Origin: Psychroflexus lacisalsi
GTDB taxonomy: Bacteria; Bacteroidota; Bacteroidia; Flavobacteriales; Flavobacteriaceae
Reading direction: 5' to 3'
DNA: 64,000 nucleotides
Assembly: GCF_020164495.1 (NCBI RefSeq)
Contig: NZ_JAIQYZ010000007.1
Location: 1 to 64,000, forward strand
The position numbers were made by a program, and so were the translations under genes. The notes under the pieces are model-generated. The model had not been told where the DNA came from, searched no databases, and saw only the letters and a program-made list of their open reading frames with translations. Each line of letters opens with the position of its first letter. The stretch's first letter is position 1. Positions 1 through 64,000 of the stretch are shown here, in pieces.

Positions 1-139
1 CACCCATATTTTCAGCTTCTGATCCAGCTTCCCATGCTTGAGCTGCACAATCTCTTATTTCAGAGTTGTCAGATGTATTAAAACTACTTAAACTTAAGGT
101 CATCGCTCCTAAAGCGATAATTGAAAAAAACTTTTTCAT
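1..139 (-). CDS. Small secreted Cys-containing peptide, N-terminal part (runs off the window edge)
   Basis: Only the first 46 codons are inside the window. The ATG is at 139-137. Residues 1-19 form a signal peptide (MKKFFSIIALGAMTLSLSS); the start of the mature part has one Cys in the sequence IRDCAAQAWEAG. A D-C-x3-A pattern is also found near the C-terminus of the small peptide at 53659-53895 (DCYNSAQ). I do not recognise a named family. The link to the other small peptides rests on the shared upstream architecture (candidate RNA at 203-314, twin palindrome at 420-457), which is matched almost piece by piece upstream of the peptide at 53895. By analogy a GLPGLI gene and an outer-membrane barrel gene may follow to the left of the window; this cannot be seen. 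Confidence 0.75.
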   Translation of the reverse strand, partial: MKKFFSIIALGAMTLSLSSFNTSDNSEIRDCAAQAWEAGSEAENMG

Positions 140-202
140 GATATTAATTTTTAATAAATGTTGTAAAAATTCGATTGTCAAAAATCGACTCTCAGCTCAA
201 AG

Positions 203-314
203 GTTGTACACATCTTCATGAAAAATCCGTATCATTGCTTCGCATGCGAGATATGCATTTTCATGTCTTAAATCTGTGGAGCGCTTTTCATCCCGAAAAG
301 CGCTTCCTTTTTTT
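203..314 (+). ncRNA. Candidate structured small RNA ending in an intrinsic terminator, copy 1
   Basis: The plus strand has a strong intrinsic terminator at 278-314: arms GGAGCGCTTTT and AAAAGCGCTTCC (one bulged base), then seven T. Upstream, CATGAAAA (217-224) can pair with TTTTCATG (about 258-265) to form a longer hairpin. The stretch 203-314 aligns by eye with 53969-54073: shared blocks are GTTG, CATCT, CATGAAAA, a CATTGC/CATTTGC block, CGCA, TTCATG, CTT and GGAG. Both copies lie between the start of a small-peptide gene and a twin palindrome and run opposite to the peptide gene. It could instead be a 5' leader of the peptide mRNA read on the minus strand; the T-run position favours the plus strand. 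No consensus promoter was found for it. Confidence 0.5.
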
Positions 315-419
315 CTAGTTAGAAGAACACTTTCATAGTTTATATTATTTGCTTCGAACTTAAAAAAAAAACAATATCGTATAAAATTAGACTGTTAAAT
401 TTTAAAATATCGCCAAGAT

Positions 420-457
420 TTACGGTTTTCCCGTAACACAATTACGGTTGAACCGTA
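420..457. promoter_or_regulatory. Twin palindrome operator, copy 1
   Basis: Two palindromes: TTACGGTTTTCCCGTAA (420-436) and TACGGTTGAACCGTA (443-457). Their centres (428 and 450) are 22 bp apart, two helical turns. The same pair, in opposite orientation, is at 54146-54183. Spaced TACGGTT half-sites 22 bp apart resemble the direct-repeat spacing of LytTR-family sites, but the regulator is unknown. The site is about 280 bp upstream of the peptide gene (minus) and 190 bp upstream of the metalloprotease (plus). The rest of 458-647 shows nothing recognisable. Confidence 0.6.
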
Positions 458-647
458 CTTTTTAGCAATAATTATAGAATTTCAATAAAGATTTAATAAT
501 TAGCAATAATGGTGAAGAATGATAATTTTGAAATAAAACTAATATAAAGAAGTTTATTAATAATTTTAAAGAGTACAATGTTAGGTATCTAGACATTTCA
601 ACTTCAGATTTTAATTTAAAAGCTACTATTTACATAAACTATCAATT

Positions 648-3587
648 ATGAATAAAAATTTTCTTCTCTTAGTTGTAATAATATCCCCGATTCTATTATT
701 CGGACAAGGAAAGAATTTTTGGGGGAAAACGACTATAAATTCCATATCTAAAAAGAATGTTATTGATTATGCTTCTAAAGCTGAAAATCCTGTTTATTTT
801 AATCTAGATAAAAAAATGCTTACAACTTATCTAGACAAAGCACCCGACCGATTTAAAGTTTCAAAATCATCTCTGCGTATAGACATACCTAATCCGGGTG
901 GAGAAATGGACACCTTTCAAATTTATTCCACACCAATCATGGCAGAAGGCTTGGCTGATAAATACCTTAATATCAAAAGTCTTGTTGGTTATAATATTAA
1001 AAACAAAGCCCATACCTTAAGTATTACTATAACACCTCAGGGTTTTTACGGTATGACTTTAGGCTCTGAATATGGGCAGACGCTTATTAATCCTTATGAT
1101 AAGAATGCTGATACCTATATTGTTTTTAGTAAAAAAGATGCAAGCCTAAAAGAGGGAAATTCCTTTGAGTGTTATGTTGATGAACTTACAAACGACAATG
1201 ACGCAGAAGAATTTTCTATTCAACCTAAATTTATAGAAGACGGGGTTTTAAGACGCTACCGACTTGCAGTTGCCTCAACTGTGGAATATTCTGATTATCA
1301 TCTCAATCAAGCGGGCATTACTTCAGGAAGCTCAAGCACAACAGCCAAAGCTACTGTTCAAGCGGCCATTGTAGTGAGTATTAATCGGGTGAATCAGATT
1401 TTTGAAAGAGATTTTGGGGTCACACTACAGTTAATTGACAATAATGATCAATTGATTTCTCTAGGTGATACAAATAATGATGGTTACACTAACAATGATT
1501 TATCTGAATTAATAAATGAAAATAAAATCCAAATTGATACTAAAATTGGTTTTGAAAATTATGATGTTGGACATGTTTTGTGTACCGAAGGCGGAGGTTT
1601 GGCACAAACACCTGCTGTTTGTCTTTCAGGTAAAGCTAGAGGTGTTACTGGCTTAAACACTCCTGTTGGAGAGTATTTTAATATTGGCTTACTATCTCAT
1701 GAACTCGGACATCAATTTGGCGCTAACCACACCCAAAGTAGTGATGTAAATGAAAATTTTGAAACAGCCGTGGAACCTGGTTCAGGGAGCACGATTATGA
1801 GTTATGCAGGTGTAGCACCTCCAAATGTTCAATTCCCAAGTGATGCTATGTTTCACTACATTAGTATTTCTGAAGTTAGTAATAGATTTATCACAACCAC
1901 TGGTAGTTGTGCAGAAACTGTTAGCATTGCTAACGAAGCACCTGTCATTCAAGCCGTCCCAAATTATAACATTCCAAAAAATACCCCTTTTAAATTAGAA
2001 GCCGTTGCAACCGATGCAAATGCTGATGTTCTAAGTTATAGTTGGGATCAAATAGATAATGATGTTGTGCCCAATGTCCCAATGCCACCAGAATCGACCT
2101 CTACATCAGGGCCAAGTTTTAGAACGTTTTTGCCTACCTTGAGTCCAACTCGCTATTTTCCTAATATGCCAACCCTTCTCGATAACCAATACTCGAATAC
2201 GTGGGAGGTTTTACCAACTGTGGCTCGAACTTTAAATTTTGGTGTTATCGTAAGAGATAACAATGCACTTGGTGGACAAGTAGCTCAAGAAAGCACAACC
2301 TTAACTGTTGATGATTCTGCTGGGCCTTTTAGAGTGACCTCTCAAAACACACTTGAAAATATTTGGGTTGCCAATTCTACCAAAACAGTAACTTGGGATG
2401 TCGCCAATACTGACAATGCTGCGGGCGTAAATACACAGAATGTTGACATATTACTCTCTACAGATGGTGGTTTATCTTTTAACACTGTATTGTTGACTAA
2501 TACCCCAAATGATGGAAGTGAAGATATAATAGTACCAGATGTTGTCTCGGAGAATTCAAGGCTGATGGTAAGAGCTTCTAACAATGTGTTTTTTGATATA
2601 AATTCACAGGCCTTTAGTATTAGCGTTGAATTCACTCCTGTTTATTGTGAGGCGGGTGCTTCTGATTTTGGATTCTCCAATATTGAACGCGTAGTATTGA
2701 ATTCGATTGATAATACCTCCCCAACCGATAATACTGGATATGCAGATTTTACCAATATTTCCACCAACCTATATACTGGAGATACTTATCCAATACAAGT
2801 AAGAGAAAAAAATAATTCAGTTTATGAAGGCGATCAAGTTATTGTATGGATTGATTTTAATAAAAATGGTGTCTTTACAGATTCTGGAGAAAAAGTAATT
2901 GAGACAGCTATTTTTAGTGAAGATTTTAGTATTTATCCATTTGGAGGAAATATTAATATTCCTAATGATGCCAAACTTGGTAAAACAACTATGCGAATAC
3001 GTATGAATAATGCAAATTTTGGGACTTCAAATACAACACCTTGTGGTAATTCTACATACGGTGAGGTTGAAGATTATTCTGTTCAAATCACCTCTACCTT
3101 CAACGTCTCTACATCAGCAAATCCTACGGTAGGTGGAAGTCCTGCAGGCGGAGGAAACATAGATTTTGGAGAGTCGGCAATGGTAATTGCAACTGCTAAT
3201 ACAGGTTACAGTTTTGTCAATTGGACCGAAGGTGGAACAGAAGTCTCAACCGATGCTATTTATACATTTACTGTAGAAAATAATCGAAATTTAGTAGCGA
3301 ATTTTGACGATTTCCTTAATGTTAGTGATTTTGAATCCAACTCATTCTATATCTACCCTAATCCATCTAGCTATGGACAATTAAATATTGAAGTTGACCA
3401 CTTAAAAAACCAAAAAGTGAGTCTTCAAATTTATGATATAATAGGGAAGCAGGTTTTAAATCAAAGGCCAAGAGTCAATTCTAATGGAATTATTCAAGTT
3501 GATGCTTCAAACTTAGCTTCAGGGGTGTATTTTGTGAAACTCAACCATAATAAAAAACAATTTGTAAGTAAATGGATAAAAAGATGA
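648..3587 (+). CDS. Secreted reprolysin-like zinc metalloprotease, T9SS cargo
   Basis: 979 aa. A signal peptide covers about residues 1-19. The zinc site HELGHQFGANH is at residues 351-361 (HExxHxxGxxH, metzincin), followed by a Met-turn region (STIMSYAG). The middle of the protein is Ig-like or beta-rich; a GEVED-type domain ends near residue 815 (YGEVEDY). Next is an InlB-B-repeat-like segment (about 820-890; SFVNWTEGG) and a T9SS type A sorting domain from about residue 900 (IYPNP, then GVYFVKL near the end). The family is known as secreted M12B-like peptidases of Bacteroidetes exported by the type IX system, so the enzyme is expected at the cell surface or outside the cell. The substrate is unknown. 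A terminator at 3631-3673 makes it a single-gene unit. Confidence 0.92.
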   Translation: MNKNFLLLVVIISPILLFGQGKNFWGKTTINSISKKNVIDYASKAENPVYFNLDKKMLTTYLDKAPDRFKVSKSSLRIDIPNPGGEMDTFQIYSTPIMAEGLADKYLNIKSLVGYNIKNKAHTLSITITPQGFYGMTLGSEYGQTLINPYDKNADTYIVFSKKDASLKEGNSFECYVDELTNDNDAEEFSIQPKFIEDGVLRRYRLAVASTVEYSDYHLNQAGITSGSSSTTAKATVQAAIVVSINRVNQIFERDFGVTLQLIDNNDQLISLGDTNNDGYTNNDLSELINENKIQIDTKIGFENYDVGHVLCTEGGGLAQTPAVCLSGKARGVTGLNTPVGEYFNIGLLSHELGHQFGANHTQSSDVNENFETAVEPGSGSTIMSYAGVAPPNVQFPSDAMFHYISISEVSNRFITTTGSCAETVSIANEAPVIQAVPNYNIPKNTPFKLEAVATDANADVLSYSWDQIDNDVVPNVPMPPESTSTSGPSFRTFLPTLSPTRYFPNMPTLLDNQYSNTWEVLPTVARTLNFGVIVRDNNALGGQVAQESTTLTVDDSAGPFRVTSQNTLENIWVANSTKTVTWDVANTDNAAGVNTQNVDILLSTDGGLSFNTVLLTNTPNDGSEDIIVPDVVSENSRLMVRASNNVFFDINSQAFSISVEFTPVYCEAGASDFGFSNIERVVLNSIDNTSPTDNTGYADFTNISTNLYTGDTYPIQVREKNNSVYEGDQVIVWIDFNKNGVFTDSGEKVIETAIFSEDFSIYPFGGNINIPNDAKLGKTTMRIRMNNANFGTSNTTPCGNSTYGEVEDYSVQITSTFNVSTSANPTVGGSPAGGGNIDFGESAMVIATANTGYSFVNWTEGGTEVSTDAIYTFTVENNRNLVANFDDFLNVSDFESNSFYIYPNPSSYGQLNIEVDHLKNQKVSLQIYDIIGKQVLNQRPRVNSNGIIQVDASNLASGVYFVKLNHNKKQFVSKWIKR

Positions 3588-3630
3588 TTCATTATAACAA
3601 CATCATATATTGATATTGTTTAATTGTTTT

Positions 3631-3673
3631 AAACGGAATATATAAATGCCAATTTCAGCATTCCGTTTTTTAT
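3631..3673 (+). terminator. Intrinsic terminator of the metalloprotease gene
   Basis: Arms AAACGGAAT (3631-3639) and ATTCCGTTT (3660-3668) close a 20-nt loop; the right arm runs into a T-tract. It begins 44 bp after the stop at 3587. Confidence 0.7.
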
Positions 3674-3708
3674 CCAAGATTTAAATTATGTATTGTAAAT
3701 CTAACATC

Positions 3709-4242
3709 ATGATATCAAAACATTTACTTATTGTTTTTGTATGTTCTCTTCTAATTTCGTCTTGTCAAACCAAAAAACAAGTAGCCGAATCCTCTCCACC
3801 ATCTTATAAGTTGGCCGACTATTGTCCAGAGGATGGTACTTGTACTTTTGAAGTCCTTACTCATAAATCCCTTGAAATGAAGAGTGATGGTATTGGTGCT
3901 TTATATCCCGTTGTAAAGAATGGTGATAAGACGGTTTTAAAATTTGAATACAAAAAAATTCAAGACCCCAAGCTTGCCGATGATGGCTACAAAGAAGTGA
4001 TTTATGCAAAAATCAATACCAAGCAAGATAATCTTCAACTAAAGAATGAAAAACTAAATTTGGCTAAAGTTTACTTTGGCCGCTTGTGTTTTTGTAAAGG
4101 TGAAAGCGGCTACTACCCAGTAAAACAAGGTAAACTAATGATTCAAAGACAAAGCGATTCAACGGTAACCTATAGTCTAAAATTTGAAATGGATAGAGTG
4201 CCACAAATTATTAAGGAGTTTTATACTACAGAGAAAATTTAA
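3709..4242 (+). CDS. Putative lipoprotein of unknown function
   Basis: 177 aa from the ATG at 3709. An upstream in-frame ATG at 3688 would add seven residues in front of the signal sequence, so 3709 is preferred. Residues 1-19 are a lipoprotein signal ending in a lipobox (LLISSC), so the protein is probably anchored in a membrane through that Cys. The mature part has further Cys residues (CPEDGTC and CFCKGESG). No family is recognised. It is a monocistron between the terminator at 3631 and a dyad at 4318, convergent with the symporter gene. Confidence 0.7.
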   Translation: MISKHLLIVFVCSLLISSCQTKKQVAESSPPSYKLADYCPEDGTCTFEVLTHKSLEMKSDGIGALYPVVKNGDKTVLKFEYKKIQDPKLADDGYKEVIYAKINTKQDNLQLKNEKLNLAKVYFGRLCFCKGESGYYPVKQGKLMIQRQSDSTVTYSLKFEMDRVPQIIKEFYTTEKI

Positions 4243-4317
4243 TTTTTTTGTTAAAAAATTGAATCTGAATTCTTCAGAAATCATCTCACTCCAGACGCTG
4301 CATTATTTTGAATATAA

Positions 4318-4354
4318 CTACAAACTTTATGTCGTAAAACATTAAAGTTTGTAG
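4318..4354. terminator. Dyad between convergent genes, possible bidirectional terminator
   Basis: CTACAAACTTTA (4318-4329) and TAAAGTTTGTAG (4343-4354) are perfect 12-bp arms around a 13-nt loop. It lies between the stops at 4242 (plus) and 4373 (minus). It is AT-rich without a clean T-run, so the terminator role is inferred from position. Confidence 0.45.
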
Positions 4355-4372
4355 TATCAAAATCAGAAAAAA

Positions 4373-5341
4373 TTACTCCCTAAATCTATTGGATAGTCGT
4401 GAAGCAACAAAGCTTATAAACAGAATTTGGAAGGCGTGAAAAATCATAAGTGGGAGAAGAACTAAGCCTACTGACATGGATTCTGGAAAAAGAACTTTTG
4501 AAAAAACAGTACCGTGAACCAGTGATTTCTTAGTGCCGCAAAACTGGGCGGTAATTTGGTCTTCCTTATTGAATTTTAAAACCCGGGAAAGGTAACCGGT
4601 GATAAAGTACACCACATAAAATAAGAGGATAGTGGCGATACCGATAAAAATTAAATCCCTGATTTTTACACTAGTGAATACCCCTTCATCAAACGACTCT
4701 ACAAAGCTTTTGTAGATAATCAACAGGATGATGGACTTGTCAAAAAGAGAAAGCTGCCTAGCGTACTTCTGAACAAATTTACCCAAATATTGCTGAAGTA
4801 TAAGTCCCAAAACGACGGGGAGCAAAATTTCAAGAAGTAACTTTAAATATATGCCTCCCAGGTTGTAGTCTACCCCCGATTCCTGAAGGAATAGACCGAT
4901 CCACAACGGAGTTAGTACAATTCCTATCAAGCCTGATATGCTAGCATTGAATATAGCTGCGGGAATGTTGCCTTTGGCCATGGACACCATCACCACCGAG
5001 GAAGAGACGGTGGATGGCAAAGCGGCAAGAAACAGAAAAGCCAGCCAAATCGTTTCTTGAGCGCCTTGCTCGATAAAGGGATAGAAACTGATGACAATAG
5101 CTGGAAATAAAAGGAATGTTGAGGATTGGACTAAAGCATGTAAGCGCCAGTTTTTTAAACCCGAAGTAATCTGATGTTTGCTCAATTTAAGACCATAAGA
5201 AAAGAAAATCAAGGAAATACCTAAACTGACTATAGTATCTAGCGGGATAGCATTCCCTTCCCGACCTAAGTCTGGAAAAAAATAAGCCAGCCCTATAACG
5301 AGGATGATGGAGAGGACGAAAGGATCTAATTTTATTTTCAT
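4373..5341 (-). CDS. Bile acid:sodium symporter family protein (SBF-like)
   Basis: 322 aa, almost entirely hydrophobic with about nine to ten membrane segments, the size and profile of the SBF-like (YfeH-type) branch of the bile acid:sodium symporter family. Typical stretches are the N-terminal FFSYGLKLSKHQ and the mid-protein LAALPSTVSSSVVMVSMAKGN, which matches the family's conserved polar stretch. The natural substrate of bacterial members is mostly unknown; organic anions are expected. The gene stands alone: the next gene on the same strand starts at 8172 and ends 192 bp upstream of this start. Confidence 0.85.
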   Translation of the reverse strand: MKIKLDPFVLSIILVIGLAYFFPDLGREGNAIPLDTIVSLGISLIFFSYGLKLSKHQITSGLKNWRLHALVQSSTFLLFPAIVISFYPFIEQGAQETIWLAFLFLAALPSTVSSSVVMVSMAKGNIPAAIFNASISGLIGIVLTPLWIGLFLQESGVDYNLGGIYLKLLLEILLPVVLGLILQQYLGKFVQKYARQLSLFDKSIILLIIYKSFVESFDEGVFTSVKIRDLIFIGIATILLFYVVYFITGYLSRVLKFNKEDQITAQFCGTKKSLVHGTVFSKVLFPESMSVGLVLLPLMIFHAFQILFISFVASRLSNRFRE

Positions 5342-5532
5342 CTTGCTAAGTTCGGCTTCCGGATTTGGTTGACTCCGTCAATCTATGTTCGTTTTTTCAA
5401 TAATACTCTTTTCTGTCTAGTTATGCTAAAGGAAAGTTTATGAGTAATATGGTTCTTGTAACTATGGAAGGTATCAAACCTTAAAGTATGATCCTTAAAT
5501 CTTGAAGGAAAACATTTAACCTTCAACGGATT

Positions 5533-8172
5533 TTAAAACAAAAACTTAAGACTCAACAGAAATTGTGAAGGACGCAATCGGTAAGTACTTTGCACGTAGG
5601 AAAAGTCGGTGTTTGAGACGCGTACAAATTCATCTGTATTCAGTGCATTATTCCAACTTGCATTCAGGTCTATGCCTACCTCTTCAAAGGTGTATTGGTA
5701 ATTAAAATTTAAAAAGTAATTGTTCTGGTTGTCTTCTGAAATGTTATTGTAATAGTATTCTGAATTGACACTGAAGTATTGATTATCTGCCACATAGAAG
5801 AACAGGTCTAATTGATGTTGCTGGGTTTGTATTTTATCAAAATTCCGCGCTTCAAAACGCGTTTGCAAAACACTATAATTTCCAGAATAACTGATGCTCA
5901 ACCAGTCGGTCACATCAGATTCCAGACCAAGATCAAACCCAAGATTTTGATTTTCTACATCGGCTAGATTTCCATTTAGGATTTGCTCCCGATTAGAAAT
6001 CGTAAAATTACTTCCTAGACTTAAAGTCGTCTTTAATTCTCTGAAATATTTACTGGTTTTGACTTTGATTCTATGAGAGTTTGAAAAATTGTCCTGCTCT
6101 ATCGCTTCGAAAATCGTGGCGGCATTGAGTCCGATTTGATTGCTGTACAGCAAATTGCGCTTTGTCTGATTAAAAGAATAGGAAAGATTCGCAAAAATGG
6201 ATTTTAATGGATTCCTAAACCGAAGTCGCCAGAAGTAATTCTGACTGAAGTTTTCTGGTAAAGGCGAATTGTACCGCTGAAGATTTCGATAATTGTTAAA
6301 AATAAATCCAAAATACAATTGTTGCATGTCGCCAAAATCATTGCTGAGATTGGCAGAAATACTGGTTTCCCAAAAGGCTGAAATTTTGTTTCTCACGTAC
6401 AAATTGGGTTCAAACGTGACGCGACTGAGGTTTTGATTTTCTTGTAATGAAGTATCCTGAATATCAAAACTTCTTAGATTAATGGGCGTGGTCAACCTCA
6501 CATTCCAATCTCCTTTTTTGTAAACAAATTTGCTGGTGGCATAAAAGTGAGTGCTTAAAAAATCAAGATTATTTTGAAAATCACCTCCTAAAGTTTCTGT
6601 TCTATCTGTATCAATAATCGTTATTTGACTCCCTAGCGACTGATTCTTAACCGAAACTCCCAACTCAGGAGATACCGTTACGCCTTGGATTCGCTTTGTA
6701 AATCCCGCCGTATTATCACTAAAAAAAGTATTGGTTTCTACGGTTTGTTGCAGTTCCTGGTATGCTTCGCCGTCATTTAATGAGGCTTCAAACTGGCCAG
6801 GGCTCACATTCAGGCTTTGGTTGGCTTCGGTATACCCCGTGTTGGACCTAAAGGTGACCACCTGCTTTCCTACAGGCTGCAAAAACCTCAATTTGTTACG
6901 AATCACAGAAAACGGATTGGAGAGCTGTTGCTGCACCTGAGTGTTCCCTGTGTTGATCGCTCCGCGTTGAGAATCCCAAAACCCATTTATCTCTAATTCG
7001 TTTTTTAAATAATTGTCACTTGTGTTTCGCTCCAAAATAAACTTGGATTGCAGTGTACTCCTAAATAAATCGTTGTTGGTGTTTTCCGTCAAATCGATAG
7101 TATCGGTAGGAGTGAAAAAACGGGTTTGGGTATTTCCGATTTGTTGTTGGGCGTCATTAAGGTAAGAAATGTTGGTTTTTAGATCCACATCTTTTTTAAG
7201 CCGAATCAAATAATTAGCCGAACCCAAATGCACATTATTATCCAACCAGCGTTCTTGTGAAAAAGGCGGTTCTGCAAGTTGCCTGATGGAGAGCCAATCG
7301 GTTTTGGAGGTGTTGAACTCTTCTCGACCAAAATCAGCGATAGAAAAATCCCTGATTTCTCTGGACACATCGCTCCCAGTGTTATTAGCTTGGTAAGTCA
7401 CAATGGCCTGGTTCTTTTTGGTAAACAGCATAGGTGTGATTTTAGCTTTCCACAGCAAAGGCGAAAATCCAGAACCGAGTTCGGCATTGCCGCTTACAGT
7501 CACTTCCTTTTTAAGTTTGATATTGAGCGAAGCGCGCTCAGAAAATTCCAGACTGTCCAACATTTTGATGGGTTGGTGATTTTCCAGAATTTGGACTTGC
7601 GACACATCTTTGGCAGCAATATTATTATTGGCCAAATTGTAGCGGCCTTCCAATAAATCCAAACCTTCTATATAGTATTTTTCAATCGGCTCACCTTGAT
7701 ACTTAATCTGGCCGCCTGGCATGACTTCTATGCCTGGCATTTTCTTGAGCACATCGGCAATAACTCTGTCTTTCTGGTCTGAAAATGCTGAGACCGAATA
7801 ATTGAGGGTGTCGCCTCTTTGTTCTATTTCTTTAGACTTTACCAGGACTTCCTTGAGTTCTTCTGAAGATGGCGACAGCTGGATATCGAGCTGTTGGTCT
7901 TTATTCTGAATGTGTTGCTGCCAGGTTGTATAACTTATATACGACACCTTCAGAAAAAGGGAATCTAACTCTGAATCCAGTTGGACTTTAAACTCACCAC
8001 TACCACTACTAATGCTATAAGCCAAAATAGTTCCTGTAGAATCTTTACTGACCATCACCGTTGCCCCACTTAGAACTTGATCATTTTCATCAAGCACTTT
8101 TCCTGTAAGATGGGATTGGGCATAGCCTGAAAAGGCAACTAAAGCTAACGCATAAAGACAGACTTTACTCAA
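5533..8172 (-). CDS. TonB-receptor-like outer-membrane barrel protein of the GLPGLI cassette 1
   Basis: 879 aa from a TTG start only 1 nt after the stop of the GLPGLI gene; the stop excludes an upstream start, and TTG gives a good signal peptide (ending GYAQS). Residues about 20-100 are a carboxypeptidase-like beta-sandwich (LTGKVLDENDQVLSGATV). Residues about 120-230 resemble a TonB plug (VLKKMPGIEV, YYIEGLDLL), and the rest is a long beta-barrel ending in aromatic residues (LSLKFLF). The partner barrel at 50146-52824 has the same layout. No TonB box is obvious, so it may be TonB-independent. Tight coupling to the GLPGLI gene indicates a joint function; the substrate is unknown, with the co-encoded peptide as a candidate. 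Confidence 0.85.
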   Translation of the reverse strand: MSKVCLYALALVAFSGYAQSHLTGKVLDENDQVLSGATVMVSKDSTGTILAYSISSGSGEFKVQLDSELDSLFLKVSYISYTTWQQHIQNKDQQLDIQLSPSSEELKEVLVKSKEIEQRGDTLNYSVSAFSDQKDRVIADVLKKMPGIEVMPGGQIKYQGEPIEKYYIEGLDLLEGRYNLANNNIAAKDVSQVQILENHQPIKMLDSLEFSERASLNIKLKKEVTVSGNAELGSGFSPLLWKAKITPMLFTKKNQAIVTYQANNTGSDVSREIRDFSIADFGREEFNTSKTDWLSIRQLAEPPFSQERWLDNNVHLGSANYLIRLKKDVDLKTNISYLNDAQQQIGNTQTRFFTPTDTIDLTENTNNDLFRSTLQSKFILERNTSDNYLKNELEINGFWDSQRGAINTGNTQVQQQLSNPFSVIRNKLRFLQPVGKQVVTFRSNTGYTEANQSLNVSPGQFEASLNDGEAYQELQQTVETNTFFSDNTAGFTKRIQGVTVSPELGVSVKNQSLGSQITIIDTDRTETLGGDFQNNLDFLSTHFYATSKFVYKKGDWNVRLTTPINLRSFDIQDTSLQENQNLSRVTFEPNLYVRNKISAFWETSISANLSNDFGDMQQLYFGFIFNNYRNLQRYNSPLPENFSQNYFWRLRFRNPLKSIFANLSYSFNQTKRNLLYSNQIGLNAATIFEAIEQDNFSNSHRIKVKTSKYFRELKTTLSLGSNFTISNREQILNGNLADVENQNLGFDLGLESDVTDWLSISYSGNYSVLQTRFEARNFDKIQTQQHQLDLFFYVADNQYFSVNSEYYYNNISEDNQNNYFLNFNYQYTFEEVGIDLNASWNNALNTDEFVRVSNTDFSYVQSTYRLRPSQFLLSLKFLF

Positions 8173-8173
8173 A

Positions 8174-8977
8174 TTATTCTAGTTCTATAGGGTTATTCCT
8201 TTTTCTAAATTTCTGTCTTACTTTAGCTTTATATTTATCATCAATGATAAAACCTGATTGAGCGATTCTTTCTATGACATTATTTTTAAAATCTTCACGC
8301 TTATCAAAAAAAACTGCTTTAGTTGTAAAAAATAGATTTTTTTTAGGCTCAAGTTTTGAGTAGGTTAGATCAATTTTTGATTTAGCTATGAGTTCAAAAA
8401 CATAATGATTTTTTGAATCTGAAATTTTAATTATAAGACCAGGAAGGCCGCTAAATTTATAGGGGCCGTCAGAAATAGGTATTTCATTGGAGAACCAAGC
8501 TTCATAATCTCTACCTCCATAAGAGGTAGTTGCTTTTTGGCATTTTAAACCATTTATAGTCTGAGTATCGGAAGTTATTTTCCATTTAATATTCCCTTTA
8601 TCTTCAAGGTATTTAAAATTATCTGTTATAATTTTATCGTATACTATAATGCTGTCTTTGGAGTTTTTCTTTAATATTTTAGAATGAAATTGTGTTTTGG
8701 GAAATCTTGAGATATCCGCCATACTTAATTCGTCAGTCGGATCATTTTCAATTGCGAGTAACAATGAATCTTTTAAATATCCATTTTTACTCTGAAAAAT
8801 AGAGACATTCTCATTTGTTAACAAATACATTTCTTCGCTTTGCTTATTATATGTAATTGTAGAATCTGATTGATATGTAAGTAAATAGGTAAACTTATGG
8901 TTTAATTCATACTTTGTCTGAGCTTCAATATTAATTGAAATTATTAGTACAAATACTAAAATAAATTTTTGAATCAT
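8174..8977 (-). CDS. GLPGLI family protein, cassette 1 (copy adjacent to the barrel)
   Basis: 267 aa. A signal peptide covers about residues 1-19 (cleavage near IEAQ). The family signature YKFSGLPGLIIKISD is near residue 175, preceded by the conserved block with AWFSNEIPISDGP. The C-terminus KKRNNPIELE is shared with the GLPGLI protein at 9557-10384 (KKENNPIELE). The GLPGLI family (Porph_ging) is widespread in Bacteroidetes and has no established function; it is predicted to be exported to the periplasm. The gene follows the small-peptide gene after a terminator-like hairpin and is followed 1 nt later by the outer-membrane barrel gene. Confidence 0.93.
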   Translation of the reverse strand: MIQKFILVFVLIISINIEAQTKYELNHKFTYLLTYQSDSTITYNKQSEEMYLLTNENVSIFQSKNGYLKDSLLLAIENDPTDELSMADISRFPKTQFHSKILKKNSKDSIIVYDKIITDNFKYLEDKGNIKWKITSDTQTINGLKCQKATTSYGGRDYEAWFSNEIPISDGPYKFSGLPGLIIKISDSKNHYVFELIAKSKIDLTYSKLEPKKNLFFTTKAVFFDKREDFKNNVIERIAQSGFIIDDKYKAKVRQKFRKRNNPIELE

Positions 8978-9000
8978 AATTTTTAAAATTCTATGAAGTT

Positions 9001-9026
9001 AAAAACCTGCCTCTTCAGGCAGGTTA
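9001..9026 (-). terminator. Intercistronic hairpin between peptide and GLPGLI genes, cassette 1
   Basis: On the minus strand AACCTGCCT, GAAG, AGGCAGGTT form a perfect 9-bp stem with a 4-nt loop followed by TTTAAC. It lies 13 bp after the peptide stop at 9039 and 24 bp before the GLPGLI start. The T-tract is short, so partial termination (high peptide, low downstream expression) is likely. A hairpin in the same place is found in cassette 2. Confidence 0.65.
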
Positions 9027-9038
9027 ATTTTAATTAAT

Positions 9039-9257
9039 TTATGGACAAACCATCTCATCAATTGCAATTGCATTTTCAATGATTTCCTGAGTTGTGTCAC
9101 CACATGAATAACCATTAATACCACAGGAAAGTGTTGTAGGAACGTAAGTACGCTTTACAGCTTCGACTTGGTTCTCGTTGCTTGTTAATGCAAATGAAGT
9201 TGAGCTTATTGCCAATAAAAATACTGTTCCTAAGAAGGAATTTTTTAATAATTTCAT
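9039..9257 (-). CDS. Small secreted Cys-containing peptide, cassette 1
   Basis: 72 aa. A signal peptide covers about residues 1-23 (cleavage near SFALT). The mature part of about 48 residues has three Cys (LSCGINGYSCGD and the C-terminal MVCP) and is acidic towards the end. No family is recognised. It lies between two GLPGLI genes on the same strand, and a hairpin follows its stop. The size, export signal, Cys content and position match the peptide at 53659-53895. What it does is unknown; a substrate or ligand of the co-encoded GLPGLI/barrel pair is the inference. Confidence 0.75.
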   Translation of the reverse strand: MKLLKNSFLGTVFLLAISSTSFALTSNENQVEAVKRTYVPTTLSCGINGYSCGDTTQEIIENAIAIDEMVCP

Positions 9258-9351
9258 AATTTAAAGTTTATGAACTCAGAATTTTGAGTTCGATTAAACA
9301 TTTGTTTTAAGAAGATGATTTATAAATCCAATTTACTTTATAAACCATCAA

Positions 9352-9377
9352 AACTGTACAGTTGGTGTTGCAACACC
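9352..9377. promoter_or_regulatory. Two adjacent perfect palindromes upstream of the peptide gene
   Basis: AACTGTACAGTT (9352-9363) is directly followed by GGTGTTGCAACACC (9364-9377), both perfect. They lie about 95-120 bp upstream of the peptide start at 9257. The double-dyad idea recalls the sites at 420 and 54146, but sequence and spacing (13 bp between centres) differ. A further dyad, GAACTCA and TGAGTTC, is at about 9270-9290. Confidence 0.45.
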
Positions 9378-9556
9378 TTGTCATTTACTCATCAAAATTG
9401 GAAAATGATAAATTTACGAAATGTAATTTAAAAGAAATAAGGTAACTTTTAGGTATAAAGTGTTAAATATTTAAGTTTTAACTTTTGTTTGTGTTGTTTT
9501 ATTTTCATAATTATTGCTTCAAATCTCTCGCCAGTTATCTTAAGTAAAACATCAAA

Positions 9557-10384
9557 TTATTCCAGTTCAATGGGGTTGTTTTCTTTTTTTAATCTAGCCC
9601 TTCTCTCCTTTTCTAACTTTTCCTTTTGTCCAGGCTCAAATTGAAAACTTATTCCAGTTTGCTCCATGGCACCAATAGGGTTGGCATTGTAGTCTTCTTT
9701 AATTTCTAGAAAGCTGGATTTGTCAGTTTCTAAATATTCCTCGTTGGCTTGAGTATCAAAAACTGGATCCTTTAAAACTTTAAAACCTGTTAATTCAAAT
9801 ACATAAAATTTTTTTTCATCGGCTATTCTTACAATAAGCCCTGGCAAACCATTGAACTTATAAGGGCCGTCAGAAATAGGTATTTCTGTTGTAAACCAGG
9901 CTGTATAATGCCGCCCGGCATAGCTTGTTTTTGCTTTTTGGACTGCAAAACCTGCTATTTGTTTTGTTTCGGGTAAGATTCTCCAATCTATGTTCGAGAA
10001 GTCTTCGGTATACTCGTAATAATCCCTTACTATTTCTTCCCTATAACTAACTTCTCTAGATGCTAAATCCTTTGTGATGTAGTAATTAAATTCTGTCTTT
10101 GGTATTTTAGATCTCATTTCGCTAAAACTTTGTGGCGTGCGTTCAAGCTTTTTATAAGCTTTTTGTATTGAATCTCCAATATGCTGCCCTTCGCTGGAAA
10201 ATGTGGACTGTCCGCCTCCAGAAAAAAATATCATGGTTTCACTTTGGACTGATTCTGTATCTGTAGAATCGATCTGCCAAGTCATCTCGTAAGTGGCTTT
10301 ATGTTTAAATTTATCAGTTAATTCTTGTGCACTACAAAATGCAAATGATAAAATAAGCATGGTTATTGAAGACGTAAATTTCAT
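9557..10384 (-). CDS. GLPGLI family protein, cassette 1 (upstream copy)
   Basis: 275 aa. A signal peptide ends near residue 19 (FCSAQ). The signature YKFNGLPGLIVRIADEK is near residue 175, preceded by AWFTTEIPISDGP. The C-terminus is Lys/Arg/Glu-rich and ends NNPIELE, as in the GLPGLI protein at 8174-8977, so the two look like a paralogous pair. The gene is first in the cassette; the peptide gene starts 299 bp downstream, and that gap contains the two palindromes at 9352-9377, so the peptide may have its own promoter. The function is unknown for the family. Confidence 0.92.
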   Translation of the reverse strand: MKFTSSITMLILSFAFCSAQELTDKFKHKATYEMTWQIDSTDTESVQSETMIFFSGGGQSTFSSEGQHIGDSIQKAYKKLERTPQSFSEMRSKIPKTEFNYYITKDLASREVSYREEIVRDYYEYTEDFSNIDWRILPETKQIAGFAVQKAKTSYAGRHYTAWFTTEIPISDGPYKFNGLPGLIVRIADEKKFYVFELTGFKVLKDPVFDTQANEEYLETDKSSFLEIKEDYNANPIGAMEQTGISFQFEPGQKEKLEKERRARLKKENNPIELE

Positions 10385-10660
10385 GTTATTGGCTTTGATT
10401 TTTAAGCAAGCTAAACAAAAAGCATGATTTCAAACTGTTTTTCTAGTTAATATTAAGGGTTTAGTTTTTAAGTAATTTATGTTCATCAAAGGCTTCAGAG
10501 ATTATCTCATCTTTAGGCGCTACATCAATACATCTAAAACTCAAAGCTTGATGTCGAAATGCATTAAGCCTGCTCTGCTCAATTCAGAAAAAAGTCTTAA
10601 AAAATTTAAAAAATTATTTGATACGCAAAAGTTACTAAAATCACAATTGAATAAGAAAAC

Positions 10661-11092
10661 TCATTTTAGATGCCATTTGCTAGAGAAAAACTTAATAGCA
10701 GCCTGTACAAACACGGTCATGAAAATCAATACTAAAGCATTGCATATTGACGTAAAATTAGCTCCTGTCTTAAATGAACTTCCTAACGACCAAAACTCCT
10801 CTTCTTCGCCAAGGCTGAGGTAATGTCTAAAAAATATAACAGCTAAAATAGCAAACAAGTAATCCAATATGAAAATAATGTAATTCTTTTGGGTCCACTG
10901 GTAATAAGTAGCAGATGAGGTAACTATGGCCCAACCTATCCATATACTTATGTGGTAGCTTCTCAAAGCTAGTCAAACTTGATCTGGAGATTTTGTTTCT
11001 GAAAATGCATTGTCCAGTTTTAGAAGAAAAAATATTAGGATAACAAACCCGATAGCAACAAAACATCAACTTACTATTTTTTTAATAGACAT
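10661..11092 (-). pseudogene. Small membrane protein gene broken by two in-frame TGA codons
   Basis: Reading from the ATG at 11092, one frame gives 143 codons interrupted by TGA at 11068-11066 (codon 9) and 10975-10973 (codon 40). Around both stops the frame still reads as a sensible membrane protein: a hydrophobic segment (FVAIGFVILIFFLL) after the first stop, and SYHISIWIGWAIV, IIFILDYLFAILAVIFF and NALVLIFMTVF after the second. Both TGA could be former TGG (Trp) codons. An open remnant, 10661-10966, of 101 aa follows the second stop and could still be translated. The family is not recognised. It is downstream of nothing obvious and lies between two operons of the same strand. Confidence 0.6.
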
Positions 11093-11286
11093 GTCTATTT
11101 CGAATTTTATTCCATAAGAATATTATTAATGAACTAGTTTAAACCCTCACTAAATCTCATTAGATAAACCCAATATTATTGAATTATATTGACTTATATC
11201 TTGATTGAATTATGTGCGCTCTTGTTCAAAAAATTAAAGTATAATCTTACAGCGGAAGACTTGACCTAATATGTAAACCACAAAAA

Positions 11287-12996
11287 TTAGTCTACACTAA
11301 AAACTTTACGAATTGAAACTGGCTTTCCATCTTTAGTGAATCCTTCCAGTTCAACTTCAAATTCACCGCTTAAATCAGAAGTGAAAAAATTGAGTGATTT
11401 ATTACTTTCTATATCCACATAAGGGTTCCACCAGAGTTGATATCTATAGTCAGGAATGCGGTCTAAATCTTCATTTTTATAGTCAGGGCTATAATACTGC
11501 TTTGGGGATTGTGCCGTAATGATATTAGCAGACTTCATATACGTATCTCTAAATTCTTCGGGGAAATCCGCTTCTTTAGTTTCAACAGCAACCACACCCT
11601 GAAATGTTTGTGGACCAAAAAAAGTCTTTTTTGTGAGAAGTCCTATACTTTGAATTCTTTCTGCTGGAAAAGATATCAATTTACTATGTTCCTGTACCAC
11701 TACTCCATCAACAATCAGTAATGCTGGTAATGTAAATTGGCCATTGAAATTTTTATTCCTAACGAATATACTGTAGGTATCGTCTTTATTTTTTTCTACT
11801 CGTCCGGATTTTATTATTTCTACAAAAGTTTCACTAACTCCTTTGAATCTTTTGTAATCGTCCAAATTGTATATCGTTAATTCATTGCTGAAGAAATAAG
11901 ATTCATCTGCAGTAAATAAAGTTTGATCGGCCTTAGTTGCTGAAAACGCATTTTCGATTTGATTATTTATACTTTTATCTAAAATAGAATCTTTTAGGTT
12001 GATTAGGACTTTAGGTGGCTTAACGAAATCCAATTTTGAATAATCTGGACTTATACCTTTGTAAAGCTCAACAGAAAAATCGTCCTTGTCATAGTCTGAA
12101 AGTTGAAACAAGATTTCATCTACTGCTGTACTTTCATTTACGGTAAAGTTGAACTCACCATTTTCATCTACAGAAACAATGTTTACTTGACTTTGTTCAC
12201 CGGGAATGGATGTTATCAAATTGCTACTTTGAAAAGTTTGATTGTTTACTCCACTTATTTTACCCTTAAAGAACGAGCCTCTTACTTCTGGTAATATGAA
12301 ATTATCGGAGAAATTCCAGGCTTTATTACTATAAATCTCAAAATAATCAATGCTTTTTACTCGATTTGGCTTATCAAAACCATCTGTTTTTCTAACAGAA
12401 ATTGAAAAATCACCACTTACTTCTTTTAAATTATCAACAGACAAGACGACTTCTTCTCGTTTTGAAAATGAATTTTTATTCAGGCTTAAACTGAATTCAT
12501 TTGAAGTTTGAGGTTTGATCTCTTCTTTTACAGTTTCAATTGTGTCTTTACTAACAAGGCCTTTATTTGATTGTTGATATGGATTTAAAATATGAATATC
12601 CTGTTCAAAATAATATTTTTCGGCATTGAGCATCCAAGATGTATATCCAAGGATTTTATAAGCTCCTGAAGGCAAGCTGGAAGGAATAAAGAAGTCTGAA
12701 TAAGCCTGACCGTTTTCTAAATTTAATTTGTGTTTGAAGACTTCCTCTTGATCTGAGTTTACTAAAACTACCCATCCAATTTTACTAAGCATGCTCAGCT
12801 TTTGAGAGTCAGCATTCACACAATAAAATTTGTAAAGCAATTTTTCTCCACTCAGCAGTAAACTACTATTGATATGAAGGTAAACCTGCTCTTTAGGAAT
12901 TTCGTTTTGTAAAAATTCTTTATCTGTAGTTTGAGAATATGAATAATTCACAAATCCAATCCAGGTAATAAAAATTAAAATTATACTTTTTATCAT
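11287..12996 (-). CDS. Secreted macroglobulin/plug-like protein of the DUF4249 operon
   Basis: 569 aa with a signal peptide (about residues 1-21, ending SYSQT). The N-terminal third looks like a macroglobulin MG2-type beta domain (PKEQVYLHINSSLLLSGEKL, then LPSGAYKILGYTSWML). Towards the C-terminus a plug-like stretch is visible (LLIVDGVVVQ, then GVVAVETK), but there is no barrel. Such proteins are common in Bacteroidetes and of unknown role. It is the last of four tightly spaced minus-strand genes (15 bp after the DUF4249 gene), so it probably acts with the STN-type TonB receptor, perhaps as a periplasmic or outer-membrane accessory. Confidence 0.7.
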   Translation of the reverse strand: MIKSIILIFITWIGFVNYSYSQTTDKEFLQNEIPKEQVYLHINSSLLLSGEKLLYKFYCVNADSQKLSMLSKIGWVVLVNSDQEEVFKHKLNLENGQAYSDFFIPSSLPSGAYKILGYTSWMLNAEKYYFEQDIHILNPYQQSNKGLVSKDTIETVKEEIKPQTSNEFSLSLNKNSFSKREEVVLSVDNLKEVSGDFSISVRKTDGFDKPNRVKSIDYFEIYSNKAWNFSDNFILPEVRGSFFKGKISGVNNQTFQSSNLITSIPGEQSQVNIVSVDENGEFNFTVNESTAVDEILFQLSDYDKDDFSVELYKGISPDYSKLDFVKPPKVLINLKDSILDKSINNQIENAFSATKADQTLFTADESYFFSNELTIYNLDDYKRFKGVSETFVEIIKSGRVEKNKDDTYSIFVRNKNFNGQFTLPALLIVDGVVVQEHSKLISFPAERIQSIGLLTKKTFFGPQTFQGVVAVETKEADFPEEFRDTYMKSANIITAQSPKQYYSPDYKNEDLDRIPDYRYQLWWNPYVDIESNKSLNFFTSDLSGEFEVELEGFTKDGKPVSIRKVFSVD

Positions 12997-13011
12997 TCGT
13001 CTAGTTTGTGA

Positions 13012-14172
13012 TTAATCTTCCCAAAATTCAGGTCGTTCGTTCGTCCCAAAAACTGTACAATCTACACATCGCCTTGGAACTACTGAAAATATACCTCCTG
13101 GAGAAGTTGATGACCATCTTATTTGATTTTGCTGTATTTGTATTCTCAAAGCAGGAATACTAAGAGCAACTTCAACACAGTTAGCATCAGCAACAAATTT
13201 TGGTCTTGTACTTCCTTGAGGATAAAAATCTAAATAATCAAAGTAAAGCCGCTTACTAGATACGGTCGAAACATCAAAATATCCAATGATTTTTTCATCT
13301 TGGTTATTAATATTTGAAATATTGCCTGCAAAAAAACCAGGTTGAGTTTGTGAAAAAAGGTTATCAGAGCCTGAAAGCTCTTTGAGTATTTCAAGATACG
13401 CATAAGCTCCCTGACTAATAACAAATTGCCTTACCAATATGCTATACCTGTTGGAAACTTTAGGATCATTTGAGTTAACAAATGTGATAAACAAATCTTT
13501 TACACTGTTTTCTGAAAGTGTATTGGTATTGGCAATTATTATATTTTGAGATTCATCAGTCCGGTAGCAGGTATATTCTTCCCTTTGTTTCGGAACCTCA
13601 ACAATTTCACCATCTTCTATAATAAGGTCATTAACTTTAGCTGAATTAGAATTAAATTTAAATGTTTCAGTATACTCATATCTATAGTAATTGGAAGTTC
13701 CTGCGACGATTTCATTGTTCAATGTGATAGTAATCCCGTTTTCTCCGTTTAAATCAATGCGAGAAGCCTTGAGTTGATCTATATTACTAGTATTTGGCAA
13801 TTGCATAGATTCGGACTCATACTCCTGGCCATTTACTGAAATCCTAAGTTGATAGCCAACCCCTGGTTCGGCTGCAAAAGCATCTCTTGAGATGTAGATG
13901 CCCGGATCTGTTTCTTCAAAAACGTATTCGTTATTCCCTACTACCCTAACCTGAGCTCCAGATAAAGGGTTTGGGCCAGTTGTAGCAACGGCGTAAGTTT
14001 CTGATAACTTGATCTGATGTTGTTTTAGCTCATTTGTAATAGTTCCTTCTATAACAACAGCTTCCTCAAACCCTTCAGTTTCCAATGGGATTTCTTCAAC
14101 ACAAGAAACTGAAATTGCTATTAAAGCAATTAACAAAAATGATCGTATGTGTTTTATATTTAAGTTCATCAC
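13012..14172 (-). CDS. DUF4249 domain-containing lipoprotein
   Basis: 386 aa. The signal ends in a lipobox (AISVSC), so it is probably lipid-anchored at the outer membrane. The N-terminal EEAVVIEGTITNE and the region QIKLSETYAV...LSGAQVRV are typical of DUF4249 proteins. The C-terminus has a Cys pair (RRCVDCTVFG). DUF4249 proteins are regularly encoded beside TonB-dependent receptors with an STN domain, as here (13 bp downstream of that receptor gene), and are thought to work with it as a surface or periplasmic partner. The ligand is unknown. Confidence 0.88.
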   Translation of the reverse strand: MMNLNIKHIRSFLLIALIAISVSCVEEIPLETEGFEEAVVIEGTITNELKQHQIKLSETYAVATTGPNPLSGAQVRVVGNNEYVFEETDPGIYISRDAFAAEPGVGYQLRISVNGQEYESESMQLPNTSNIDQLKASRIDLNGENGITITLNNEIVAGTSNYYRYEYTETFKFNSNSAKVNDLIIEDGEIVEVPKQREEYTCYRTDESQNIIIANTNTLSENSVKDLFITFVNSNDPKVSNRYSILVRQFVISQGAYAYLEILKELSGSDNLFSQTQPGFFAGNISNINNQDEKIIGYFDVSTVSSKRLYFDYLDFYPQGSTRPKFVADANCVEVALSIPALRIQIQQNQIRWSSTSPGGIFSVVPRRCVDCTVFGTNERPEFWED

Positions 14173-14185
14173 CTCCTTTGGTTGT

Positions 14186-16939
14186 TTAAAATCTAAAATT
14201 ATAGGTTATTGTAGGAATTGGAATAGCAAAAATAGAGCTTTGAAAAGCCTTAACCTCACCATTATCAGTTACGAAAAATACAGAGTAGGGGTTATTTCTC
14301 CCCAGAACGTTGTACACTGAAATATTCCAAAAGCTATGTGCAAATTTCTCGATTTTATGGTTTCCTTCAACGTTAAAGCTTAGGTCCAATCGGTAATAAT
14401 CGGGGATTCTAAATTGGTTTCTATCGCTATAAACCACATATTCGGAATTATTGAAACTATACTTTCCTATTGGATAAGTAATCGGTCTTCCCGTTTGATA
14501 AACAAGATTAGCCGAGAAACTGAAGCGTTGTGTCAATTTATAATTCATCACAGCGCTAAAATCGTGAGGTTTATCAAAATTGGTCGGGAAAAAATCACCA
14601 TTATTTACTCTTTCTTCTTGAAAATCACCATCTAATTTTACAAATGATCTAGAATAGGTGTAGCCTAAATATCCGTTAAGCGCTCCCTTCTTTTTTCTAA
14701 GAAGTAATTCTACTCCATAAGCTTTTCCATCCCCTTGCAAAACTTCAGTTTCAATGTTGTCGTTTAAAAATAAATCAGCGCCAACTTTGTAATCCAACAG
14801 ATTGTCCGCTGTTTTGTAGTAACCTTCCAGACTTAGCTCATAAATGTTGTTATCAAAATTTTTGAAAAAGCCAAGAGCATATTGATTTGCTCTTTGTGGT
14901 TTTATAAAAGAATCCGATAACTTGTAGGTGTCTGTCGGTGCAGCTGTGGTGTTATTGGAAAGAGTATGAATGTATTGATAGGTATTATTGTAACTCAGTT
15001 TTGTTGAAAAATTGGGCGTAAGGAAATATCTCCCAGAAACTCTAACTTCTGGACCACTATAAGTTTTTATGACCTCACCACTATCAAAGCTTTCTGTTCC
15101 AGTGTTGGTGATTTCATTTCTAGGTAAACCCTCTTGATAAGTGTTTATTTCAGCTGGTCCAAAAGCTGTGAAAAACGAATACCTCAACCCGGCATTTATT
15201 AAAAGCTTATCATTTACCTCAAAACTGTCTTCAATGTAAACAGCAGTCTCTATCGCGCGTTCTTGAGGAATATTAAGTTCTTCGATTAATGATTCTGAAT
15301 TTCCTGGGCGTACTTCTCCAGGTGAAACATCATAATATTTTGCATTTATTCCGTAATTTAATGTATGTGCCTTATTATGAAAATATTTCATTTTCAATTT
15401 CACTTCAGACTCGTTGATTGTATATCCAGAGTCAAAATTGTTATCAAAGTCACTTTCATAATCTAAATTAAAATCATAATTGGAATTGGTTGCTACCAAT
15501 TCTCCACGATTTTTTTCATTTAACACTTTACTGTAAGATACTGCAAACATTCTATTAGTATAACTAAATAATGAATCTGAGGTTACACTGAAGACGTCAC
15601 TACTATAATATCCACTTACATTTAATTCATCCTTATTGTCAAATTCATGATTGTATTTTCCGACAAAATCATAGAATGAAGCTTGGCTATCTTTTAAAGA
15701 CTCATCGTCTAAAAGGTTTAAAATCCAGTCGGAGTAAGTGGCACGTCCGCCAACGATTAAGCTAGATTTTCCTTCAACAATCGGTATTTCGAGGCTCACA
15801 TTTCCAGTCACAGGCCCGAAGGAAACTTCTCCAGCGAATTTTTCTTTGTTTGCCTTTTTAGTGTTCAAATCGAAAACAGAAGATAATCTTCCTCCGTAAG
15901 CAGCAGGAATACTACCTTTATAAATACTAACATTACCCGTAGTAAATGGATTTAAGCCTGAAAATATTCCGAAAAAATGCGTTGGATTGTAAATTACTCC
16001 CTCATCGAGTAAAATTAAATTTTGATCTGTTTTACCACCTCTCACGTTGTAACCACTTGCTGCTTCTCCTGCAGTGGTAATCCCAGGTAAAGTGGTAGCA
16101 ACTTTCAAAATATCACGTTCACCTAAAACTAAAGGAATCGTTTTGATTTCTGAAACATTTATTTTTTCAACCCCAGTTAATGCAGATTTTACATTATCCC
16201 TTGCATTTGCTTCTATTAAAACTTCACCTAATTCTTCAAAGTTTTTTTCTAATTGAAAGTTTAAAACACCATCGCTGTAGACCACCAGACGCTTTTTCAT
16301 ATTATCTACACCAAGAGCCTGCATCTCAATTAAGTTTACTCCTTTTGGTAATTTTATACTGTAATTTCCGTCTATGTCGGTAACAGTTCCGGTATTTTGA
16401 TTTGGTAACAAAATATTCAAACCAGAAATTGGCTCTCCTTGTTTTGAAATTACTCTACCCGCAATCTGATAGCTATTTTGTTTAGACTGTCTATTTTCTT
16501 TCCCAATAAGGATAGTCTCAACAGTGTTTGATTTTTCAGTACTATTCACATAAAAAATAGGATTAGGTGTCTGAGTATCTTCTTCTGCAGGCTGTATTTT
16601 GTCTTTAGTTTCATAAAAATCATCAGAGAGCCTATCATAAATTATGCTTCCTTGAGTTAGGATGATACGTTGATCTTTAATAAAATAATTTATGTTTGTT
16701 TCTTCTAGAATATCACTCAATATGTTAAAAATACTGACTTGTGAGTATTCTCCAGATAACTTCTTAGAATCAAACCACTTTTCATCAAAGAAAAATCGAT
16801 AGCCAGTTTTCTCCTCAATCTCTATTATGACTTCGAGTAGATTTTTATTTTCAAAGCTTAAAGATATTTTGGAATCTAAGGTTTGAGCAATAACACAAGG
16901 AAAATAAATTAAAAATAAAAGAAACAAATATTTTCTCAT
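14186..16939 (-). CDS. TonB-dependent receptor with N-terminal STN domain
   Basis: 917 aa. Signal peptide residues 1-18. Residues about 20-110 form an STN (secretin/TonB short N-terminal) domain (LSFENKNLLEVIIEIEEKTGYRFFFDE), usually the contact for anti-sigma factors or regulation of the transporter. Residues about 155-235 are a carboxypeptidase-like domain (IAGRVISKQGEPISGLNILLPN). A plug follows (DILKVATTLPGITTAGEAASGYNVRGG) and then a 22-strand-type barrel ending ITYNFRF. Its ATG overlaps the stop of the upstream gene (ATGA, 16936-16939), which shows translational coupling. Together with DUF4249 it forms a known Bacteroidetes pair; the substrate cannot be read from the sequence. No FecR/ECF pair is present next to it. 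Confidence 0.92.
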   Translation of the reverse strand: MRKYLFLLFLIYFPCVIAQTLDSKISLSFENKNLLEVIIEIEEKTGYRFFFDEKWFDSKKLSGEYSQVSIFNILSDILEETNINYFIKDQRIILTQGSIIYDRLSDDFYETKDKIQPAEEDTQTPNPIFYVNSTEKSNTVETILIGKENRQSKQNSYQIAGRVISKQGEPISGLNILLPNQNTGTVTDIDGNYSIKLPKGVNLIEMQALGVDNMKKRLVVYSDGVLNFQLEKNFEELGEVLIEANARDNVKSALTGVEKINVSEIKTIPLVLGERDILKVATTLPGITTAGEAASGYNVRGGKTDQNLILLDEGVIYNPTHFFGIFSGLNPFTTGNVSIYKGSIPAAYGGRLSSVFDLNTKKANKEKFAGEVSFGPVTGNVSLEIPIVEGKSSLIVGGRATYSDWILNLLDDESLKDSQASFYDFVGKYNHEFDNKDELNVSGYYSSDVFSVTSDSLFSYTNRMFAVSYSKVLNEKNRGELVATNSNYDFNLDYESDFDNNFDSGYTINESEVKLKMKYFHNKAHTLNYGINAKYYDVSPGEVRPGNSESLIEELNIPQERAIETAVYIEDSFEVNDKLLINAGLRYSFFTAFGPAEINTYQEGLPRNEITNTGTESFDSGEVIKTYSGPEVRVSGRYFLTPNFSTKLSYNNTYQYIHTLSNNTTAAPTDTYKLSDSFIKPQRANQYALGFFKNFDNNIYELSLEGYYKTADNLLDYKVGADLFLNDNIETEVLQGDGKAYGVELLLRKKKGALNGYLGYTYSRSFVKLDGDFQEERVNNGDFFPTNFDKPHDFSAVMNYKLTQRFSFSANLVYQTGRPITYPIGKYSFNNSEYVVYSDRNQFRIPDYYRLDLSFNVEGNHKIEKFAHSFWNISVYNVLGRNNPYSVFFVTDNGEVKAFQSSIFAIPIPTITYNFRF

Positions 16940-17673
16940 TCGTCGATAACATTTTGTGTATTTGAAAGAATGAAGTTCATTTTCTCAGCAAGTCTCTCCA
17001 AGAATTCATCTGGATTATTTCTCGATTGCTTTTTAAAATCCCTATAAAAATCTTTAATTTCTTTTTTGTGGTCAGGAAATCTTGAAAAGAGATCTCTGCG
17101 TTTGTTTAAATCATGAAACTCATCATTATACTCAAAAACATAAGCAGGATTGGCAGTGTAAAATTCAAAATAGGCTAAGCTTTTATCTCTTCTCTCAGTT
17201 CTATTTTTGATGTGTTTTTTAAATATTTTAAAATCACCTTCTTCACTTATGATTTCATAAAAACCTAAGATGCTGGAATCATTTTCAGCCCTGATATAGC
17301 TGAATTTGTGATCACTAATTTCAAAATTATTGACCTTATCACTGAACAATTCAAAGAATAAATTCCTCTGCTCATATTGAAGGTAAATGAGTAATAGATC
17401 GTCATAAATATTAAATTTTAGTGTCACGTCGTTGTATAGTTGTCCATCATAAACTAATACTCCTTTTTGAAAATCATTGGACTCGAAGAACTTATGATTT
17501 TCATTGATCATTCTATGCTCTTCTATATATTCAACACCACGAAGCAATTTAGAGTTTTGAATTCCGGTTTGAGTGTCGTACCAAGAATAAATTTCCGTAT
17601 TAGGAAAGCTTTGGCCAAAACTGGACAGGCTGACAAATAAAATTAATAAAACTGAAGAATAATTTAAATACAT
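16936..17673 (-). CDS. Secreted protein of unknown function, first gene of the DUF4249 operon
   Basis: 245 aa with a signal peptide (about residues 1-20, ending SSFGQS). The body is rich in aromatic and charged residues with a Lys/Arg-rich, probably helical C-terminal third (KKEIKDFYRDFKKQSRNNP). No family is recognised. It overlaps the TonB receptor start by 4 bp and heads the operon, so a role in the same transport or surface complex is likely. The 249 bp upstream (17674-17922) is very AT-rich and holds the lspA promoter on the other strand. Confidence 0.7.
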   Translation of the reverse strand: MYLNYSSVLLILFVSLSSFGQSFPNTEIYSWYDTQTGIQNSKLLRGVEYIEEHRMINENHKFFESNDFQKGVLVYDGQLYNDVTLKFNIYDDLLLIYLQYEQRNLFFELFSDKVNNFEISDHKFSYIRAENDSSILGFYEIISEEGDFKIFKKHIKNRTERRDKSLAYFEFYTANPAYVFEYNDEFHDLNKRRDLFSRFPDHKKEIKDFYRDFKKQSRNNPDEFLERLAEKMNFILSNTQNVIDE

Positions 17674-17895
17674 TCAAAAATCATAAGAAGAGAATTCTAA
17701 ATTTTATAAAAGGATTAGTTTGGTGTGTAAACTTAAATAAATTAATTACTAATTTTAAAATAATATCAAATAAATAAATCATCAATTCTAATTTTTATAA
17801 ACAATAGTAAACCAATAAAATAAAATGACTTTCCTTAACTATATCCTACGACTCTGCAAAAGCCAGAAAATAAAATCGCAATTCAATAAAAAAAC

Positions 17896-17903
17896 TATTT
17901 TTG
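17896..17903 (+). promoter_or_regulatory. -7 promoter box for lspA
   Basis: TATTTTTG matches TAnnTTTG, the Bacteroidetes -7 box. Transcription would start near 17910, which supports the ATG at 17923 over the GTG at 17917. Confidence 0.55.
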
Positions 17904-17922
17904 TGGATTCAAATTAGTGTTT

Positions 17923-18519
17923 ATGTCTTTAAAGAAAGCTTCTCTCCTTATTCTACTTATATTAATTGTAGACCAAGTCTCCAAAATCTACATCAAAACC
18001 AACTTTATGTTGGGCGAAGAAATCAATGTTTTAGGATGGTTTCGCATACTTTTTGTAGAAAATGATGGTATGGCCTGGGGAGCAAAAATTCCAGGATCCT
18101 ATGGGAAAATTCTTTTGACGTCTTTTAGGATTGTCGCCATAGGACTCATCAGCTATTGGTTGTGGGACATCGTGAAGAAAAAATCCCCAAAAATCTTAAT
18201 AGTTTCAGTGTCTTTAATCTTGGCTGGAGCCATTGGAAACATTATTGATTCTGTATTTTACGGCATCATTTTCGACAGCAGTTTAGGTAATGTTGCTACA
18301 CTTTTTACAGAGGAACCTTACGGCGAATTGCTCAAGGGAAAAGTCGTGGACATGCTCTATTTCCCTCTTTATAATGACACCTTACCCAACTGGATTCCTA
18401 TTTGGGGAGGTGAGCGCTTTGTGTTTTTTGAACCTGTTTTCAATGTGGCCGATACAGCAATCAGCACAGGCTTTGGTTTATTGGTCGTGTTCAACAAAAA
18501 AGCTTTTCCAAAGAAGTAA
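17923..18519 (+). CDS. lspA: Signal peptidase II (lipoprotein signal peptidase)
   Basis: 198 aa from ATG 17923. It has four predicted membrane segments. Motifs of the aspartic peptidase family A8 are present: FVENDGMAWG near residue 44, GNIIDSVFYG near 105, and the catalytic aspartates D143 (KGKVVDMLYFP) and D177 (FNVADTAIS). It cleaves the signal peptide of prolipoproteins just before the lipid-modified Cys in the inner membrane; the lipoproteins in this window (3709, 13012, 43440) would be substrates. At about 200 aa it is longer than the roughly 165 aa of E. coli LspA, through an insert (about residues 118-140), as is usual in Bacteroidetes. Confidence 0.97.
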   Translation: MSLKKASLLILLILIVDQVSKIYIKTNFMLGEEINVLGWFRILFVENDGMAWGAKIPGSYGKILLTSFRIVAIGLISYWLWDIVKKKSPKILIVSVSLILAGAIGNIIDSVFYGIIFDSSLGNVATLFTEEPYGELLKGKVVDMLYFPLYNDTLPNWIPIWGGERFVFFEPVFNVADTAISTGFGLLVVFNKKAFPKK

Positions 18520-18521
18520 AC

Positions 18522-18956
18522 CTAAGATTTATTAGGCTGAATTTTTAGCAAGAGCTGGTAAGCCTGAATGTTATCTCTGGCAGTAATAGGGTAAGGTGCC
18601 AGATTTTTCAAGAATACAACATGCTCGGATGTGGAAAAGAGTTCTCTATGAAATCCAAGTGCGGGAATCGCGATTGTTTTGGAGGTCGTGTCCGTTCCAT
18701 CAAAAATCTCTAGCATCACGTTTGCTTCGCCAGGCCAAACGCAAGTTACTTTTTCAGGACACCTACCGTCATTTACAACACTTTTGAAAGTTAGCCGATA
18801 CCCATCAATATCTACTTGTTCCAAGACTTTAAGTTTGGTCACAATTTCAGGCACCTGCACTTTTTCTTGAGGTAGGTTTTTATTTTCTTCTGAATCTTGA
18901 GCCGTTAGACTTAAGGATAGCGATATCAAGCTTAGAATTAAAAAGGTAAATTTCAT
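18522..18956 (-). CDS. Secreted protein of unknown function
   Basis: 144 aa with a signal peptide (residues 1-19, ending LTAQD). The mature part is a compact beta-rich domain with the block DGRCPEKVTCVWPGEANV, which has two Cys spaced six apart and a conserved CVWPGEA motif found in many small exported bacterial proteins without a known function. It is convergent with lspA (2 bp between the stops) and has no operon partners; the ZIP gene upstream on the same strand ends 46 bp before its start. Confidence 0.7.
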   Translation of the reverse strand: MKFTFLILSLISLSLSLTAQDSEENKNLPQEKVQVPEIVTKLKVLEQVDIDGYRLTFKSVVNDGRCPEKVTCVWPGEANVMLEIFDGTDTTSKTIAIPALGFHRELFSTSEHVVFLKNLAPYPITARDNIQAYQLLLKIQPNKS

Positions 18957-19001
18957 GTGCCGTCTAGGTTTATTTGAAAATTAAATATAATAGAAATAGT
19001 T

Positions 19002-19823
19002 TTAACCCAACCCTACATCTAAAGTCATCATCACTACAAAACCACCAATAAAACCGAGGGTGGCCAAATCGATGTTACGGTCCTGTTGTGACTCAGGAAC
19101 TACTTCTTCAATCACTACAAATATCATGGCTCCAGCTGCAAAACATAAAGCATATGGCAAAATAGGCTCAAAAGTCAAGACTGCCCATGCGCCAAGCACT
19201 GCCGCAAAAGGTTCTACGATGGCAGACAAATGACCATAATTAAAACTCTTCCAACGGGAAAGTCCAAGTCCGCGAAGCGGCATAGCGACAGCAAAGCCTT
19301 CTGGAAAGTTTTGTAAACCTATCCCAATGGCTAACGCCACCGCGCCTCCAATGCTTGCGCCCTCCATCCCTGCGGCTGCTCCACCAAACAAAACTCCCAC
19401 GGCTAATCCTTCAGGGATGTTATGTAAAGTAATCGCAAGAGTTAATAAAACTGATTTATGCCATTTGGTTTTGACACCTTCTTTTCTATTCTCTTTGAAA
19501 TTGACGTGTAAGTGAGGTAATACTTTATCGAGCCCAAAAATGAATAAAGCTCCAAGTACAAATCCCACCGCTGCAGGAATAACTTTTATAAATCCCTCGC
19601 CTTCGCTCATTTCAATGCCTGGAGCCAACAAACTCCAAAAACTCGCTGCTACCATTACCCCACCAGTAAAACCGAGCATAGCATCAAAAAACTTTCGGTT
19701 CATACTTTTAAATAAGAACACTAAAGATGCCCCAAGTCCTGTCACCAACCAGGTGAAAATAGTGGCAATAAGTGCTGCCATCACAGGATCCTGAGCTTCG
19801 AAAAAAGAGATTAAATTCTCCAT
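19002..19823 (-). CDS. ZIP family divalent metal transporter
   Basis: 273 aa with about eight membrane segments. The binuclear metal centre motifs are present: HNIPEGLAVGV in segment 4 and QNFPEGFAVAMPL in segment 5. Between them is a Gly/Ala-rich stretch, and a His/Lys-rich cytoplasmic loop (LPHLHVNF...) precedes them. ZIP proteins carry Zn, Fe or Mn into the cytoplasm; the metal cannot be told from the sequence. It is 2 bp downstream of the DtxR-like regulator gene, hence co-transcribed and very likely controlled by it. Confidence 0.93.
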   Translation of the reverse strand: MENLISFFEAQDPVMAALIATIFTWLVTGLGASLVFLFKSMNRKFFDAMLGFTGGVMVAASFWSLLAPGIEMSEGEGFIKVIPAAVGFVLGALFIFGLDKVLPHLHVNFKENRKEGVKTKWHKSVLLTLAITLHNIPEGLAVGVLFGGAAAGMEGASIGGAVALAIGIGLQNFPEGFAVAMPLRGLGLSRWKSFNYGHLSAIVEPFAAVLGAWAVLTFEPILPYALCFAAGAMIFVVIEEVVPESQQDRNIDLATLGFIGGFVVMMTLDVGLG

Positions 19824-19825
19824 AA

Positions 19826-20479
19826 TTAGATTTTTATAAAAATGTTTGCAGTTACCATCGTGGATACTCTTAAACTTTGGTCTTCAATCTGAATCAACAT
19901 TGATCCGTCAAATTCTTCTTTGTCAAGGACTTCAATGGTTTTGCCTAAGGCAATGTTATTCTTGTCCAGGTATTTCAAAAATTCTGGAGAAGTATCTTTA
20001 ACACCTACCAGCGTTCCTTTTTCTTCCTTAGTCAGGTCCGCTAACAAGGTTTTATTGGCGACCTGGAAATCGCCATGAGCATCTGGAATAGGGTCGCCGT
20101 GTGGATCTCGTTTTGGATAATCCAAAAACTTATCCAGTTCTGAAATCAATTTTTCAGATTTGATGTGTTCCAATTCTTCAGCGACTTCATGGACTTCGTC
20201 CCAGCTAAAATCTAGTTTTTCCACAAGAAATACTTCCCATAATCTATGTTTTCTTATGATTTGTAAGGCGGTTTCTCGACCTGAATCAGAAAGATAAACT
20301 CCTTGGTATTTTTTATAGATTACAAGATGTTTATCAGACAACTTTTTAACCATATCGGTAACAGAAGAGGCTTTAGTTTGCATTTCTTCCGCCAAGGCAT
20401 TTGTACTTACACCAGCTTTGGGATGCGTTTGCAGATGAAAAATCGCTTTGAGATAATTCTCTTCAGATAGGGAAAACAT
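19826..20479 (-). CDS. DtxR/MntR-family metal-dependent transcriptional regulator
   Basis: 217 aa. An N-terminal winged helix (SEENYLKAIFHL, then VSTNALAEEMQTKASSVTDMVKKL) is followed by the metal-binding and dimerisation region (HRLWEVFLVEKLDFSWDEVHEVAEELEHI, with the His/Glu ligands of the family) and a C-terminal SH3-like FeoA domain (about 145-217). Such proteins bind operators when loaded with Fe or Mn. The gene shares an operon with the ZIP transporter. A palindrome with TTTAG and CTAAT arms lies 54 bp upstream (20533-20548) and may be its own operator. Confidence 0.93.
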   Translation of the reverse strand: MFSLSEENYLKAIFHLQTHPKAGVSTNALAEEMQTKASSVTDMVKKLSDKHLVIYKKYQGVYLSDSGRETALQIIRKHRLWEVFLVEKLDFSWDEVHEVAEELEHIKSEKLISELDKFLDYPKRDPHGDPIPDAHGDFQVANKTLLADLTKEEKGTLVGVKDTSPEFLKYLDKNNIALGKTIEVLDKEEFDGSMLIQIEDQSLRVSTMVTANIFIKI

Positions 20480-20532
20480 AATTTAGTTTTAGATTACACG
20501 AAAGTAATAATTAAATTTATTCCCATAAAATA

Positions 20533-20548
20533 TTTAGATACCTCTAAT
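20533..20548. promoter_or_regulatory. Candidate operator of the DtxR-like regulator
   Basis: TTTAG, six bases, CTAAT. It is 54 bp upstream of the regulator start at 20479. The same design, with better arms, is at 23727-23744 in front of a TonB receptor gene. Confidence 0.4.
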
Positions 20549-20696
20549 TTTAAAATATCTTTTACTTAGTTATCAATTTTTGGAATTGATGTGATTGTGA
20601 TTCAAATTTTTTGAAGTACATGTCATTGGAACACCAAAGCATTTTTATTAATGAAAATTTAATAAAAATGCATTCTATTATAAAAACTATTAGCAA

Positions 20697-20704
20697 TAGT
20701 TTTG
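20697..20704 (+). promoter_or_regulatory. -7 promoter box for the GNAT-ovoA pair
   Basis: TAGTTTTG matches TAnnTTTG. The expected transcription start falls at about 20711, next to the ATG at 20712, so the mRNA may be leaderless. Confidence 0.5.
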
Positions 20705-20711
20705 TATTTAC

Positions 20712-21245
20712 ATGATTTCATTAAACAAAGCAGGCAGAAATTCATATTCGGACGTCAAGCAGGAGCTTGTACGTCTTTATTTGAGTGCGTTTACAGAAGG
20801 AATTTCCGCTCAGAAGATAACTACCGATGATGCAGAAACCTACCTGGATAAATTATTTACTGACGGTTACGGGATTTTTGGATTTTCAGACGATCAATTA
20901 ATTGCGGCTTTAATTTCAATCCCTTTAACCTCCGATAACGAACGCCCAGAAAACATCAGAACATTATACGACAGTACAACTACTGAATATATTGCAGAAG
21001 TACTTGTCGATAAAAATTTCCGTGGAATGGGGTTGGGTAAAAAATTGATGCAGACGTTTGAAGATCATTTAGATAAAAATTCAGAGCACGTCTTATTGAG
21101 AGTTTGGGATCAAAATGAGGCTGCTGTTACCTTATACCAAAAAACTGGGTTCGAGGTTTGCGGTCACATCGTTCAAGAAAAAATCAGGCCTCTTACAAAT
21201 GAGAAGTTTGTAATGCATAAAAATTATATGGTAAAGACTTATTAG
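20712..21245 (+). CDS. GNAT family N-acetyltransferase, partner of OvoA
   Basis: 177 aa. The acetyl-CoA binding motif A is visible (AEVLVDKNFRGMGLGKKLMQTF), with R-G-M-G-L-G-K as the Q/RxxGxG/A signature, followed by ALYQKTGFEVCG of motif B. The C-terminal part ends in IRPLTNEKFVMHKN. It is 9 bp upstream of ovoA and shares its promoter. The substrate is not known; the pairing with OvoA suggests that an amino acid, a His/Cys derivative or ovothiol itself is acetylated, or it is a passenger. The start at 20712 is very close to the predicted transcription start. Confidence 0.85.
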   Translation: MISLNKAGRNSYSDVKQELVRLYLSAFTEGISAQKITTDDAETYLDKLFTDGYGIFGFSDDQLIAALISIPLTSDNERPENIRTLYDSTTTEYIAEVLVDKNFRGMGLGKKLMQTFEDHLDKNSEHVLLRVWDQNEAAVTLYQKTGFEVCGHIVQEKIRPLTNEKFVMHKNYMVKTY

Positions 21246-21254
21246 TCCATTAAT

Positions 21255-23360
21255 ATGAAACAATTTAATCTTAAAACCCCTAACCTTGTTGAGGGGAAGC
21301 AACAACTGAAACGTCAAGAAATTCTTGATTATTTTAATAGAACCTTTAGTCTGGATGACGAGTTGTATAAAACGCTTAAGGATGAAAAAGCTTTCTACAT
21401 GCGAGCTGACCAGCTTCGCCATCCACTCATTTTTTATTACGGACATACGTCGTGTTTTTATGTCAATAAGCTGGTGTTAGCTGGACTTATACCCGCTCCT
21501 ATCAATCCTGCTATTGAGTCCATGTTTGCCATTGGTGTTGATGAGATGTCATGGGATGATTTGAATGACAAAAATTATAACTGGCCTAGCGTTGATGAGG
21601 TTACTAATTACCGCAATACTGTAAAATCGACAATAATAAAACTGATTAACGAATTGCCTTTAACGCTTCCTATCAATTGGGAAAGTGCGTTTTGGCCCAT
21701 CATTATGGGAATCGAGCATCAAAATATTCATATTGAAACTTCATCAGTTTTAATAAGGCAATTGCCTGTTGAGATGCTACAAAATGCAAGTTTTGATGCG
21801 GTATATAACACAGATGAACAACCTGTTCAAAATGAACTGATCACTGTTGAAGGTGCCGAAATGCAGTTGGGAAAACCACATGGTCATCATTCTTATGGAT
21901 GGGATTTGGAATACGGTACCTATAATGAAAATGTCAAAGAGTTTAAAGCTTCCAAATACCTGGTTTCCAACGCTGAATTTCTAGAGTTTGTCGAAGATGG
22001 TGGCTACCAAAATGAACAGTGGTGGACTGAAGAAGGTTGGTCCTGGAAAACCTATAAAAAGTCAGAATATCCTTTATTTTGGCATAAAAACGGGCATTCA
22101 TATAAACTCCGCTTAATGACCATGCTTGTGCCCATGAAATGGAGTTTTCCTGCTGAAATCAATTATCTAGAAGCTAAGGCATTTTGCAACTGGAAATCTG
22201 CTAAAACAGGAAAAAAATTGCGTTTACCAACCGAGGCAGAATGGTACCGTTTAGTTGAATATAGCGATGTCAAAGATGCTACCGAGTGGGATTCTGCACC
22301 AGGGAATATTAATTTAGAACATTATACATCTCCCTGTCCGGTAGATAAGTTTTCATTTGGAGATTTTTATGATGTTGTGGGCAATGTCTGGCAGTGGACA
22401 GAAAGTCCGATTACAGGCTATCCAGGATTTAAAGTACATCCTTTGTACGATGATTTCTCAACGCCAACTTTTGACGGAAAACACAACATTATCAAAGGAG
22501 GGTCATGGATTTCTACTGGAAATGAAGCTACACTTCATGCGAGGTATGCTTTCAGAAGACACTTTTACCAGCATGCTGGTTTTAGATACATTGAATCTGA
22601 ATTTGAACCAAAAATTCGAATTGACAGTTATGAAATTGACGAAGAAGTAGTGATTTCATGTGAAGAAAATTATGGAGAGGATTACTTAGGCTTTCAGAAA
22701 TATCCACTTCAACTTGCTGAACTATTAAAAGACCAAATTGAAAATCCCGCGGATAAAAAGTTTCTGGATTTGAATTGTAGTACAGGCCGTTTGGCTTTTG
22801 AAGCTTCAAAAATGTTTAAAGAAGTGACGGCCATCGATACTTCCGCACGCTTTATTCGACCTGCCATTGAGTTACAAAACAATGGTTTACTTCGCTATGT
22901 CATCAAAGATGAAGGCGATTTGCAATTGTATAAAGATGTATTATTAGAAGATATAAAGCTTAATAATAATACGAGTCCTTTGCATTTCTTGCAGGACGAT
23001 GCGATGAAACTAAAAAAGAAATTCAGTGATTATGATGTAATTTTAGCTTTCAATTTACTTGAAGAACTTCAAAATCCAACTGCTTTTCTCAGCACAATCC
23101 ATGAACGATTAAATGACGGCGGCACACTGATTCTTGGCTCAACTTACCAATGGCAAGAAAGCGTTAGCCATAAAGACAATTGGGTAGGTGGTGTCAAAAA
23201 GAATGGTGAACCTGTGAAATCTATCGAAGGTATAAGTGATATTTTATCATCTCATTTTACTATAGTATCACAGCCATTTGATTTACAATACGCAACTAGA
23301 AAATCAAGTCGAAATTTTGAAGTAAATAGTTCTGAAATAAGTATTTGGAGAAAAAAGTAA
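21255..23360 (+). CDS. ovoA: 5-histidylcysteine sulfoxide synthase / 4-mercaptohistidine N1-methyltransferase
   Basis: 701 aa, the full length of bacterial OvoA. Three parts are visible: a DinB-like N-terminus with the iron ligands H64 (YYGHTSCF), H155 and H159 (GIEHQNIHIETSS, the HX3HXE motif); a formylglycine-enzyme-like middle domain (WDLEYGTYNENV, RLPTEAEWYRL, GNVWQWTES, IKGGSWIS, AFRRHFY); and a C-terminal SAM methyltransferase (FLDLNCSTGRLAFEASK near 500, AIDTSARFI, DVILAFNLLEEL). OvoA joins cysteine and histidine with O2 to 5-histidylcysteine sulfoxide and later methylates the ring, making ovothiol A, a thiol antioxidant. An OvoB-type lyase is not encoded in the window. No gene lies in the next 399 bp. 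Confidence 0.95.
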   Translation: MKQFNLKTPNLVEGKQQLKRQEILDYFNRTFSLDDELYKTLKDEKAFYMRADQLRHPLIFYYGHTSCFYVNKLVLAGLIPAPINPAIESMFAIGVDEMSWDDLNDKNYNWPSVDEVTNYRNTVKSTIIKLINELPLTLPINWESAFWPIIMGIEHQNIHIETSSVLIRQLPVEMLQNASFDAVYNTDEQPVQNELITVEGAEMQLGKPHGHHSYGWDLEYGTYNENVKEFKASKYLVSNAEFLEFVEDGGYQNEQWWTEEGWSWKTYKKSEYPLFWHKNGHSYKLRLMTMLVPMKWSFPAEINYLEAKAFCNWKSAKTGKKLRLPTEAEWYRLVEYSDVKDATEWDSAPGNINLEHYTSPCPVDKFSFGDFYDVVGNVWQWTESPITGYPGFKVHPLYDDFSTPTFDGKHNIIKGGSWISTGNEATLHARYAFRRHFYQHAGFRYIESEFEPKIRIDSYEIDEEVVISCEENYGEDYLGFQKYPLQLAELLKDQIENPADKKFLDLNCSTGRLAFEASKMFKEVTAIDTSARFIRPAIELQNNGLLRYVIKDEGDLQLYKDVLLEDIKLNNNTSPLHFLQDDAMKLKKKFSDYDVILAFNLLEELQNPTAFLSTIHERLNDGGTLILGSTYQWQESVSHKDNWVGGVKKNGEPVKSIEGISDILSSHFTIVSQPFDLQYATRKSSRNFEVNSSEISIWRKK

Positions 23361-23563
23361 ATCTTTGGCTTTAGATCAAAGTCAGCAGTTTCATTATGAC
23401 TTATTTGAAACAAACTAATTCTTTGAAGTGGTTACTAAAGCTAGCATCTGTTCAATTTAGATTTAGATATTTTGATTCAAATAAATTGCGTTTAATTAAG
23501 TAAGTTTATTATTCCTACTATTTGTGAATTTTAAATAGTAATCATATAGTTTGAAAAGTAAAC

Positions 23564-23590
23564 AAAAAACTCCGCTAAGCGGAGTTTTTT
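23564..23590 (+). terminator. Intrinsic terminator
   Basis: CTCCGCT (23570-23576), A, AGCGGAG (23578-23584) flanked by six A on the left and six T on the right, so it can work in both directions. It is 204 bp after ovoA. Of the rest of 23361-23759, the only other structure is a dyad TACTATTT...AAATAGTA at about 23515-23540; I see no gene. Confidence 0.85.
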
Positions 23591-23726
23591 GTTTTGCAAT
23601 ACAAATTAATTACTTCCCTGATCATTTTATCAGCCATACTTGATAAATATCTCCTAAGATAATAATTCAACCCATTCATAAATTTTTTGTTAATCACTTT
23701 TATTATTTAGATGTCTGACTTTTTAT

Positions 23727-23744
23727 TTTTAGCTTTGTCTAAAA
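23727..23744 (+). promoter_or_regulatory. Promoter with overlapping palindromic operator before the TonB receptor
   Basis: The -7 box TAGCTTTG (23730-23737) lies within TTTTAGCTTTGTCTAAAA, perfect 6-bp arms around six bases. A protein bound here would block transcription. The arms match the site in front of the DtxR-like regulator (20533-20548), so metal-dependent repression is inferred. Confidence 0.5.
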
Positions 23745-23759
23745 TTAAATTGATTATTA

Positions 23760-26027
23760 ATGAAATATATAATTTTGTTAGCCTTATCGCTTGTAAGTTT
23801 CGGATCTTTTTCTCAAAATGGGAGCATAAAAGGGAAAGTAAGTTTTGAAGATGAAGCTGGCTTATCAGCAACAATTGAAATTATTGGTGAAAACAACTAT
23901 ACAGTTACAGATCAAAACAACATATTTTCATTTCAAAATTTAGCTGAAGGCACTTATAATTTGAAGGTTACTTCACTAGGCTATATCGACTTAACCAAGT
24001 CAGTAGAAGTAAAATCAGAAGAAATCACTAGGGTTCAATTTCAACTTCAACCCAAAAACAATACCTTAAAGGAGGTTGTGATTATTGATCAGCAGACAGG
24101 CTTGAATTCAAAAACGCCTTACAATTATACGCCTGTGAGTATGGATAGAATTGAAAATAAAAGCAGCCCGTCAGGAGTCATGGGTATTCTAAGAGAAGTT
24201 CCCGGCGTTTATGGCGCTGAATTCGGGCAAGGGATTGTCAAACCATTTATTCGCGGGCTTGGTTTTAGTCGTGTGGCTACTATTTTCCAGGGCAATAAAT
24301 TAGAAAATCAACAATGGGGCGCCGATCATGGCTTGGGGGTAAATGATCTGGGAGTAGAGAGTATCGACGTCATCAAAGGTCCTGCTTCTGTACTTTACGG
24401 TTCCGGAGCTTTAGGCGGAGTCATTTTGATTCAGGATGATGAGTTTTATAAAACTTCAAAAGAGCTCTCAGGTAATTTTGGAACTACTTTCAATTCAGTT
24501 TCTAATGGATTTAGAACTTACGGTTCTGTAGGCCAAAAATTGGAAAATGATCTTTTCGTTGGGGCTGAACTTGCTTACGAAAATCACGCTGATTACAAAT
24601 CTGGTGATGGTGATATCATTGGCAACAGCAGATTCAATATGAGTAGCGCGAGAGTTCATGCAGGGATTGATAAAGAAAATTTCGACAATAAATTATCGGT
24701 TTCCTATTCAAGACAAAACCTTGGAATTATTGAAGATAACGAGCTGGAAAATTCCAATGCCACCACAAGAAATGATAGAGATATGCAGTTACCGTTTCAG
24801 GAAGTGACCGATGTTTTAGTATCTTACAATCAACGTATCGACCATGGAAAATTTGAATCTGTTTTTCAAATCTCTCATCATTTTAACGATAGGAAAGAAA
24901 TTGAGAATGACCTGAATCTTGTAGATCTTGGCCTTAACCAAAACAATACTTTTTACAACGCCAGACTAAATTTTGACACTGGTCGATTCAGTCACAATTT
25001 CGGACTTCAAGGAAATTTCTTAAGGAACGAAAATCAAAATAAGGTTCAGGAAATTTTAATACCCAATGCCAGTTATTCTGAAAATGGCGCCTATTATATG
25101 GTTAATCTTGACTGGAAGACTTACTTCATTCAAGCAGCTCTACGATACGATTACAGAACAGTCAATGCAGATGCGAGTGATTCACAATTTATAGATGCAG
25201 ACTTTGTGTTGCCTGGCGAACCAGAAAGCAGAACACTGGAGTCCAACTTCAATGGGTTTACCGGATCGCTTGGGATTACTAAAACCTTGAGCAAAACTCA
25301 AAAGCTTAAAGCAAATATTTCCTCAGGCTTCCGCTCTCCAGATTTAGCTGAATTATATTCTTTTGGCCAACACCCAGGTACCAATAGATTTGAAATTGGT
25401 AATGCCAATTTTGAACGTGAACAAAGCATACAGCTTGATCTAAATTATAGTTTGACTATGGATAGATTTAGGCTGGACTGGTCTATTTTTGGAAGTCAGG
25501 TCGATAACTTTATCTTTTTTGCAGATACAGGAGAACTTCAGCCAGATTCAGGACTTCAAATTTGGGAATATCAGCAGGTCGAAGCTCAACTTTATGGAAG
25601 TGAAATCAATTTGCAGTATGTCGCTTTGGAAGATCGAAACTTGAGATTCAATCTTGGAGCAGCTTTGGTAAGAGGTGAGAATAAGGATTTTGATGAACCG
25701 CTCACTTTTATTCCGCCAGATAATTTAAATTTTGAAGTGAATTATGGGTTTGGCAGGCTACAAAATACATCCTTATATTCAAAAATAAGAACAGTGGCCA
25801 GACAGGATCGTCCTGGATTTAATGAACAAGAAACCCCAGGCTTTACTTTAGTAGATATTGGATTAAGCAGAACATTTGATCTCGGAAAAACCAATCAGAT
25901 TGAGGCATCGATTGCTCTACAAAATTTGCTCGACAAAACTTACGTAGACCATTTATCAATCTTGAGAGCTTTTAACATTCCAAGCCCAGGAAGGAATCTA
26001 TCTATTAACCTTAGGTATAATTTTTAA
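23760..26027 (+). CDS. TonB-dependent receptor, possibly for a metal or metal chelate
   Basis: 755 aa. Signal peptide about 1-18 (SFSQN). Residues about 22-100 are a carboxypeptidase-like domain (IKGKVSFEDEAGLSATIEI). The plug follows (GVMGILREVPGVYGAEFGQG, PFIRGLGFSRVATIFQG, QWGADHGLGV, IDVIKGPASVLYGSGALGGVI). A compact barrel ends with LRYNF. The length and plug resemble receptors for siderophores or metals rather than SusC-type glycan transporters; no SusD gene is nearby. The candidate DtxR-type operator at 23727 points to iron, manganese or zinc. Single gene, with a weak dyad terminator at 26063-26079. Confidence 0.9.
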   Translation: MKYIILLALSLVSFGSFSQNGSIKGKVSFEDEAGLSATIEIIGENNYTVTDQNNIFSFQNLAEGTYNLKVTSLGYIDLTKSVEVKSEEITRVQFQLQPKNNTLKEVVIIDQQTGLNSKTPYNYTPVSMDRIENKSSPSGVMGILREVPGVYGAEFGQGIVKPFIRGLGFSRVATIFQGNKLENQQWGADHGLGVNDLGVESIDVIKGPASVLYGSGALGGVILIQDDEFYKTSKELSGNFGTTFNSVSNGFRTYGSVGQKLENDLFVGAELAYENHADYKSGDGDIIGNSRFNMSSARVHAGIDKENFDNKLSVSYSRQNLGIIEDNELENSNATTRNDRDMQLPFQEVTDVLVSYNQRIDHGKFESVFQISHHFNDRKEIENDLNLVDLGLNQNNTFYNARLNFDTGRFSHNFGLQGNFLRNENQNKVQEILIPNASYSENGAYYMVNLDWKTYFIQAALRYDYRTVNADASDSQFIDADFVLPGEPESRTLESNFNGFTGSLGITKTLSKTQKLKANISSGFRSPDLAELYSFGQHPGTNRFEIGNANFEREQSIQLDLNYSLTMDRFRLDWSIFGSQVDNFIFFADTGELQPDSGLQIWEYQQVEAQLYGSEINLQYVALEDRNLRFNLGAALVRGENKDFDEPLTFIPPDNLNFEVNYGFGRLQNTSLYSKIRTVARQDRPGFNEQETPGFTLVDIGLSRTFDLGKTNQIEASIALQNLLDKTYVDHLSILRAFNIPSPGRNLSINLRYNF

Positions 26028-26062
26028 AAGATTTTAAACTAGTTATTTCGTATTTGTTATCC

Positions 26063-26079
26063 ATACCAAGAGCTGGTAT
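26063..26079 (+). terminator. Weak dyad after the TonB receptor gene
   Basis: ATACCA (26063-26068), five bases, TGGTAT (26074-26079), then ATTTTATAAAA. The stem is short; the role is inferred from its position 36 bp after the stop. Confidence 0.35.
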
Positions 26080-26100
26080 ATTTTATAAAAATTAAAAGTT

Positions 26101-26351
26101 ATGGCCAAAAACACGTGAATTTTATTGGGAGACTATTTCGACAATTTTATTAACCGGCAGGTTAAAACAGGTCAATATTCTTTTGCTATTGAAGTCATAA
26201 GAGTTGCATTGAGAATGTTTGAACATGAAGAAGCAAAAAAAGCAGAGCTTATTAATAAATTAAGTAAGGGATAAGACTCAGGGTTTTTGAAGATTTTGAT
26301 CAAAAAAAAGTATTAGACCAACTCCATCAAAAACATCTGACTGAAAAATGA
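26101..26351 (+). pseudogene. Decayed parD-like antitoxin gene
   Basis: From ATG 26101 the frame reads MAKNT, a TGA at codon 6, then ILLGDYFDNFINRQVKTGQY and a ribbon-helix-helix-type helix (FAIEVIRVALRMFEHEEAKK) typical of ParD/CC2985-type antitoxins. It then hits TAA at the codon after NKLSKG. The normal C-terminus is recovered in another frame (VFEDFDQKKVLDQLHQKHL) and ends at 26351. So the gene has at least one nonsense change and one frameshift. It overlaps the parE remnant by ATGA, the usual arrangement of the operon. Confidence 0.75.
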
Positions 26352-26645
26352 AATATAGAATCAGTCGAGAGGCAAATCGAGACCTTGAGGCAATTTGACA
26401 GTTTGCATTCGATAATTGGTCTATTAAACGAGCAGATAGGTATTTCAATTTGATCATAGACGAAATTGAATATATAGCCCATAAATCCAAAATATGGAAA
26501 AGATTATTCTAAAATAAAAAAAGGATATTACTGCAGTCAAAAAAAATCTCACTTCATATTCTATAAAATCAATCTAAAGACAGAAGAAGTTTAAATCATA
26601 AGGATTTTACATCAACGGATGGACATTGAAACTCAATTGGAATAA
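26348..26645 (+). pseudogene. Decayed parE-like toxin gene
   Basis: From ATG 26348 the frame reads KYRISREANRDLEAI, a TGA at codon 17, QFAFDNWSIKRADRYFNLII, and IEYIAHKSK, then is lost. The family's C-terminal half reappears in a shifted frame (YGKDYSKIKKGYY, SHFIFYKINLKTEEV, a TAA, and RILHQRMDIETQLE) and ends with TAA at 26643-26645. These are recognisable RelE/ParE-type blocks. Two nonsense codons and a frameshift mean no toxin can be made. It is downstream of the parD remnant. Confidence 0.75.
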
Positions 26646-26765
26646 TCATTAATTGACAAATCAAATCCTAAATCTAATTTACTGACAAGACATACTTTTC
26701 TATAATTTCAACACTGATTAAATCGCGACCGCTTATCTTTAAACTTCAAGATAATCCTCACATTT

Positions 26766-27158
26766 ATGGAAGTTTCATTAACAACGCCTGCCCTATTATT
26801 TCCAGCGATTTCATTATTGCTTTTGGCTTATACCAATAGGTTTCTAACCATAGCTGGACTGATTAGGAATTTACATAAGAAATATCAGGACGATCCAGAT
26901 ACCAACATAAAAGCCCAAATTTCAAATTTGAAAAAGAGAGTGACTCTTATCAAAAACATGCAATTGTTTGGAATTGTTTCTCTTTTTCTTTGTGTAGTCA
27001 GCATGTTTGCCATTTATGAAACCTGGCAAACGATTGGCAGTATCATTTTTGGAATTTCACTAGTCTTGCTGATGATTTCGCTTATTTTATCCATTATTGA
27101 AATCCAAATCAGTGTGAAAGCCTTGAATATTCAACTGAAGAATATAGAAAACGATTAA
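26766..27158 (+). CDS. DUF2721 family membrane protein
   Basis: 130 aa. A membrane segment near the N-terminus (ALLFPAISLLLLAYTNRFL) is followed by a charged, probably helical loop (RNLHKKYQDDPDTNIKAQI, LKKRVTLI) and two more segments (FGIVSLFLCVVSMFAIYET and IIFGISLVLLMISLILSII). The layout and length are those of DUF2721 proteins, which have no known function. It is convergent with the reductase gene and overlaps it by 4 bp at the stops. No partner in an operon. Confidence 0.85.
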   Translation: MEVSLTTPALLFPAISLLLLAYTNRFLTIAGLIRNLHKKYQDDPDTNIKAQISNLKKRVTLIKNMQLFGIVSLFLCVVSMFAIYETWQTIGSIIFGISLVLLMISLILSIIEIQISVKALNIQLKNIEND

Positions 27159-28198
27159 ATATCGTCGTAATCCACTACTACTTTAGCGGAGGTGGGCTGT
27201 GCCTGACAAGTTAGGACCAGACCTTCTTCCAATTCATCATCGGTTAAAATTTGATTTTTACGCATTTCCACAGTTCCTTCTTTAATTTTGGCAACACACG
27301 AGCTACAAATACCACCTTGGCAAGAATAAGGTGCATCAATATCTTGTGCTAAAACAGCATCTAAAATGACACCGCTTTGGTCCATGGATAGTTCAAATTC
27401 TTCATCGTCGACTATAACGGTGAGCTTTGTTTCTCCATCAGTAGCAGCTTCAACTTCGCCTTCTTCTTTGGAAAAGAATAGCTCAAACTTGATTTGATCA
27501 TCATCGACTTCTGCCTCTTTTAAAGTAGTCTGTACCATCTCTATCATTGGCTCTGGTCCACAGAGGTAATATTGAGAAAAGTCGAATCCATCGTATTTAT
27601 TTTTGATGACGTAATTCACTGTGCCCTTGTCGATCCTTCCAAATTTGGCATCATCCTCCTGAGTTTCACTGTAAATGAATTCAATGAAAAGACGCTCAGG
27701 CAACTCTTTTTGCAAGTCCAATAACTCTTGAAAGTAAATAGTTTGCTCCGGAGATTTATTACCGTAAACCAAAACAAATTTTGCGGTTTCAGATTGAGAT
27801 AACAAAGTTCTTATCATGGCCATAATTGGCGTAATACCACTGCCCGCTGCAAAGGCACAAAATGTTTTACCATCCAATTGTTCTGGCAATAAAAACTTAC
27901 CTTCTGCAGGATGGACTTCAATCGCATCCCCTTCTGTTAAAACAGAGTTAGCATAATTTGAAAATTTTCCATCAGGAATTGCTTTCACAACAATTCCAAG
28001 ATCTTTTCCTTCTTCAGAAGAAATAGAATACGAACGTCTCACGTCCTCTCCGTCAATCTTGGTTTCTAAAGTTAAGTATTGACCGGCTTTAAATTTATAT
28101 ACTGAAGCGTATTCAGAAGGAACATCAAAGATGATGTTGACTGCTTTATCGGTTTGTCTATTGATTTCTTTGATAGAAAGCGTATGAAATTGTCCCAT
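27155..28198 (-). CDS. Ferredoxin-NADP reductase-like oxidoreductase with C-terminal 2Fe-2S domain (PaaE-like)
   Basis: 347 aa. An FAD-binding domain (RRSYSISSEEG, the RxYS motif, near residue 55), an NAD(P)-binding domain (FAAGSGITPIMAMIRT near 112-127, LCGPEPMIEMV near 212) and a C-terminal plant-type 2Fe-2S ferredoxin domain (YSCQGGICSSCVAKIKEG and LTCQA, that is CX4CX2C...C). This order is that of PaaE/HmpX-type reductases, which pass electrons from NAD(P)H to an oxygenase or other acceptor. No paaABCD oxygenase genes are nearby, so the acceptor is unknown. Monocistronic. Confidence 0.88.
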   Translation of the reverse strand: MGQFHTLSIKEINRQTDKAVNIIFDVPSEYASVYKFKAGQYLTLETKIDGEDVRRSYSISSEEGKDLGIVVKAIPDGKFSNYANSVLTEGDAIEVHPAEGKFLLPEQLDGKTFCAFAAGSGITPIMAMIRTLLSQSETAKFVLVYGNKSPEQTIYFQELLDLQKELPERLFIEFIYSETQEDDAKFGRIDKGTVNYVIKNKYDGFDFSQYYLCGPEPMIEMVQTTLKEAEVDDDQIKFELFFSKEEGEVEAATDGETKLTVIVDDEEFELSMDQSGVILDAVLAQDIDAPYSCQGGICSSCVAKIKEGTVEMRKNQILTDDELEEGLVLTCQAQPTSAKVVVDYDDI

Positions 28199-28307
28199 TA
28201 ATTTTTATTTATGGGCTAAAAATACAACCTTTCAGAAATTAGCCTAGTTAATGAACAATATTTTAATGTGCTTTTAAGTTTTTATCCAGAAGTACACATT
28301 TTCAAAT

Positions 28308-28315
28308 TATATTTG
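28308..28315 (+). promoter_or_regulatory. -7 promoter box for the transglycosylase gene
   Basis: TATATTTG matches TAnnTTTG; the start codon is 22 bp further on at 28338. Confidence 0.55.
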
Positions 28316-28337
28316 TACAATTAATTTTTTTTAACTT

Positions 28338-29864
28338 ATGACTCTAAATAATCTACGTTTTACTTTACTTTTTCTAAGCTTAGGAACGATTTGTTTTGCA
28401 CAAGGTTTAAAACCAGACTTAAAAAATCAATCTCCGCAAAAAGTAGAACTGCATAAGATTGAGGTAGATTCATTGGAGTTGATTTTGGAAGATTACAGAC
28501 AATCTATGAAATTGGATTCGTTATGGAGAATCCAATTGACAGATCAAAGCTATTCCAGACGTTTAGAAAATATCATCAAAGACAGTTTGGAAAATAATGC
28601 CGTTATCACAGAAATACCCACAGAACTTTTAAAAGAACGCTTAGCTACTATAAACGCAAAAACTCCATTTAATATTGAATACAATGAAAGTTTGGAAAGT
28701 GTCATCGGTTATTTCTTAAGAAGAGAAAAACAAGGAACTGAACGACTCATGGGACTGAGTAAATTTTATTTCCCCATGTTTGAAGCCACACTGGATAAAT
28801 ATGACGTTCCGCTAGAAATGAAATATTTGGCCTTAGTAGAGTCTGCCTTAAATCCTCAGGCAAAATCCAGAGTTGGCGCCACAGGTTTATGGCAATTTAT
28901 GTACAGCACAGGAAAAATGTACGATCTCGATGTGAGTAGTTATGTAGACGAGCGTATGGATCCAGTGGCTTCAACTGAAGCTGCAGCAAAGTATTTGAAG
29001 AGATTATATTATATGTTCGACGATTGGGATTTAGCCTTGGCCGCTTACAATTCCGGACCAGGAAACGTATCTAAAGCCATACGGCGCAGTGGAGGAGAAA
29101 CCAATTACTGGAAACTTAGAAATTATTTGCCAAGAGAGACGGCTGGCTATGTACCTTCCTTTCAAGCCATGCTTTATCTATATGAGTATGCAGACGAACA
29201 CGGGTTTCAACCTCAGCTTCCAATGTCCACCTACTATGGAACAGATACTATCAAGGTTAAAAAGCTTATCACTTTAGACCAAGTCGCCAAAATCACCCAG
29301 ACCAATAAAGAATTGCTGGAATTTCTCAACCCCAGCTACAAATTAGGAATTGTACCTTTTGAAGAAAATAAATCCTATTATTTACGTCTTCCTTATGAAA
29401 AATCAGGACTGTTTGTAGCCAATGAGGATGAAATTTATGGCTTTGCAAAAGAGCATCTTGTTGAAAATGAAGAATCTCTTCCCAAAAATTACAAAGCAGA
29501 CGATAAAATTAATTATTACGTCAAGTCTGGCGATTACCTGGGAAGGATTGCAGAGAAATTTGGAGTTGGCGTGAGCCAGATCAGAGCCTGGAATAATTTG
29601 AGAGGGAACAACCTGAATATAGGTCAAAAGCTTATCATCTATCCAAAAAATGTAAATGCCGTAGTGGAAGCTCAATCCAAAACTAAATCAGCCAAATCTT
29701 CAGCTGAAAGTAAGCCTGAATTCTATAAAGTTAAAAGAGGGGATTCACTTTGGACTATATCAAGAAAATATCCAGGCATCAGTGTTGAAGACTTAAAGTC
29801 TATCAATAAACTGAACAATACTCAGTTAAAGCCAGGAATGAAACTCAAAGTGTCCAAAAGCTAG
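28338..29864 (+). CDS. Lytic transglycosylase with two LysM domains (MltD-like)
   Basis: 508 aa with a signal peptide (about 1-21, ending CFAQG). The SLT domain lies at about 150-260: LALVESALNPQAKSRVGATG carries the likely catalytic E168, followed by LWQFMYSTGKMY and ALAAYNSGPGNVSKAI. Two LysM peptidoglycan-binding domains are at the C-terminus (YYVKSGDYLGRIAEKFGVGV at about 396-440 and YKVKRGDSLWTISRKYPGI at about 460-505). It cleaves glycan strands of the wall to 1,6-anhydro products in the periplasm. The gene has its own promoter at 28308 and its stop overlaps the convergent gene by 4 bp. Confidence 0.93.
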   Translation: MTLNNLRFTLLFLSLGTICFAQGLKPDLKNQSPQKVELHKIEVDSLELILEDYRQSMKLDSLWRIQLTDQSYSRRLENIIKDSLENNAVITEIPTELLKERLATINAKTPFNIEYNESLESVIGYFLRREKQGTERLMGLSKFYFPMFEATLDKYDVPLEMKYLALVESALNPQAKSRVGATGLWQFMYSTGKMYDLDVSSYVDERMDPVASTEAAAKYLKRLYYMFDDWDLALAAYNSGPGNVSKAIRRSGGETNYWKLRNYLPRETAGYVPSFQAMLYLYEYADEHGFQPQLPMSTYYGTDTIKVKKLITLDQVAKITQTNKELLEFLNPSYKLGIVPFEENKSYYLRLPYEKSGLFVANEDEIYGFAKEHLVENEESLPKNYKADDKINYYVKSGDYLGRIAEKFGVGVSQIRAWNNLRGNNLNIGQKLIIYPKNVNAVVEAQSKTKSAKSSAESKPEFYKVKRGDSLWTISRKYPGISVEDLKSINKLNNTQLKPGMKLKVSKS

Positions 29865-32800
29865 AAGAACGCTCTTAACTGAACACTTCCCGTATGGATT
29901 GCATTCACATTTTCGCTTTTCCTACCAAAATAGGTCAAATTAAGATCCAGAAAATCTGTGATTTTCTTCTGGAGAAACAACGACCAGGTAAAATTGTCAT
30001 TGGGTAATAAGCCTTCAAGCAACTGGTAAGCCACTGGAGAAAATGTACTCCCGTCAAATTCATTTTGAATGTAATTTACCTCTCCGTTAATGCTATATTT
30101 TTGAGCGTTATTCAAAGTAAAGGATAAACCAAAAGTTTGCTGGTTCAAAGATTCCTGCTCTCCAACCTGGTTTTCTTTGGAAGCCAATTCATAGAATACA
30201 TCAAAGCGTTTATCACCAAGTAAGTAGGACAGTTTAGGATTTAAAGAAAAGCCTTCAATTTCAAAATTCCTATTCTGAAATCGATCCGAAAAACTCTCAG
30301 AAGAATTGACGTCCTGAGTTAATGTCAACAACCAACTCTCCTGAAACTTATGAATAAACTTGAGCTCATGCAAAAGGTTTGAACTTTCCTGAAGTCCTAA
30401 AAGACTGAGGTTTTTGGTTGTATTCTGTGTGAAATTATAAGACGTTGTGAATTTTTGAAGACTTCGGTTAAAAAATAAAATATTTCTGAACGTCGTATTT
30501 TCTCCGAGAATATCTTCACCACTTCCTCCAAAGGGGTTCAGACTTAATGAATTTCCATCTTTACGTAGCTTTTTATCCAGCAAAAGTGAAGTTTGATTAT
30601 AGAATCTGGAAGCTATTTTTTTCCAGCCTTCTTTATTCTGCCAGGTTTGAAAATTTAACGTTAGCTGTTGACTAAATCGGGTTTGATTGGTTCTGACGAA
30701 AATTTGATTGGGTAGTAATATTCGTACAAATCTCCCTTCGTCCAGGAATTGAGCAATTTCAAATTCATTCAACTCCTGGACTCCATTAGCATTGTAATCT
30801 ATCCAGGTGTATTGTCCTTGACCCGGCTCGACTTCGAGATAAGTAAATTCTTGCTGTGCAATGCTTCCGCTATTGGTTTCGTAAGTCGTGTTTAGATTGA
30901 CTAGCCTATCCCACAAATTTTGCGAATACGTAACTCTGGAGTTCAAACTTTGCTCATCTGCCCGGTCTTGCTCATTGAACTTTAGATTCCTGAGGTTGGC
31001 AAATACCCTGAGTTTCGTCGCTTGCGTATTGACTAATTGAGACCTCACAAAATAATTATCTGACGAGTTGACGCGTTGTAAACTATTATTTCTTAAACTA
31101 TCATTTTCACGATATCTATAACCCAATTCCGCATATACATTTGTAGAATCCCCCACCCCGGAGAACACTTCATAACTAGCAAAGCGCTGAGTGTTGGCTG
31201 TAAAATCTTCGGTGTCTACTCTCGATTCCTGATTATCCTCCATATTGTACCGTAAACCTGACCAAAATTTTCCGAAATCATAAATCCCGGAGACACTTGC
31301 CCTAGCGAATTTTGAATTTAGGAATGAAGATTCACTGTCCATGTAGCTGGCGTTGGCATCTATTCTGAATTTGCTTTGAACTTGTCTCGCGCTCATAGAA
31401 TGTTTTTCGCCTAAAAAATCATTTGAATATTCCAAGCGCTGAAAGCGGTATTGCGTGTTGCTTTCCAAATTATTTCTGAAATCAAAACCCGTATCGACAA
31501 ATGTTTGATCTCCTGTTGGATTAAAAAGATTCCAATCTCTGGTAAATTCCACGTTGTACAAACGTTCTATACTGGTGTAAGTTTCTTCTATGAAATTCAA
31601 ATTTCCAAAAACATCCAACTTTTTATCTGCGCCCTGTTGATATAAAGTCTGATTGATAGATAATTGAGTCGCCAGGCCACGATTATCGCCCTGGTCGCTA
31701 TCAGAAAATGAATTTTCATCATTATTGCTTGCTGCGACTTCAAACTGAACGGTCGTTTTTTCAGAAGGGGAATACACGCCATTGAGCATAGCGATTTGAA
31801 GTTTGGTCGGAGCAAAAAGTCTTACGACAGGTTCAAAATTTCCTTGAGGAACACCATCAATTGGAGAAACATATTCATAAATATTGGCAATAGCATCTCG
31901 ACTTGATAAAATATAATTCCCCTGATTGGCTCCAAGATTGGTATAACGAACATTGAACAATTCAGCTTCGGGGTCAGTCGAAAATACGAACACTTCTCTC
32001 CCGTCTCGAAGTTCCTTTTCGTATAAAATTCTGTTTTCAGAATAATCAGCCGGAACTGCACTTGGTGCAAACATTTGGTCCTGATTATCACCAGCTTCCT
32101 CCAGAGCATTTACTTGCTCATCTGTAAGGCTTTGTTGTAAAGGCTGATTTTTTAGATCATTTTCATTGTAAAGAAATCCATTCAGTTGAAGGGCTTCAGA
32201 ACTGAATCGGGATCCTGTAGTTGCAACAATTCTTGAAAAGTTCCTGTCGGAAACCTGATATTCAACAACAATTCGCATTTCAGAAGTAATAGGAAAAGTA
32301 GAATTGAAAATAATTTCACCAGCGTTATAGTCTATGAGATAGTCTTCGTTTTCTCCCCGGGTTAAAATCCTACCGTTGACGTAGACATCTTCGCTTCCAG
32401 AGATGATCAAAACAAAAAGTTCACCGTTTTGCCCTACTAGTTTATAGGGTCCTTGATTTCCTTCCTGAGCAGTCAGCTCACTTCGTGTAAAAACCCCTCT
32501 CACCAATGCGCCAGCAGAGTAAACTTCGGTTTGGCGCTTTTCATTACCTACATCTGCAGAGAGCAAAAGTCCTTGGACCCGCTTGGTGTAGGAAGCAAAA
32601 AAAGATTCATTTTCTATCAAATCAATATCACCGGCGCGTATTCTCCACTTTTCAGATCCCAATTCGATAAAAATCTGGTCAAATTCATCCAGCTGTTGAG
32701 TATATCCGCCAGATTGAGTTGGTGCATTGTCATCTTGAATAGAAGCCTTTAAGGTCACATTTTCAGAAATTTTCCCAGAGATCTGCAAATCGAGTTCAGA

Positions 32801-33265
32801 TCTTACCACTGCATTTTGATTATTCCCCACACTTATGGCTCTTGAAATACTTCCGCTGGTATTAAGTCCCGCAAAAGGAACAAAATTGCTGGGCTGTCGC
32901 TGTTGTTGTAATTCGTATAAATTATCAACTGGGTTTCCTGTATCGATAATCAGGTTATCGTCCAAGCCTTTATAAGTTTTGGTTAAGGATTCCGGATACT
33001 TTAAATAGGTAACTATTAAACTATCATTGTTTGATTTTAATTCTGAAAAAGGAAACAGTTGAGCCTTGGGAAAATCAATTTTGTATAGAGTGGATTCAAT
33101 TTCTAAACTATCTGTGGTTTGTAATTTAAATTGGAATGGAGCAATACTTACCTCCTCGAGTTGTATTGTATCTTGGAAACCTACAGTTTTGGTGACTAAG
33201 CCAGACTGAGCGAAAATTGAGCTTATGCAGCAACACAAAAAGACAAGTAAGAGATAATGCCTCAT
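29861..33265 (-). CDS. Giant outer-membrane beta-barrel protein of unknown function
   Basis: 1134 aa with a signal peptide (1-19, ending IFAQS). After an N-terminal part with short beta stretches (NLYELQQQRQPSNFVPF, NTSGSISRAISVGNNQNAVV), the sequence is a long series of amphipathic strands (YTQQLDEFDQIFIELG, RIVVEYQVSDRNF, and many more) up to an aromatic C-terminal strand (VQLRAFF), as expected for an outer-membrane barrel. A central segment (VEPGQGQYTWIDYNANGVQE, with a DYNANG-type acidic loop) may bind Ca. I recognise the type as common in Flavobacteriaceae but know no function. A leader with promoter and hairpin lies upstream (33338-33448). Confidence 0.7.
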   Translation of the reverse strand: MRHYLLLVFLCCCISSIFAQSGLVTKTVGFQDTIQLEEVSIAPFQFKLQTTDSLEIESTLYKIDFPKAQLFPFSELKSNNDSLIVTYLKYPESLTKTYKGLDDNLIIDTGNPVDNLYELQQQRQPSNFVPFAGLNTSGSISRAISVGNNQNAVVRSELDLQISGKISENVTLKASIQDDNAPTQSGGYTQQLDEFDQIFIELGSEKWRIRAGDIDLIENESFFASYTKRVQGLLLSADVGNEKRQTEVYSAGALVRGVFTRSELTAQEGNQGPYKLVGQNGELFVLIISGSEDVYVNGRILTRGENEDYLIDYNAGEIIFNSTFPITSEMRIVVEYQVSDRNFSRIVATTGSRFSSEALQLNGFLYNENDLKNQPLQQSLTDEQVNALEEAGDNQDQMFAPSAVPADYSENRILYEKELRDGREVFVFSTDPEAELFNVRYTNLGANQGNYILSSRDAIANIYEYVSPIDGVPQGNFEPVVRLFAPTKLQIAMLNGVYSPSEKTTVQFEVAASNNDENSFSDSDQGDNRGLATQLSINQTLYQQGADKKLDVFGNLNFIEETYTSIERLYNVEFTRDWNLFNPTGDQTFVDTGFDFRNNLESNTQYRFQRLEYSNDFLGEKHSMSARQVQSKFRIDANASYMDSESSFLNSKFARASVSGIYDFGKFWSGLRYNMEDNQESRVDTEDFTANTQRFASYEVFSGVGDSTNVYAELGYRYRENDSLRNNSLQRVNSSDNYFVRSQLVNTQATKLRVFANLRNLKFNEQDRADEQSLNSRVTYSQNLWDRLVNLNTTYETNSGSIAQQEFTYLEVEPGQGQYTWIDYNANGVQELNEFEIAQFLDEGRFVRILLPNQIFVRTNQTRFSQQLTLNFQTWQNKEGWKKIASRFYNQTSLLLDKKLRKDGNSLSLNPFGGSGEDILGENTTFRNILFFNRSLQKFTTSYNFTQNTTKNLSLLGLQESSNLLHELKFIHKFQESWLLTLTQDVNSSESFSDRFQNRNFEIEGFSLNPKLSYLLGDKRFDVFYELASKENQVGEQESLNQQTFGLSFTLNNAQKYSINGEVNYIQNEFDGSTFSPVAYQLLEGLLPNDNFTWSLFLQKKITDFLDLNLTYFGRKSENVNAIHTGSVQLRAFF

Positions 33266-33337
33266 ATGTGTAAAACTAAAGCTTTACTAAAATATTTTAA
33301 TGACTTATAAAAAAGTAATTGAGGAAATCAGGAAAGT

Positions 33338-33411
33338 TTATAAAAACACAAAGCCTCGGTTATGAATCCGAGGCTCTGCTAATTAACCAATCTATTATGA
33401 AAAACTTCATC
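33338..33411 (-). ncRNA. Candidate small RNA or attenuating leader upstream of the giant barrel gene
   Basis: A promoter (33418-33448, minus) should start transcription near 33411. The transcript ends in the hairpin AGCCTCGG, eight bases, CCGAGGCT (33375-33352) followed by TTGTGTTTTT, a plausible intrinsic terminator about 75 bp before the next gene start at 33265. It contains a 16-codon frame (33410-33360; MKFFIIDWLISRASDS) whose stop lies in the hairpin loop, so ribosome passage could open the hairpin. Alternatively it is a free 70-nt RNA, or the terminator of the trmB-lysE-atl operon. Which one cannot be told from the sequence. Confidence 0.4.
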
Positions 33412-33417
33412 CTGATA

Positions 33418-33448
33418 CAAATATAAAAGATTTGTTCACTTTTCAAAA
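33418..33448 (-). promoter_or_regulatory. Near-consensus promoter (minus strand)
   Basis: -7 box TATATTTG (33425-33418) with TTTG of the -33 region 18 bp upstream (33447-33444). This is the only promoter in the window where both boxes fit well. Confidence 0.6.
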
Positions 33449-33482
33449 CAATTAAAAAGCTAAAGATTTACTAAAATTAAAT

Positions 33483-33824
33483 TCAATCTTCAAAATACTC
33501 GTTAACAGGCGGTTGCCAGAAAATTTTTTCAAAGTTTTTTATTTTATCATCTTTAACCACCACACCTTCTTCTTCCAATAGCCGTTGCATCGTATCCTGA
33601 CCAGGAAAATGATGCTTACCAGTTAACATCCCAATTCTATTCACCACGCGATGCGCAGGTAGATCTCGATCCAGCTTCACACAGGCATTCATGGCATACC
33701 CAACAGTCCTGGCACTTTTTGCAGCACCAATAGCTTTTGCGATTGCTCCGTAGCTGGTCACTTTTCCTTCTGGAATTTTAGCAACAATGCTGTAGACCCT
33801 TTCAAAAAAATCTGAGTTAGCCAT
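33483..33824 (-). CDS. Alkyltransferase-like (ATL) protein, MGMT family
   Basis: 113 aa. The DNA-binding core of O6-methylguanine methyltransferases is complete (FFERVYSIVAKIPEGKVTSYGAIAKAIG, SARTVGYAMN), but the active-site PCHR is replaced by PAHR (DLPAHRVVNRIG), so the acceptor Cys is missing. Proteins of this kind (ATL, as in fission yeast and E. coli YbaZ) bind alkylated guanine and hand it to nucleotide excision repair without repairing it themselves. It is the last gene of a run with trmB and lysE (3 bp spacing), probably only a shared transcript. Confidence 0.9.
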   Translation of the reverse strand: MANSDFFERVYSIVAKIPEGKVTSYGAIAKAIGAAKSARTVGYAMNACVKLDRDLPAHRVVNRIGMLTGKHHFPGQDTMQRLLEEEGVVVKDDKIKNFEKIFWQPPVNEYFED

Positions 33825-33827
33825 GAT

Positions 33828-34451
33828 TTACATATTATATAATCTAGCAATAGTAATGATAATTAGAACCAGCATCAAAGCCGCCATAAAATAATTGGAG
33901 TATTTTTTAAAAAGCTCTGTCTTTCCGTCGATTTTCATAATGAAAATGATGTAAAGGTATAGTGTAGTAAAAGTGCCCAAAGCCGCACTCAAGGCAAAAA
34001 AAACATCATTATAAGTCGTAAATGTGATTTTGAAATTGTTGGTTAACAGAGTTCCAATAAGGACGAAGTAAGGTATTGGAAAGATATTGAGTCCTGAAAC
34101 TAAAATCCCTGTAAAAAAACTTTTAGTTCCCGTTCGTTTCTTAATCGTACGTTGAGTCTTTTTGCGATTGGCAGACAATAAAAAGTAGAGGAACATCAAA
34201 ATCAAGATGGCAACTCCGGCTTTGAGAAACATACTCTTAACGTGAGGATGTGAAAAGATATATTTTGAAATTAAGACAGCAAGAAGCGCCTGAAAGAAAA
34301 CAACTAAAGAAGCGCCAAAAGCCATAAAAGTGCCATTGCGCTTTCCTTTTTCAAGGCAGGTTTTTGCTACACTCATATTAACAAGTCCTGGGGGCACCAC
34401 CCCAACAAAAGCCGCTAAAAAGGTATAGATATAAATCTGTAAGTCCCCCAA
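33828..34451 (-). CDS. LysE/RhtB family amino-acid exporter
   Basis: 207 aa with six predicted membrane segments. The N-terminus has the conserved block FVGVVPPGLVNMSVAKTCLEKG, comparable to the GxxPGP-type motif of the family; residues 85-115 are a Lys/Arg-rich cytoplasmic loop (NRKKTQRTIKKRTGTKSFF). Family members export basic or neutral amino acids and similar compounds from the cytoplasm; the substrate here is unknown. It lies 3 bp from trmB and 3 bp from the ATL gene. Confidence 0.85.
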   Translation of the reverse strand: MGDLQIYIYTFLAAFVGVVPPGLVNMSVAKTCLEKGKRNGTFMAFGASLVVFFQALLAVLISKYIFSHPHVKSMFLKAGVAILILMFLYFLLSANRKKTQRTIKKRTGTKSFFTGILVSGLNIFPIPYFVLIGTLLTNNFKITFTTYNDVFFALSAALGTFTTLYLYIIFIMKIDGKTELFKKYSNYFMAALMLVLIIITIARLYNM

Positions 34452-34454
34452 ATC

Positions 34455-35132
34455 TTATTCCTTAAGTCTAAATTTTAAATAGGTGATAGATTTCTTTTTA
34501 TCCAAATACTGTTGCTCATAAAAAGTTTGGATACCAACAACTTCTTCCGGAGCTTCATGGTTAACATAAACATCGTGATGCGCATAAATGATATCGTGAC
34601 CCAAACCTTCTAAAATACCCAGAGTATAACCATGCATAAATTCGCTATCAGTTTTTAAATGGATAAGGCCTTCTTTGGTTAATATCCTTTTGTATTTATT
34701 CAGAAAATCGGGATTGGTCATTCTGTGCTTGGTGCGTTTCCACTTGATTTGTGGATCTGGGAAAGTGATCCAGATTTCGTCCACTTCACCATCTGCAAAG
34801 ACCTGGTCTACCAGTTCTATTTGAGTTCTCAAAAACCCTACGTTGGGCATATCGCCTTCCAAAGCTGTTTTGGCTCCTCTCCAAAATCTAGCGCCTTTTA
34901 TATCTATTCCTAGATAATTACAGTCCTTGTTTCTTTCAGCAAGTCCCAGAGTATACTCTCCTTTACCACAGCCTAATTCTAAGATTAAAGGTTTATCATT
35001 TTTGAAAAAATCACGTTTCCATTTTCCTTTATACTCGTATAGTTCATCAACTATTTCAGATCGTGTAGGTTGCACTACATTTTCAAAAACCTCGTTCTCT
35101 TTAAATCGTTTAAGCTTGTTTTTACTCCCCAC
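34455..35132 (-). CDS. trmB: tRNA (guanosine(46)-N7)-methyltransferase
   Basis: 225 aa. A SAM-binding motif (ILELGCGKGEYTLGLAERN) near residue 50 is followed by the family signature WITFPDPQIKWKRTKHRM and LKTDSEFMHGY. TrmB methylates G46 in the variable loop of tRNAs. It is the first gene of the trmB-lysE-atl run. The upstream 59 bp are shared with the divergent glycosyltransferase gene. Confidence 0.95.
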   Translation of the reverse strand: MGSKNKLKRFKENEVFENVVQPTRSEIVDELYEYKGKWKRDFFKNDKPLILELGCGKGEYTLGLAERNKDCNYLGIDIKGARFWRGAKTALEGDMPNVGFLRTQIELVDQVFADGEVDEIWITFPDPQIKWKRTKHRMTNPDFLNKYKRILTKEGLIHLKTDSEFMHGYTLGILEGLGHDIIYAHHDVYVNHEAPEEVVGIQTFYEQQYLDKKKSITYLKFRLKE

Positions 35133-35191
35133 TTTCGCTGAAATTTTCGTGTAAAATTAACTAAATTTACCAATACACAAAACCTTCTATT

Positions 35192-36253
35192 TTGCACTTT
35201 CCAAACCATGTTCTAGTTTCACCTCTCAACTGGGGTCTTGGCCACGCCAGTAGATGTGTGCCCGTAATCCGCCATTTTCTGAAACAAGGCTCTAAGGTCA
35301 GCATTGCATCCGATGGGGATGCGTTACAATTACTAAAAGACGAATTTCCAGAGCTGGATGTTTTAGAATTAAATTCGAGTGAAGTCGTTTATTCCAGCTC
35401 TGGTTTTTTCTTTTATCTGAAATTGATTCTACAAGGTCATGGTTTAAAAGAACGAGCCAAAAAAGATGAGATACTGATTGAAAGTTATGCTGAAAAAAAT
35501 CATGTTGATTTGATTATTTCAGATCACAGATTTGGAGCAATATCTAAAACGATAAAATCGGTGATTATTTCTCATCAATTGAAATTTAAAGCTGGACTAT
35601 TCTCCAGAGCCTCTTCTTCTTTAAATGCAAAATTCCACAATCGTTATGATGAAGTCTGGATTCCAGATGCTGAAGTCCCTTTCGACTTGAGTGGTGTCTT
35701 AAGCCATTCGAAACAAGTGAAGGTCCCAACCCGAAGAATTGGGGTTTTAAGTCGGTTTTCTAAAATAGAACTGCCAGTAGATATTGATTACCTAGCCGTG
35801 ATCTCTGGACCAGAGCCTTTGCGAACCTCTTTGGAGAAATGTTTGATTGCAGCTTTCCAAGTTCTCTCTAGTAAAAAAACAGTTATAGTACGTGGAGTCT
35901 ATAACACAGAGTCTTTAAACGACTTGCCCAATATTAGCTTTTACAATCACTTAAATTCTGAAGAACTCAATTCACTGGTTTGCAGAACCAAAGTAGTGAT
36001 TTGCAGATCGGGTTATTCCTCTGTTATGGATATGGCTTGTCTTGGAAAAAAAGTATTTTTTGTTCCTACGCCACACCAAGGAGAACAAGAGTATTTATCA
36101 GAAAGGCTGGAACACATGAAAATTGCACCGTTCTCATCTCAGGAGAATTTCAAAACTAGAGATCTCGAGAACTTAAAGTTTTATTCTGGATTTAATTCAG
36201 AAGAGATGCATCAGTTTCCTCTTCCAGGATTTCTTCCGACTTTGGAAGGGTAA
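35192..36253 (+). CDS. Glycosyltransferase, MurG/GT28-like
   Basis: 353 aa if started at TTG 35192 (MHFPNHVLVSPLNWGLGHAS); no in-frame ATG precedes the conserved N-terminus, so the exact start is uncertain. The N-terminal GxGHASR motif is a Gly loop typical of GT-B enzymes, and the C-terminal half has VICRSGYSSVMDMACLGKKV and FFVPTPHQGEQEYLSERLE, like the nucleotide-sugar-binding part of MurG-type enzymes. Acceptor and sugar are unknown. The 3' end overlaps the 3' end of the histidine kinase gene by 62 bp. Confidence 0.8.
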   Translation: MHFPNHVLVSPLNWGLGHASRCVPVIRHFLKQGSKVSIASDGDALQLLKDEFPELDVLELNSSEVVYSSSGFFFYLKLILQGHGLKERAKKDEILIESYAEKNHVDLIISDHRFGAISKTIKSVIISHQLKFKAGLFSRASSSLNAKFHNRYDEVWIPDAEVPFDLSGVLSHSKQVKVPTRRIGVLSRFSKIELPVDIDYLAVISGPEPLRTSLEKCLIAAFQVLSSKKTVIVRGVYNTESLNDLPNISFYNHLNSEELNSLVCRTKVVICRSGYSSVMDMACLGKKVFFVPTPHQGEQEYLSERLEHMKIAPFSSQENFKTRDLENLKFYSGFNSEEMHQFPLPGFLPTLEG

Positions 36254-37271
36254 AGGAAAATTCACTCCCAATACCGTAAACACTATCTACAAAAATTTGC
36301 TCTTTGTGTGCTTCGATGATATGCTTTACAATAGAAAGGCCTAATCCCGAACCGCCTTCACGTCTGGAGCCTGTTTTATCGACTCGAAAGAACCGTTCAA
36401 AAAGTCTTGGAATGTGTTCCTTCTCAATACCTTCACCGTTATCATTGACTCGAAGTATGATTTTTGAGTTTTCAAACTCTTCAAAACTGATTTCTGTAGT
36501 TCCTCCTTTTTTACCGTATTTGATGGAATTGACGATGAGATTTGTTACGACCTGCTGGATGCGTTCTTTATCGCCATCGACATAAATGGGAGCATACTCC
36601 TTATCAAAATTGAGACTGATTTCTTTTTTGGCCGACTTCATTTCCAGGAGTTCAAAAACACTCTCGACAAGCTCTACAAGGTTAAAAGTTTCAATATAGA
36701 GATCGAGGTCACCAGTTTCCAGCTTGGTAATCATGTCCAGATCTTTCACGATATAAATCAATCGATCTACACCTTTACTAGCTCGCGTCAAATATTTTTT
36801 TCTAACTTTTTTATCTTTTATGGCTCCATCCAATAAGGTAAGAATATAGCCCTGAACTGTAAATAGCGGAGTTTTAAGCTCGTGAGAGACATTTCCTATA
36901 AATTCTTTTCTGTAGTTTTCTCGAACTTTCAAAGTCTCAATTTCAAGTTTCTTCCCTTTGGCAAATCGCTCTACTTCTTCTGTAAGCGTTTTCATATCTG
37001 AAGTTGTTCTCGGATTTGAAAGTGAAGATTGATCGAGAATTGAAACGCTATCGTAAATGGATTTTACACGTTTGTAAATGAAAAATTCAATTCTAAGTTG
37101 AATGATGAAGAAGGAAAAAACAAAGCAAACCAGAGCAAAAACAAAAATAGAAGCCAAATTGACTTCTAGTTGAATGTATTCATATAAAGCAATAAGACCC
37201 GTTAAAAAGACAGTGATATAGGTTGACGTCTTGAGTGCAAATTTATAGGATCTTTTGAATTTTTTACTCAT
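36192..37271 (-). CDS. Sensor histidine kinase, PhoR-like
   Basis: 359 aa. Two membrane segments near the N-terminus (about 17-33 and 40-58) enclose only a very short periplasmic loop, so external sensing is unlikely and another membrane protein may supply the signal. The HisKA domain has the phospho-acceptor H130 (FIGNVSHELKTPL); the ATPase domain shows the N box (VVTNLIVNSIKYG), DNGEGI, the F box and GSGLGLSIV. It is coupled to the response-regulator gene (4 bp overlap at its start). The stop is 62 bp inside the convergent glycosyltransferase gene. The type with a short linker resembles PhoR of phosphate control. Confidence 0.9.
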   Translation of the reverse strand: MSKKFKRSYKFALKTSTYITVFLTGLIALYEYIQLEVNLASIFVFALVCFVFSFFIIQLRIEFFIYKRVKSIYDSVSILDQSSLSNPRTTSDMKTLTEEVERFAKGKKLEIETLKVRENYRKEFIGNVSHELKTPLFTVQGYILTLLDGAIKDKKVRKKYLTRASKGVDRLIYIVKDLDMITKLETGDLDLYIETFNLVELVESVFELLEMKSAKKEISLNFDKEYAPIYVDGDKERIQQVVTNLIVNSIKYGKKGGTTEISFEEFENSKIILRVNDNGEGIEKEHIPRLFERFFRVDKTGSRREGGSGLGLSIVKHIIEAHKEQIFVDSVYGIGSEFSFTLPKSEEILEEETDASLLN

Positions 37272-37954
37272 TCATGAACAAACTTATAGCCAACGCCTTT
37301 CACTGTTTTGAATTTATCGTCGCCCAATTTTTCTCTTAATTTTCTGATGTGGACATCGATGGTTCTTCCACCCACAACCACTTCATTCCCCCAAACGGTG
37401 TTCAAAATATCGTCTCTTTTAAAAACTTTATTGGGCTCTGAAGTGAGTAAAGATAGCAATTCAAATTCTTTTCTTGGCAAAGTCATCTCTGTTCCTTTGC
37501 TGGTAATTTTATACTCATCACGATTGATGATAATTTCACCTATTTCATAGATATTTGATTCTAAAGTATCCGATTTGAATCGTCTCAAAAGCGCCTTTAC
37601 TTTACTCATCAAAACTTTTGGTCTTACGGGCTTAGTGATATAATCATCGGCACCCGCATCAAAACCTGCTACTTGAGAATAGTCTTCCCCTCTAGCGGTT
37701 AAAAAAGTAATTAAAGTATTCTCAAGCCCTTTGGTCTCCCGTATTTTTTCACAAGCTTCTATTCCGTCCATTTCTGGCATCATCACATCCAAGATAACAA
37801 GTTGAGGCTTTTTTTTCTTGGCTTTTTTCACTGCTTCCACTCCATTTTCTGCCTTTACAACTTTGTAACCTTCGGCATTTAAGTTATAGCTTAAAATTTC
37901 CAATATATCTGGATCATCGTCTACAACAAGAATAGTGATGTCGGATTTTTTCAT
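37268..37954 (-). CDS. Response regulator, OmpR/PhoB family
   Basis: 228 aa from ATG 37954. An upstream in-frame ATG at 37978 would lie in the -7 box (37976-37983), so it is unlikely to be the start. The receiver domain has the acidic pair (VVDDDPD), the phospho-acceptor D56 (VILDVMMPEMDG) and K (FDAGADDYITKPV). A winged-helix DNA-binding domain follows (LPRKEFELLSLL, VWGNEVVVGGRTIDVHIRKLREKLG, IKTVKGVGYKF-like end). It is transcribed ahead of the kinase gene. The neighbouring TonB receptor and lipoprotein genes on the same strand, with a Pho-box-like repeat, suggest a phosphate regulon; that is inference. Confidence 0.92.
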   Translation of the reverse strand: MKKSDITILVVDDDPDILEILSYNLNAEGYKVVKAENGVEAVKKAKKKKPQLVILDVMMPEMDGIEACEKIRETKGLENTLITFLTARGEDYSQVAGFDAGADDYITKPVRPKVLMSKVKALLRRFKSDTLESNIYEIGEIIINRDEYKITSKGTEMTLPRKEFELLSLLTSEPNKVFKRDDILNTVWGNEVVVGGRTIDVHIRKLREKLGDDKFKTVKGVGYKFVHE

Positions 37955-37975
37955 AATCTTATGATTTAGTAGTGA

Positions 37976-37983
37976 CAAATTTA
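37976..37983 (-). promoter_or_regulatory. -7 promoter box for the response-regulator operon
   Basis: TAAATTTG (read on the minus strand) matches TAnnTTTG. It places the transcription start near 37969, 15 bp before the ATG at 37954. Confidence 0.55.
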
Positions 37984-38024
37984 AGGATTTGAATATTAGC
38001 TAAAAGTTAAGAATAGGAAATAAA

Positions 38025-38052
38025 AAAAGCTGCTCTTTTCTGAGCAGCTTTT
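38025..38052 (-). terminator. Intrinsic terminator after the TonB receptor gene
   Basis: AAAAGCTGCTC (38025-38035) and GAGCAGCTTTT (38042-38052) around a 6-nt loop. On the minus strand it is followed by a run of T and lies 21 bp after the stop at 38073. It separates the receptor from the response-regulator operon. Confidence 0.85.
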
Positions 38053-38072
38053 GGGCTAATTATCAAAAACAT

Positions 38073-40910
38073 TTAAAACTTATAAGAGTATCCTAAAGAA
38101 ACCTGTTGTCCAGGATCTCTGCGCGAGTAAATTCTAGACTCAGCTTGAAATGAATTGTAATTGGTTTCAATTACATCATTTAAAATATTGCTAAAACCAA
38201 AATTGATGGAGGATTGTTTTTCTTCACCAAAAGCTTTTGAAAGTCTAAAACTCATATTATGAAATGGCTGTGTATAGGCGTCTGGAACATTTCGTATTCC
38301 TACAACTTGTAGGGTCTCTCCTTGCACATTATAGAACAAGCCACCTTGCCAGCCTTTTTCATTATCGTCATAACGCAAGCCAACATTTATAAGATATGGA
38401 GACTGACCCTGCAAATCTCTTTCGTCGTCAATAGTTTCACCATCTCTTGCCGCTAACTGTCGGGATTCAAACTCCTGCTGAGACATTTTAACAACCGACT
38501 CTATCACGGAAAAATTGGCATTGACGCTAAACTTACTTAAGCCTTCTGAAATAAATCCAAAATTCTTTCTGATTTCCAATTCAGCACCATACACATCGGC
38601 AGAGTTTACATTTTGAGGTTGCTGATTATTTGGTGCTTCTGGAAAAGCTACTAGTTCGATTGGATCTGTGAATTTTTTATAAAACGCACTAACTGCAAAT
38701 AGTTGCCCGTTTTCACCATACCGCTCATACCTAAAGTCGAAATTACTTATGTAAGACGGCTGAATATCTATATTACCAATAAAGGTGATATCGCTTAAAG
38801 GATCGAATATTTGAGCAATAGAAGCTTCCTTAAACGACGGTCTTGCCGTGGTCTCATAATAAGAAGCTCTTAAATTAGTCTCTTCATTTAAAGCATAGAT
38901 GAAATTGGCAGAAGGGAAAAAATCAGCCTCATCTAGAATTTGTTCATCATTTAAATCAAGTGTACCTTGGTTATTAACACCTGTATAGTTTAACTGATAA
39001 TTTTCAAACCTCAAGCCAATAATACTTTTAAGCTTATCTGTAATCTTAAACTCTTCTGAAGCATAAGCTGATGCAACGTTAGAATTAGATTCAAAATTGT
39101 TTGCTGGTTCAAAACTACCTTGTACATAAGTACCACTATTGGTTTCTGACAGCCAAATGTTTTCTGGAAGTAAAAGGTTATCAGGGTTTCCATTAACTGG
39201 TATTACAGTATTCCCTTTTACTAAGACATTATAGTTATTAATTCTAAAATCTCTCTGCTTATAAGTATAAGCTGAACCAAATTTAAAATTGGCAGATTTT
39301 CCAAAAAGTTCATGCTTTCTGGTAAAGTCTAATTTCCCAGCTAAATTGATTTCCTCCAGATCTCTCCATAAACGTTGAGGCGCACCTGCTGTACTTGGAC
39401 GAATAGAAAATTGATTTTCTCCCACCACTTCGAATGGTGTTACTCTCACATCTTTATCATTTATCCTTGAAAAACTAGGCGACAAGGCCCAGTCAACTTC
39501 CCAAGAAGCATCTTCATTGACATGAGAACCTGAGAGGTTAAAATTAGTGATCGATTTTTCAGTATATTCAATATTATCTCTCACGACTTCTATATCATCC
39601 TGAATAAAAGTAAAGGTTCTGAATTTCCCAGCTCTAGAAATACCATTTTGAAGATGAAGAACATTAAAACTGTATTTGGATTGATCGGTTTTGTAAGATA
39701 AGCCAGCAAGTCCACTTAACAATACTGTATTTATTCCAACATCACCAGTTTGTGTCCTGTTAGGGGTTAAGGCAGTTTCATTTAAGTCAATAGGCTTGAA
39801 AAAGAAGTTTTGTTCCAAATCCTTAAAATATTCTGTAGTATTTCGGTACGAAATATTAGCTTGGTAACCAAATTTATCCGTTCCTTCTCCTACATCATAA
39901 CTGTTACCTGCAGAAAAGCTAAAATTAAAGTTTGCCGGACTTGTTGTTCTATTTGCTGCAAGTCTCTTATCAAACTGATTAGTAATGTCTGTAACGCTCA
40001 CTCCATCATCATTTAATCCATCACCTACGGGAGAAGGTATATCCAAAGTTTCAGAAATTGGAATATCTCTATTGCCATTATCAAATCCCAAGAAGTCTGT
40101 TGGAGAACTATCTCCTTTCAAGTAATTTGAGTTAAAATGCATATCAAAATTATATGCACCACCTGCACTTACACTATAGGTTTCGCGAGAAGGGAAATCT
40201 TTAGTCACTATATCCACAACACCACCTGTAAAATCTGCAGGCATATCTGCTGTAGCTGTTTTAGAGACAATGATATTTTCAATGATATTAGAAGGAATTA
40301 CATCCATTTGCAGTGTGTTTCTATCTGGATCTAGACCAGGTATATCCATACCGTTTAATATAGATTTTGTATACCTATCTCCAAGACCTCTCACAAATAC
40401 ATACTTTCCTCCTTGGACAGAAACGCCAGGTATACTTTTAACCGCGGCTGCCACGTCGCTGGCTCCAGTTCTTTTAATTCCTTCAAATGAAAGCCCATCT
40501 GATACGTTGACTGATTTTCTTTGTAGGTTAAGGACAGATGCTTCTGTATTTCTTCGTGCTGTCGTCGTCACGATAACTTCCTGAAGATTATCTGCAGCTG
40601 AATTCAATGTAACATCAATTCTAGTTATTTCATTTGCTTTTACGACAACTTCAGAAATCTCTTTGGTTTGATAGCCGACAAAAGAGAAAGAGACTGTGTA
40701 AGTTCCTGGTTCTACTTCTATCGAGTAAAGCCCATCGAAGTCTGAGGTACTCCCTTTGTTTGTGCCAACAATTGTTACATTCGAAAAAGGCAAAACATCA
40801 TTTAGTTCTCCATCAAGGACTTTTCCTTCAATTTTACCATTTTGAGCATTGATTGAAAATAAACTAAATCCTATAAACAGGATTGATGTTATTTTTAAAA
40901 TTCTAAGCAT
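38073..40910 (-). CDS. TonB-dependent receptor, partner of the repeat lipoprotein
   Basis: 945 aa with a signal peptide (about 1-22, ending SINAQ). Carboxypeptidase-like domain about 25-110 (IEGKVLDGELNDVLPFSNV, FSFVGYQTKEISEV). The plug is at about 140-230 (AAVKSIPGVSVQGGKYVFVRGLGDRY...LNGMDIPG, IIVSKTATADMPADFTGG). The barrel has an outer strand ending LGYSYKF. The plug with VFVRGLGDRY is the type seen in large Bacteroidetes receptors. The gene is downstream of the lipoprotein gene at 43440-40990, after a hairpin, and just upstream of the PhoB/PhoR-like pair. The substrate is unknown; phosphate or a phosphorylated compound is only a hypothesis. Confidence 0.88.
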   Translation of the reverse strand: MLRILKITSILFIGFSLFSINAQNGKIEGKVLDGELNDVLPFSNVTIVGTNKGSTSDFDGLYSIEVEPGTYTVSFSFVGYQTKEISEVVVKANEITRIDVTLNSAADNLQEVIVTTTARRNTEASVLNLQRKSVNVSDGLSFEGIKRTGASDVAAAVKSIPGVSVQGGKYVFVRGLGDRYTKSILNGMDIPGLDPDRNTLQMDVIPSNIIENIIVSKTATADMPADFTGGVVDIVTKDFPSRETYSVSAGGAYNFDMHFNSNYLKGDSSPTDFLGFDNGNRDIPISETLDIPSPVGDGLNDDGVSVTDITNQFDKRLAANRTTSPANFNFSFSAGNSYDVGEGTDKFGYQANISYRNTTEYFKDLEQNFFFKPIDLNETALTPNRTQTGDVGINTVLLSGLAGLSYKTDQSKYSFNVLHLQNGISRAGKFRTFTFIQDDIEVVRDNIEYTEKSITNFNLSGSHVNEDASWEVDWALSPSFSRINDKDVRVTPFEVVGENQFSIRPSTAGAPQRLWRDLEEINLAGKLDFTRKHELFGKSANFKFGSAYTYKQRDFRINNYNVLVKGNTVIPVNGNPDNLLLPENIWLSETNSGTYVQGSFEPANNFESNSNVASAYASEEFKITDKLKSIIGLRFENYQLNYTGVNNQGTLDLNDEQILDEADFFPSANFIYALNEETNLRASYYETTARPSFKEASIAQIFDPLSDITFIGNIDIQPSYISNFDFRYERYGENGQLFAVSAFYKKFTDPIELVAFPEAPNNQQPQNVNSADVYGAELEIRKNFGFISEGLSKFSVNANFSVIESVVKMSQQEFESRQLAARDGETIDDERDLQGQSPYLINVGLRYDDNEKGWQGGLFYNVQGETLQVVGIRNVPDAYTQPFHNMSFRLSKAFGEEKQSSINFGFSNILNDVIETNYNSFQAESRIYSRRDPGQQVSLGYSYKF

Positions 40911-40928
40911 AGTGTATAATTTATAATA

Positions 40929-40960
40929 ATATTGCCCGGCTTGAAAAAACCGAGCAATAT
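40929..40960 (-). terminator. Hairpin between the repeat-lipoprotein and receptor genes
   Basis: ATATTGCCCGG (40929-40939) and CCGAGCAATAT (40950-40960) form a stem of 10 of 11 pairs. It lies between the stop at 40990 and the receptor start at 40910 and has no T-run, so it could be a processing or mRNA-stability element rather than a full stop. Confidence 0.5.
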
Positions 40961-40989
40961 AAGTTTTGATATGTGGTATTAATGTTTCA

Positions 40990-43440
40990 TTAAAAGCCTA
41001 AAGCAGACGCTGCTTCTGAAACCCATGTCCATCCAAAAACAGAAAGATTTGCACCAGTGTTAGCAGAATCTGTATCTGCAACAACAGTTACGAAACCGTT
41101 TGTTCCTGTGGCATCGTCTTGAAACGTTGTTAATCCTGAAGAATCCGTAAATAAAGTTGAAACATCTGTTACACCTGCTGGTAAAACAATTTCAATATTA
41201 GAAAAAGTTAGATTATTTGCATTGTAATTGTCTGCTACGCCCTGATCGTCTGATAGTGAAAAATCTGAAGTTTCTAGACCTCCTACTAATAATATATTTT
41301 CATTAGTACCCATCGCATTGGAGCGGAATTGAGCATATTCTCTGTTTCCAGACTCTGCATTCGTATCTGAATCATCAGAAAAAATAGTAACGTTTTCTAA
41401 AGTATACATACCATTAGCTGAACCCTCTGGACCATCGATTTCTAAACCGTGATCAGAAACGTTTGTCATCACTATAGCAACGTTAGAAACTGTTCCAGAG
41501 TAGGCTTGATCAATATCTACAGAGTCATCACCAACACCCCAAACTACAATGTTTGAAGCATTCACAGTTCCACCAAAAAATTCAACACCGTCATCAAGGT
41601 TAGCTATTACTTCTACATGATCTATTATAGTACCTGAACCAACACCGCCTAATGTTAATCCATTGATTTCATTTCCTTCCCCAATGTTCGCACCACCGTG
41701 ACGGATAGATATGTAGGTTATAGTTCCTGAACTGTCTGCTGGATCATTACCACCGTAAAGTCCAAATCCTGATCCTGCAGGAATTCCCTCTATTAATTCC
41801 TCTGTTGCATCTCCTTCTAAAGATGATGGAGCGTTACCTAAAACTATAACACCTCCCCAAAGTCCTCTGTCATTTACAGTCAAGTTAGGACTTACAAGCT
41901 CACCTGGCATGATATCATCAATTACAGATGTAAATATAATAGGCTCTTCTGCGGTACCATTAGCATTTAAAGTTGCGTCTCTATCTACAACTAAAGCTGA
42001 TGCTTGAGTATTTTGTCCTTCAGCTCCTTTAATAACTGTACCTGCTTCGATATTTAATACAGCACCTTCATCTACAACTACTTTACCTTCCAATATGTAA
42101 ATGTTATTGCTAGTCCAGGTAATGTTATTAGTAATAGTTCCAGATACAGTCACCTCATTAACTTCTTGATCGGATCCTGAATCGAAAGCACCTGTCAAGC
42201 TTACCCAAGTCCAACCAAAAACACCCGTATTTGCTCCAACAGTAGCTTCTAAAGTGTTTACAATTGCATCTACAAAACCTCCTTGACCTGTTGCGTCGTC
42301 CTGAAATGTTGTTTGTCCAGAAGAATCTGTGAATAAAGTAGAGATATCTGTAACACCTTGAGGTGGTACGATTTCGATATTTGAAAACGTTAAGTTTTCT
42401 GCATTGTAATTATCTGCAACGTTTTGATCATCCTGAAGGGTAAAGTTAGACGTTTCTAATCCACCAACTAATAATATATTTTCGTTAACACCCATAGCGT
42501 TAGCACGGAACTGAGCAAACTGTCTTTCTCCAGAATCTGCATTCGTTTCTGAGTCGTCTGAATAGATTGTTACATCTCTCAACGTATACATACCATTAGC
42601 TGAACCTTCTGGCCCATCAATCTCTAAACCGTGATCAGAAACGTTTGTCATCACTATAGCAACGTTAGAAACTGTACCTGAGTAAGCCTGATCGATATCT
42701 ACAGAATCATCACCAACTCCCCAAACTACAATATTGGACGCGTTTACAGTTCCTCCAAAAAATTCCACACCATCATCAAGGTTAGCGATCACCTCTATAT
42801 GATCTATTGTAGTTCCATTACCAACTCCACCAAGAGTTAAGCCATTGATTTCATTTCCTTCACCAATATTAGCACCACCGTGACGAATAGAAACATAAGT
42901 TAAGCTACCTGAGCTGTCTGCAGGATTACTACCACCGTATAAACCGAAACCAGAGTTAGCTGGAATTCCCTCAATCAATTCTTCAGTAGCATCACCTTCT
43001 AAAGAAGAAGGAGCATTACCTAAAACAATAACACCTCCCCAAAGACCTCTGTCATTAACGGTTAAGTTAGGACTTTCAGTTTGACCTGGCATGATCTCAT
43101 CTTCAGCTGATGTGAAAATAATCGGCTCTTCTGCGGTACCGTTTGCATTAAGGGTAGCATCTCTATCAACAACCAAAGCCGAGGCTTGTGTATTTTGACC
43201 AGGACCACCTTTTATTACAGTACCAGCTTCAATGGTGAGTGTAGCTCCTCCATCGACTACTACTTTACCTTCTAAGATATAGATGTTATCCTTAGTCCAG
43301 GTTTGATCTTCTTCTATGGTTCCAGAAATTACCTCCTCTCCTGCAGGAGGCTGAACTGGAACAGTAGCATCGTCATCATCAGAACAGGATGCTATAGAAA
43401 TTGAAGCGATTACTGCTGCTGTTAAAAGTAATTTTTTCAT
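40990..43440 (-). CDS. Lipoprotein with a large internal tandem duplication, beta-helix-like
   Basis: 816 aa from ATG 43440, which gives a lipoprotein signal (ending SIASC, residues about 15-19); an upstream in-frame ATG at 43530 would add 30 residues ahead of it. Two copies of a unit of about 365-375 aa follow. Each contains WTWVS at its end and blocks such as NIYILEGKVVVD, EAGTVIKG, RGLWGGVIVLGNAPSSLEG, SIRHGGANIGEGNEINGLTLG, VEVIANLDDGVEFFGGTV and VVWGVGDDSVDIDQAYSG; the strings are nearly identical in both. The repeated strands suggest a parallel beta-helix. It is a surface-type lipoprotein upstream of a TonB receptor gene, like SusD-type partners in position but not in sequence. Confidence 0.8.
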   Translation of the reverse strand: MKKLLLTAAVIASISIASCSDDDDATVPVQPPAGEEVISGTIEEDQTWTKDNIYILEGKVVVDGGATLTIEAGTVIKGGPGQNTQASALVVDRDATLNANGTAEEPIIFTSAEDEIMPGQTESPNLTVNDRGLWGGVIVLGNAPSSLEGDATEELIEGIPANSGFGLYGGSNPADSSGSLTYVSIRHGGANIGEGNEINGLTLGGVGNGTTIDHIEVIANLDDGVEFFGGTVNASNIVVWGVGDDSVDIDQAYSGTVSNVAIVMTNVSDHGLEIDGPEGSANGMYTLRDVTIYSDDSETNADSGERQFAQFRANAMGVNENILLVGGLETSNFTLQDDQNVADNYNAENLTFSNIEIVPPQGVTDISTLFTDSSGQTTFQDDATGQGGFVDAIVNTLEATVGANTGVFGWTWVSLTGAFDSGSDQEVNEVTVSGTITNNITWTSNNIYILEGKVVVDEGAVLNIEAGTVIKGAEGQNTQASALVVDRDATLNANGTAEEPIIFTSVIDDIMPGELVSPNLTVNDRGLWGGVIVLGNAPSSLEGDATEELIEGIPAGSGFGLYGGNDPADSSGTITYISIRHGGANIGEGNEINGLTLGGVGSGTIIDHVEVIANLDDGVEFFGGTVNASNIVVWGVGDDSVDIDQAYSGTVSNVAIVMTNVSDHGLEIDGPEGSANGMYTLENVTIFSDDSDTNAESGNREYAQFRSNAMGTNENILLVGGLETSDFSLSDDQGVADNYNANNLTFSNIEIVLPAGVTDVSTLFTDSSGLTTFQDDATGTNGFVTVVADTDSANTGANLSVFGWTWVSEAASALGF
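41015..42110. repeat. Internal repeat B of the lipoprotein gene
   Basis: About 1.1 kb, C-terminal unit of the lipoprotein coded at 40990-43440. It matches the stretch 42195-43300 almost residue for residue, with most differences in short stretches, so the duplication seems fairly recent or is kept alike by recombination. Confidence 0.8.
42195..43300. repeat. Internal repeat A of the lipoprotein gene
   Basis: About 1.1 kb, N-terminal unit of the same gene. DNA blocks such as ACTGT..GAGTA.GC.TGATC and the region around 42620-42700 are shared with repeat B (41430-41520). Confidence 0.8.
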
Positions 43441-43472
43441 TTTGATAAATTTATTTTGTTTAATTATTAATG

Positions 43473-43518
43473 CAAACTTAGAAGCAAACTGAAGTAACCG
43501 TGTTATCTCGATGTTAAC
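43473..43518 (-). promoter_or_regulatory. Promoter with Pho-box-like repeats before the repeat lipoprotein gene
   Basis: -7 box TAAGTTTG (43480-43473, minus). Upstream of it are two heptamers, GTTAACA (43518-43512) and GATAACA (43507-43501), 11 bp apart with four bases between, the spacing of PhoB repeats in other bacteria. The gene start is at 43440. A PhoB-like regulator is encoded 5 kb away. The binding protein is inferred. Confidence 0.4.
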
Positions 43519-43712
43519 AAAAGCTTTCATTTAGATTAATAGATTCTCGGTTTATTAATACTGGCTTAACCTTGTCTATTTTGAATTTTAAAAGCGCCCT
43601 CTCTTACTGGATTTCAAGTTTACCAAAGCGTTAATTCATTGATATTGTTATAGGAAGCTGTTTATTTTTATAAAAAATGTATTATTTTTAAGTAAACTTT
43701 AAAGAAAGTATT

Positions 43713-45758
43713 ATGAAAAAAATTATTTTTCTATTGGTTTTAATACTCTCCTCTTTTGCTTTTGCGCAGAATCCTGTTATAACAGGATACATAGATTCTA
43801 CCTGCCCTAGTGCCGATGGAAGAACTCTGGAATTATATGTAGAGGGCAGTGTCGATTTTACAGGTTGGAACATCGTAAGACAGTCTAATGGAGGTGGATT
43901 TACCACCAATATTGATATTTCAGCTTTAGGAACTGTAAGTGATGATTTCGTTTACATTACAAATGACGAGACTATTCTCCTACAAGAATTTGGTATCACA
44001 GCTAATGTTCTTGTCAATGGTTCTATAAACAGTAATGGCAATGATGGTTTCCAAATTAGTAATCCAGATAATGTGGTCATCGATAGATTTGGAGAAGATG
44101 GAATTGACGGGACTAATACTGCCTGGGATCACTTAGATAGCTACGCCTACAGAATAAATGGTACAACTCCAAATGCAGGTAATTTTAATCCTGCAAACTG
44201 GCTTTTTGGCGGTGTTGACCTTCTTGATGGAGAAGGCCTTTGTAACGGAGGAGATGGATTTGATACTGTGGTGCCCTTTGGTACGTTTAGTCCTACTGGA
44301 AGCGGAAATGCTACTATAGTAACCAGTGCAGATGTTGCTGGCTTATTTTATTTTGAAGGAAATTTTGATTCCATCAATGCTGAAGGATCATTTACTGTTC
44401 AAGGCGTAAATCTCACAGAGGACATCACCGTCTCCTCCCCTGCAAATTTTGAGCTATCGCTAACGTCTCAAGGCACATTCTCAAACTCCCTAACCTTAAC
44501 ACAAACTAGTGGGGAAGTTCCCGCTACTGAAATTTTTGTAAGATTACAGACAGGTTTATCTGCGGGGTTTTATGAAGGAGATATAACTGCAGTAGCTGAT
44601 GGAGTGACAGAAAATGTCAACGTGAGCGGTGAGGTGCTTGCTGCCTCACCTCAACTCGATGTCCAAACTGGTGATATTTCGGGTTTAAATTACGACCTAG
44701 GCGAGGGTCCATCACAAGAAGAAAGCTTTGTAGTAGAAGGAGAATTTTTAATTGATGATATTAATATATCTGTCTATGGAGATTTTGAAGTCTCTCTATT
44801 TTCAGGTACAGGATTTACAACTTCTGTAGATATTCTTCAGACTGGTGGTAATGCTAGTGCTACTGTATATGTAAGATTAGCAAGCGGACTTACAGAGAGC
44901 CCTTATTCTGGAAGTTTGGAGGTAAGTAGTGCGAATGCAACTTCAGAAACTATAGCGCTTAGTGGTAATGTATTGGGAGAGCTAACCAGCGATATGGTGA
45001 TTTCTGGAGTTTTTGATGGGCCTCTAACTGGGGGAGCGCCTAAGGTTATTGAGCTATATGTGATTAGAGATATTACAGATTTGAGCGTTTTTGATCTTGG
45101 AAGCGCAACCAATGGTGGTGGTTCAGATGGGCAAGAATTTACTTTTCCAAATGTTGCTACTTCTGTTGGAGACTATATCTACATCGCTTCAGAACAACCT
45201 AATTTTAATACGTTTTTCGGTTTTGATCCAGATTACACCTCCAATGTTGCCAACATCAATGGCGACGATGCTGTAGAACTTTTTCAAAATGGAGAAGTAA
45301 TAGATACTTTTGGAGATATAAATACTGATGGAACTGATGAAGCATGGGAATATACGGATGGCTGGGCCTATAGGCGAGACAATTCAGGGCCAGATGGGGC
45401 AACATTTGTACTCAACAATTGGGAGTTTAGCGGTACTGGTGAAAATGAAGATGACACTTCACAAGGTACTGCCACAAATCCATGGCCAATCGGAACTTTT
45501 ATTACAACTTTAGGTCTAAATAATTTTGACTCAACCAGCATTAAAATTTATCCCAACCCATTATCTAATGGTGTGTTAACTGTAGAATCATCAACATCTG
45601 GTGACTTGGAAGTTCAGATCTTCAATATGCTTGGACAACGCGTGTTAACTTCAAAGGCCTTGGAATCTATAAATGTATCTAACCTCAATTCTGGAGTTTA
45701 CCTAGTAAGAGTAATTCAGGGAGCCTCTTTTGTTACGAAAAAGATTGTTATAAACTAA
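43713..45758 (+). CDS. T9SS-exported protein with two lamin-tail-like domains
   Basis: 681 aa with a signal peptide (1-18, ending AFAQN). Two similar domains of about 170-190 residues lie at about 20-190 and 430-620. They share the blocks VITGYIDS/VISGVFDG, ELYV, VYITNDE/IYIASEQ, GNDGFQI/GDDAVELF, VIDRFGEDGIDGT/VIDTFGDINTDGT and TNAWDH/DEAWEY, and resemble lamin-tail domains. Between them are two beta-rich copies (about 210-300 and 320-410). A T9SS type A sorting domain is at the end (IYPNPLSNGVLTVE, GQRVLTSK, GVYLVRV). It is divergent from the lipoprotein gene and probably extracellular; function unknown. Confidence 0.85.
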   Translation: MKKIIFLLVLILSSFAFAQNPVITGYIDSTCPSADGRTLELYVEGSVDFTGWNIVRQSNGGGFTTNIDISALGTVSDDFVYITNDETILLQEFGITANVLVNGSINSNGNDGFQISNPDNVVIDRFGEDGIDGTNTAWDHLDSYAYRINGTTPNAGNFNPANWLFGGVDLLDGEGLCNGGDGFDTVVPFGTFSPTGSGNATIVTSADVAGLFYFEGNFDSINAEGSFTVQGVNLTEDITVSSPANFELSLTSQGTFSNSLTLTQTSGEVPATEIFVRLQTGLSAGFYEGDITAVADGVTENVNVSGEVLAASPQLDVQTGDISGLNYDLGEGPSQEESFVVEGEFLIDDINISVYGDFEVSLFSGTGFTTSVDILQTGGNASATVYVRLASGLTESPYSGSLEVSSANATSETIALSGNVLGELTSDMVISGVFDGPLTGGAPKVIELYVIRDITDLSVFDLGSATNGGGSDGQEFTFPNVATSVGDYIYIASEQPNFNTFFGFDPDYTSNVANINGDDAVELFQNGEVIDTFGDINTDGTDEAWEYTDGWAYRRDNSGPDGATFVLNNWEFSGTGENEDDTSQGTATNPWPIGTFITTLGLNNFDSTSIKIYPNPLSNGVLTVESSTSGDLEVQIFNMLGQRVLTSKALESINVSNLNSGVYLVRVIQGASFVTKKIVIN

Positions 45759-45778
45759 ACTGAAATACTTTTAAAACT

Positions 45779-45807
45779 AAAGCACCCTTTCTACAGGGTG
45801 TTTTTTT
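45779..45807 (+). terminator. Intrinsic terminator of the T9SS cargo gene
   Basis: CACCCT (45783-45788), six bases, AGGGTG (45795-45800), seven T; it starts 21 bp after the stop. Confidence 0.88.
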
Positions 45808-45809
45808 AT

Positions 45810-45817
45810 TACTTTTG
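45810..45817 (+). promoter_or_regulatory. -7 promoter box for the LuxE-like gene
   Basis: TACTTTTG matches TAnnTTTG and directly follows the terminator. Transcription would begin near 45824, so the ATG at 45834 (or 45828) is the start. Confidence 0.5.
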
Positions 45818-45833
45818 AAGTCAATTGATGTGT

Positions 45834-46811
45834 ATGACTCCTGCCTTTCCTTTTTCAATACAATCAGAAAAAGATTTTGAAACTATAGCTCTAAAGCTTT
45901 TTAAGGAACAAATTCAATATAATTCTGTTTATAAGGAGTTTTGTAGTTACTTAAACATCAATGAACAAAAGGTTCAAACCTTAAAGGAAATCCCTTTTTT
46001 ACCCATTGAATTCTTTAAGACTCACCAGGTCAAAACGAAAGAGTTCACTCCAGAAATGACTTTTTTGAGCAGTGGAACCACAGGGCAACAACAAAGTCGA
46101 CATTACGTTAAGGAACTCAAGGTTTATGAGGATAGCTTTATCCATACTTTTGAAAGAGCTTATGGTCCTATAGAAGACTATGTCATTTTAGGCCTACTAC
46201 CTTCCTACCTAGAAAGAGAAGGGTCTTCGTTGATCTATATGGTAGATCATTTTATAAAAAAAAGCAAATTTAAAGAGAGTGGCTTTTATTTAGATGAAAT
46301 AGAACAGCTTTCGGAAACACTTCAAAAACTAGACGATACTGGACATAACATATTACTTATAGGAGTTTCGTTTGCCCTATTAGATTTGGTTGAAAAGAAA
46401 AAATTTCGATTGAAGCATAGCATTGTGATGGAAACAGGGGGAATGAAAGGCAGGCGTAAGGAAATGATTCGTAAAGAACTTCATGCTATCCTTTCTAAAG
46501 GTTTTGGAATGAAAAATATTCACAGCGAATATGGAATGACAGAACTCCTGTCTCAAGCATATTCTAAAGGACAAAGCAAGTTCCAGTGTCCTGCTCATAT
46601 GAAAATCATGATAAGAGATACCGAAGATCCCTTTTGCTATCTCGGCCTTGGAAGCACAGGTGGAATTAATGTTATTGATCTGGCCAATTTCGACTCCTGT
46701 CCCTTTATCGCCACTCAAGATCTTGGCAAGCAAATCAATGCAACAGAATTTGAAATTTTAGGACGTTTTGATCAAAGTGATATTCGAGGTTGCAATTTGC
46801 TGGTTCTCTAA
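45834..46811 (+). CDS. LuxE-like acyl-protein synthetase / acyltransferase
   Basis: 325 aa from ATG 45834 (an alternative ATG is at 45828). The motif FLSSGTTGQQQSRH near residue 82 is the adenylate-forming SSGTTG loop; ILLIGVSFALLDLVEK, VMETGGMKGRR and HSEYGMTELLSQAYS match the LuxE family (acyl-protein synthetase component of luciferase fatty-acid reductase). The Lux proteins LuxC and LuxD are not encoded nearby. In non-luminous flavobacteria such solitary members are common; they probably activate an acyl or aromatic acid, with unknown substrate. Confidence 0.75.
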   Translation: MTPAFPFSIQSEKDFETIALKLFKEQIQYNSVYKEFCSYLNINEQKVQTLKEIPFLPIEFFKTHQVKTKEFTPEMTFLSSGTTGQQQSRHYVKELKVYEDSFIHTFERAYGPIEDYVILGLLPSYLEREGSSLIYMVDHFIKKSKFKESGFYLDEIEQLSETLQKLDDTGHNILLIGVSFALLDLVEKKKFRLKHSIVMETGGMKGRRKEMIRKELHAILSKGFGMKNIHSEYGMTELLSQAYSKGQSKFQCPAHMKIMIRDTEDPFCYLGLGSTGGINVIDLANFDSCPFIATQDLGKQINATEFEILGRFDQSDIRGCNLLVL

Positions 46812-46909
46812 TGAGATAAGATTTAGCTCTAAACTTTTCAACACGTTAATTTAAACCTAAGAAAACTTCTTATCTACTCAAAATCACAATCTAATATTTC
46901 AATAACTTG

Positions 46910-46933
46910 TATATTTGCATTTAGATTAAATCT
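46910..46933 (+). promoter_or_regulatory. -7 promoter box and palindrome before mrp
   Basis: TATATTTG (46910-46917) is a -7 box. The palindrome AGATTAAATCT (46923-46933) covers the expected transcription start, and the longer arms ATTTAGATT and AATCTTAAT match in 8 of 9 positions. A repressor of the Fe-S genes may bind; the TTTAG core recalls the sites at 20533 and 23727. Confidence 0.45.
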
Positions 46934-46953
46934 TAATAGAAGTAAATTGTTTT

Positions 46954-48093
46954 ATGAAATTGAATAAAGACGATATTAAAAAGGCTCTGATGACAATCAC
47001 TGTTGCTGGTGAAGGTCAAAATATGGTGGAAAGTGGTGCATTACAAAACATAGTCACTTTTGGCGATGAAGTGGTTGTAGATCTTAAACTTTCAACTCCT
47101 GCCTTACACATAAAAAAGCGTGCTGAAGTAGATATAATGAAAGCTATCCACGAGCACGTTTATGAAAAAGCGAAAGTTGAAGTAAAGATTACAGTTGAAG
47201 CTCCGGAGAAGAAAAACGTCAACGAAATTAAAGGGAAACCAATTCCCGGTATTCAAAATATTATAGCAGTTGCTTCTGGTAAAGGTGGTGTAGGAAAATC
47301 TACAGTCACTGCCAATCTAGCTGTTACCTTATCCAAATTAGGTTTTAAAGTTGGATTACTGGATGCTGATATTTATGGACCCTCTGGTCCAATCATGTTT
47401 GACGTAGCCAACGAAAAACCGCTATCGGTAACTAAAGATGGTAAATCCAAAATGAAACCCATTGAAAATTACGGAGTGAAGTTACTTTCCATTGGTTTTT
47501 TTACAAAACCAGACCAGGCTGTAATTTGGAGAGGACCTATGGCGGCTAAAGCTCTTAACCAAATGATTTTTGATGCAGATTGGGGTGAACTTGATTTTTT
47601 ATTGGTTGACTTACCTCCAGGCACAGGAGATATTCACTTATCGATCATGCAATCTATGCCAATCACCGGCGCATTAATAGTTAGTACCCCCCAAAATGTT
47701 GCACTAGCAGACGCCAAAAAAGCAGTATCTATGTTTCAACAGGAAAGCATAAACGTTCCAGTTCTCGGTATCTGTGAAAACATGGCTTACTTTACTCCTG
47801 ATGAGTTGCCAGATAATAAATATTACATTTTTGGAGAGAAAGGAGCTAAATATCTTTCAGAAGATTTGGGCGTTCCATTTTTAGGAGAAATTCCATTAGT
47901 GCAGAGTTTAAGAGAATCTGGTGATATAGGTCGCCCGGCTGCCTTGCAAGACGGAACTTTGCTAAGTGAATCCTTTGCAGAATTGACGAGAAACACTGTT
48001 CAAGAAGTGGTAAAAAGAAATAAAAACTTACCGCCTACCGAAGCTATAAAGATCACAACTATGGCAGGATGTAGTGCTGTAAAAAATAAGTAA
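46954..48093 (+). CDS. mrp: Mrp/NBP35-type iron-sulfur cluster carrier ATPase
   Basis: 379 aa. An N-terminal MIP18/DUF59-like domain (about 1-75) is followed by the P-loop ATPase domain (ASGKGGVGKSTVTANLAV near 107, LDADIYGPSGP, PPGTGDIHLS). Related carriers transfer Fe-S clusters to target proteins. The CxxC seen in many members after ENMAYF is absent here (ENMAYFTPDELPDNKYYI), so the cluster would be held differently. It is followed 2 bp later by nfu, with a reductase and ferredoxin further on. Confidence 0.93.
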   Translation: MKLNKDDIKKALMTITVAGEGQNMVESGALQNIVTFGDEVVVDLKLSTPALHIKKRAEVDIMKAIHEHVYEKAKVEVKITVEAPEKKNVNEIKGKPIPGIQNIIAVASGKGGVGKSTVTANLAVTLSKLGFKVGLLDADIYGPSGPIMFDVANEKPLSVTKDGKSKMKPIENYGVKLLSIGFFTKPDQAVIWRGPMAAKALNQMIFDADWGELDFLLVDLPPGTGDIHLSIMQSMPITGALIVSTPQNVALADAKKAVSMFQQESINVPVLGICENMAYFTPDELPDNKYYIFGEKGAKYLSEDLGVPFLGEIPLVQSLRESGDIGRPAALQDGTLLSESFAELTRNTVQEVVKRNKNLPPTEAIKITTMAGCSAVKNK

Positions 48094-48095
48094 TT

Positions 48096-48353
48096 ATGAT
48101 GACAGGTCAAGAATTAAGAAGAACAATAGAAGTAGCTTTAGATGAAATTCGTCCTTTCCTTAAAAGTGATGGTGGAGACATTGAGCTTATTTCTATTGAG
48201 GATGATTCACTTGTAAAAGTTCAATTGATGGGAACTTGTGTGGATTGTACTGTCAACCAGATGACATTGAAGTCTGGTGTGGAAATGACAATAAAAAAAC
48301 ATGCACCTCAAATCAAAGAGGTCATCAACATAAAAGCTAATCAAATAGCATAG
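48096..48353 (+). CDS. NifU C-terminal domain (Nfu-type) iron-sulfur scaffold
   Basis: 85 aa, just the NifU C-terminal domain: RPFLKSDGGDIELISIEDDSLVKVQ, then MGTCVDCTVNQMTLKSGVE with the CxxC cluster ligands. Nfu proteins build or carry 4Fe-4S clusters in the cytoplasm. It starts 2 bp after mrp, and the close coupling supports a joint role in Fe-S delivery. Two start codons are adjacent (ATGATG). Confidence 0.93.
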   Translation: MMTGQELRRTIEVALDEIRPFLKSDGGDIELISIEDDSLVKVQLMGTCVDCTVNQMTLKSGVEMTIKKHAPQIKEVINIKANQIA

Positions 48354-48386
48354 AATTTAAGTTAAAAACGTTTAGTAGATTTTGAT

Positions 48387-49448
48387 ATGATCAAAACAGA
48401 TATTTTAATTATTGGAGCGGGACCTACGGGGCTTTTTACCGTATTTGAAGCAGGATTATTAAAACTAAAATGTCACATTATAGATGCCTTACCTCAACCA
48501 GGGGGTCAACTTTCTGAATTATACCCTAAGAAACCTATCTACGATATTCCAGGTTTTCCAGAAGTTAAAGCCGGGCAACTTGTGGATAATTTAATGGAAC
48601 AAATCAAGTCCTTCCAACCAGGATTCACACTTGGAGAAAGAGCTCAAGATATAGAAAAGCAGGAAGATGGTAGCTTTATAGTAACTACAGATGAAGGTAC
48701 TAAACATCATGCTCCAATAGTAGCCATCGCAGGTGGGCTTGGAAGCTTTGAACCCAGAAAACCACCCATTAATAATATTTCAAAATTTGAAAATAAGGGG
48801 ATTCACTACATGGTAAAAGATCCAGAAAAATTTAGAGATAAATCGGTAGTCATCGCTGGAGGTGGAGATTCTGCGCTGGATTGGAGTATCTATCTTGCTG
48901 ATGTGGCTTCTGAAGTGACTTTAGTGCATAGACGAAATGAATTTAGAGGGGCGCTAGAATCTGTAGATCGAGTAAAAGAATTGAAAGATATTGGAAAAAT
49001 AAAATTGATTACTCCAGCTGAGATTGTCGATGTGAACGGTGAAGATCATTTAGAGTCAGTTTCCATCAGAAAAAACAACAATCCTGAAGAAGATTTTAGT
49101 TTAGAAACAGATTACTTTATTCCTCTTTTTGGATTATCACCAAAACTAGGACCAATAGCAGATTGGGGATTAGAGATAGAGAAAAATGCCATCAAAGTAG
49201 ATAATACCTTAGATTATCAAACCAACATTCCAGGCATTTATGCCATTGGTGATGTAAATACTTATCCTGGAAAATTAAAACTTATTTTGTGTGGTTTTCA
49301 TGAAGCTACTTTGATGTGTCAAAGTGCGTTTGCAAAAATCCATCCCAATAAGCGTAATGTCATGAAATACACTACAGTTGGCGGCGTTACTGGATTTGAT
49401 GGCACAAAAAAAGAAGCACCAAAATCTGTGATTAGAAGTATTGATTAA
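48387..49448 (+). CDS. Thioredoxin-reductase-like ferredoxin-NADP+ reductase
   Basis: 353 aa with an N-terminal FAD dinucleotide fold (ILIIGAGPTGLFTVFEAGLL), a second Rossmann fold for NAD(P)H (SVVIAGGGDSALDWSIYLAD near 153) and the C-terminal FAD motif (IPGIYAIGDVNTYPGKLKLI). The redox-active CxxC of thioredoxin reductases is missing, which with the length fits type 2 ferredoxin-NADP+ reductases. It would pass electrons between NADPH and the 2Fe-2S ferredoxin encoded 156 bp downstream. It starts 33 bp after nfu. Confidence 0.9.
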   Translation: MIKTDILIIGAGPTGLFTVFEAGLLKLKCHIIDALPQPGGQLSELYPKKPIYDIPGFPEVKAGQLVDNLMEQIKSFQPGFTLGERAQDIEKQEDGSFIVTTDEGTKHHAPIVAIAGGLGSFEPRKPPINNISKFENKGIHYMVKDPEKFRDKSVVIAGGGDSALDWSIYLADVASEVTLVHRRNEFRGALESVDRVKELKDIGKIKLITPAEIVDVNGEDHLESVSIRKNNNPEEDFSLETDYFIPLFGLSPKLGPIADWGLEIEKNAIKVDNTLDYQTNIPGIYAIGDVNTYPGKLKLILCGFHEATLMCQSAFAKIHPNKRNVMKYTTVGGVTGFDGTKKEAPKSVIRSID

Positions 49449-49481
49449 CCATTATAGTTATTTTATTACGATTAAATTTTC

Positions 49482-49515
49482 AAGACCTCACAGGTTTCAA
49501 AAACCTTTGAGGTCT
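49482..49515. repeat. Dispersed palindromic repeat, AAGACCTC type
   Basis: AAGACCTCACAGGTTT and AAACCTTTGAGGTCTT are near-perfect arms around a short loop. A related palindrome is at 54214-54252. It lies between the reductase and ferredoxin genes and may also act as a terminator (followed by AATTTT). Confidence 0.65.
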
Positions 49516-49604
49516 TAATTTTAAACTTCATTTAAAACTGATTGTGGTCACCTGAGAATCCCTTCAGATTAAATAGTTTTACCACTCTGAATATCGTTAC
49601 AACA

Positions 49605-49934
49605 ATGGATGTAAAAATTACAATTATAGATCGGGAAGGCACTTCACACGAAGTAGATGCACCTACAGACATGGCCATGAACTTAATGGAAGTGATTCGT
49701 TCTTATGAACTCGCGCCGGAAGGTACGATTGGCATTTGTGGCGGCATGGCGATGTGTGCGTCCTGCCAGTGTTACGTTCAATCTGAAACCGAACTCAGAG
49801 AAAAAGAAGACGATGAAGAAGCCATGCTTGCTGAAGCTTTTTATGTGGAAGACAACAGCCGCTTGAGCTGCCAGATTCCCATCACTAAAGATTTGGAAGG
49901 CTTGGTTGTTGAACTTGCTCCTAGTGAGGATTAG
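49605..49934 (+). CDS. 2Fe-2S ferredoxin (adrenodoxin type)
   Basis: 109 aa from ATG 49605; an ATG at 49542 would add a 21-residue tail with no resemblance to the family. Cluster ligands: GICGGMAMCASCQCYV gives CX5CX2C, and SRLSCQIP supplies the fourth Cys, as in adrenodoxin-type ferredoxins. MDVKITIIDREGTSHEVDAP is a normal start. It probably receives electrons from the reductase at 48387. The stop codon TAG is the first base triplet of the heptamer array at 49932. Confidence 0.92.
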   Translation: MDVKITIIDREGTSHEVDAPTDMAMNLMEVIRSYELAPEGTIGICGGMAMCASCQCYVQSETELREKEDDEEAMLAEAFYVEDNSRLSCQIPITKDLEGLVVELAPSED

Positions 49935-50028
49935 TCAGTAGTCAGTAGTCAGTAGTCAGTAGTCAGTAGTCAGTAGTCAGTAGTCAGTAGTCAGTAGTCA
50001 GTAGTCAGTAGTCAGTAGTCAGTAGTCA
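49932..50028. repeat. Heptanucleotide tandem repeat (TAGTCAG)n
   Basis: 13.9 units of TAGTCAG, without an error, from 49932 to 50028. The first unit includes the stop codon of the ferredoxin gene. The unit length is not a multiple of three, and every unit contains TAG. Nothing is coded within it. Confidence 0.97.
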
Positions 50029-50145
50029 AAATAATTTATTTGGATGAATTAAAGATAGTTGTCCGGAAAATTATAATCCATATTTTACCTAATGTTTAGA
50101 ATTACAGTTTCGTCTTATTTTTGAGAGGCTTTGAGAAACCGATAT

Positions 50146-52824
50146 TTAGAATCTATACAAAGCCTTCAATAAGACATACCTTGGCAGTAGCCTATAAGTA
50201 GTAGTTGTAGAACCAATATCACTAATATTGAAATTTCTAAACTGCCTAGTATTGAAAAGATTTTTTCCACTCAGTCCAAGCGTCCACTTGTCTTTTTTTA
50301 ATTTATACTGAGCTTCTAAATCGGCAAAATAATACACATTGTCCTGATTAATATTTCCGAATTCGTATCGCTCGGACTCCATCTGAATGTTGAACCTCTT
50401 GTTTAAAATAAAAGTTAAGTCCAAAAAACTTACATTATCTGTAAACGAATTTTGAATAGTTGTTCGTATCTCGTTATTAGTCCACTTAGTCCCCAAATGG
50501 TAGTTAAACCATCCTGTAAAACCAGAACGCAATTCCAGACCATAACCAATGGTAGTCGATTCTACTTGTCTAAGATCGGAATCATTCACAATATTTTTAA
50601 ATTCAGATTGACTGTAACTCAGGTCCAGTTTGATGTTGGAAGAAATGAACTTCAAGTAATAATCCACCTTTGTATTAATACTGATAAACTCTCTATCCTG
50701 GATCAAAATTTTGCTGGATTGAGTAAAGTTTTGATCAATAAATGTATTGGTACTAAAAAAATCATGATTCTGACTGTATAACACAAATGTGTTTGCGAAA
50801 AATCGACTACTCCAGTTCCCAAGTTCATAATTAAAAGTCAACGAGGTAGCATCTAATTGATTGAATTCGCCTGTTCCTCTATTAAAAGGCCTGAAACCTG
50901 TTAATACAAAATTTGAATATACATCTAATATTTTTGCATTGGTCCTATTGTAGGAGTAAGCAGAACGCAGTTTGTTTTTATCATTGATTTTCCAGTCTAA
51001 ACTCAAGATTGGGTTAATAAAAAAGGGAGATTCACTTTCTGAAGTATTGGCTATTTCAAGTCTATTGAACAATTGATGGAAATTAACCTGACCTATGATC
51101 GCAAAATCATTTATACTGTATCTGTACTTAGATTTTAGATACAAGTCGTTTACCGTGTAAGAGGTTTGGTTTTGGTAGCCATCGGGTCGATTTGAAACCA
51201 CATCATCCTCTAATAGCTCCAAACTAGTCTGCAAGTGATCTATCCTCAATTCATTCCACACTTGCACTTCGAATAAATCATCATTAGCCTTTCTATCCAA
51301 CAAATGTGCATTTACACCAATGTATTGCATTTTATTATTACTGATTTGTCTAACGTTGTCCGCAGATTGATTCGGGAATAAATCCTCGTAAAAGAATTGA
51401 TTCAATCGGTAAGTTTGTGGTGTCGTTTCGTCAATAAAACGACCAGTGAGCAGAAATACTTTTTTTTCCTTAAACTTATTGCTATAACTCAATTTTTGAT
51501 CAAACAACGTATTAGTATGCGACAAATCTTCTCGAGTAGAAATCCCATTGAAAAGTAAATTGGAATCATCATCAAAATTTCCACTGTTGTATTTGGTAGT
51601 GCTTTCCAACATTTCAGTTTTTGAAAAATCGTAGACAAAATCTAATTTTCCAAAGCCTACCAGTTTTCTATTTTTCAGCTGAAAATTTTCTGTATTCGTA
51701 AAATTGACATCATTTAGCGTCACATTTTGAACATTGGTTTGAAAGAAATCGGTTTCATCGGCATTAAAGAAACCTAAGGTTTTGATCTTAAGTTTTTCAG
51801 TAGGATTAAAAATAGCATTAAGAGAAACCAACTCAGCATTATTGAAATTTGTTCTTCGACGTTTAAAGTTAAGTTGTGGCGGAGCTAAGCTAACCAGGTC
51901 TCGCACCTGCTGATTGCCTCCTATGCTGGCAGGTTCATTATAACGTATTGGTCGAATCAACTGATTAATATCTCCGGTGGCATCGTAACCTGTGCTGTTG
52001 AAATTGGTCAGGAAGTAATATTTATTCTTTTTCCCAAAATTCATCAGATTGGTTTTTAGCTCATAAAACCCATCATTACCATGTCCTGCTTCTATATTTC
52101 CAAACCAAATGCGTTTGGATTTCTCATCGAGTTTGAGGTTAAGCGCTACTTTTTCGCTGTCTTCCACCCCTTTTAATAAGCGGTTGTTGGAATAGTTTTT
52201 TAATACTTCTACTTCTTCTATAGGATACGCAGGCATATTTTTAGAAAGCAGTTTATAGCCTCGTTCAAAAAGATCATCTCCATCAACCATCAACTTTTCG
52301 ATTTCTTGATTACCCACTTTTATCGTGCCTTCACTGTCTATTTGTAATCCTGGGATTCTACGCAATAAATCTTCTACGGTTTGCTCTGTTCCATCCGTGA
52401 AATATTTGGATTTGAAAGTAATAGTATCGTTTTGAACTCTTATGGGTCGCTCAGCTAGAATGATAACTTCGTCTAAATCCATAGACTTTTCTATTAAAAT
52501 TACATCGATTTCAAGATTGTCTTGATTTGGACTAATGACTATAGGGACTGTTTTGGATTGATACCCAAGTGAGGCGAATAGCATATTAAACTTGCCAGAT
52601 TTATTTATTTTTAGCTGGTAATTACCGTCATTATCGGAATAGGTATATTCTATGATAAATTTTGACAAACTGTCTTTTAAGATAACGCTTACGGAAAACA
52701 CATTATCTTTTTCATCTTTAACCGAACCAGAAATAACAATTTGCGAAAAACATAAAATCTGAAATAAAAAGATAATAACTATTGTTAGACTAAAGTCTAA
52801 TCTTCTTTTATTTCTTCTTCCCAT
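50146..52824 (-). CDS. TonB-receptor-like outer-membrane barrel protein of the GLPGLI cassette 2
   Basis: 892 aa with a signal peptide (hydrophobic 10-28, ending CFSQI). A carboxypeptidase-like domain (about 30-110; ISGSVKDEKDNVFSVSVILKD), a plug-like domain (about 125-235; DLLRRIPGLQIDSEGTIKVG, LMVDGDDLFERGY, VALNLKLDEKSKRIWFG) and a long barrel ending LKALYRF follow. The layout equals that of the barrel at 5533-8172, and both are expressed after a GLPGLI gene. Its start overlaps the 3' end of the GLPGLI gene by 28 bp, so translation is probably coupled. Substrate unknown; the co-encoded peptide or its processed form is a candidate. Confidence 0.87.
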   Translation of the reverse strand: MGRRNKRRLDFSLTIVIIFLFQILCFSQIVISGSVKDEKDNVFSVSVILKDSLSKFIIEYTYSDNDGNYQLKINKSGKFNMLFASLGYQSKTVPIVISPNQDNLEIDVILIEKSMDLDEVIILAERPIRVQNDTITFKSKYFTDGTEQTVEDLLRRIPGLQIDSEGTIKVGNQEIEKLMVDGDDLFERGYKLLSKNMPAYPIEEVEVLKNYSNNRLLKGVEDSEKVALNLKLDEKSKRIWFGNIEAGHGNDGFYELKTNLMNFGKKNKYYFLTNFNSTGYDATGDINQLIRPIRYNEPASIGGNQQVRDLVSLAPPQLNFKRRRTNFNNAELVSLNAIFNPTEKLKIKTLGFFNADETDFFQTNVQNVTLNDVNFTNTENFQLKNRKLVGFGKLDFVYDFSKTEMLESTTKYNSGNFDDDSNLLFNGISTREDLSHTNTLFDQKLSYSNKFKEKKVFLLTGRFIDETTPQTYRLNQFFYEDLFPNQSADNVRQISNNKMQYIGVNAHLLDRKANDDLFEVQVWNELRIDHLQTSLELLEDDVVSNRPDGYQNQTSYTVNDLYLKSKYRYSINDFAIIGQVNFHQLFNRLEIANTSESESPFFINPILSLDWKINDKNKLRSAYSYNRTNAKILDVYSNFVLTGFRPFNRGTGEFNQLDATSLTFNYELGNWSSRFFANTFVLYSQNHDFFSTNTFIDQNFTQSSKILIQDREFISINTKVDYYLKFISSNIKLDLSYSQSEFKNIVNDSDLRQVESTTIGYGLELRSGFTGWFNYHLGTKWTNNEIRTTIQNSFTDNVSFLDLTFILNKRFNIQMESERYEFGNINQDNVYYFADLEAQYKLKKDKWTLGLSGKNLFNTRQFRNFNISDIGSTTTTYRLLPRYVLLKALYRF

Positions 52825-53600
52825 TCAAATTTGATTTCAATACCCTTTCTTACATTAGCATCAGAAGATACTGATATTAATTTAATTCCTTTGGGCAATT
52901 TTGATTGGAGCATAGTTTGTTTTTCTGTTACTGATTGATACCTTACTTCTTCGTAATACTCTTTCGCACTCATTAAGGGTTTTAATTCGTCATTTTTTTC
53001 AAATTGAGGTTTCTCTGCATTCACCTTATAAGAAGCTAATGTCCAAATAAATGTACCAGTATCATCACTAATTTTCGCAATAAGACCTGGCAAACCGTGA
53101 AATTTATAGGGTCCATATCCTATAGGGATTTCTATGGCGTACCAAGCAGTATAATTTCTGCCCCTAAAATATGTAGTTGCTTTTTTGCATAATAGAGTGC
53201 CTATTTTCTTTTCCTCTGAATAATTCAAATTCCAATTAAAATCATAGATTGTATCTCTTACATAATAAATATTATTCCTATGAGTTTCTTTAGAAAAAAT
53301 GTATTCCTTGTTAAAATTGATTTCGATAAAGCTCTCTATATCATCATATTTAATGTTATAAGTCAATCCGTAATGGGTTGATGTCATTGCAGAATTAGAT
53401 TCAGTACTACTATTATTATTTTTACTTATATGAAATATAGTAAGATTCTTTTCTACGTCAATTTGTAATTGGCCTTTTCTTATTTGTGGAAAATCGGTAT
53501 TGTAATAAATATCATATTTAGCTTCAAAATAAGGTGTTTTTTGACCGAATAAAGACGCCGTAATAAATAGCAACAATACATTTAAAAATATTTTTAGCAT
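52797..53600 (-). CDS. GLPGLI family protein, cassette 2
   Basis: 267 aa with a signal peptide (about 1-19, ending SLFGQ). The signature YKFHGLPGLIAKISDDTG is near residue 170, preceded by AWYAIEIPIGYGP. The C-terminus (KFEWEEEIKED) is unlike the NNPIELE end of the two copies in cassette 1, so this copy is more distant. It lies directly after the hairpin that follows the small peptide gene: its ATG is 8 bp from the A-run of the hairpin (53609-53616). Family function unknown; exported to the periplasm. Confidence 0.92.
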   Translation of the reverse strand: MLKIFLNVLLLFITASLFGQKTPYFEAKYDIYYNTDFPQIRKGQLQIDVEKNLTIFHISKNNNSSTESNSAMTSTHYGLTYNIKYDDIESFIEINFNKEYIFSKETHRNNIYYVRDTIYDFNWNLNYSEEKKIGTLLCKKATTYFRGRNYTAWYAIEIPIGYGPYKFHGLPGLIAKISDDTGTFIWTLASYKVNAEKPQFEKNDELKPLMSAKEYYEEVRYQSVTEKQTMLQSKLPKGIKLISVSSDANVRKGIEIKFEWEEEIKED

Positions 53601-53608
53601 GAGTTTTT

Positions 53609-53649
53609 AAAAAAAACCCTAGGTGGTAATTAAATAAACACCTAAGGTT
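53609..53649 (-). terminator. Intercistronic terminator-like hairpin, cassette 2
   Basis: On the minus strand AACCTTAGGTG, a 13-nt loop, CACCTAGGGTT and then eight T. Ten of eleven pairs match. It begins 10 bp after the peptide stop (53659) and ends 8 bp before the GLPGLI start codon. It should act as an intrinsic terminator and also cover the region where the next ribosome would land. Confidence 0.75.
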
Positions 53650-53658
53650 AAGTTATTG

Positions 53659-53895
53659 TTATCGGTTGTGTGCAGCAATTACCATCTGAGCAGAATTGTA
53701 ACAATCTTGAGCTGTTGATGTTTCATATTGATATGTATAAGTACTAGTAGTTCCATCGCTATTTTGTTCAACAATAGTAACTGTACAAATACCAAAATCT
53801 TCATCAATATTATTAGAAGGAACATTATCAAATGTGTTTGCAAAAGCAAAAGTTCCTACTAGCATAAAAGCTAGTGCAAAAAATAAATTTTTCAT
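53659..53895 (-). CDS. Small secreted Cys-containing peptide, cassette 2
   Basis: 78 aa. Signal peptide residues 1-19 (MKNLFFALAFMLVGTFAFA). The mature part of about 59 residues has two Cys (FGICTVTIV and QDCYNSAQ), a Thr/Tyr-rich middle (GTTSTYTYQYETS) and ends IAAHNR. No family is recognised. It is the first gene of the cassette, followed by the hairpin, the GLPGLI gene and the barrel gene. The size, signal, Cys residues and the D-C-x3-A block link it to the peptides at 1-139 and 9039-9257, although the sequences differ widely. Confidence 0.8.
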   Translation of the reverse strand: MKNLFFALAFMLVGTFAFANTFDNVPSNNIDEDFGICTVTIVEQNSDGTTSTYTYQYETSTAQDCYNSAQMVIAAHNR

Positions 53896-53968
53896 TTTAA
53901 TACATTTTAAATAATTATTGGTGGTAATTTTTATTCTTACCGGATTTTTTATACTTCTTAATTTAGAA

Positions 53969-54073
53969 GTTGCTCATCTCATGAAAACCAATACATTTGC
54001 AACGCACAGTGAAGTGTATGTATTCATGCCTTTACGGGAGAAGCTTCTACCTTGTAGGAGCTTTCTCTTTTTT
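53969..54073 (+). ncRNA. Candidate structured small RNA ending in an intrinsic terminator, copy 2
   Basis: Plus strand. A terminator at 54038-54073: GAGAAGCT with inner CTAC, GTAG, then AGCTTTCTC and six T. Upstream, AATACAT (about 53989-53995) pairs with ATGTATT (54018-54024) inside CATG arms. The element aligns with 203-314 (see that entry). The gene at 53895 is 73 bp from its 5' side and the twin palindrome is 72 bp from its 3' side, nearly as in copy 1. Covariation between the two copies in the terminator stem (different bases, same pairing) supports an RNA structure. Confidence 0.5.
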
Positions 54074-54145
54074 AAATCTTTATAACTATCTCATTGGCAG
54101 ATATTTTAACTTATATAAACATACTATTAATTTTTCTTTCACAAT

Positions 54146-54183
54146 TACGGTTCGACCGTACTTATGTTACGGGGAAACCGTAA
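54146..54183. promoter_or_regulatory. Twin palindrome operator, copy 2
   Basis: TACGGTTCGACCGTA (54146-54160) and TTACGGGGAAACCGTAA (54167-54183). The centres (54153 and 54175) are 22 bp apart. The pair is the inverted counterpart of 420-457. It lies about 250 bp upstream of the peptide start at 53895. Confidence 0.6.
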
Positions 54184-54213
54184 AGTTTAAAAAAACTTAT
54201 TTCAAAAACGCAC

Positions 54214-54252
54214 AAGATCCTACAGCCCCAACGTTTCGGGACTGTGAGGTCT
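54214..54252. repeat. Imperfect copy of the AAGACCTC-type palindrome
   Basis: AAGATCCTACAGCCCC...GGGACTGTGAGGTCT. The outer arms resemble the palindrome at 49482-49515 (AAGACCTCACAGG); several pairs are mismatched, so it looks degraded. Confidence 0.4.
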
Positions 54253-54323
54253 AAACTTATACTTTGCATTATCAATAACTTAATCAATTCAACAAACTTA
54301 GGAAAGCTAAGTGAGTAAAAGTA

Positions 54324-54453
54324 GTAGCTGTTTCAAAACACTTGATTTGTCACCTTGAACTTGTTTCAAGGTCTAATTACAAACTGATTATCAATGATTT
54401 AAGATTCTGAAATAAATTCAGAACGACAAAAAATTAGGTTTTGAGACAGCTAC
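54324..54453. repeat. 130-bp inverted-repeat element (MITE- or REP-like)
   Basis: Ends GTAGCTGTTTCAAAACA (54324-54340) and GGTTTTGAGACAGCTAC (54437-54453) match in 15 of 17 positions as an inverted repeat. Inside are two hairpins: CCTTGAA...TTCAAGG (near 54353-54371) and TTCTGAA...TTCAGAA (near 54405-54423). No coding region is inside, so it may be a non-autonomous mobile or a palindromic intergenic repeat. Confidence 0.6.
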
Positions 54454-54483
54454 TTAAAAGGGAGAATTTTTGCATTCCCTCTC

Positions 54484-55266
54484 TTAAGCTATCGCCTTAT
54501 AATAATTAATTTCTTTAGCAATACCGTCCCATAAGCCCAATCGCTTTTCCAAAGCTTCACGGGAGCAGACTTCAACTTCTCTCCATTTCTGAGCATCATC
54601 GCCGCATAAAGCAGCAATCAACGCCAAAGCCATGGGGCCGTGTTCATCTTCATCGAGTTCGATATGGCGATCAAAATAGTATTTAAACAAACTCAGGTCC
54701 TCTTCTGGGAAATTTTGTTGGATCTCGCCAATGATAGACGTAAACATGTCAGGGATCAACTCCTCCCGTCCAAATGTAAAACAGGCTGCTATTTCGTGTG
54801 CCTTACCTCCCTTGATGGTGTTAAAGGTAAAGAGCAGAAACTCCTTAACGCTCTCGGGTAAATCACTCGTGGCAATCACCAAAAAAACATCGGTGCCGTG
54901 CTGAATTTGACCCACAAAATCCTGAATTTTCTCTGTCGAAGCGCCAGCTTTTTCCATAGCATCCAGATACATTTCATAATGGCTTTGCCGTTCACCTTCG
55001 GCATTAAGATCGGTTTCCTCGGCCAAAACTATTTCATTAATCAGATACCGGTGTTGTGGATTCCCAACGGGTGTCCACGGTGATTTGGTGCACGTCAGTT
55101 GAATCTGTAGGGTTTTCAACAGCGACATAAAATCCCAAACTGCAAAGACATGATGTTTCATAAAAATCTGTAAATCCTGCGGAGATTCTACACTTTTATA
55201 GAGAGGATGACCGATTAGTTGTGACCTTAGGTCTTTTAAGTTGGCTTTGATTTCCTGTATCTGCAT
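54484..55266 (-). CDS. DUF3050 domain protein, heme-oxygenase-like fold
   Basis: 260 aa, all helical. Conserved His/Glu positions suggest a metal or cofactor site: HHVFAVWDFMSLLK near 39, NEIVLAEETDLN near 85, HYEMYLDAMEK near 103, HEIAACFTFGREE near 163, and the acidic FDRHIELDEDEHGPMA near 200-215. The layout is that of DUF3050 proteins, related to heme-oxygenase-like diiron oxidases (HDO). The reaction is not known. It is monocistronic, with a -7 box at 55281-55288. Confidence 0.82.
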   Translation of the reverse strand: MQIQEIKANLKDLRSQLIGHPLYKSVESPQDLQIFMKHHVFAVWDFMSLLKTLQIQLTCTKSPWTPVGNPQHRYLINEIVLAEETDLNAEGERQSHYEMYLDAMEKAGASTEKIQDFVGQIQHGTDVFLVIATSDLPESVKEFLLFTFNTIKGGKAHEIAACFTFGREELIPDMFTSIIGEIQQNFPEEDLSLFKYYFDRHIELDEDEHGPMALALIAALCGDDAQKWREVEVCSREALEKRLGLWDGIAKEINYYKAIA

Positions 55267-55280
55267 GTTCTAATTTTTTG

Positions 55281-55288
55281 CAAAATTA
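55281..55288 (-). promoter_or_regulatory. -7 promoter box for the DUF3050 gene
   Basis: TAATTTTG on the minus strand matches TAnnTTTG. Transcription would start near 55274, 8 bp before the ATG. Confidence 0.5.
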
Positions 55289-55357
55289 AAAAGCCAATAG
55301 AGATTACACCTCCATTGGCTATTTATTTTAAAGTTTTATTGGAAATATGCTATCTGA

Positions 55358-56536
55358 TTATTTAAACGCTGAAATCCCGGTAATATCCAATCCGGTAATC
55401 AGCAAATGAATATCGTGGGTACCTTCGTAAGTAATTACACTTTCAAGGTTCATCATGTGTCGCATAATGCTGTATTCTCCTGTAATTCCCATTCCACCGA
55501 GAATCTGTCTGGCTTCTCTTGCAATGTTGATGGCCATGTCTACATTGTTACGTTTAGCCATTGATATCTGAGCGGTTGTCGCTTTGTCTTCATTTTTCAA
55601 TTGCCCCAATCTTAAGGCCAGCAACTGTGCTTTAGTGATTTCAGTAATCATTTCAGCCAGTTTTTTCTGCTGCAATTGATAGCCCGCAATAGGTTTTCCA
55701 AATTGAATACGTTCTTTTGCATAACGCAAAGCGGTGTCGTAACAATCCATCGCTGCACCAATAGCTCCCCAGGCAATACCATAACGAGCCGAATCCAAAC
55801 AAGACAATGGCGCTCCAAGTCCACTTTTACCTGGCAACAGGTTTTCTTTAGGCACTTTGACATCCTGAAAAATCAATTCTCCAGTGGCTGAAGCTCTCAA
55901 AGACCATTTGTTATGCGTTTCTGGCGTAGAAAAACCTTCCATGCCACGTTCCACAATCAACCCATGAATTCTGCCTTCTTCATTTTTAGCCCAAACCACG
56001 GCCACATCACAAAATGGTGAATTGGAAATCCACATTTTAGCTCCATTCAACAAATAATGATCACCTTTATCGACAAAACTAGTCGTCATTCCGCTAGGAT
56101 TGGATCCATGATCGGGCTCCGTTAATCCAAAAGAACCCATAAATTCACCGGATGCCAATTTCGGCAAAAACTTTTTGCGTTGCTCCTCAGTTCCATAAGC
56201 ATAAATAGGAAACATTACCAAAGACGATTGCACCGAAGCCGTAGATCTTACTCCGCTGTCTCCTCTCTCAATTTCCTGCATTATGAGTCCATAAGAGATT
56301 TGATCCAGCCCAGCACCACCATATTCCTCTGGAATGTATGGTCCAAAAGCACCTATTTCTGACAAACCTTTGATGATTGACTTCGGAAATTCAGCTTTTT
56401 GAGCTGCTTCCTCTATAATAGGGCTAACATCGCGCTTCACCCAATCTCTCGCCGCCTGGCGAATCATGCGGTGTTCTTCAGTCAATAAATCATCTATGTT
56501 GTAATAATCTGGGGCTTGAAAAGTATCTTGTTTCAT
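55358..56536 (-). CDS. Glutaryl-CoA dehydrogenase-like acyl-CoA dehydrogenase
   Basis: 392 aa from ATG 56536; a further upstream ATG at 56557 lies in the promoter box. Conserved blocks: YDDLLTEEHRMIRQAARDWVKR-like N-terminus, YGGAGLDQISYGLIMQEIERGDSG, FGLTEPDHGSNPSGM (FAD/substrate site), SNSPFCDVAVVWAK and the catalytic Glu in VITYEGTHDIHLLI near residue 375. The short N-terminus and these blocks fit the glutaryl-CoA dehydrogenase branch, which oxidises and decarboxylates glutaryl-CoA to crotonyl-CoA in lysine and tryptophan breakdown. No other genes of that route are nearby, so the assignment rests on sequence alone. Confidence 0.88.
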   Translation of the reverse strand: MKQDTFQAPDYYNIDDLLTEEHRMIRQAARDWVKRDVSPIIEEAAQKAEFPKSIIKGLSEIGAFGPYIPEEYGGAGLDQISYGLIMQEIERGDSGVRSTASVQSSLVMFPIYAYGTEEQRKKFLPKLASGEFMGSFGLTEPDHGSNPSGMTTSFVDKGDHYLLNGAKMWISNSPFCDVAVVWAKNEEGRIHGLIVERGMEGFSTPETHNKWSLRASATGELIFQDVKVPKENLLPGKSGLGAPLSCLDSARYGIAWGAIGAAMDCYDTALRYAKERIQFGKPIAGYQLQQKKLAEMITEITKAQLLALRLGQLKNEDKATTAQISMAKRNNVDMAINIAREARQILGGMGITGEYSIMRHMMNLESVITYEGTHDIHLLITGLDITGISAFK

Positions 56537-56554
56537 AATTAATAGTCTTAATTG

Positions 56555-56562
56555 CAAATTTA
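56555..56562 (-). promoter_or_regulatory. -7 promoter box for the acyl-CoA dehydrogenase gene
   Basis: TAAATTTG on the minus strand matches TAnnTTTG and gives a transcription start near 56548, 12 bp before ATG 56536. Confidence 0.55.
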
Positions 56563-56622
56563 ACGATTACATCTTTGAATTTTTATGAAGCTTTGTTATT
56601 ATTTTGCTTAAATCCTAAAAAA

Positions 56623-57348
56623 TCACATCTTTAAATAGAAATCTTTTACTAAATCGATATATTCCTGGGTATATTCATGTCTGGAATGCTCAATAATCAA
56701 TTCTTCAGTTTTAATATGCTCAGTTTTATTTCTCTTGAATTTGATAAGCGCTCGCTTTATCGGGGAAGCGTGCTGACCTCTTACATTAAGTATGTTTGAC
56801 GGATACAGCTGGTATTCGTTAGCCACTGAAATGAATTTTTCCACTTCTGAAAAGGGAAGAACAACACTGAAGGATCCACTAGCGGACAACAATTTTGATA
56901 CTCCCAACAGCAGATCTTCGAAGCTTAAATGCTCCTGGAATCTAGCCTTTTCTCTAGGTGTATTCTTCTCATCGAACTTAGGTTTCTCAGAAAAATAAGG
57001 AGGATTCGAAAGTATTAAGTCATACGTATCTTCAATTTCAGTAGAAAATTCCTGAAAACTGGCATGGTAGCAAAACAACCGATCTCCCCAAGGGCTATTT
57101 TCAAAATTCTCAACACATTCTTCGAAAGCATCAGCATCTATTTCCAACGCATCAATGGTTTCAGCAAAGGAACGCTGAGCCATCTGGAGGGCTAAAATTC
57201 CTGTTCCTGCGCCTACATCCAAAATAGAATCAACGCCTTCTTCAATGAAAGTCCAGGCGCCAAGCAGAACAGCGTCCGTTCCAATTTTCATTGCCGATTT
57301 AGAATGACTCACGTCAAATTCCTTAAACTGAAAAACTTTATCTTTCAT
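56623..57348 (-). CDS. tRNA1(Val) adenine-37 N6-methyltransferase-like enzyme
   Basis: 241 aa from ATG 57348, one of four closely spaced ATG codons (57369, 57363, 57357, 57348); this one best matches the family start. SAM-binding motif ILDVGAGTGILALQMAQR near residue 40 and the amino-methylase motif ILSNPPYF near 120 mark an N6-adenine methyltransferase of the YfiC/TrmN6 group. The enzyme modifies A37 of tRNA(Val); in some bacteria related proteins have other roles. The start overlaps the 3' end of the RND gene by 11 bp. Confidence 0.85.
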   Translation of the reverse strand: MKDKVFQFKEFDVSHSKSAMKIGTDAVLLGAWTFIEEGVDSILDVGAGTGILALQMAQRSFAETIDALEIDADAFEECVENFENSPWGDRLFCYHASFQEFSTEIEDTYDLILSNPPYFSEKPKFDEKNTPREKARFQEHLSFEDLLLGVSKLLSASGSFSVVLPFSEVEKFISVANEYQLYPSNILNVRGQHASPIKRALIKFKRNKTEHIKTEELIIEHSRHEYTQEYIDLVKDFYLKM

Positions 57349-59734
57349 TTTCTTCATCTTCATCCTCATCGATGATCTTCATCTGCGGCTCCTTCATCGT
57401 TCGTTGGTTAGCTATGCTTCGTTCTAAAGAAAGTAACAAAGAAGGGAGAAGTAATAAGTTAGCCAACATCGCGAATAATAAAGTGGCAGAAACCAAACCT
57501 CCTAAAGCGACCGTTCCTCCAAAACTCGAAATCATAAACACCGAAAACCCAAAAAACAAAACAATAGAAGTATAGAACATACTCACTGTAGTTTCCCGTA
57601 AAGCCGGGTAAACCGAGCGTTTAATTTTCCAATGATTTGCCTTCAACTCCTGCCTGTATTTGGCAAGAAAGTGAATGGTATCATCCACACTTATTCCAAA
57701 GGCAATACTAAATACCAAAATGGTTGAAGGCTTTATTGGAACACCTATAAAACCCATCATCCCCGCTGTCATTAAAAGTGGAAGTAAATTTGGAATCAAA
57801 GAGATCAAAATCATCCTAAACGATCTAAACATCCAGGCCATGAATAAGGCTATAAGGATAATAGCAAGAGATAGGGAAAGTACAAGATTATCTACCAAAT
57901 AATGCGTCCCCTTTTGGTACACCAACGCCTTACCCGTCATGGTGACTTCAAAGCGGTCTATCGGAAATATTTTTTCGATTTCTGGTAGTAGTTTTGCTTC
58001 AATTCTAGATATTTCTTCAGTGGTTACGTCTTTCATGAACATCGTCATCCTGGCAAACTGACCCGTAGAATCCACGTACGACGAAATTCCATTTTCCATA
58101 TTATCCATGCTTTTGATATAAGGAGACATGAAAGTCTGCTCCTGAGAAGTAGGCAACTGGTAATACTTCGGATTGTTATTATAAAAAGCTTGCTTGGCAT
58201 ATTTTGCCAAATTTACCACAGATATTGGCGGTGATAATTCTTCAATCTCGTTGATTTCAGCCTTCAACTTATCCATCTTTTTCAACGTAGATAATTTGGT
58301 CACACCATTCGGACGTTTAGTATCAATCATAATTTCCAAAGGAAGAACACCATCAAATTTCTCTTCAAAAAATTTAATATCCTTAAAAAAATCTGCACTT
58401 TGTGGCATGTCCTCTAGAAGACTTCCTGAGATTTTAATATTAAAAATTCCTATGATACTAAGGCCTAAAATAGCTACGGAAGTAAAGTAAATGGTGACTC
58501 TTCGGTGTTTTACCATCCTAACTATCCACTCTACAAAACCTTCAATCCACTGCTTTCCTAAGTGCCTTAGATGCTTATCATTTGGCAATGGCATATAGCT
58601 GTAGATAATGGGAATTATCAATAAACTCAGAATAAAAATCGCAACGATATTTATTGAGGCCAGAATACCGAATTCTTTTAATAATTCACTTTGTGTAAAA
58701 ATGAAGGTTGCAAAACCAGAAGCCGTGGTTACATTGGTCATCAACGTAGCATTTCCAATTTTGGTGATTACACGCTGAAGAGATTTAGCTTGATTTCCGT
58801 GTTTCTTAATTTCATGCTGATATTTATTGATTAAAAATATACAATTGGGAATCCCTATAATAATAATCAAGGGTGGAATGAGAGCCGTTAATACCGTGAT
58901 CTCAAAACCTAGTAAGCCTATAAATCCAAAAGCCCACATGACACCCACAATCACAGTAAGCATTGAAATAAGCGTAGCTCTGTAAGACCGGAAAAAGAAA
59001 AAGAAGATAAGGGAGGTCACCAAAAGTGCTGAAAGTACAAACCACTGGATCTCATCTACTATGTTTTGAGAATTCAACGTCCTGATGTAGGGCATTCCGG
59101 AGACATGAATTTCTATTGAATTGTCTTTTTTGAAAGACTCTATCAATGGAACAAATTTTTCCATAATAAAAATCTGACGCCCTTTAGCATTCACAATACT
59201 ATCCTGCATATAAGCAACTGTCTGCACAGTCTTACTTTTAGAATTGAAAATGAGCCCGTCGTAGAATGGATAATCTGTAAATAAAGTTTTGCCATAGTTT
59301 TCAATTTCGTCTTCAGAAAGTGAATCCCTGTCTAAAATGGAGTGCATTTCAAAGCGCTTGGGGTCTTCTCGCTTTTCTAGTTGCTGCAAATTATGAATAC
59401 CAATTACAGATTTTATTTCTGAAAATGAAGCAAGAGTGTCAGCCAATTTCGCCCAGGCATTGAACTTTTCTGGAGTGAATAAGCTTTCATCATCAGTGGC
59501 TATCATGATCACATTACCATCTGATCCAAACTTTTCTTCAAATTCAGTATATTGTTGATTGATTGGGGCATCATCTGGTAACAAGTTGGCTTCAGAAAAA
59601 GAAAATTTCATGTGTTGCCATTGGAAAGCAAGAAAGACTGTAGTTACTATAAGCAGTATGATGATCAAAATTCTATTTCGAAGAATCTTACTAGCTATGA
59701 AATTCCAAAATCCGAAGCTGAAAACTTTATTCAT
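57338..59734 (-). CDS. RND superfamily (MMPL-type) exporter
   Basis: 798 aa from ATG 59734 (an upstream ATG at 59770 lies before the promoter). About twelve membrane segments in two halves with two large periplasmic loops (about 45-215 and 445-615). Stretches such as LTVIVGVMWAFGFIGLLGFEI and STILVFSIAFGISVDDTIHFLAKYR are typical of the MMPL/patched-like branch. Hopanoid or lipid export is known for relatives; the substrate here is unknown. The cytoplasmic tail is very acidic (DEDEDEE). It is coupled to the methyltransferase gene. Confidence 0.88.
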   Translation of the reverse strand: MNKVFSFGFWNFIASKILRNRILIIILLIVTTVFLAFQWQHMKFSFSEANLLPDDAPINQQYTEFEEKFGSDGNVIMIATDDESLFTPEKFNAWAKLADTLASFSEIKSVIGIHNLQQLEKREDPKRFEMHSILDRDSLSEDEIENYGKTLFTDYPFYDGLIFNSKSKTVQTVAYMQDSIVNAKGRQIFIMEKFVPLIESFKKDNSIEIHVSGMPYIRTLNSQNIVDEIQWFVLSALLVTSLIFFFFFRSYRATLISMLTVIVGVMWAFGFIGLLGFEITVLTALIPPLIIIIGIPNCIFLINKYQHEIKKHGNQAKSLQRVITKIGNATLMTNVTTASGFATFIFTQSELLKEFGILASINIVAIFILSLLIIPIIYSYMPLPNDKHLRHLGKQWIEGFVEWIVRMVKHRRVTIYFTSVAILGLSIIGIFNIKISGSLLEDMPQSADFFKDIKFFEEKFDGVLPLEIMIDTKRPNGVTKLSTLKKMDKLKAEINEIEELSPPISVVNLAKYAKQAFYNNNPKYYQLPTSQEQTFMSPYIKSMDNMENGISSYVDSTGQFARMTMFMKDVTTEEISRIEAKLLPEIEKIFPIDRFEVTMTGKALVYQKGTHYLVDNLVLSLSLAIILIALFMAWMFRSFRMILISLIPNLLPLLMTAGMMGFIGVPIKPSTILVFSIAFGISVDDTIHFLAKYRQELKANHWKIKRSVYPALRETTVSMFYTSIVLFFGFSVFMISSFGGTVALGGLVSATLLFAMLANLLLLPSLLLSLERSIANQRTMKEPQMKIIDEDEDEENER

Positions 59735-59753
59735 GTAGTATTGTGTGAATTTA

Positions 59754-59761
59754 CAAATGTA
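59754..59761 (-). promoter_or_regulatory. -7 promoter box for the RND exporter operon
   Basis: TACATTTG on the minus strand matches TAnnTTTG; transcription would begin near 59747, 13 bp before ATG 59734. Confidence 0.55.
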
Positions 59762-59792
59762 AAAAATCAAAAACTGTAACTGTTTTTAATTT

Positions 59793-62093
59793 TTAAAGCT
59801 TTAAGTAAAATGTGAATTTGAATGAAATATTATCTTCAAGGTCAGGGAGATGGTATGCACCATACCTATAAGCAAAACTCAACCCGAAACCAAAAAGAAG
59901 TTTATTAAGTTCGAATCCCGCTTCATTGTAACCTTGTGAAAGATTGTTGAAAGAAATATTTTGATGCTGTTCGGGATTATTAAAATCTCCAATGGCATGT
60001 CTAGATATTAAAACTAACTCTGGCTGAATGGTATTGGAAATTTTAAATGGTGCTAACCTATGCTTCATGTGTAAAGTAGCCAACTTTGTACTAAAAAACT
60101 CATTGAAATACATGGTCTCAAAACTCTTAACTCCAGCTACCGAGAACCGATTAAAAACACCTTCTTTATTTGGACTATTGGGAAAAGCATGAAACGTATG
60201 CATCAGAGGAATATCTCCAAATCCAAGATCACCACCTAGCTCAATACTAGATACACTTCCCCAGCTATGAATAAAGTCGTAGTCAACTTTTGCACTCAAT
60301 TTTGTAAAATTAAAATCACCATCCAGGACACCATTGAAACTTTGGCTCAACTGTGCTGAAACTTCAGGAGCGGATGTATTATTTATATAAATCCGCTTTC
60401 CTACTTTAGAGTAAGTGTAATTGGGAGTCCATCTCAGACCAAATGTTGCAGAAGTCAGATTATAATTATCATACAAAGTTCCATCATTTAAAAATTCATA
60501 ATTTCTAGTTTGAGAGATATTACTTTTATCAAGTTTAAATTCAGAGATCAATTGAGGAGAAAAGTTATGCTGAAGACTTAGCCCATACTTTTCATATTTA
60601 TAAAAGAAAGTAATATTGACAAGCCGTGGTTCAAACAAAGAGTAAACACGCTGATCTGTAAGGTAATTATTCATCCCAACCTCTTCAATGTCATTATCGT
60701 AAAAGGCATTAAACCATGTAGCCGAGTCAGAATTAAGTAACATTCCGGCATTAAAGCCATATTTGAAATTTCCATCTTGAGTCCCATAAGCCGTAAACCC
60801 TCCCAACCGGTATTTTTCTGAAAACGACTGATTGGTTTGTAAACCCAATCCAAGTCGCAAACCTTCATAATTGTTTGCTTTCACAAGCCTGGTAAGATCG
60901 ACGTCTACAATACCTACAGGAAAATATCCGGCATCAAAAGCTGATATTCTTTCAACCCTGTTTTTTATGTTTTCTTCCTCAACATAAGTCACAAGATCTT
61001 CTGTATTATGTTCCTTTTCACTTATAAAAGAGAATTCAAAATTTTCCCAGTAAGCATCTGGGATTATCTGATTTTTATCTTCTAAAACTTTACTCAGAGA
61101 TTTTGGAAAAGGAGAAATAGAATCTGAAGCAACAAAATCATAATATACTTGTTGATGCTTCAATTCTGCTTCATCATCTGGATTTTTTTTCTGAATTCGA
61201 CCAAAAGACATTCCACCACCAAAAAATGAAAGTTTAGTTCCTCCCGTTCCTGGATAAATATTTAGATCGATATCTTTTGGCAAACCAGAACCAAGATCGA
61301 AAATTGTGGTCATATTCAATCTAAAGTCTGCATCCAGAGTCACTTGAATTTTTTCAAATTTGGAAGTTGATTTGTTCAGCAACAGAATTCCTTTGAACGA
61401 TCGTTGAAAACCTTTCAAAATGGGTTCAAATTGGATTACTTCAAATTCAGAAGTTTCATAAATGCTATAGAATTTATAGTTGACTAAATTAAATGTATTG
61501 AATGGAGAAACAAATCGCTCATCAAAAATTTCAACATGGGTTTGGAACCAGTTGAACGAGAAAATATCTTTGTTCACCATTTTAGGAACAACCTCATCTA
61601 TTCCATCGACACTTACAGCATTAAACTTCATCTGAAGACCTTCTTGTCTGGTAAGTCGAAGATCAATGTCTTTTCTTAAAACGAAATCAGATTTTTGATT
61701 TGTGATTCTTGTTTTACTTAAACTTTTGAATTTGTAGTTTGTAAAAAAAGAATGATTCTTGGATATTGAATCAATTCTACATGCTTCAATTTCTTTTGCA
61801 TCAATGGATTTTTTAGGAATCATTTTAAGATTTGAAAAATTTTCGAAAATTTCTAAATCTTCAAATCCTTTGTAAATAACTTTATAGATGAACTCACCTT
61901 GATTGAGCTCTACAGAAAATTCCCCGTTATAGTCGGAAAAAAAATAACGCTGTTGATTCGTGATCAAAACAGCGTTAGATATAAAATTCTGTTTATTTGA
62001 GTTATCTCCAATTTTTCCATTGACTGAAGATTGAGCATAGCTATTCAACACTATTGCAAAAAATAAAAAGCTGAAAAGATGTTGAATTTTCAA
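59793..62093 (-). CDS. DUF5686 family outer-membrane protein with carboxypeptidase-like N-terminus
   Basis: 766 aa from a TTG start (62093); an in-frame ATG is absent upstream. Signal peptide about residues 1-20 (LNSYAQS). A carboxypeptidase-like domain follows (NGKIGDNSNKQNFISNAVLITN). The bulk is a beta-strand-rich domain with the DUF5686 features (GIDEVVPKMVNKDIFSF, FVSPFNTFNLVNYKFY, GFQRSFKGILLLNKS) and a C-terminal barrel (FKFTFYLKL). It is expected in the outer membrane; function unknown. It lies 32 bp downstream of frr. Confidence 0.85.
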   Translation of the reverse strand: MKIQHLFSFLFFAIVLNSYAQSSVNGKIGDNSNKQNFISNAVLITNQQRYFFSDYNGEFSVELNQGEFIYKVIYKGFEDLEIFENFSNLKMIPKKSIDAKEIEACRIDSISKNHSFFTNYKFKSLSKTRITNQKSDFVLRKDIDLRLTRQEGLQMKFNAVSVDGIDEVVPKMVNKDIFSFNWFQTHVEIFDERFVSPFNTFNLVNYKFYSIYETSEFEVIQFEPILKGFQRSFKGILLLNKSTSKFEKIQVTLDADFRLNMTTIFDLGSGLPKDIDLNIYPGTGGTKLSFFGGGMSFGRIQKKNPDDEAELKHQQVYYDFVASDSISPFPKSLSKVLEDKNQIIPDAYWENFEFSFISEKEHNTEDLVTYVEEENIKNRVERISAFDAGYFPVGIVDVDLTRLVKANNYEGLRLGLGLQTNQSFSEKYRLGGFTAYGTQDGNFKYGFNAGMLLNSDSATWFNAFYDNDIEEVGMNNYLTDQRVYSLFEPRLVNITFFYKYEKYGLSLQHNFSPQLISEFKLDKSNISQTRNYEFLNDGTLYDNYNLTSATFGLRWTPNYTYSKVGKRIYINNTSAPEVSAQLSQSFNGVLDGDFNFTKLSAKVDYDFIHSWGSVSSIELGGDLGFGDIPLMHTFHAFPNSPNKEGVFNRFSVAGVKSFETMYFNEFFSTKLATLHMKHRLAPFKISNTIQPELVLISRHAIGDFNNPEQHQNISFNNLSQGYNEAGFELNKLLFGFGLSFAYRYGAYHLPDLEDNISFKFTFYLKL

Positions 62094-62125
62094 ATTTTGA
62101 AGTTGTAAAACTATACCACCGAATA

Positions 62126-62680
62126 TTATACGGTCATGATTTCTTTTTCCTTAATTGTATTAATTCTATCGATTTCAACGATAAAAGAATCGGTCAGTTT
62201 TTGAATTTCATCTTCGGTATCTTTTTGAACATCCTCAGGAAGATCTGCTTTTTTAATTTCATTCATAGCAGTCCGTCTGTCGTTTCTAACCCCAATTTTA
62301 GCTTCTTCAGCTTCAGCCTTGGCTTGTTTAGAAAGCTGTAGACGTCTTTCTTCAGTTAACGGCGGAACATTAATAATTACGCTTTCTCCATTATTCATAG
62401 GATTGAAACCAAGATTTGCATTCATGATTCCTTTTTCAATTTCCTTGAACATGGTCTTTTCAAACGGCTGAATCGTAAGTGTTCTGGCGTCTGGAGTATT
62501 TACATTACTCACTTGGTTAAGTGGTGTCATGGTACCATAATACTCTACCATAACAGAAGATAACATCGCAGGGTTTGCCTTTCCAGCCCTTATATTTGTC
62601 AATTGCTTTTTAAGATGCTTGATCGCTTCTTCCATCGACTCCTTAGCGCTATCTAAAATAAAATCTATTTCTTCGTTCAT
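62126..62680 (-). CDS. frr: Ribosome recycling factor
   Basis: 184 aa, the normal length. It has the expected helical arms with KKQLTNIRAGKANPAMLSSV near residue 23 and RNDRRTAMNEIKK near 128, ending EKEIMTV. It splits the post-termination ribosome together with EF-G and IF3. It follows pyrH with 2 bp between, the classical tsf-pyrH-frr order. Confidence 0.97.
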   Translation of the reverse strand: MNEEIDFILDSAKESMEEAIKHLKKQLTNIRAGKANPAMLSSVMVEYYGTMTPLNQVSNVNTPDARTLTIQPFEKTMFKEIEKGIMNANLGFNPMNNGESVIINVPPLTEERRLQLSKQAKAEAEEAKIGVRNDRRTAMNEIKKADLPEDVQKDTEDEIQKLTDSFIVEIDRINTIKEKEIMTV

Positions 62681-62682
62681 AT

Positions 62683-63390
62683 CTATAAATTCACTTTTGT
62701 TCCGATTTTTTCTCCTGAAATTATTCTAAGTAAATTTCCAGGCGTATTCATATCAAATACAATAATTGGCAATTCATTCTCCTGGCTCAATGTAAATGCT
62801 GTAGTATCCATTACTTTCAATCCTTTTCTTAGCACATCTTCAAAACTGATAAAATCAAATTTTGTTGCATCTGTATTTTGTTCTGGATCTGAAGTGTAGA
62901 TTCCATCAACACGTGTGCCTTTCAGAATGACATCTGCTTCCATTTCAATAGCCCTAAGCACAGCAGCAGAATCGGTAGTAAAATAAGGATTTCCTGTTCC
63001 ACCACCAAAAATAACGACTCTCCCTTTCTCTAAATGACGAATGGCTTTTCTTCTGATAAAAGGCTCTGCAACTTCATTGATTTTTATGGCAGACTGAAGT
63101 CTGGTTTGCATACCATTATCTTCACAAGAACTCTGTAAAGCAAGACCGTTGATGACAGTAGCAAGCATGCCCATGTGGTCACCTTGAACTCGATCCAAAC
63201 CTTTACTGGCACCAGCTATACCCCTAAAAATATTACCTCCACCTATCACAATCGCGACTTCAACTCCTTTATCGATTATACTTTTAATCTCCTTGGCGTA
63301 ATCGTCTAATCGCTTAGGATCAATTCCATATTTGCGATCGCCCATTAGAGCTTCTCCGGAGAGTTTGAGTAAAACACGTTTATACTGCAT
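62683..63390 (-). CDS. pyrH: UMP kinase
   Basis: 235 aa. [20 protein letters not shown] at the start, [15 protein letters not shown] near 45, the ATP-binding [23 protein letters not shown] near 131 and the end [10 protein letters not shown] are those of bacterial UMP kinases (amino-acid kinase fold), hexameric enzymes that make UDP from UMP and are regulated by GTP and UTP. It has its own promoter (63414-63421) and forms an operon with frr and the DUF5686 gene. Confidence 0.97.
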
Positions 63391-63413
63391 AGTGAATTTT
63401 AAATAAAGTTTTG

Positions 63414-63421
63414 CAAATATA
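63414..63421 (-). promoter_or_regulatory. -7 promoter box for the pyrH-frr operon
   Basis: TATATTTG on the minus strand, exact match to TAnnTTTG. It gives a transcription start near 63407, 17 bp before the pyrH ATG, and shows that pyrH is not only read through from tsf. Confidence 0.65.
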
Positions 63422-63474
63422 GGGATTATCTTATTCTGATAAATGAGTTATGTTGCTCATTTTTGAACACAAAA

Positions 63475-63502
63475 AAGCCCCTTCGCAAAAACGAAAGGGC
63501 TT
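63475..63502 (-). terminator. Intrinsic terminator after tsf
   Basis: On the minus strand AAGCCCTTTCG, a 6-nt loop, CGAAGGGGCTT and a T-run (10 of 11 pairs). It is 21 bp after the tsf stop at 63523. Confidence 0.9.
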
Positions 63503-63522
63503 ATTGTATTTATACTATAAGA

Positions 63523-64000
63523 TTATCCTAAAGCAACTCTTTCAAAAGCTACAATCTCTACATCGCCCAATGTTTTAACGTGTTGGGCAACAGAAATTTT
63601 ATTGTCTTTGATAAAGTCTTGGTTCACTAGAGTGTTGTCTTTAAAGAAACGCTTAATTTTTCCTTCAGCAATTTTGTCTAGCATGTTTTCAGGTTTCCCT
63701 TCTTGTCTCAACTGATCTTTTGCAATTTCAATCTCTTTATCTATGGTAGTTTGATCGACACCTGCTTCGTTAAGTGCTACTGGATTCATAGCAGCAGCTT
63801 GCATAGAAACTTCTTTAGCAACTTCTTCTGCGCCTTCAGCAGGCTTAGAAAGACCTGTTAAAACAGCAATTTTATTACCAGCATGGATATAAGATCCAAC
63901 GAATGCTGCTTTTAAAATTCTAAAATCTCCAATTTCGATTTTCTCACCAATAACTCCGGTTTGCTCAGTTAATTTTTCTTCAACTGTAATTCCGTTGTAA
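63523..64000 (-). CDS. tsf: Elongation factor Ts, C-terminal part (runs off the window edge)
   Basis: Only the C-terminal part is in the window; the reading frame is open to 64000, so a start at 63804 is internal. Seen: an upstream part encoding VGSYIHAGNKIAVLTGLS-like residues, the stretch VSMQAAAMNPVALNEAGVD, IEIAKDQLRQEGKPENMLDKIAEGKIKRFF and the ending ALG. EF-Ts exchanges GDP for GTP on EF-Tu. The next genes, pyrH and frr, follow in the usual bacterial order, and rpsB is expected upstream beyond the window. Confidence 0.95.
   Translation of the reverse strand, partial: YNGITVEEKLTEQTGVIGEKIEIGDFRILKAAFVGSYIHAGNKIAVLTGLSKPAEGAEEVAKEVSMQAAAMNPVALNEAGVDQTTIDKEIEIAKDQLRQEGKPENMLDKIAEGKIKRFFKDNTLVNQDFIKDNKISVAQHVKTLGDVEIVAFERVALG

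Follow-up and report, generated by a model that had tools for sequence, protein, structure and literature searches.

The window, the whole 64,000-nt stretch of Psychroflexus lacisalsi contig NZ_JAIQYZ010000007.1 that we analysed, carries two copies of a structured element, each lying beside a small-peptide gene read from the opposite strand (Table 1). The sequence-only reading placed a small-peptide start next to both copies; the minus-strand start at 139 is real, with the remainder of its gene lost at the contig end, and the gene beside copy 2 is complete. In the direction of this second gene lie a GLPGLI family protein, a family that Pfam lists as of unknown function, and a large protein that resembles an outer-membrane receptor by eye. 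The twin palindromes described as adjoining both copies are likewise real sites.

Table 1. Features of the two element loci in the window
Feature	Positions	Strand	Basis and remarks
Small peptide gene, signal-like N-terminus	1..139	-	Cut by contig end; fuller homologue at L048:3814-4008; copy 1 is its probable antisense RNA
Element copy 1, type E1	170..315	+	Four-hairpin structured RNA, terminator last; R1/R2 matches, fold
Intrinsic terminator of copy 1 (stem and T-run)	278..314	+	Sequence, fold
Twin palindrome, likely operator for response-regulator control of the leftward transcript of the peptide gene	421..457		Pattern search, regulator co-occurrence
Large protein, CarboxypepD_reg-like domain	50146..52824	-	Domain match
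GLPGLI family protein (TIGR01200)	52797..53600	-	E 1e-34
Two-Cys peptide, 78 aa, signal-like N-terminus, complete	53659..53895	-	ORF; copy 2 is its probable antisense RNA
Element copy 2, type E2	53930..54073	+	R1/R2 matches, fold
Intrinsic terminator of copy 2	54037..54073	+	Sequence, fold
TATGTTTA, candidate -7 promoter box of the peptide mRNA	54116..54123	-	22 bp from palindrome
Twin palindrome, likely operator, same role as 421..457	54146..54182		Pattern search

Two homologous elements of ~105 nt had been proposed at 203-314 and 53969-54073. We searched with two covariance models: R1, built from a 22-copy alignment that includes both window copies, and the wider R2. One model matches both elements in the same orientation (copy 1: R1 166 bits, E 2e-26, R2 140 bits; copy 2: R1 86 bits, E 1e-12, R2 109 bits), and R1 finds only these two in the window, the next best match having an E-value of 0.5. 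The homology thus stands and the proposed length proves too short, as covarying hairpins extend the 5' side to ~170 and ~53930. Copies from other genomes bridge the E1 and E2 types. In both terminators, which share one orientation, 6-7 T follow a GC-rich stem, and, as had been noted, the two stems differ in bases yet pair well. Folding on the plus strand is strong in both cases (z -4.35 for 200-316, z -3.95 for 53960-54075), with minus-strand values of -3.44 for copy 1 and -0.68 for copy 2.

To follow the family further we assembled 50 copies, all from Psychroflexus, where 16 of 27 genomes carry at least one; elements of one type are ~90% identical to each other. The proposed search of Flavobacteriaceae genomes thus yielded further copies, with accepted matches confined to this genus: under stricter filters, no relative was accepted outside it by R1 on 299 or R2 on 397 genomes of the family. 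A locus in a Winogradskyella MAG (L152) matched weakly at the expected position (R1 22.6 bits, E 0.12; R2 27 bits, E 0.02) with a terminator that is similar by eye, and its membership is suggestive only. Another match (L140, E 0.005) was not counted, being one hairpin alone whose other strand scores too.

Comparison with known RNA motifs, Flavo-1 having been named as a candidate, gave no family membership. Rfam 15 had no match at gathering scores in the window, Flavo-1 included, and the five and three weak E-value matches near the two elements all fell far below those scores; we therefore reject assignment to Flavo-1 or any other Rfam 15 family. Flavo-1 (RF01705) and 6S-Flavo (RF01685) are described as structured RNAs of Bacteroidota (PMC2864571), and neither matched near the elements at E-values up to 5. 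In six further loci Rfam identified only 6S-Flavo RNA and tRNA, both away from the elements; the 6S-Flavo hit, elsewhere in L118, indicates that the search works. A literature search found no description of this element RNA.

Aligning the 50 copies revealed four covarying hairpins, the last being the intrinsic terminator. Double-sided changes occur in 30 of 40 pairs and amount to 269 cells in this alignment, which was fitted to the model and so leans toward its structure; shuffles gave 87.3 cells (sd 9.2), none of 500 reached 269, and the best slid control reached 58. The unfitted 22-copy alignment retained 12 double-sided pairs (6.8 in shuffles) and 35 cells (12.8 in shuffles), with a number of pair types not above shuffles (285/500). 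Three kinds of evidence, namely covariation, the asymmetry of wobble pairs and the direction of the T-run, favour an RNA on the plus strand. The plus-strand consensus structure holds 119 G-U against 18 A-C cells. The 26 copies outside R1 (two near-duplicates of R1 copies having been dropped) show 102 G-U against 23 A-C cells and, freely realigned, fold at -36.4 kcal/mol on the plus and -24.7 on the minus strand, although R1 found these copies and they are not wholly independent of it. A T-run of at least four lies at the 3' end of 48 of the 50 copies and the terminator stem covaries, marking a predicted RNA end. The plus-strand fold is the better one in 45 of 50 copies; the exceptions are L048:7432 and L116 (by 0.1-0.2 kcal/mol), L110 and L117 (1.5-3), whose terminators are interrupted, and L125 (3.9). 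Comparison of the copies thus supports a structured plus-strand RNA under selection, ended by its own terminator, in agreement with the sequence-only reading, and both the structural alignment and the covariation in further copies that it called for bear it out.

The proposed tie to small-peptide genes also holds across the family. An opposite-strand ORF starts 20-42 nt from the element in 41 of 50 copies, placing the element opposite a gene's start or leader (the mRNA start being predicted), and 32 of these 41 ORFs encode peptides of 55-99 aa that contain either two or four Cys. The next ORF carries a GLPGL motif in 29 of the 50. Most starts fall within an even narrower range (28-36 nt, 34 copies), a tight spacing that would fit a translational leader equally well. 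Two copies, L112 and L118, have no ORF reaching 40 codons in the nearest 130 nt and yet keep element and terminator, folding at -40.6 and -31.9 on the plus strand versus -26.9 and -22.6 on the minus strand. A small protein gene on the plus strand itself was rejected: the ORF from a conserved ATG, present in 47 of 50 copies, ranges from 3 to 36 codons.

The twin palindrome lies beyond some element copies only, at 59-73 nt in 11 and 103-117 nt in 12. The whole genome holds five such sites and a reversed-pattern control gave none. Among the 27 genomes, the palindrome occurs in exactly the 10 that encode one NarL/LuxR-like response regulator. Of the 16 element-bearing genomes, eight have this regulator and eight have no close orthologue; the element is therefore more than a component of the operator. 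A TAnnTTT promoter box sits at an offset of 22 bp in 29 of 59 palindrome sites, a set that includes four from unrelated bacteria (L166 twice, L167, L170) and takes in up to seven loci only where another locus covers them. For copy 2 this box would start the peptide mRNA near 54111. Its position on the palindrome flank places many elements inside the predicted leader of the peptide mRNA. Pairing of a second, palindrome-driven small RNA with five targets (both leaders, both elements and the two-component mRNA) was considered and rejected, as its 42-nt core paired no better than mononucleotide-shuffled cores.

We favour, at a probability of about 0.62, the reading that the elements are multi-copy cis-antisense small RNAs nested in the leaders of peptide mRNAs and read the opposite way. 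Transcription of each element would run away from the peptide gene and stop at the element's intrinsic terminator, yielding an RNA of ~145 nt; the element would lie within the 5' leader of the oppositely transcribed mRNA, ~30 nt before the start codon. If made, this RNA may base-pair with its own mRNA's leader and, given the ~90% identity among copies of one type, with those of sister cassettes as well, so that the peptide-GLPGLI mRNA would be translated less or become less stable. Where the response regulator is present, in ten genomes, it probably activates the mRNA via the twin palindrome, in which case the RNA would serve to set a threshold or to limit leaky expression.

The strongest competitor, which we consider unlikely, is that the functional RNA is the minus-strand leader of the peptide mRNA itself, whose cis-acting hairpins would affect translation or stability or would sense a ligand, the plus-strand T-run being incidental. 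The constant spacing to the start codon and set distances to the palindrome are consistent with it, as are the offset-22 box that puts the element within the mRNA and the minus-strand fold of copy 1; moreover, sigma-A-like promoters upstream of the 50 copies on the plus strand show no excess (best 9.84, shuffled 9.80), a result that also weighs against the favoured reading. Against this, wobble asymmetry favours the plus strand even on the structure predicted for the minus strand (45 cells versus 30), copy 2 folds on that strand like its shuffles, and a T-run ends nearly every plus-strand copy. In G009 and G012, identical in sequence there, the usual terminator has even been exchanged for another hairpin and T-run.

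Considerably less probable is a trans-acting small RNA family with its main targets elsewhere, located at peptide genes through cassette duplication: the structure persists in L112 and L118 and the apical and 5' segments are conserved, but the strong tie to peptide starts argues otherwise. Least credible is a DNA-level role as a foldable, attC-like site of recombination, or as a repeat, by which peptide cassettes would be shuffled. Elements do sit in cassette arrays (nine cassettes of two genomes average 90% identity in the element and 61% after the signal peptide), the assembly breaks inside such repeats, and in the window's genome a broken tyrosine-recombinase gene directly follows the array (L047:8443-9280). 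However, T-run terminators with changed yet pairing stems suit an RNA, and that broken gene (genome G000) is the only phage-integrase domain beside an array in the eight genomes searched, the other seven having none within 90 kb on the same contig.

The antisense reading has a more tentative extension, cross-cassette control, in which one RNA would silence sister leaders and the two-component system with its twin-palindrome operators would override it; if true, this would constitute an undescribed regulated antagonism or signalling system. To our knowledge, antisense RNAs that combine a covarying structure with numerous paralogues are uncommon, and the antisense reading, if correct, would add a dispersed family that travels with hypervariable two-Cys peptide and GLPGLI cassettes. 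Since a likely regulator and operator accompany the family, together with coherent neighbours (small secreted-type peptides and GLPGLI proteins), the role of the RNA and of GLPGLI proteins is testable in cultured Psychroflexus species.

Two known systems offer likenesses, compared here by description. DonS is reported as a cis-antisense family of 78-128 nt in Bacteroides polysaccharide utilization loci, encoded divergently from the susC homologues in operons for outer-membrane uptake, on which it has a negative effect (PMC7366714). It shares the antisense placement, whereas our element is ~145 nt long, lies opposite leaders of secreted-peptide/GLPGLI operons and has a covarying four-hairpin structure in many paralogous copies. 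The 550-nt asSuGR of Porphyromonas gingivalis is reported to be linked to the response regulator PG0720, to act in trans and to be located in a repeated element; asSuGR is driven by that regulator, and higher levels of it go with higher levels of the sense mRNA (PMC8757827). It too is a Bacteroidota antisense RNA tied to a response regulator, but the present element is far shorter and its operator faces the mRNA side.

The sequence-only reading had proposed two homologous plus-strand elements in the window, and both were recovered with R1, a covariance model built from 22 aligned copies (E2-type copies among them), their 5' limits lying 33 and 39 nt further upstream than that reading had placed them. 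With copy 1 as the query, a DNA search returned matches in 9 of 60 relatives (the window's own genome counted among the 60), while R1 revealed seven copies in that genome (3.04 Mb) and at least one in 15 of the 27 genomes of the genus, or 16 with R2, a wider model from 50 copies. The family-wide search that had been suggested was run on sets of 299 and 397 genomes, under tighter filtering at which weak matches can be missed, and every match fell within Psychroflexus; comparison with Rfam, also suggested, matched the element to no family. Across the 61 loci searched, every match with an E value of 0.05 or less, always from Psychroflexus, went into the 50-copy set used below; three more R2 positions in the genus lie outside this set.

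Element copies in the window and conserved palindrome flank
Feature	Position	Strand	Remark
Element copy 1	window 170-315	+	R1 covariance model match
Element copy 2	window 53930-54073	+	R1 covariance model match
Flank stretch	L001:1390-1500	-	further flanks in L010, L015, L020, L022, L025, L127, L129

The aligned copies share a consensus structure of four hairpins that closes with an intrinsic terminator. In the alignment of all 50 copies, which was fitted to the model, pairing holds in 88.7% of cells and 30 of 40 pairs carry double-sided changes, far above both controls; on a free alignment of 22 copies the covariation excess was smaller and still present, and further pair types showed no excess over shuffles (285/500). 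To assign the strand we used wobble pairs, since each is allowed on just one of the two strands: G-U outnumbered A-C by 119 to 18 on the plus structure, and even the structure predicted for the minus strand favoured plus (45 versus 30). For 26 copies that did not enter R1 (two near-duplicates having been removed), which are not entirely independent because R1 was used to find them, the counts were 102 versus 23, and the plus consensus fold was better by 11.7 kcal/mol. The plus fold surpassed the minus fold in 45 of 50 copies, and the T-run at the plus 3' end is kept in 48; at L113:6361 and L111:4663, which have one sequence there, the terminator is swapped for another hairpin, still T-ended. 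These comparisons support a structured plus-strand RNA under selection, along with its terminator and its position. The element is not a protein gene, since frames from its conserved ATG range from 3 to 36 codons. Separately, the element copies at L110:3532-3705 and L117:3261-3432 have terminators interrupted by an inserted stretch.

An opposite-strand ORF of at least 40 codons begins within 130 nt of the element in 45 of 50 copies, at 20-42 nt in 41 of these; at L110 none was found within 130 nt. Thirty-two of the 41 ORFs encode 55-99 aa, with two cysteines (26) or four (6) and, by eye, mostly a signal-like N-terminus, and six larger ones look lipoprotein-like (L060, L061, L120, L107:8228, L104:3124, L117). 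A GLPGL motif is present in the following ORF at 29 of 50 copies, and three proteins tested score for TIGR01200, the GLPGLI family. Arrays such as L008, L047 and L048 repeat a cassette of element, peptide and GLPGLI gene, though some of the peptide-GLPGLI pairs are without the element. Across nine cassettes of two genomes, mean identity was 90% for elements, 84% for signal regions and 61% for the next 120 nt. By eye, window positions 1 to ~130 recur, on the other strand, in the final ~127 bases of L008, where the 4.2-kb contig C3 ends; the assembly break at the start of the window's contig falls in a repeated peptide gene.

Because the elements occur in arrays, we considered that they might act as DNA. 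In the window's genome, a broken tyrosine recombinase of three ORFs (L047:8443-9280, minus strand) lies directly behind the peptide/GLPGLI array on contig C34. Eight genomes were searched in all, but the remaining seven have no phage-integrase domain on the array-bearing contig within 90 kb of their arrays. For the plus-strand RNA, of ~145 nt, we infer transcription, pairing and repression: starting ~30 nt ahead of the start codon, its whole length would be complementary to the leader of the peptide mRNA, and most simply it would repress translation or stability of that mRNA in cis, as well as in trans among copies within one type. Functionally it would act in the manner of the DonS antisense RNAs of Bacteroides, and it is reminiscent of asSuGR. 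The weakest point of this mechanism is that no plus-strand promoter stands out.

TAnnTTTG is described as the flavobacterial sigma-A signal (PMC9723704), and at 29 of 59 palindrome sites a TAnnTTT box stands at a distance of precisely 22 bp (other offsets, at most four sites each). At the second window locus this box predicts an mRNA start near 54111, and therefore the whole element would fall within the leader; the first has no box at offset 22. Of the 27 Psychroflexus genomes among 119 relatives, ten carry the twin palindrome (TACGGN5CCGTA-N7-TACGGN5CCGTA; five sites in the window's genome), and these are exactly the ones with an orthologue of one response regulator (67-100% identity; Fisher p 1.2e-7, kinship ignored); two further genomes have regulators of only 35% identity. 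The gene for the regulator lies with that of a TPR histidine kinase behind a twin palindrome; the protein has a Pfam receiver domain and appears NarL/LuxR-like from NCBIfam NarL- and RcsB-type matches, all below cut-off. By eye, a similar kinase-regulator pair adjoins the palindrome in 8 of 17 annotated non-Psychroflexus loci. A twin palindrome stands within 300 nt upstream (mRNA sense) of 10 elements and a single exact one of 13, leaving 27 of the 50 with none, and element and regulator show no tie (regulator in 8 of 16 element genomes; p 0.12). The element goes with peptide genes and the palindrome with the regulator.

The first gene of the two-component operon (L007:5817-8714; L060:9256-12832) encodes a lipoprotein-like peptide of 59 aa, possibly the system's signal or sensor peptide, which genome G024 has in four tandem copies. 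Eight twin palindromes, chosen by eye for a common start, are flanked by a conserved stretch (core near AATTTCATCTGATTTTGAGACCGTTCCAA) with a terminator of varying but pairing sequence, probably a second, regulator-driven sRNA of ~85-100 nt. Long protease-like genes at L006, L064 and L066 each have such a palindrome at their 3' end; the one in L006 has DUF5117/DUF4953 domains. Other palindrome-linked genes (L060:6616-7482, L110, L152:2031-2978) have Gly-rich hydrophobic C-termini and are followed by ~60-70 aa membrane proteins, by eye bacteriocin- and immunity-like; L060:6616-7482 and L152:2031-2771 matched nothing in Pfam or NCBIfam. Lastly, a short ACGACTC-type unit is repeated in tandem at L001:1090-1180.
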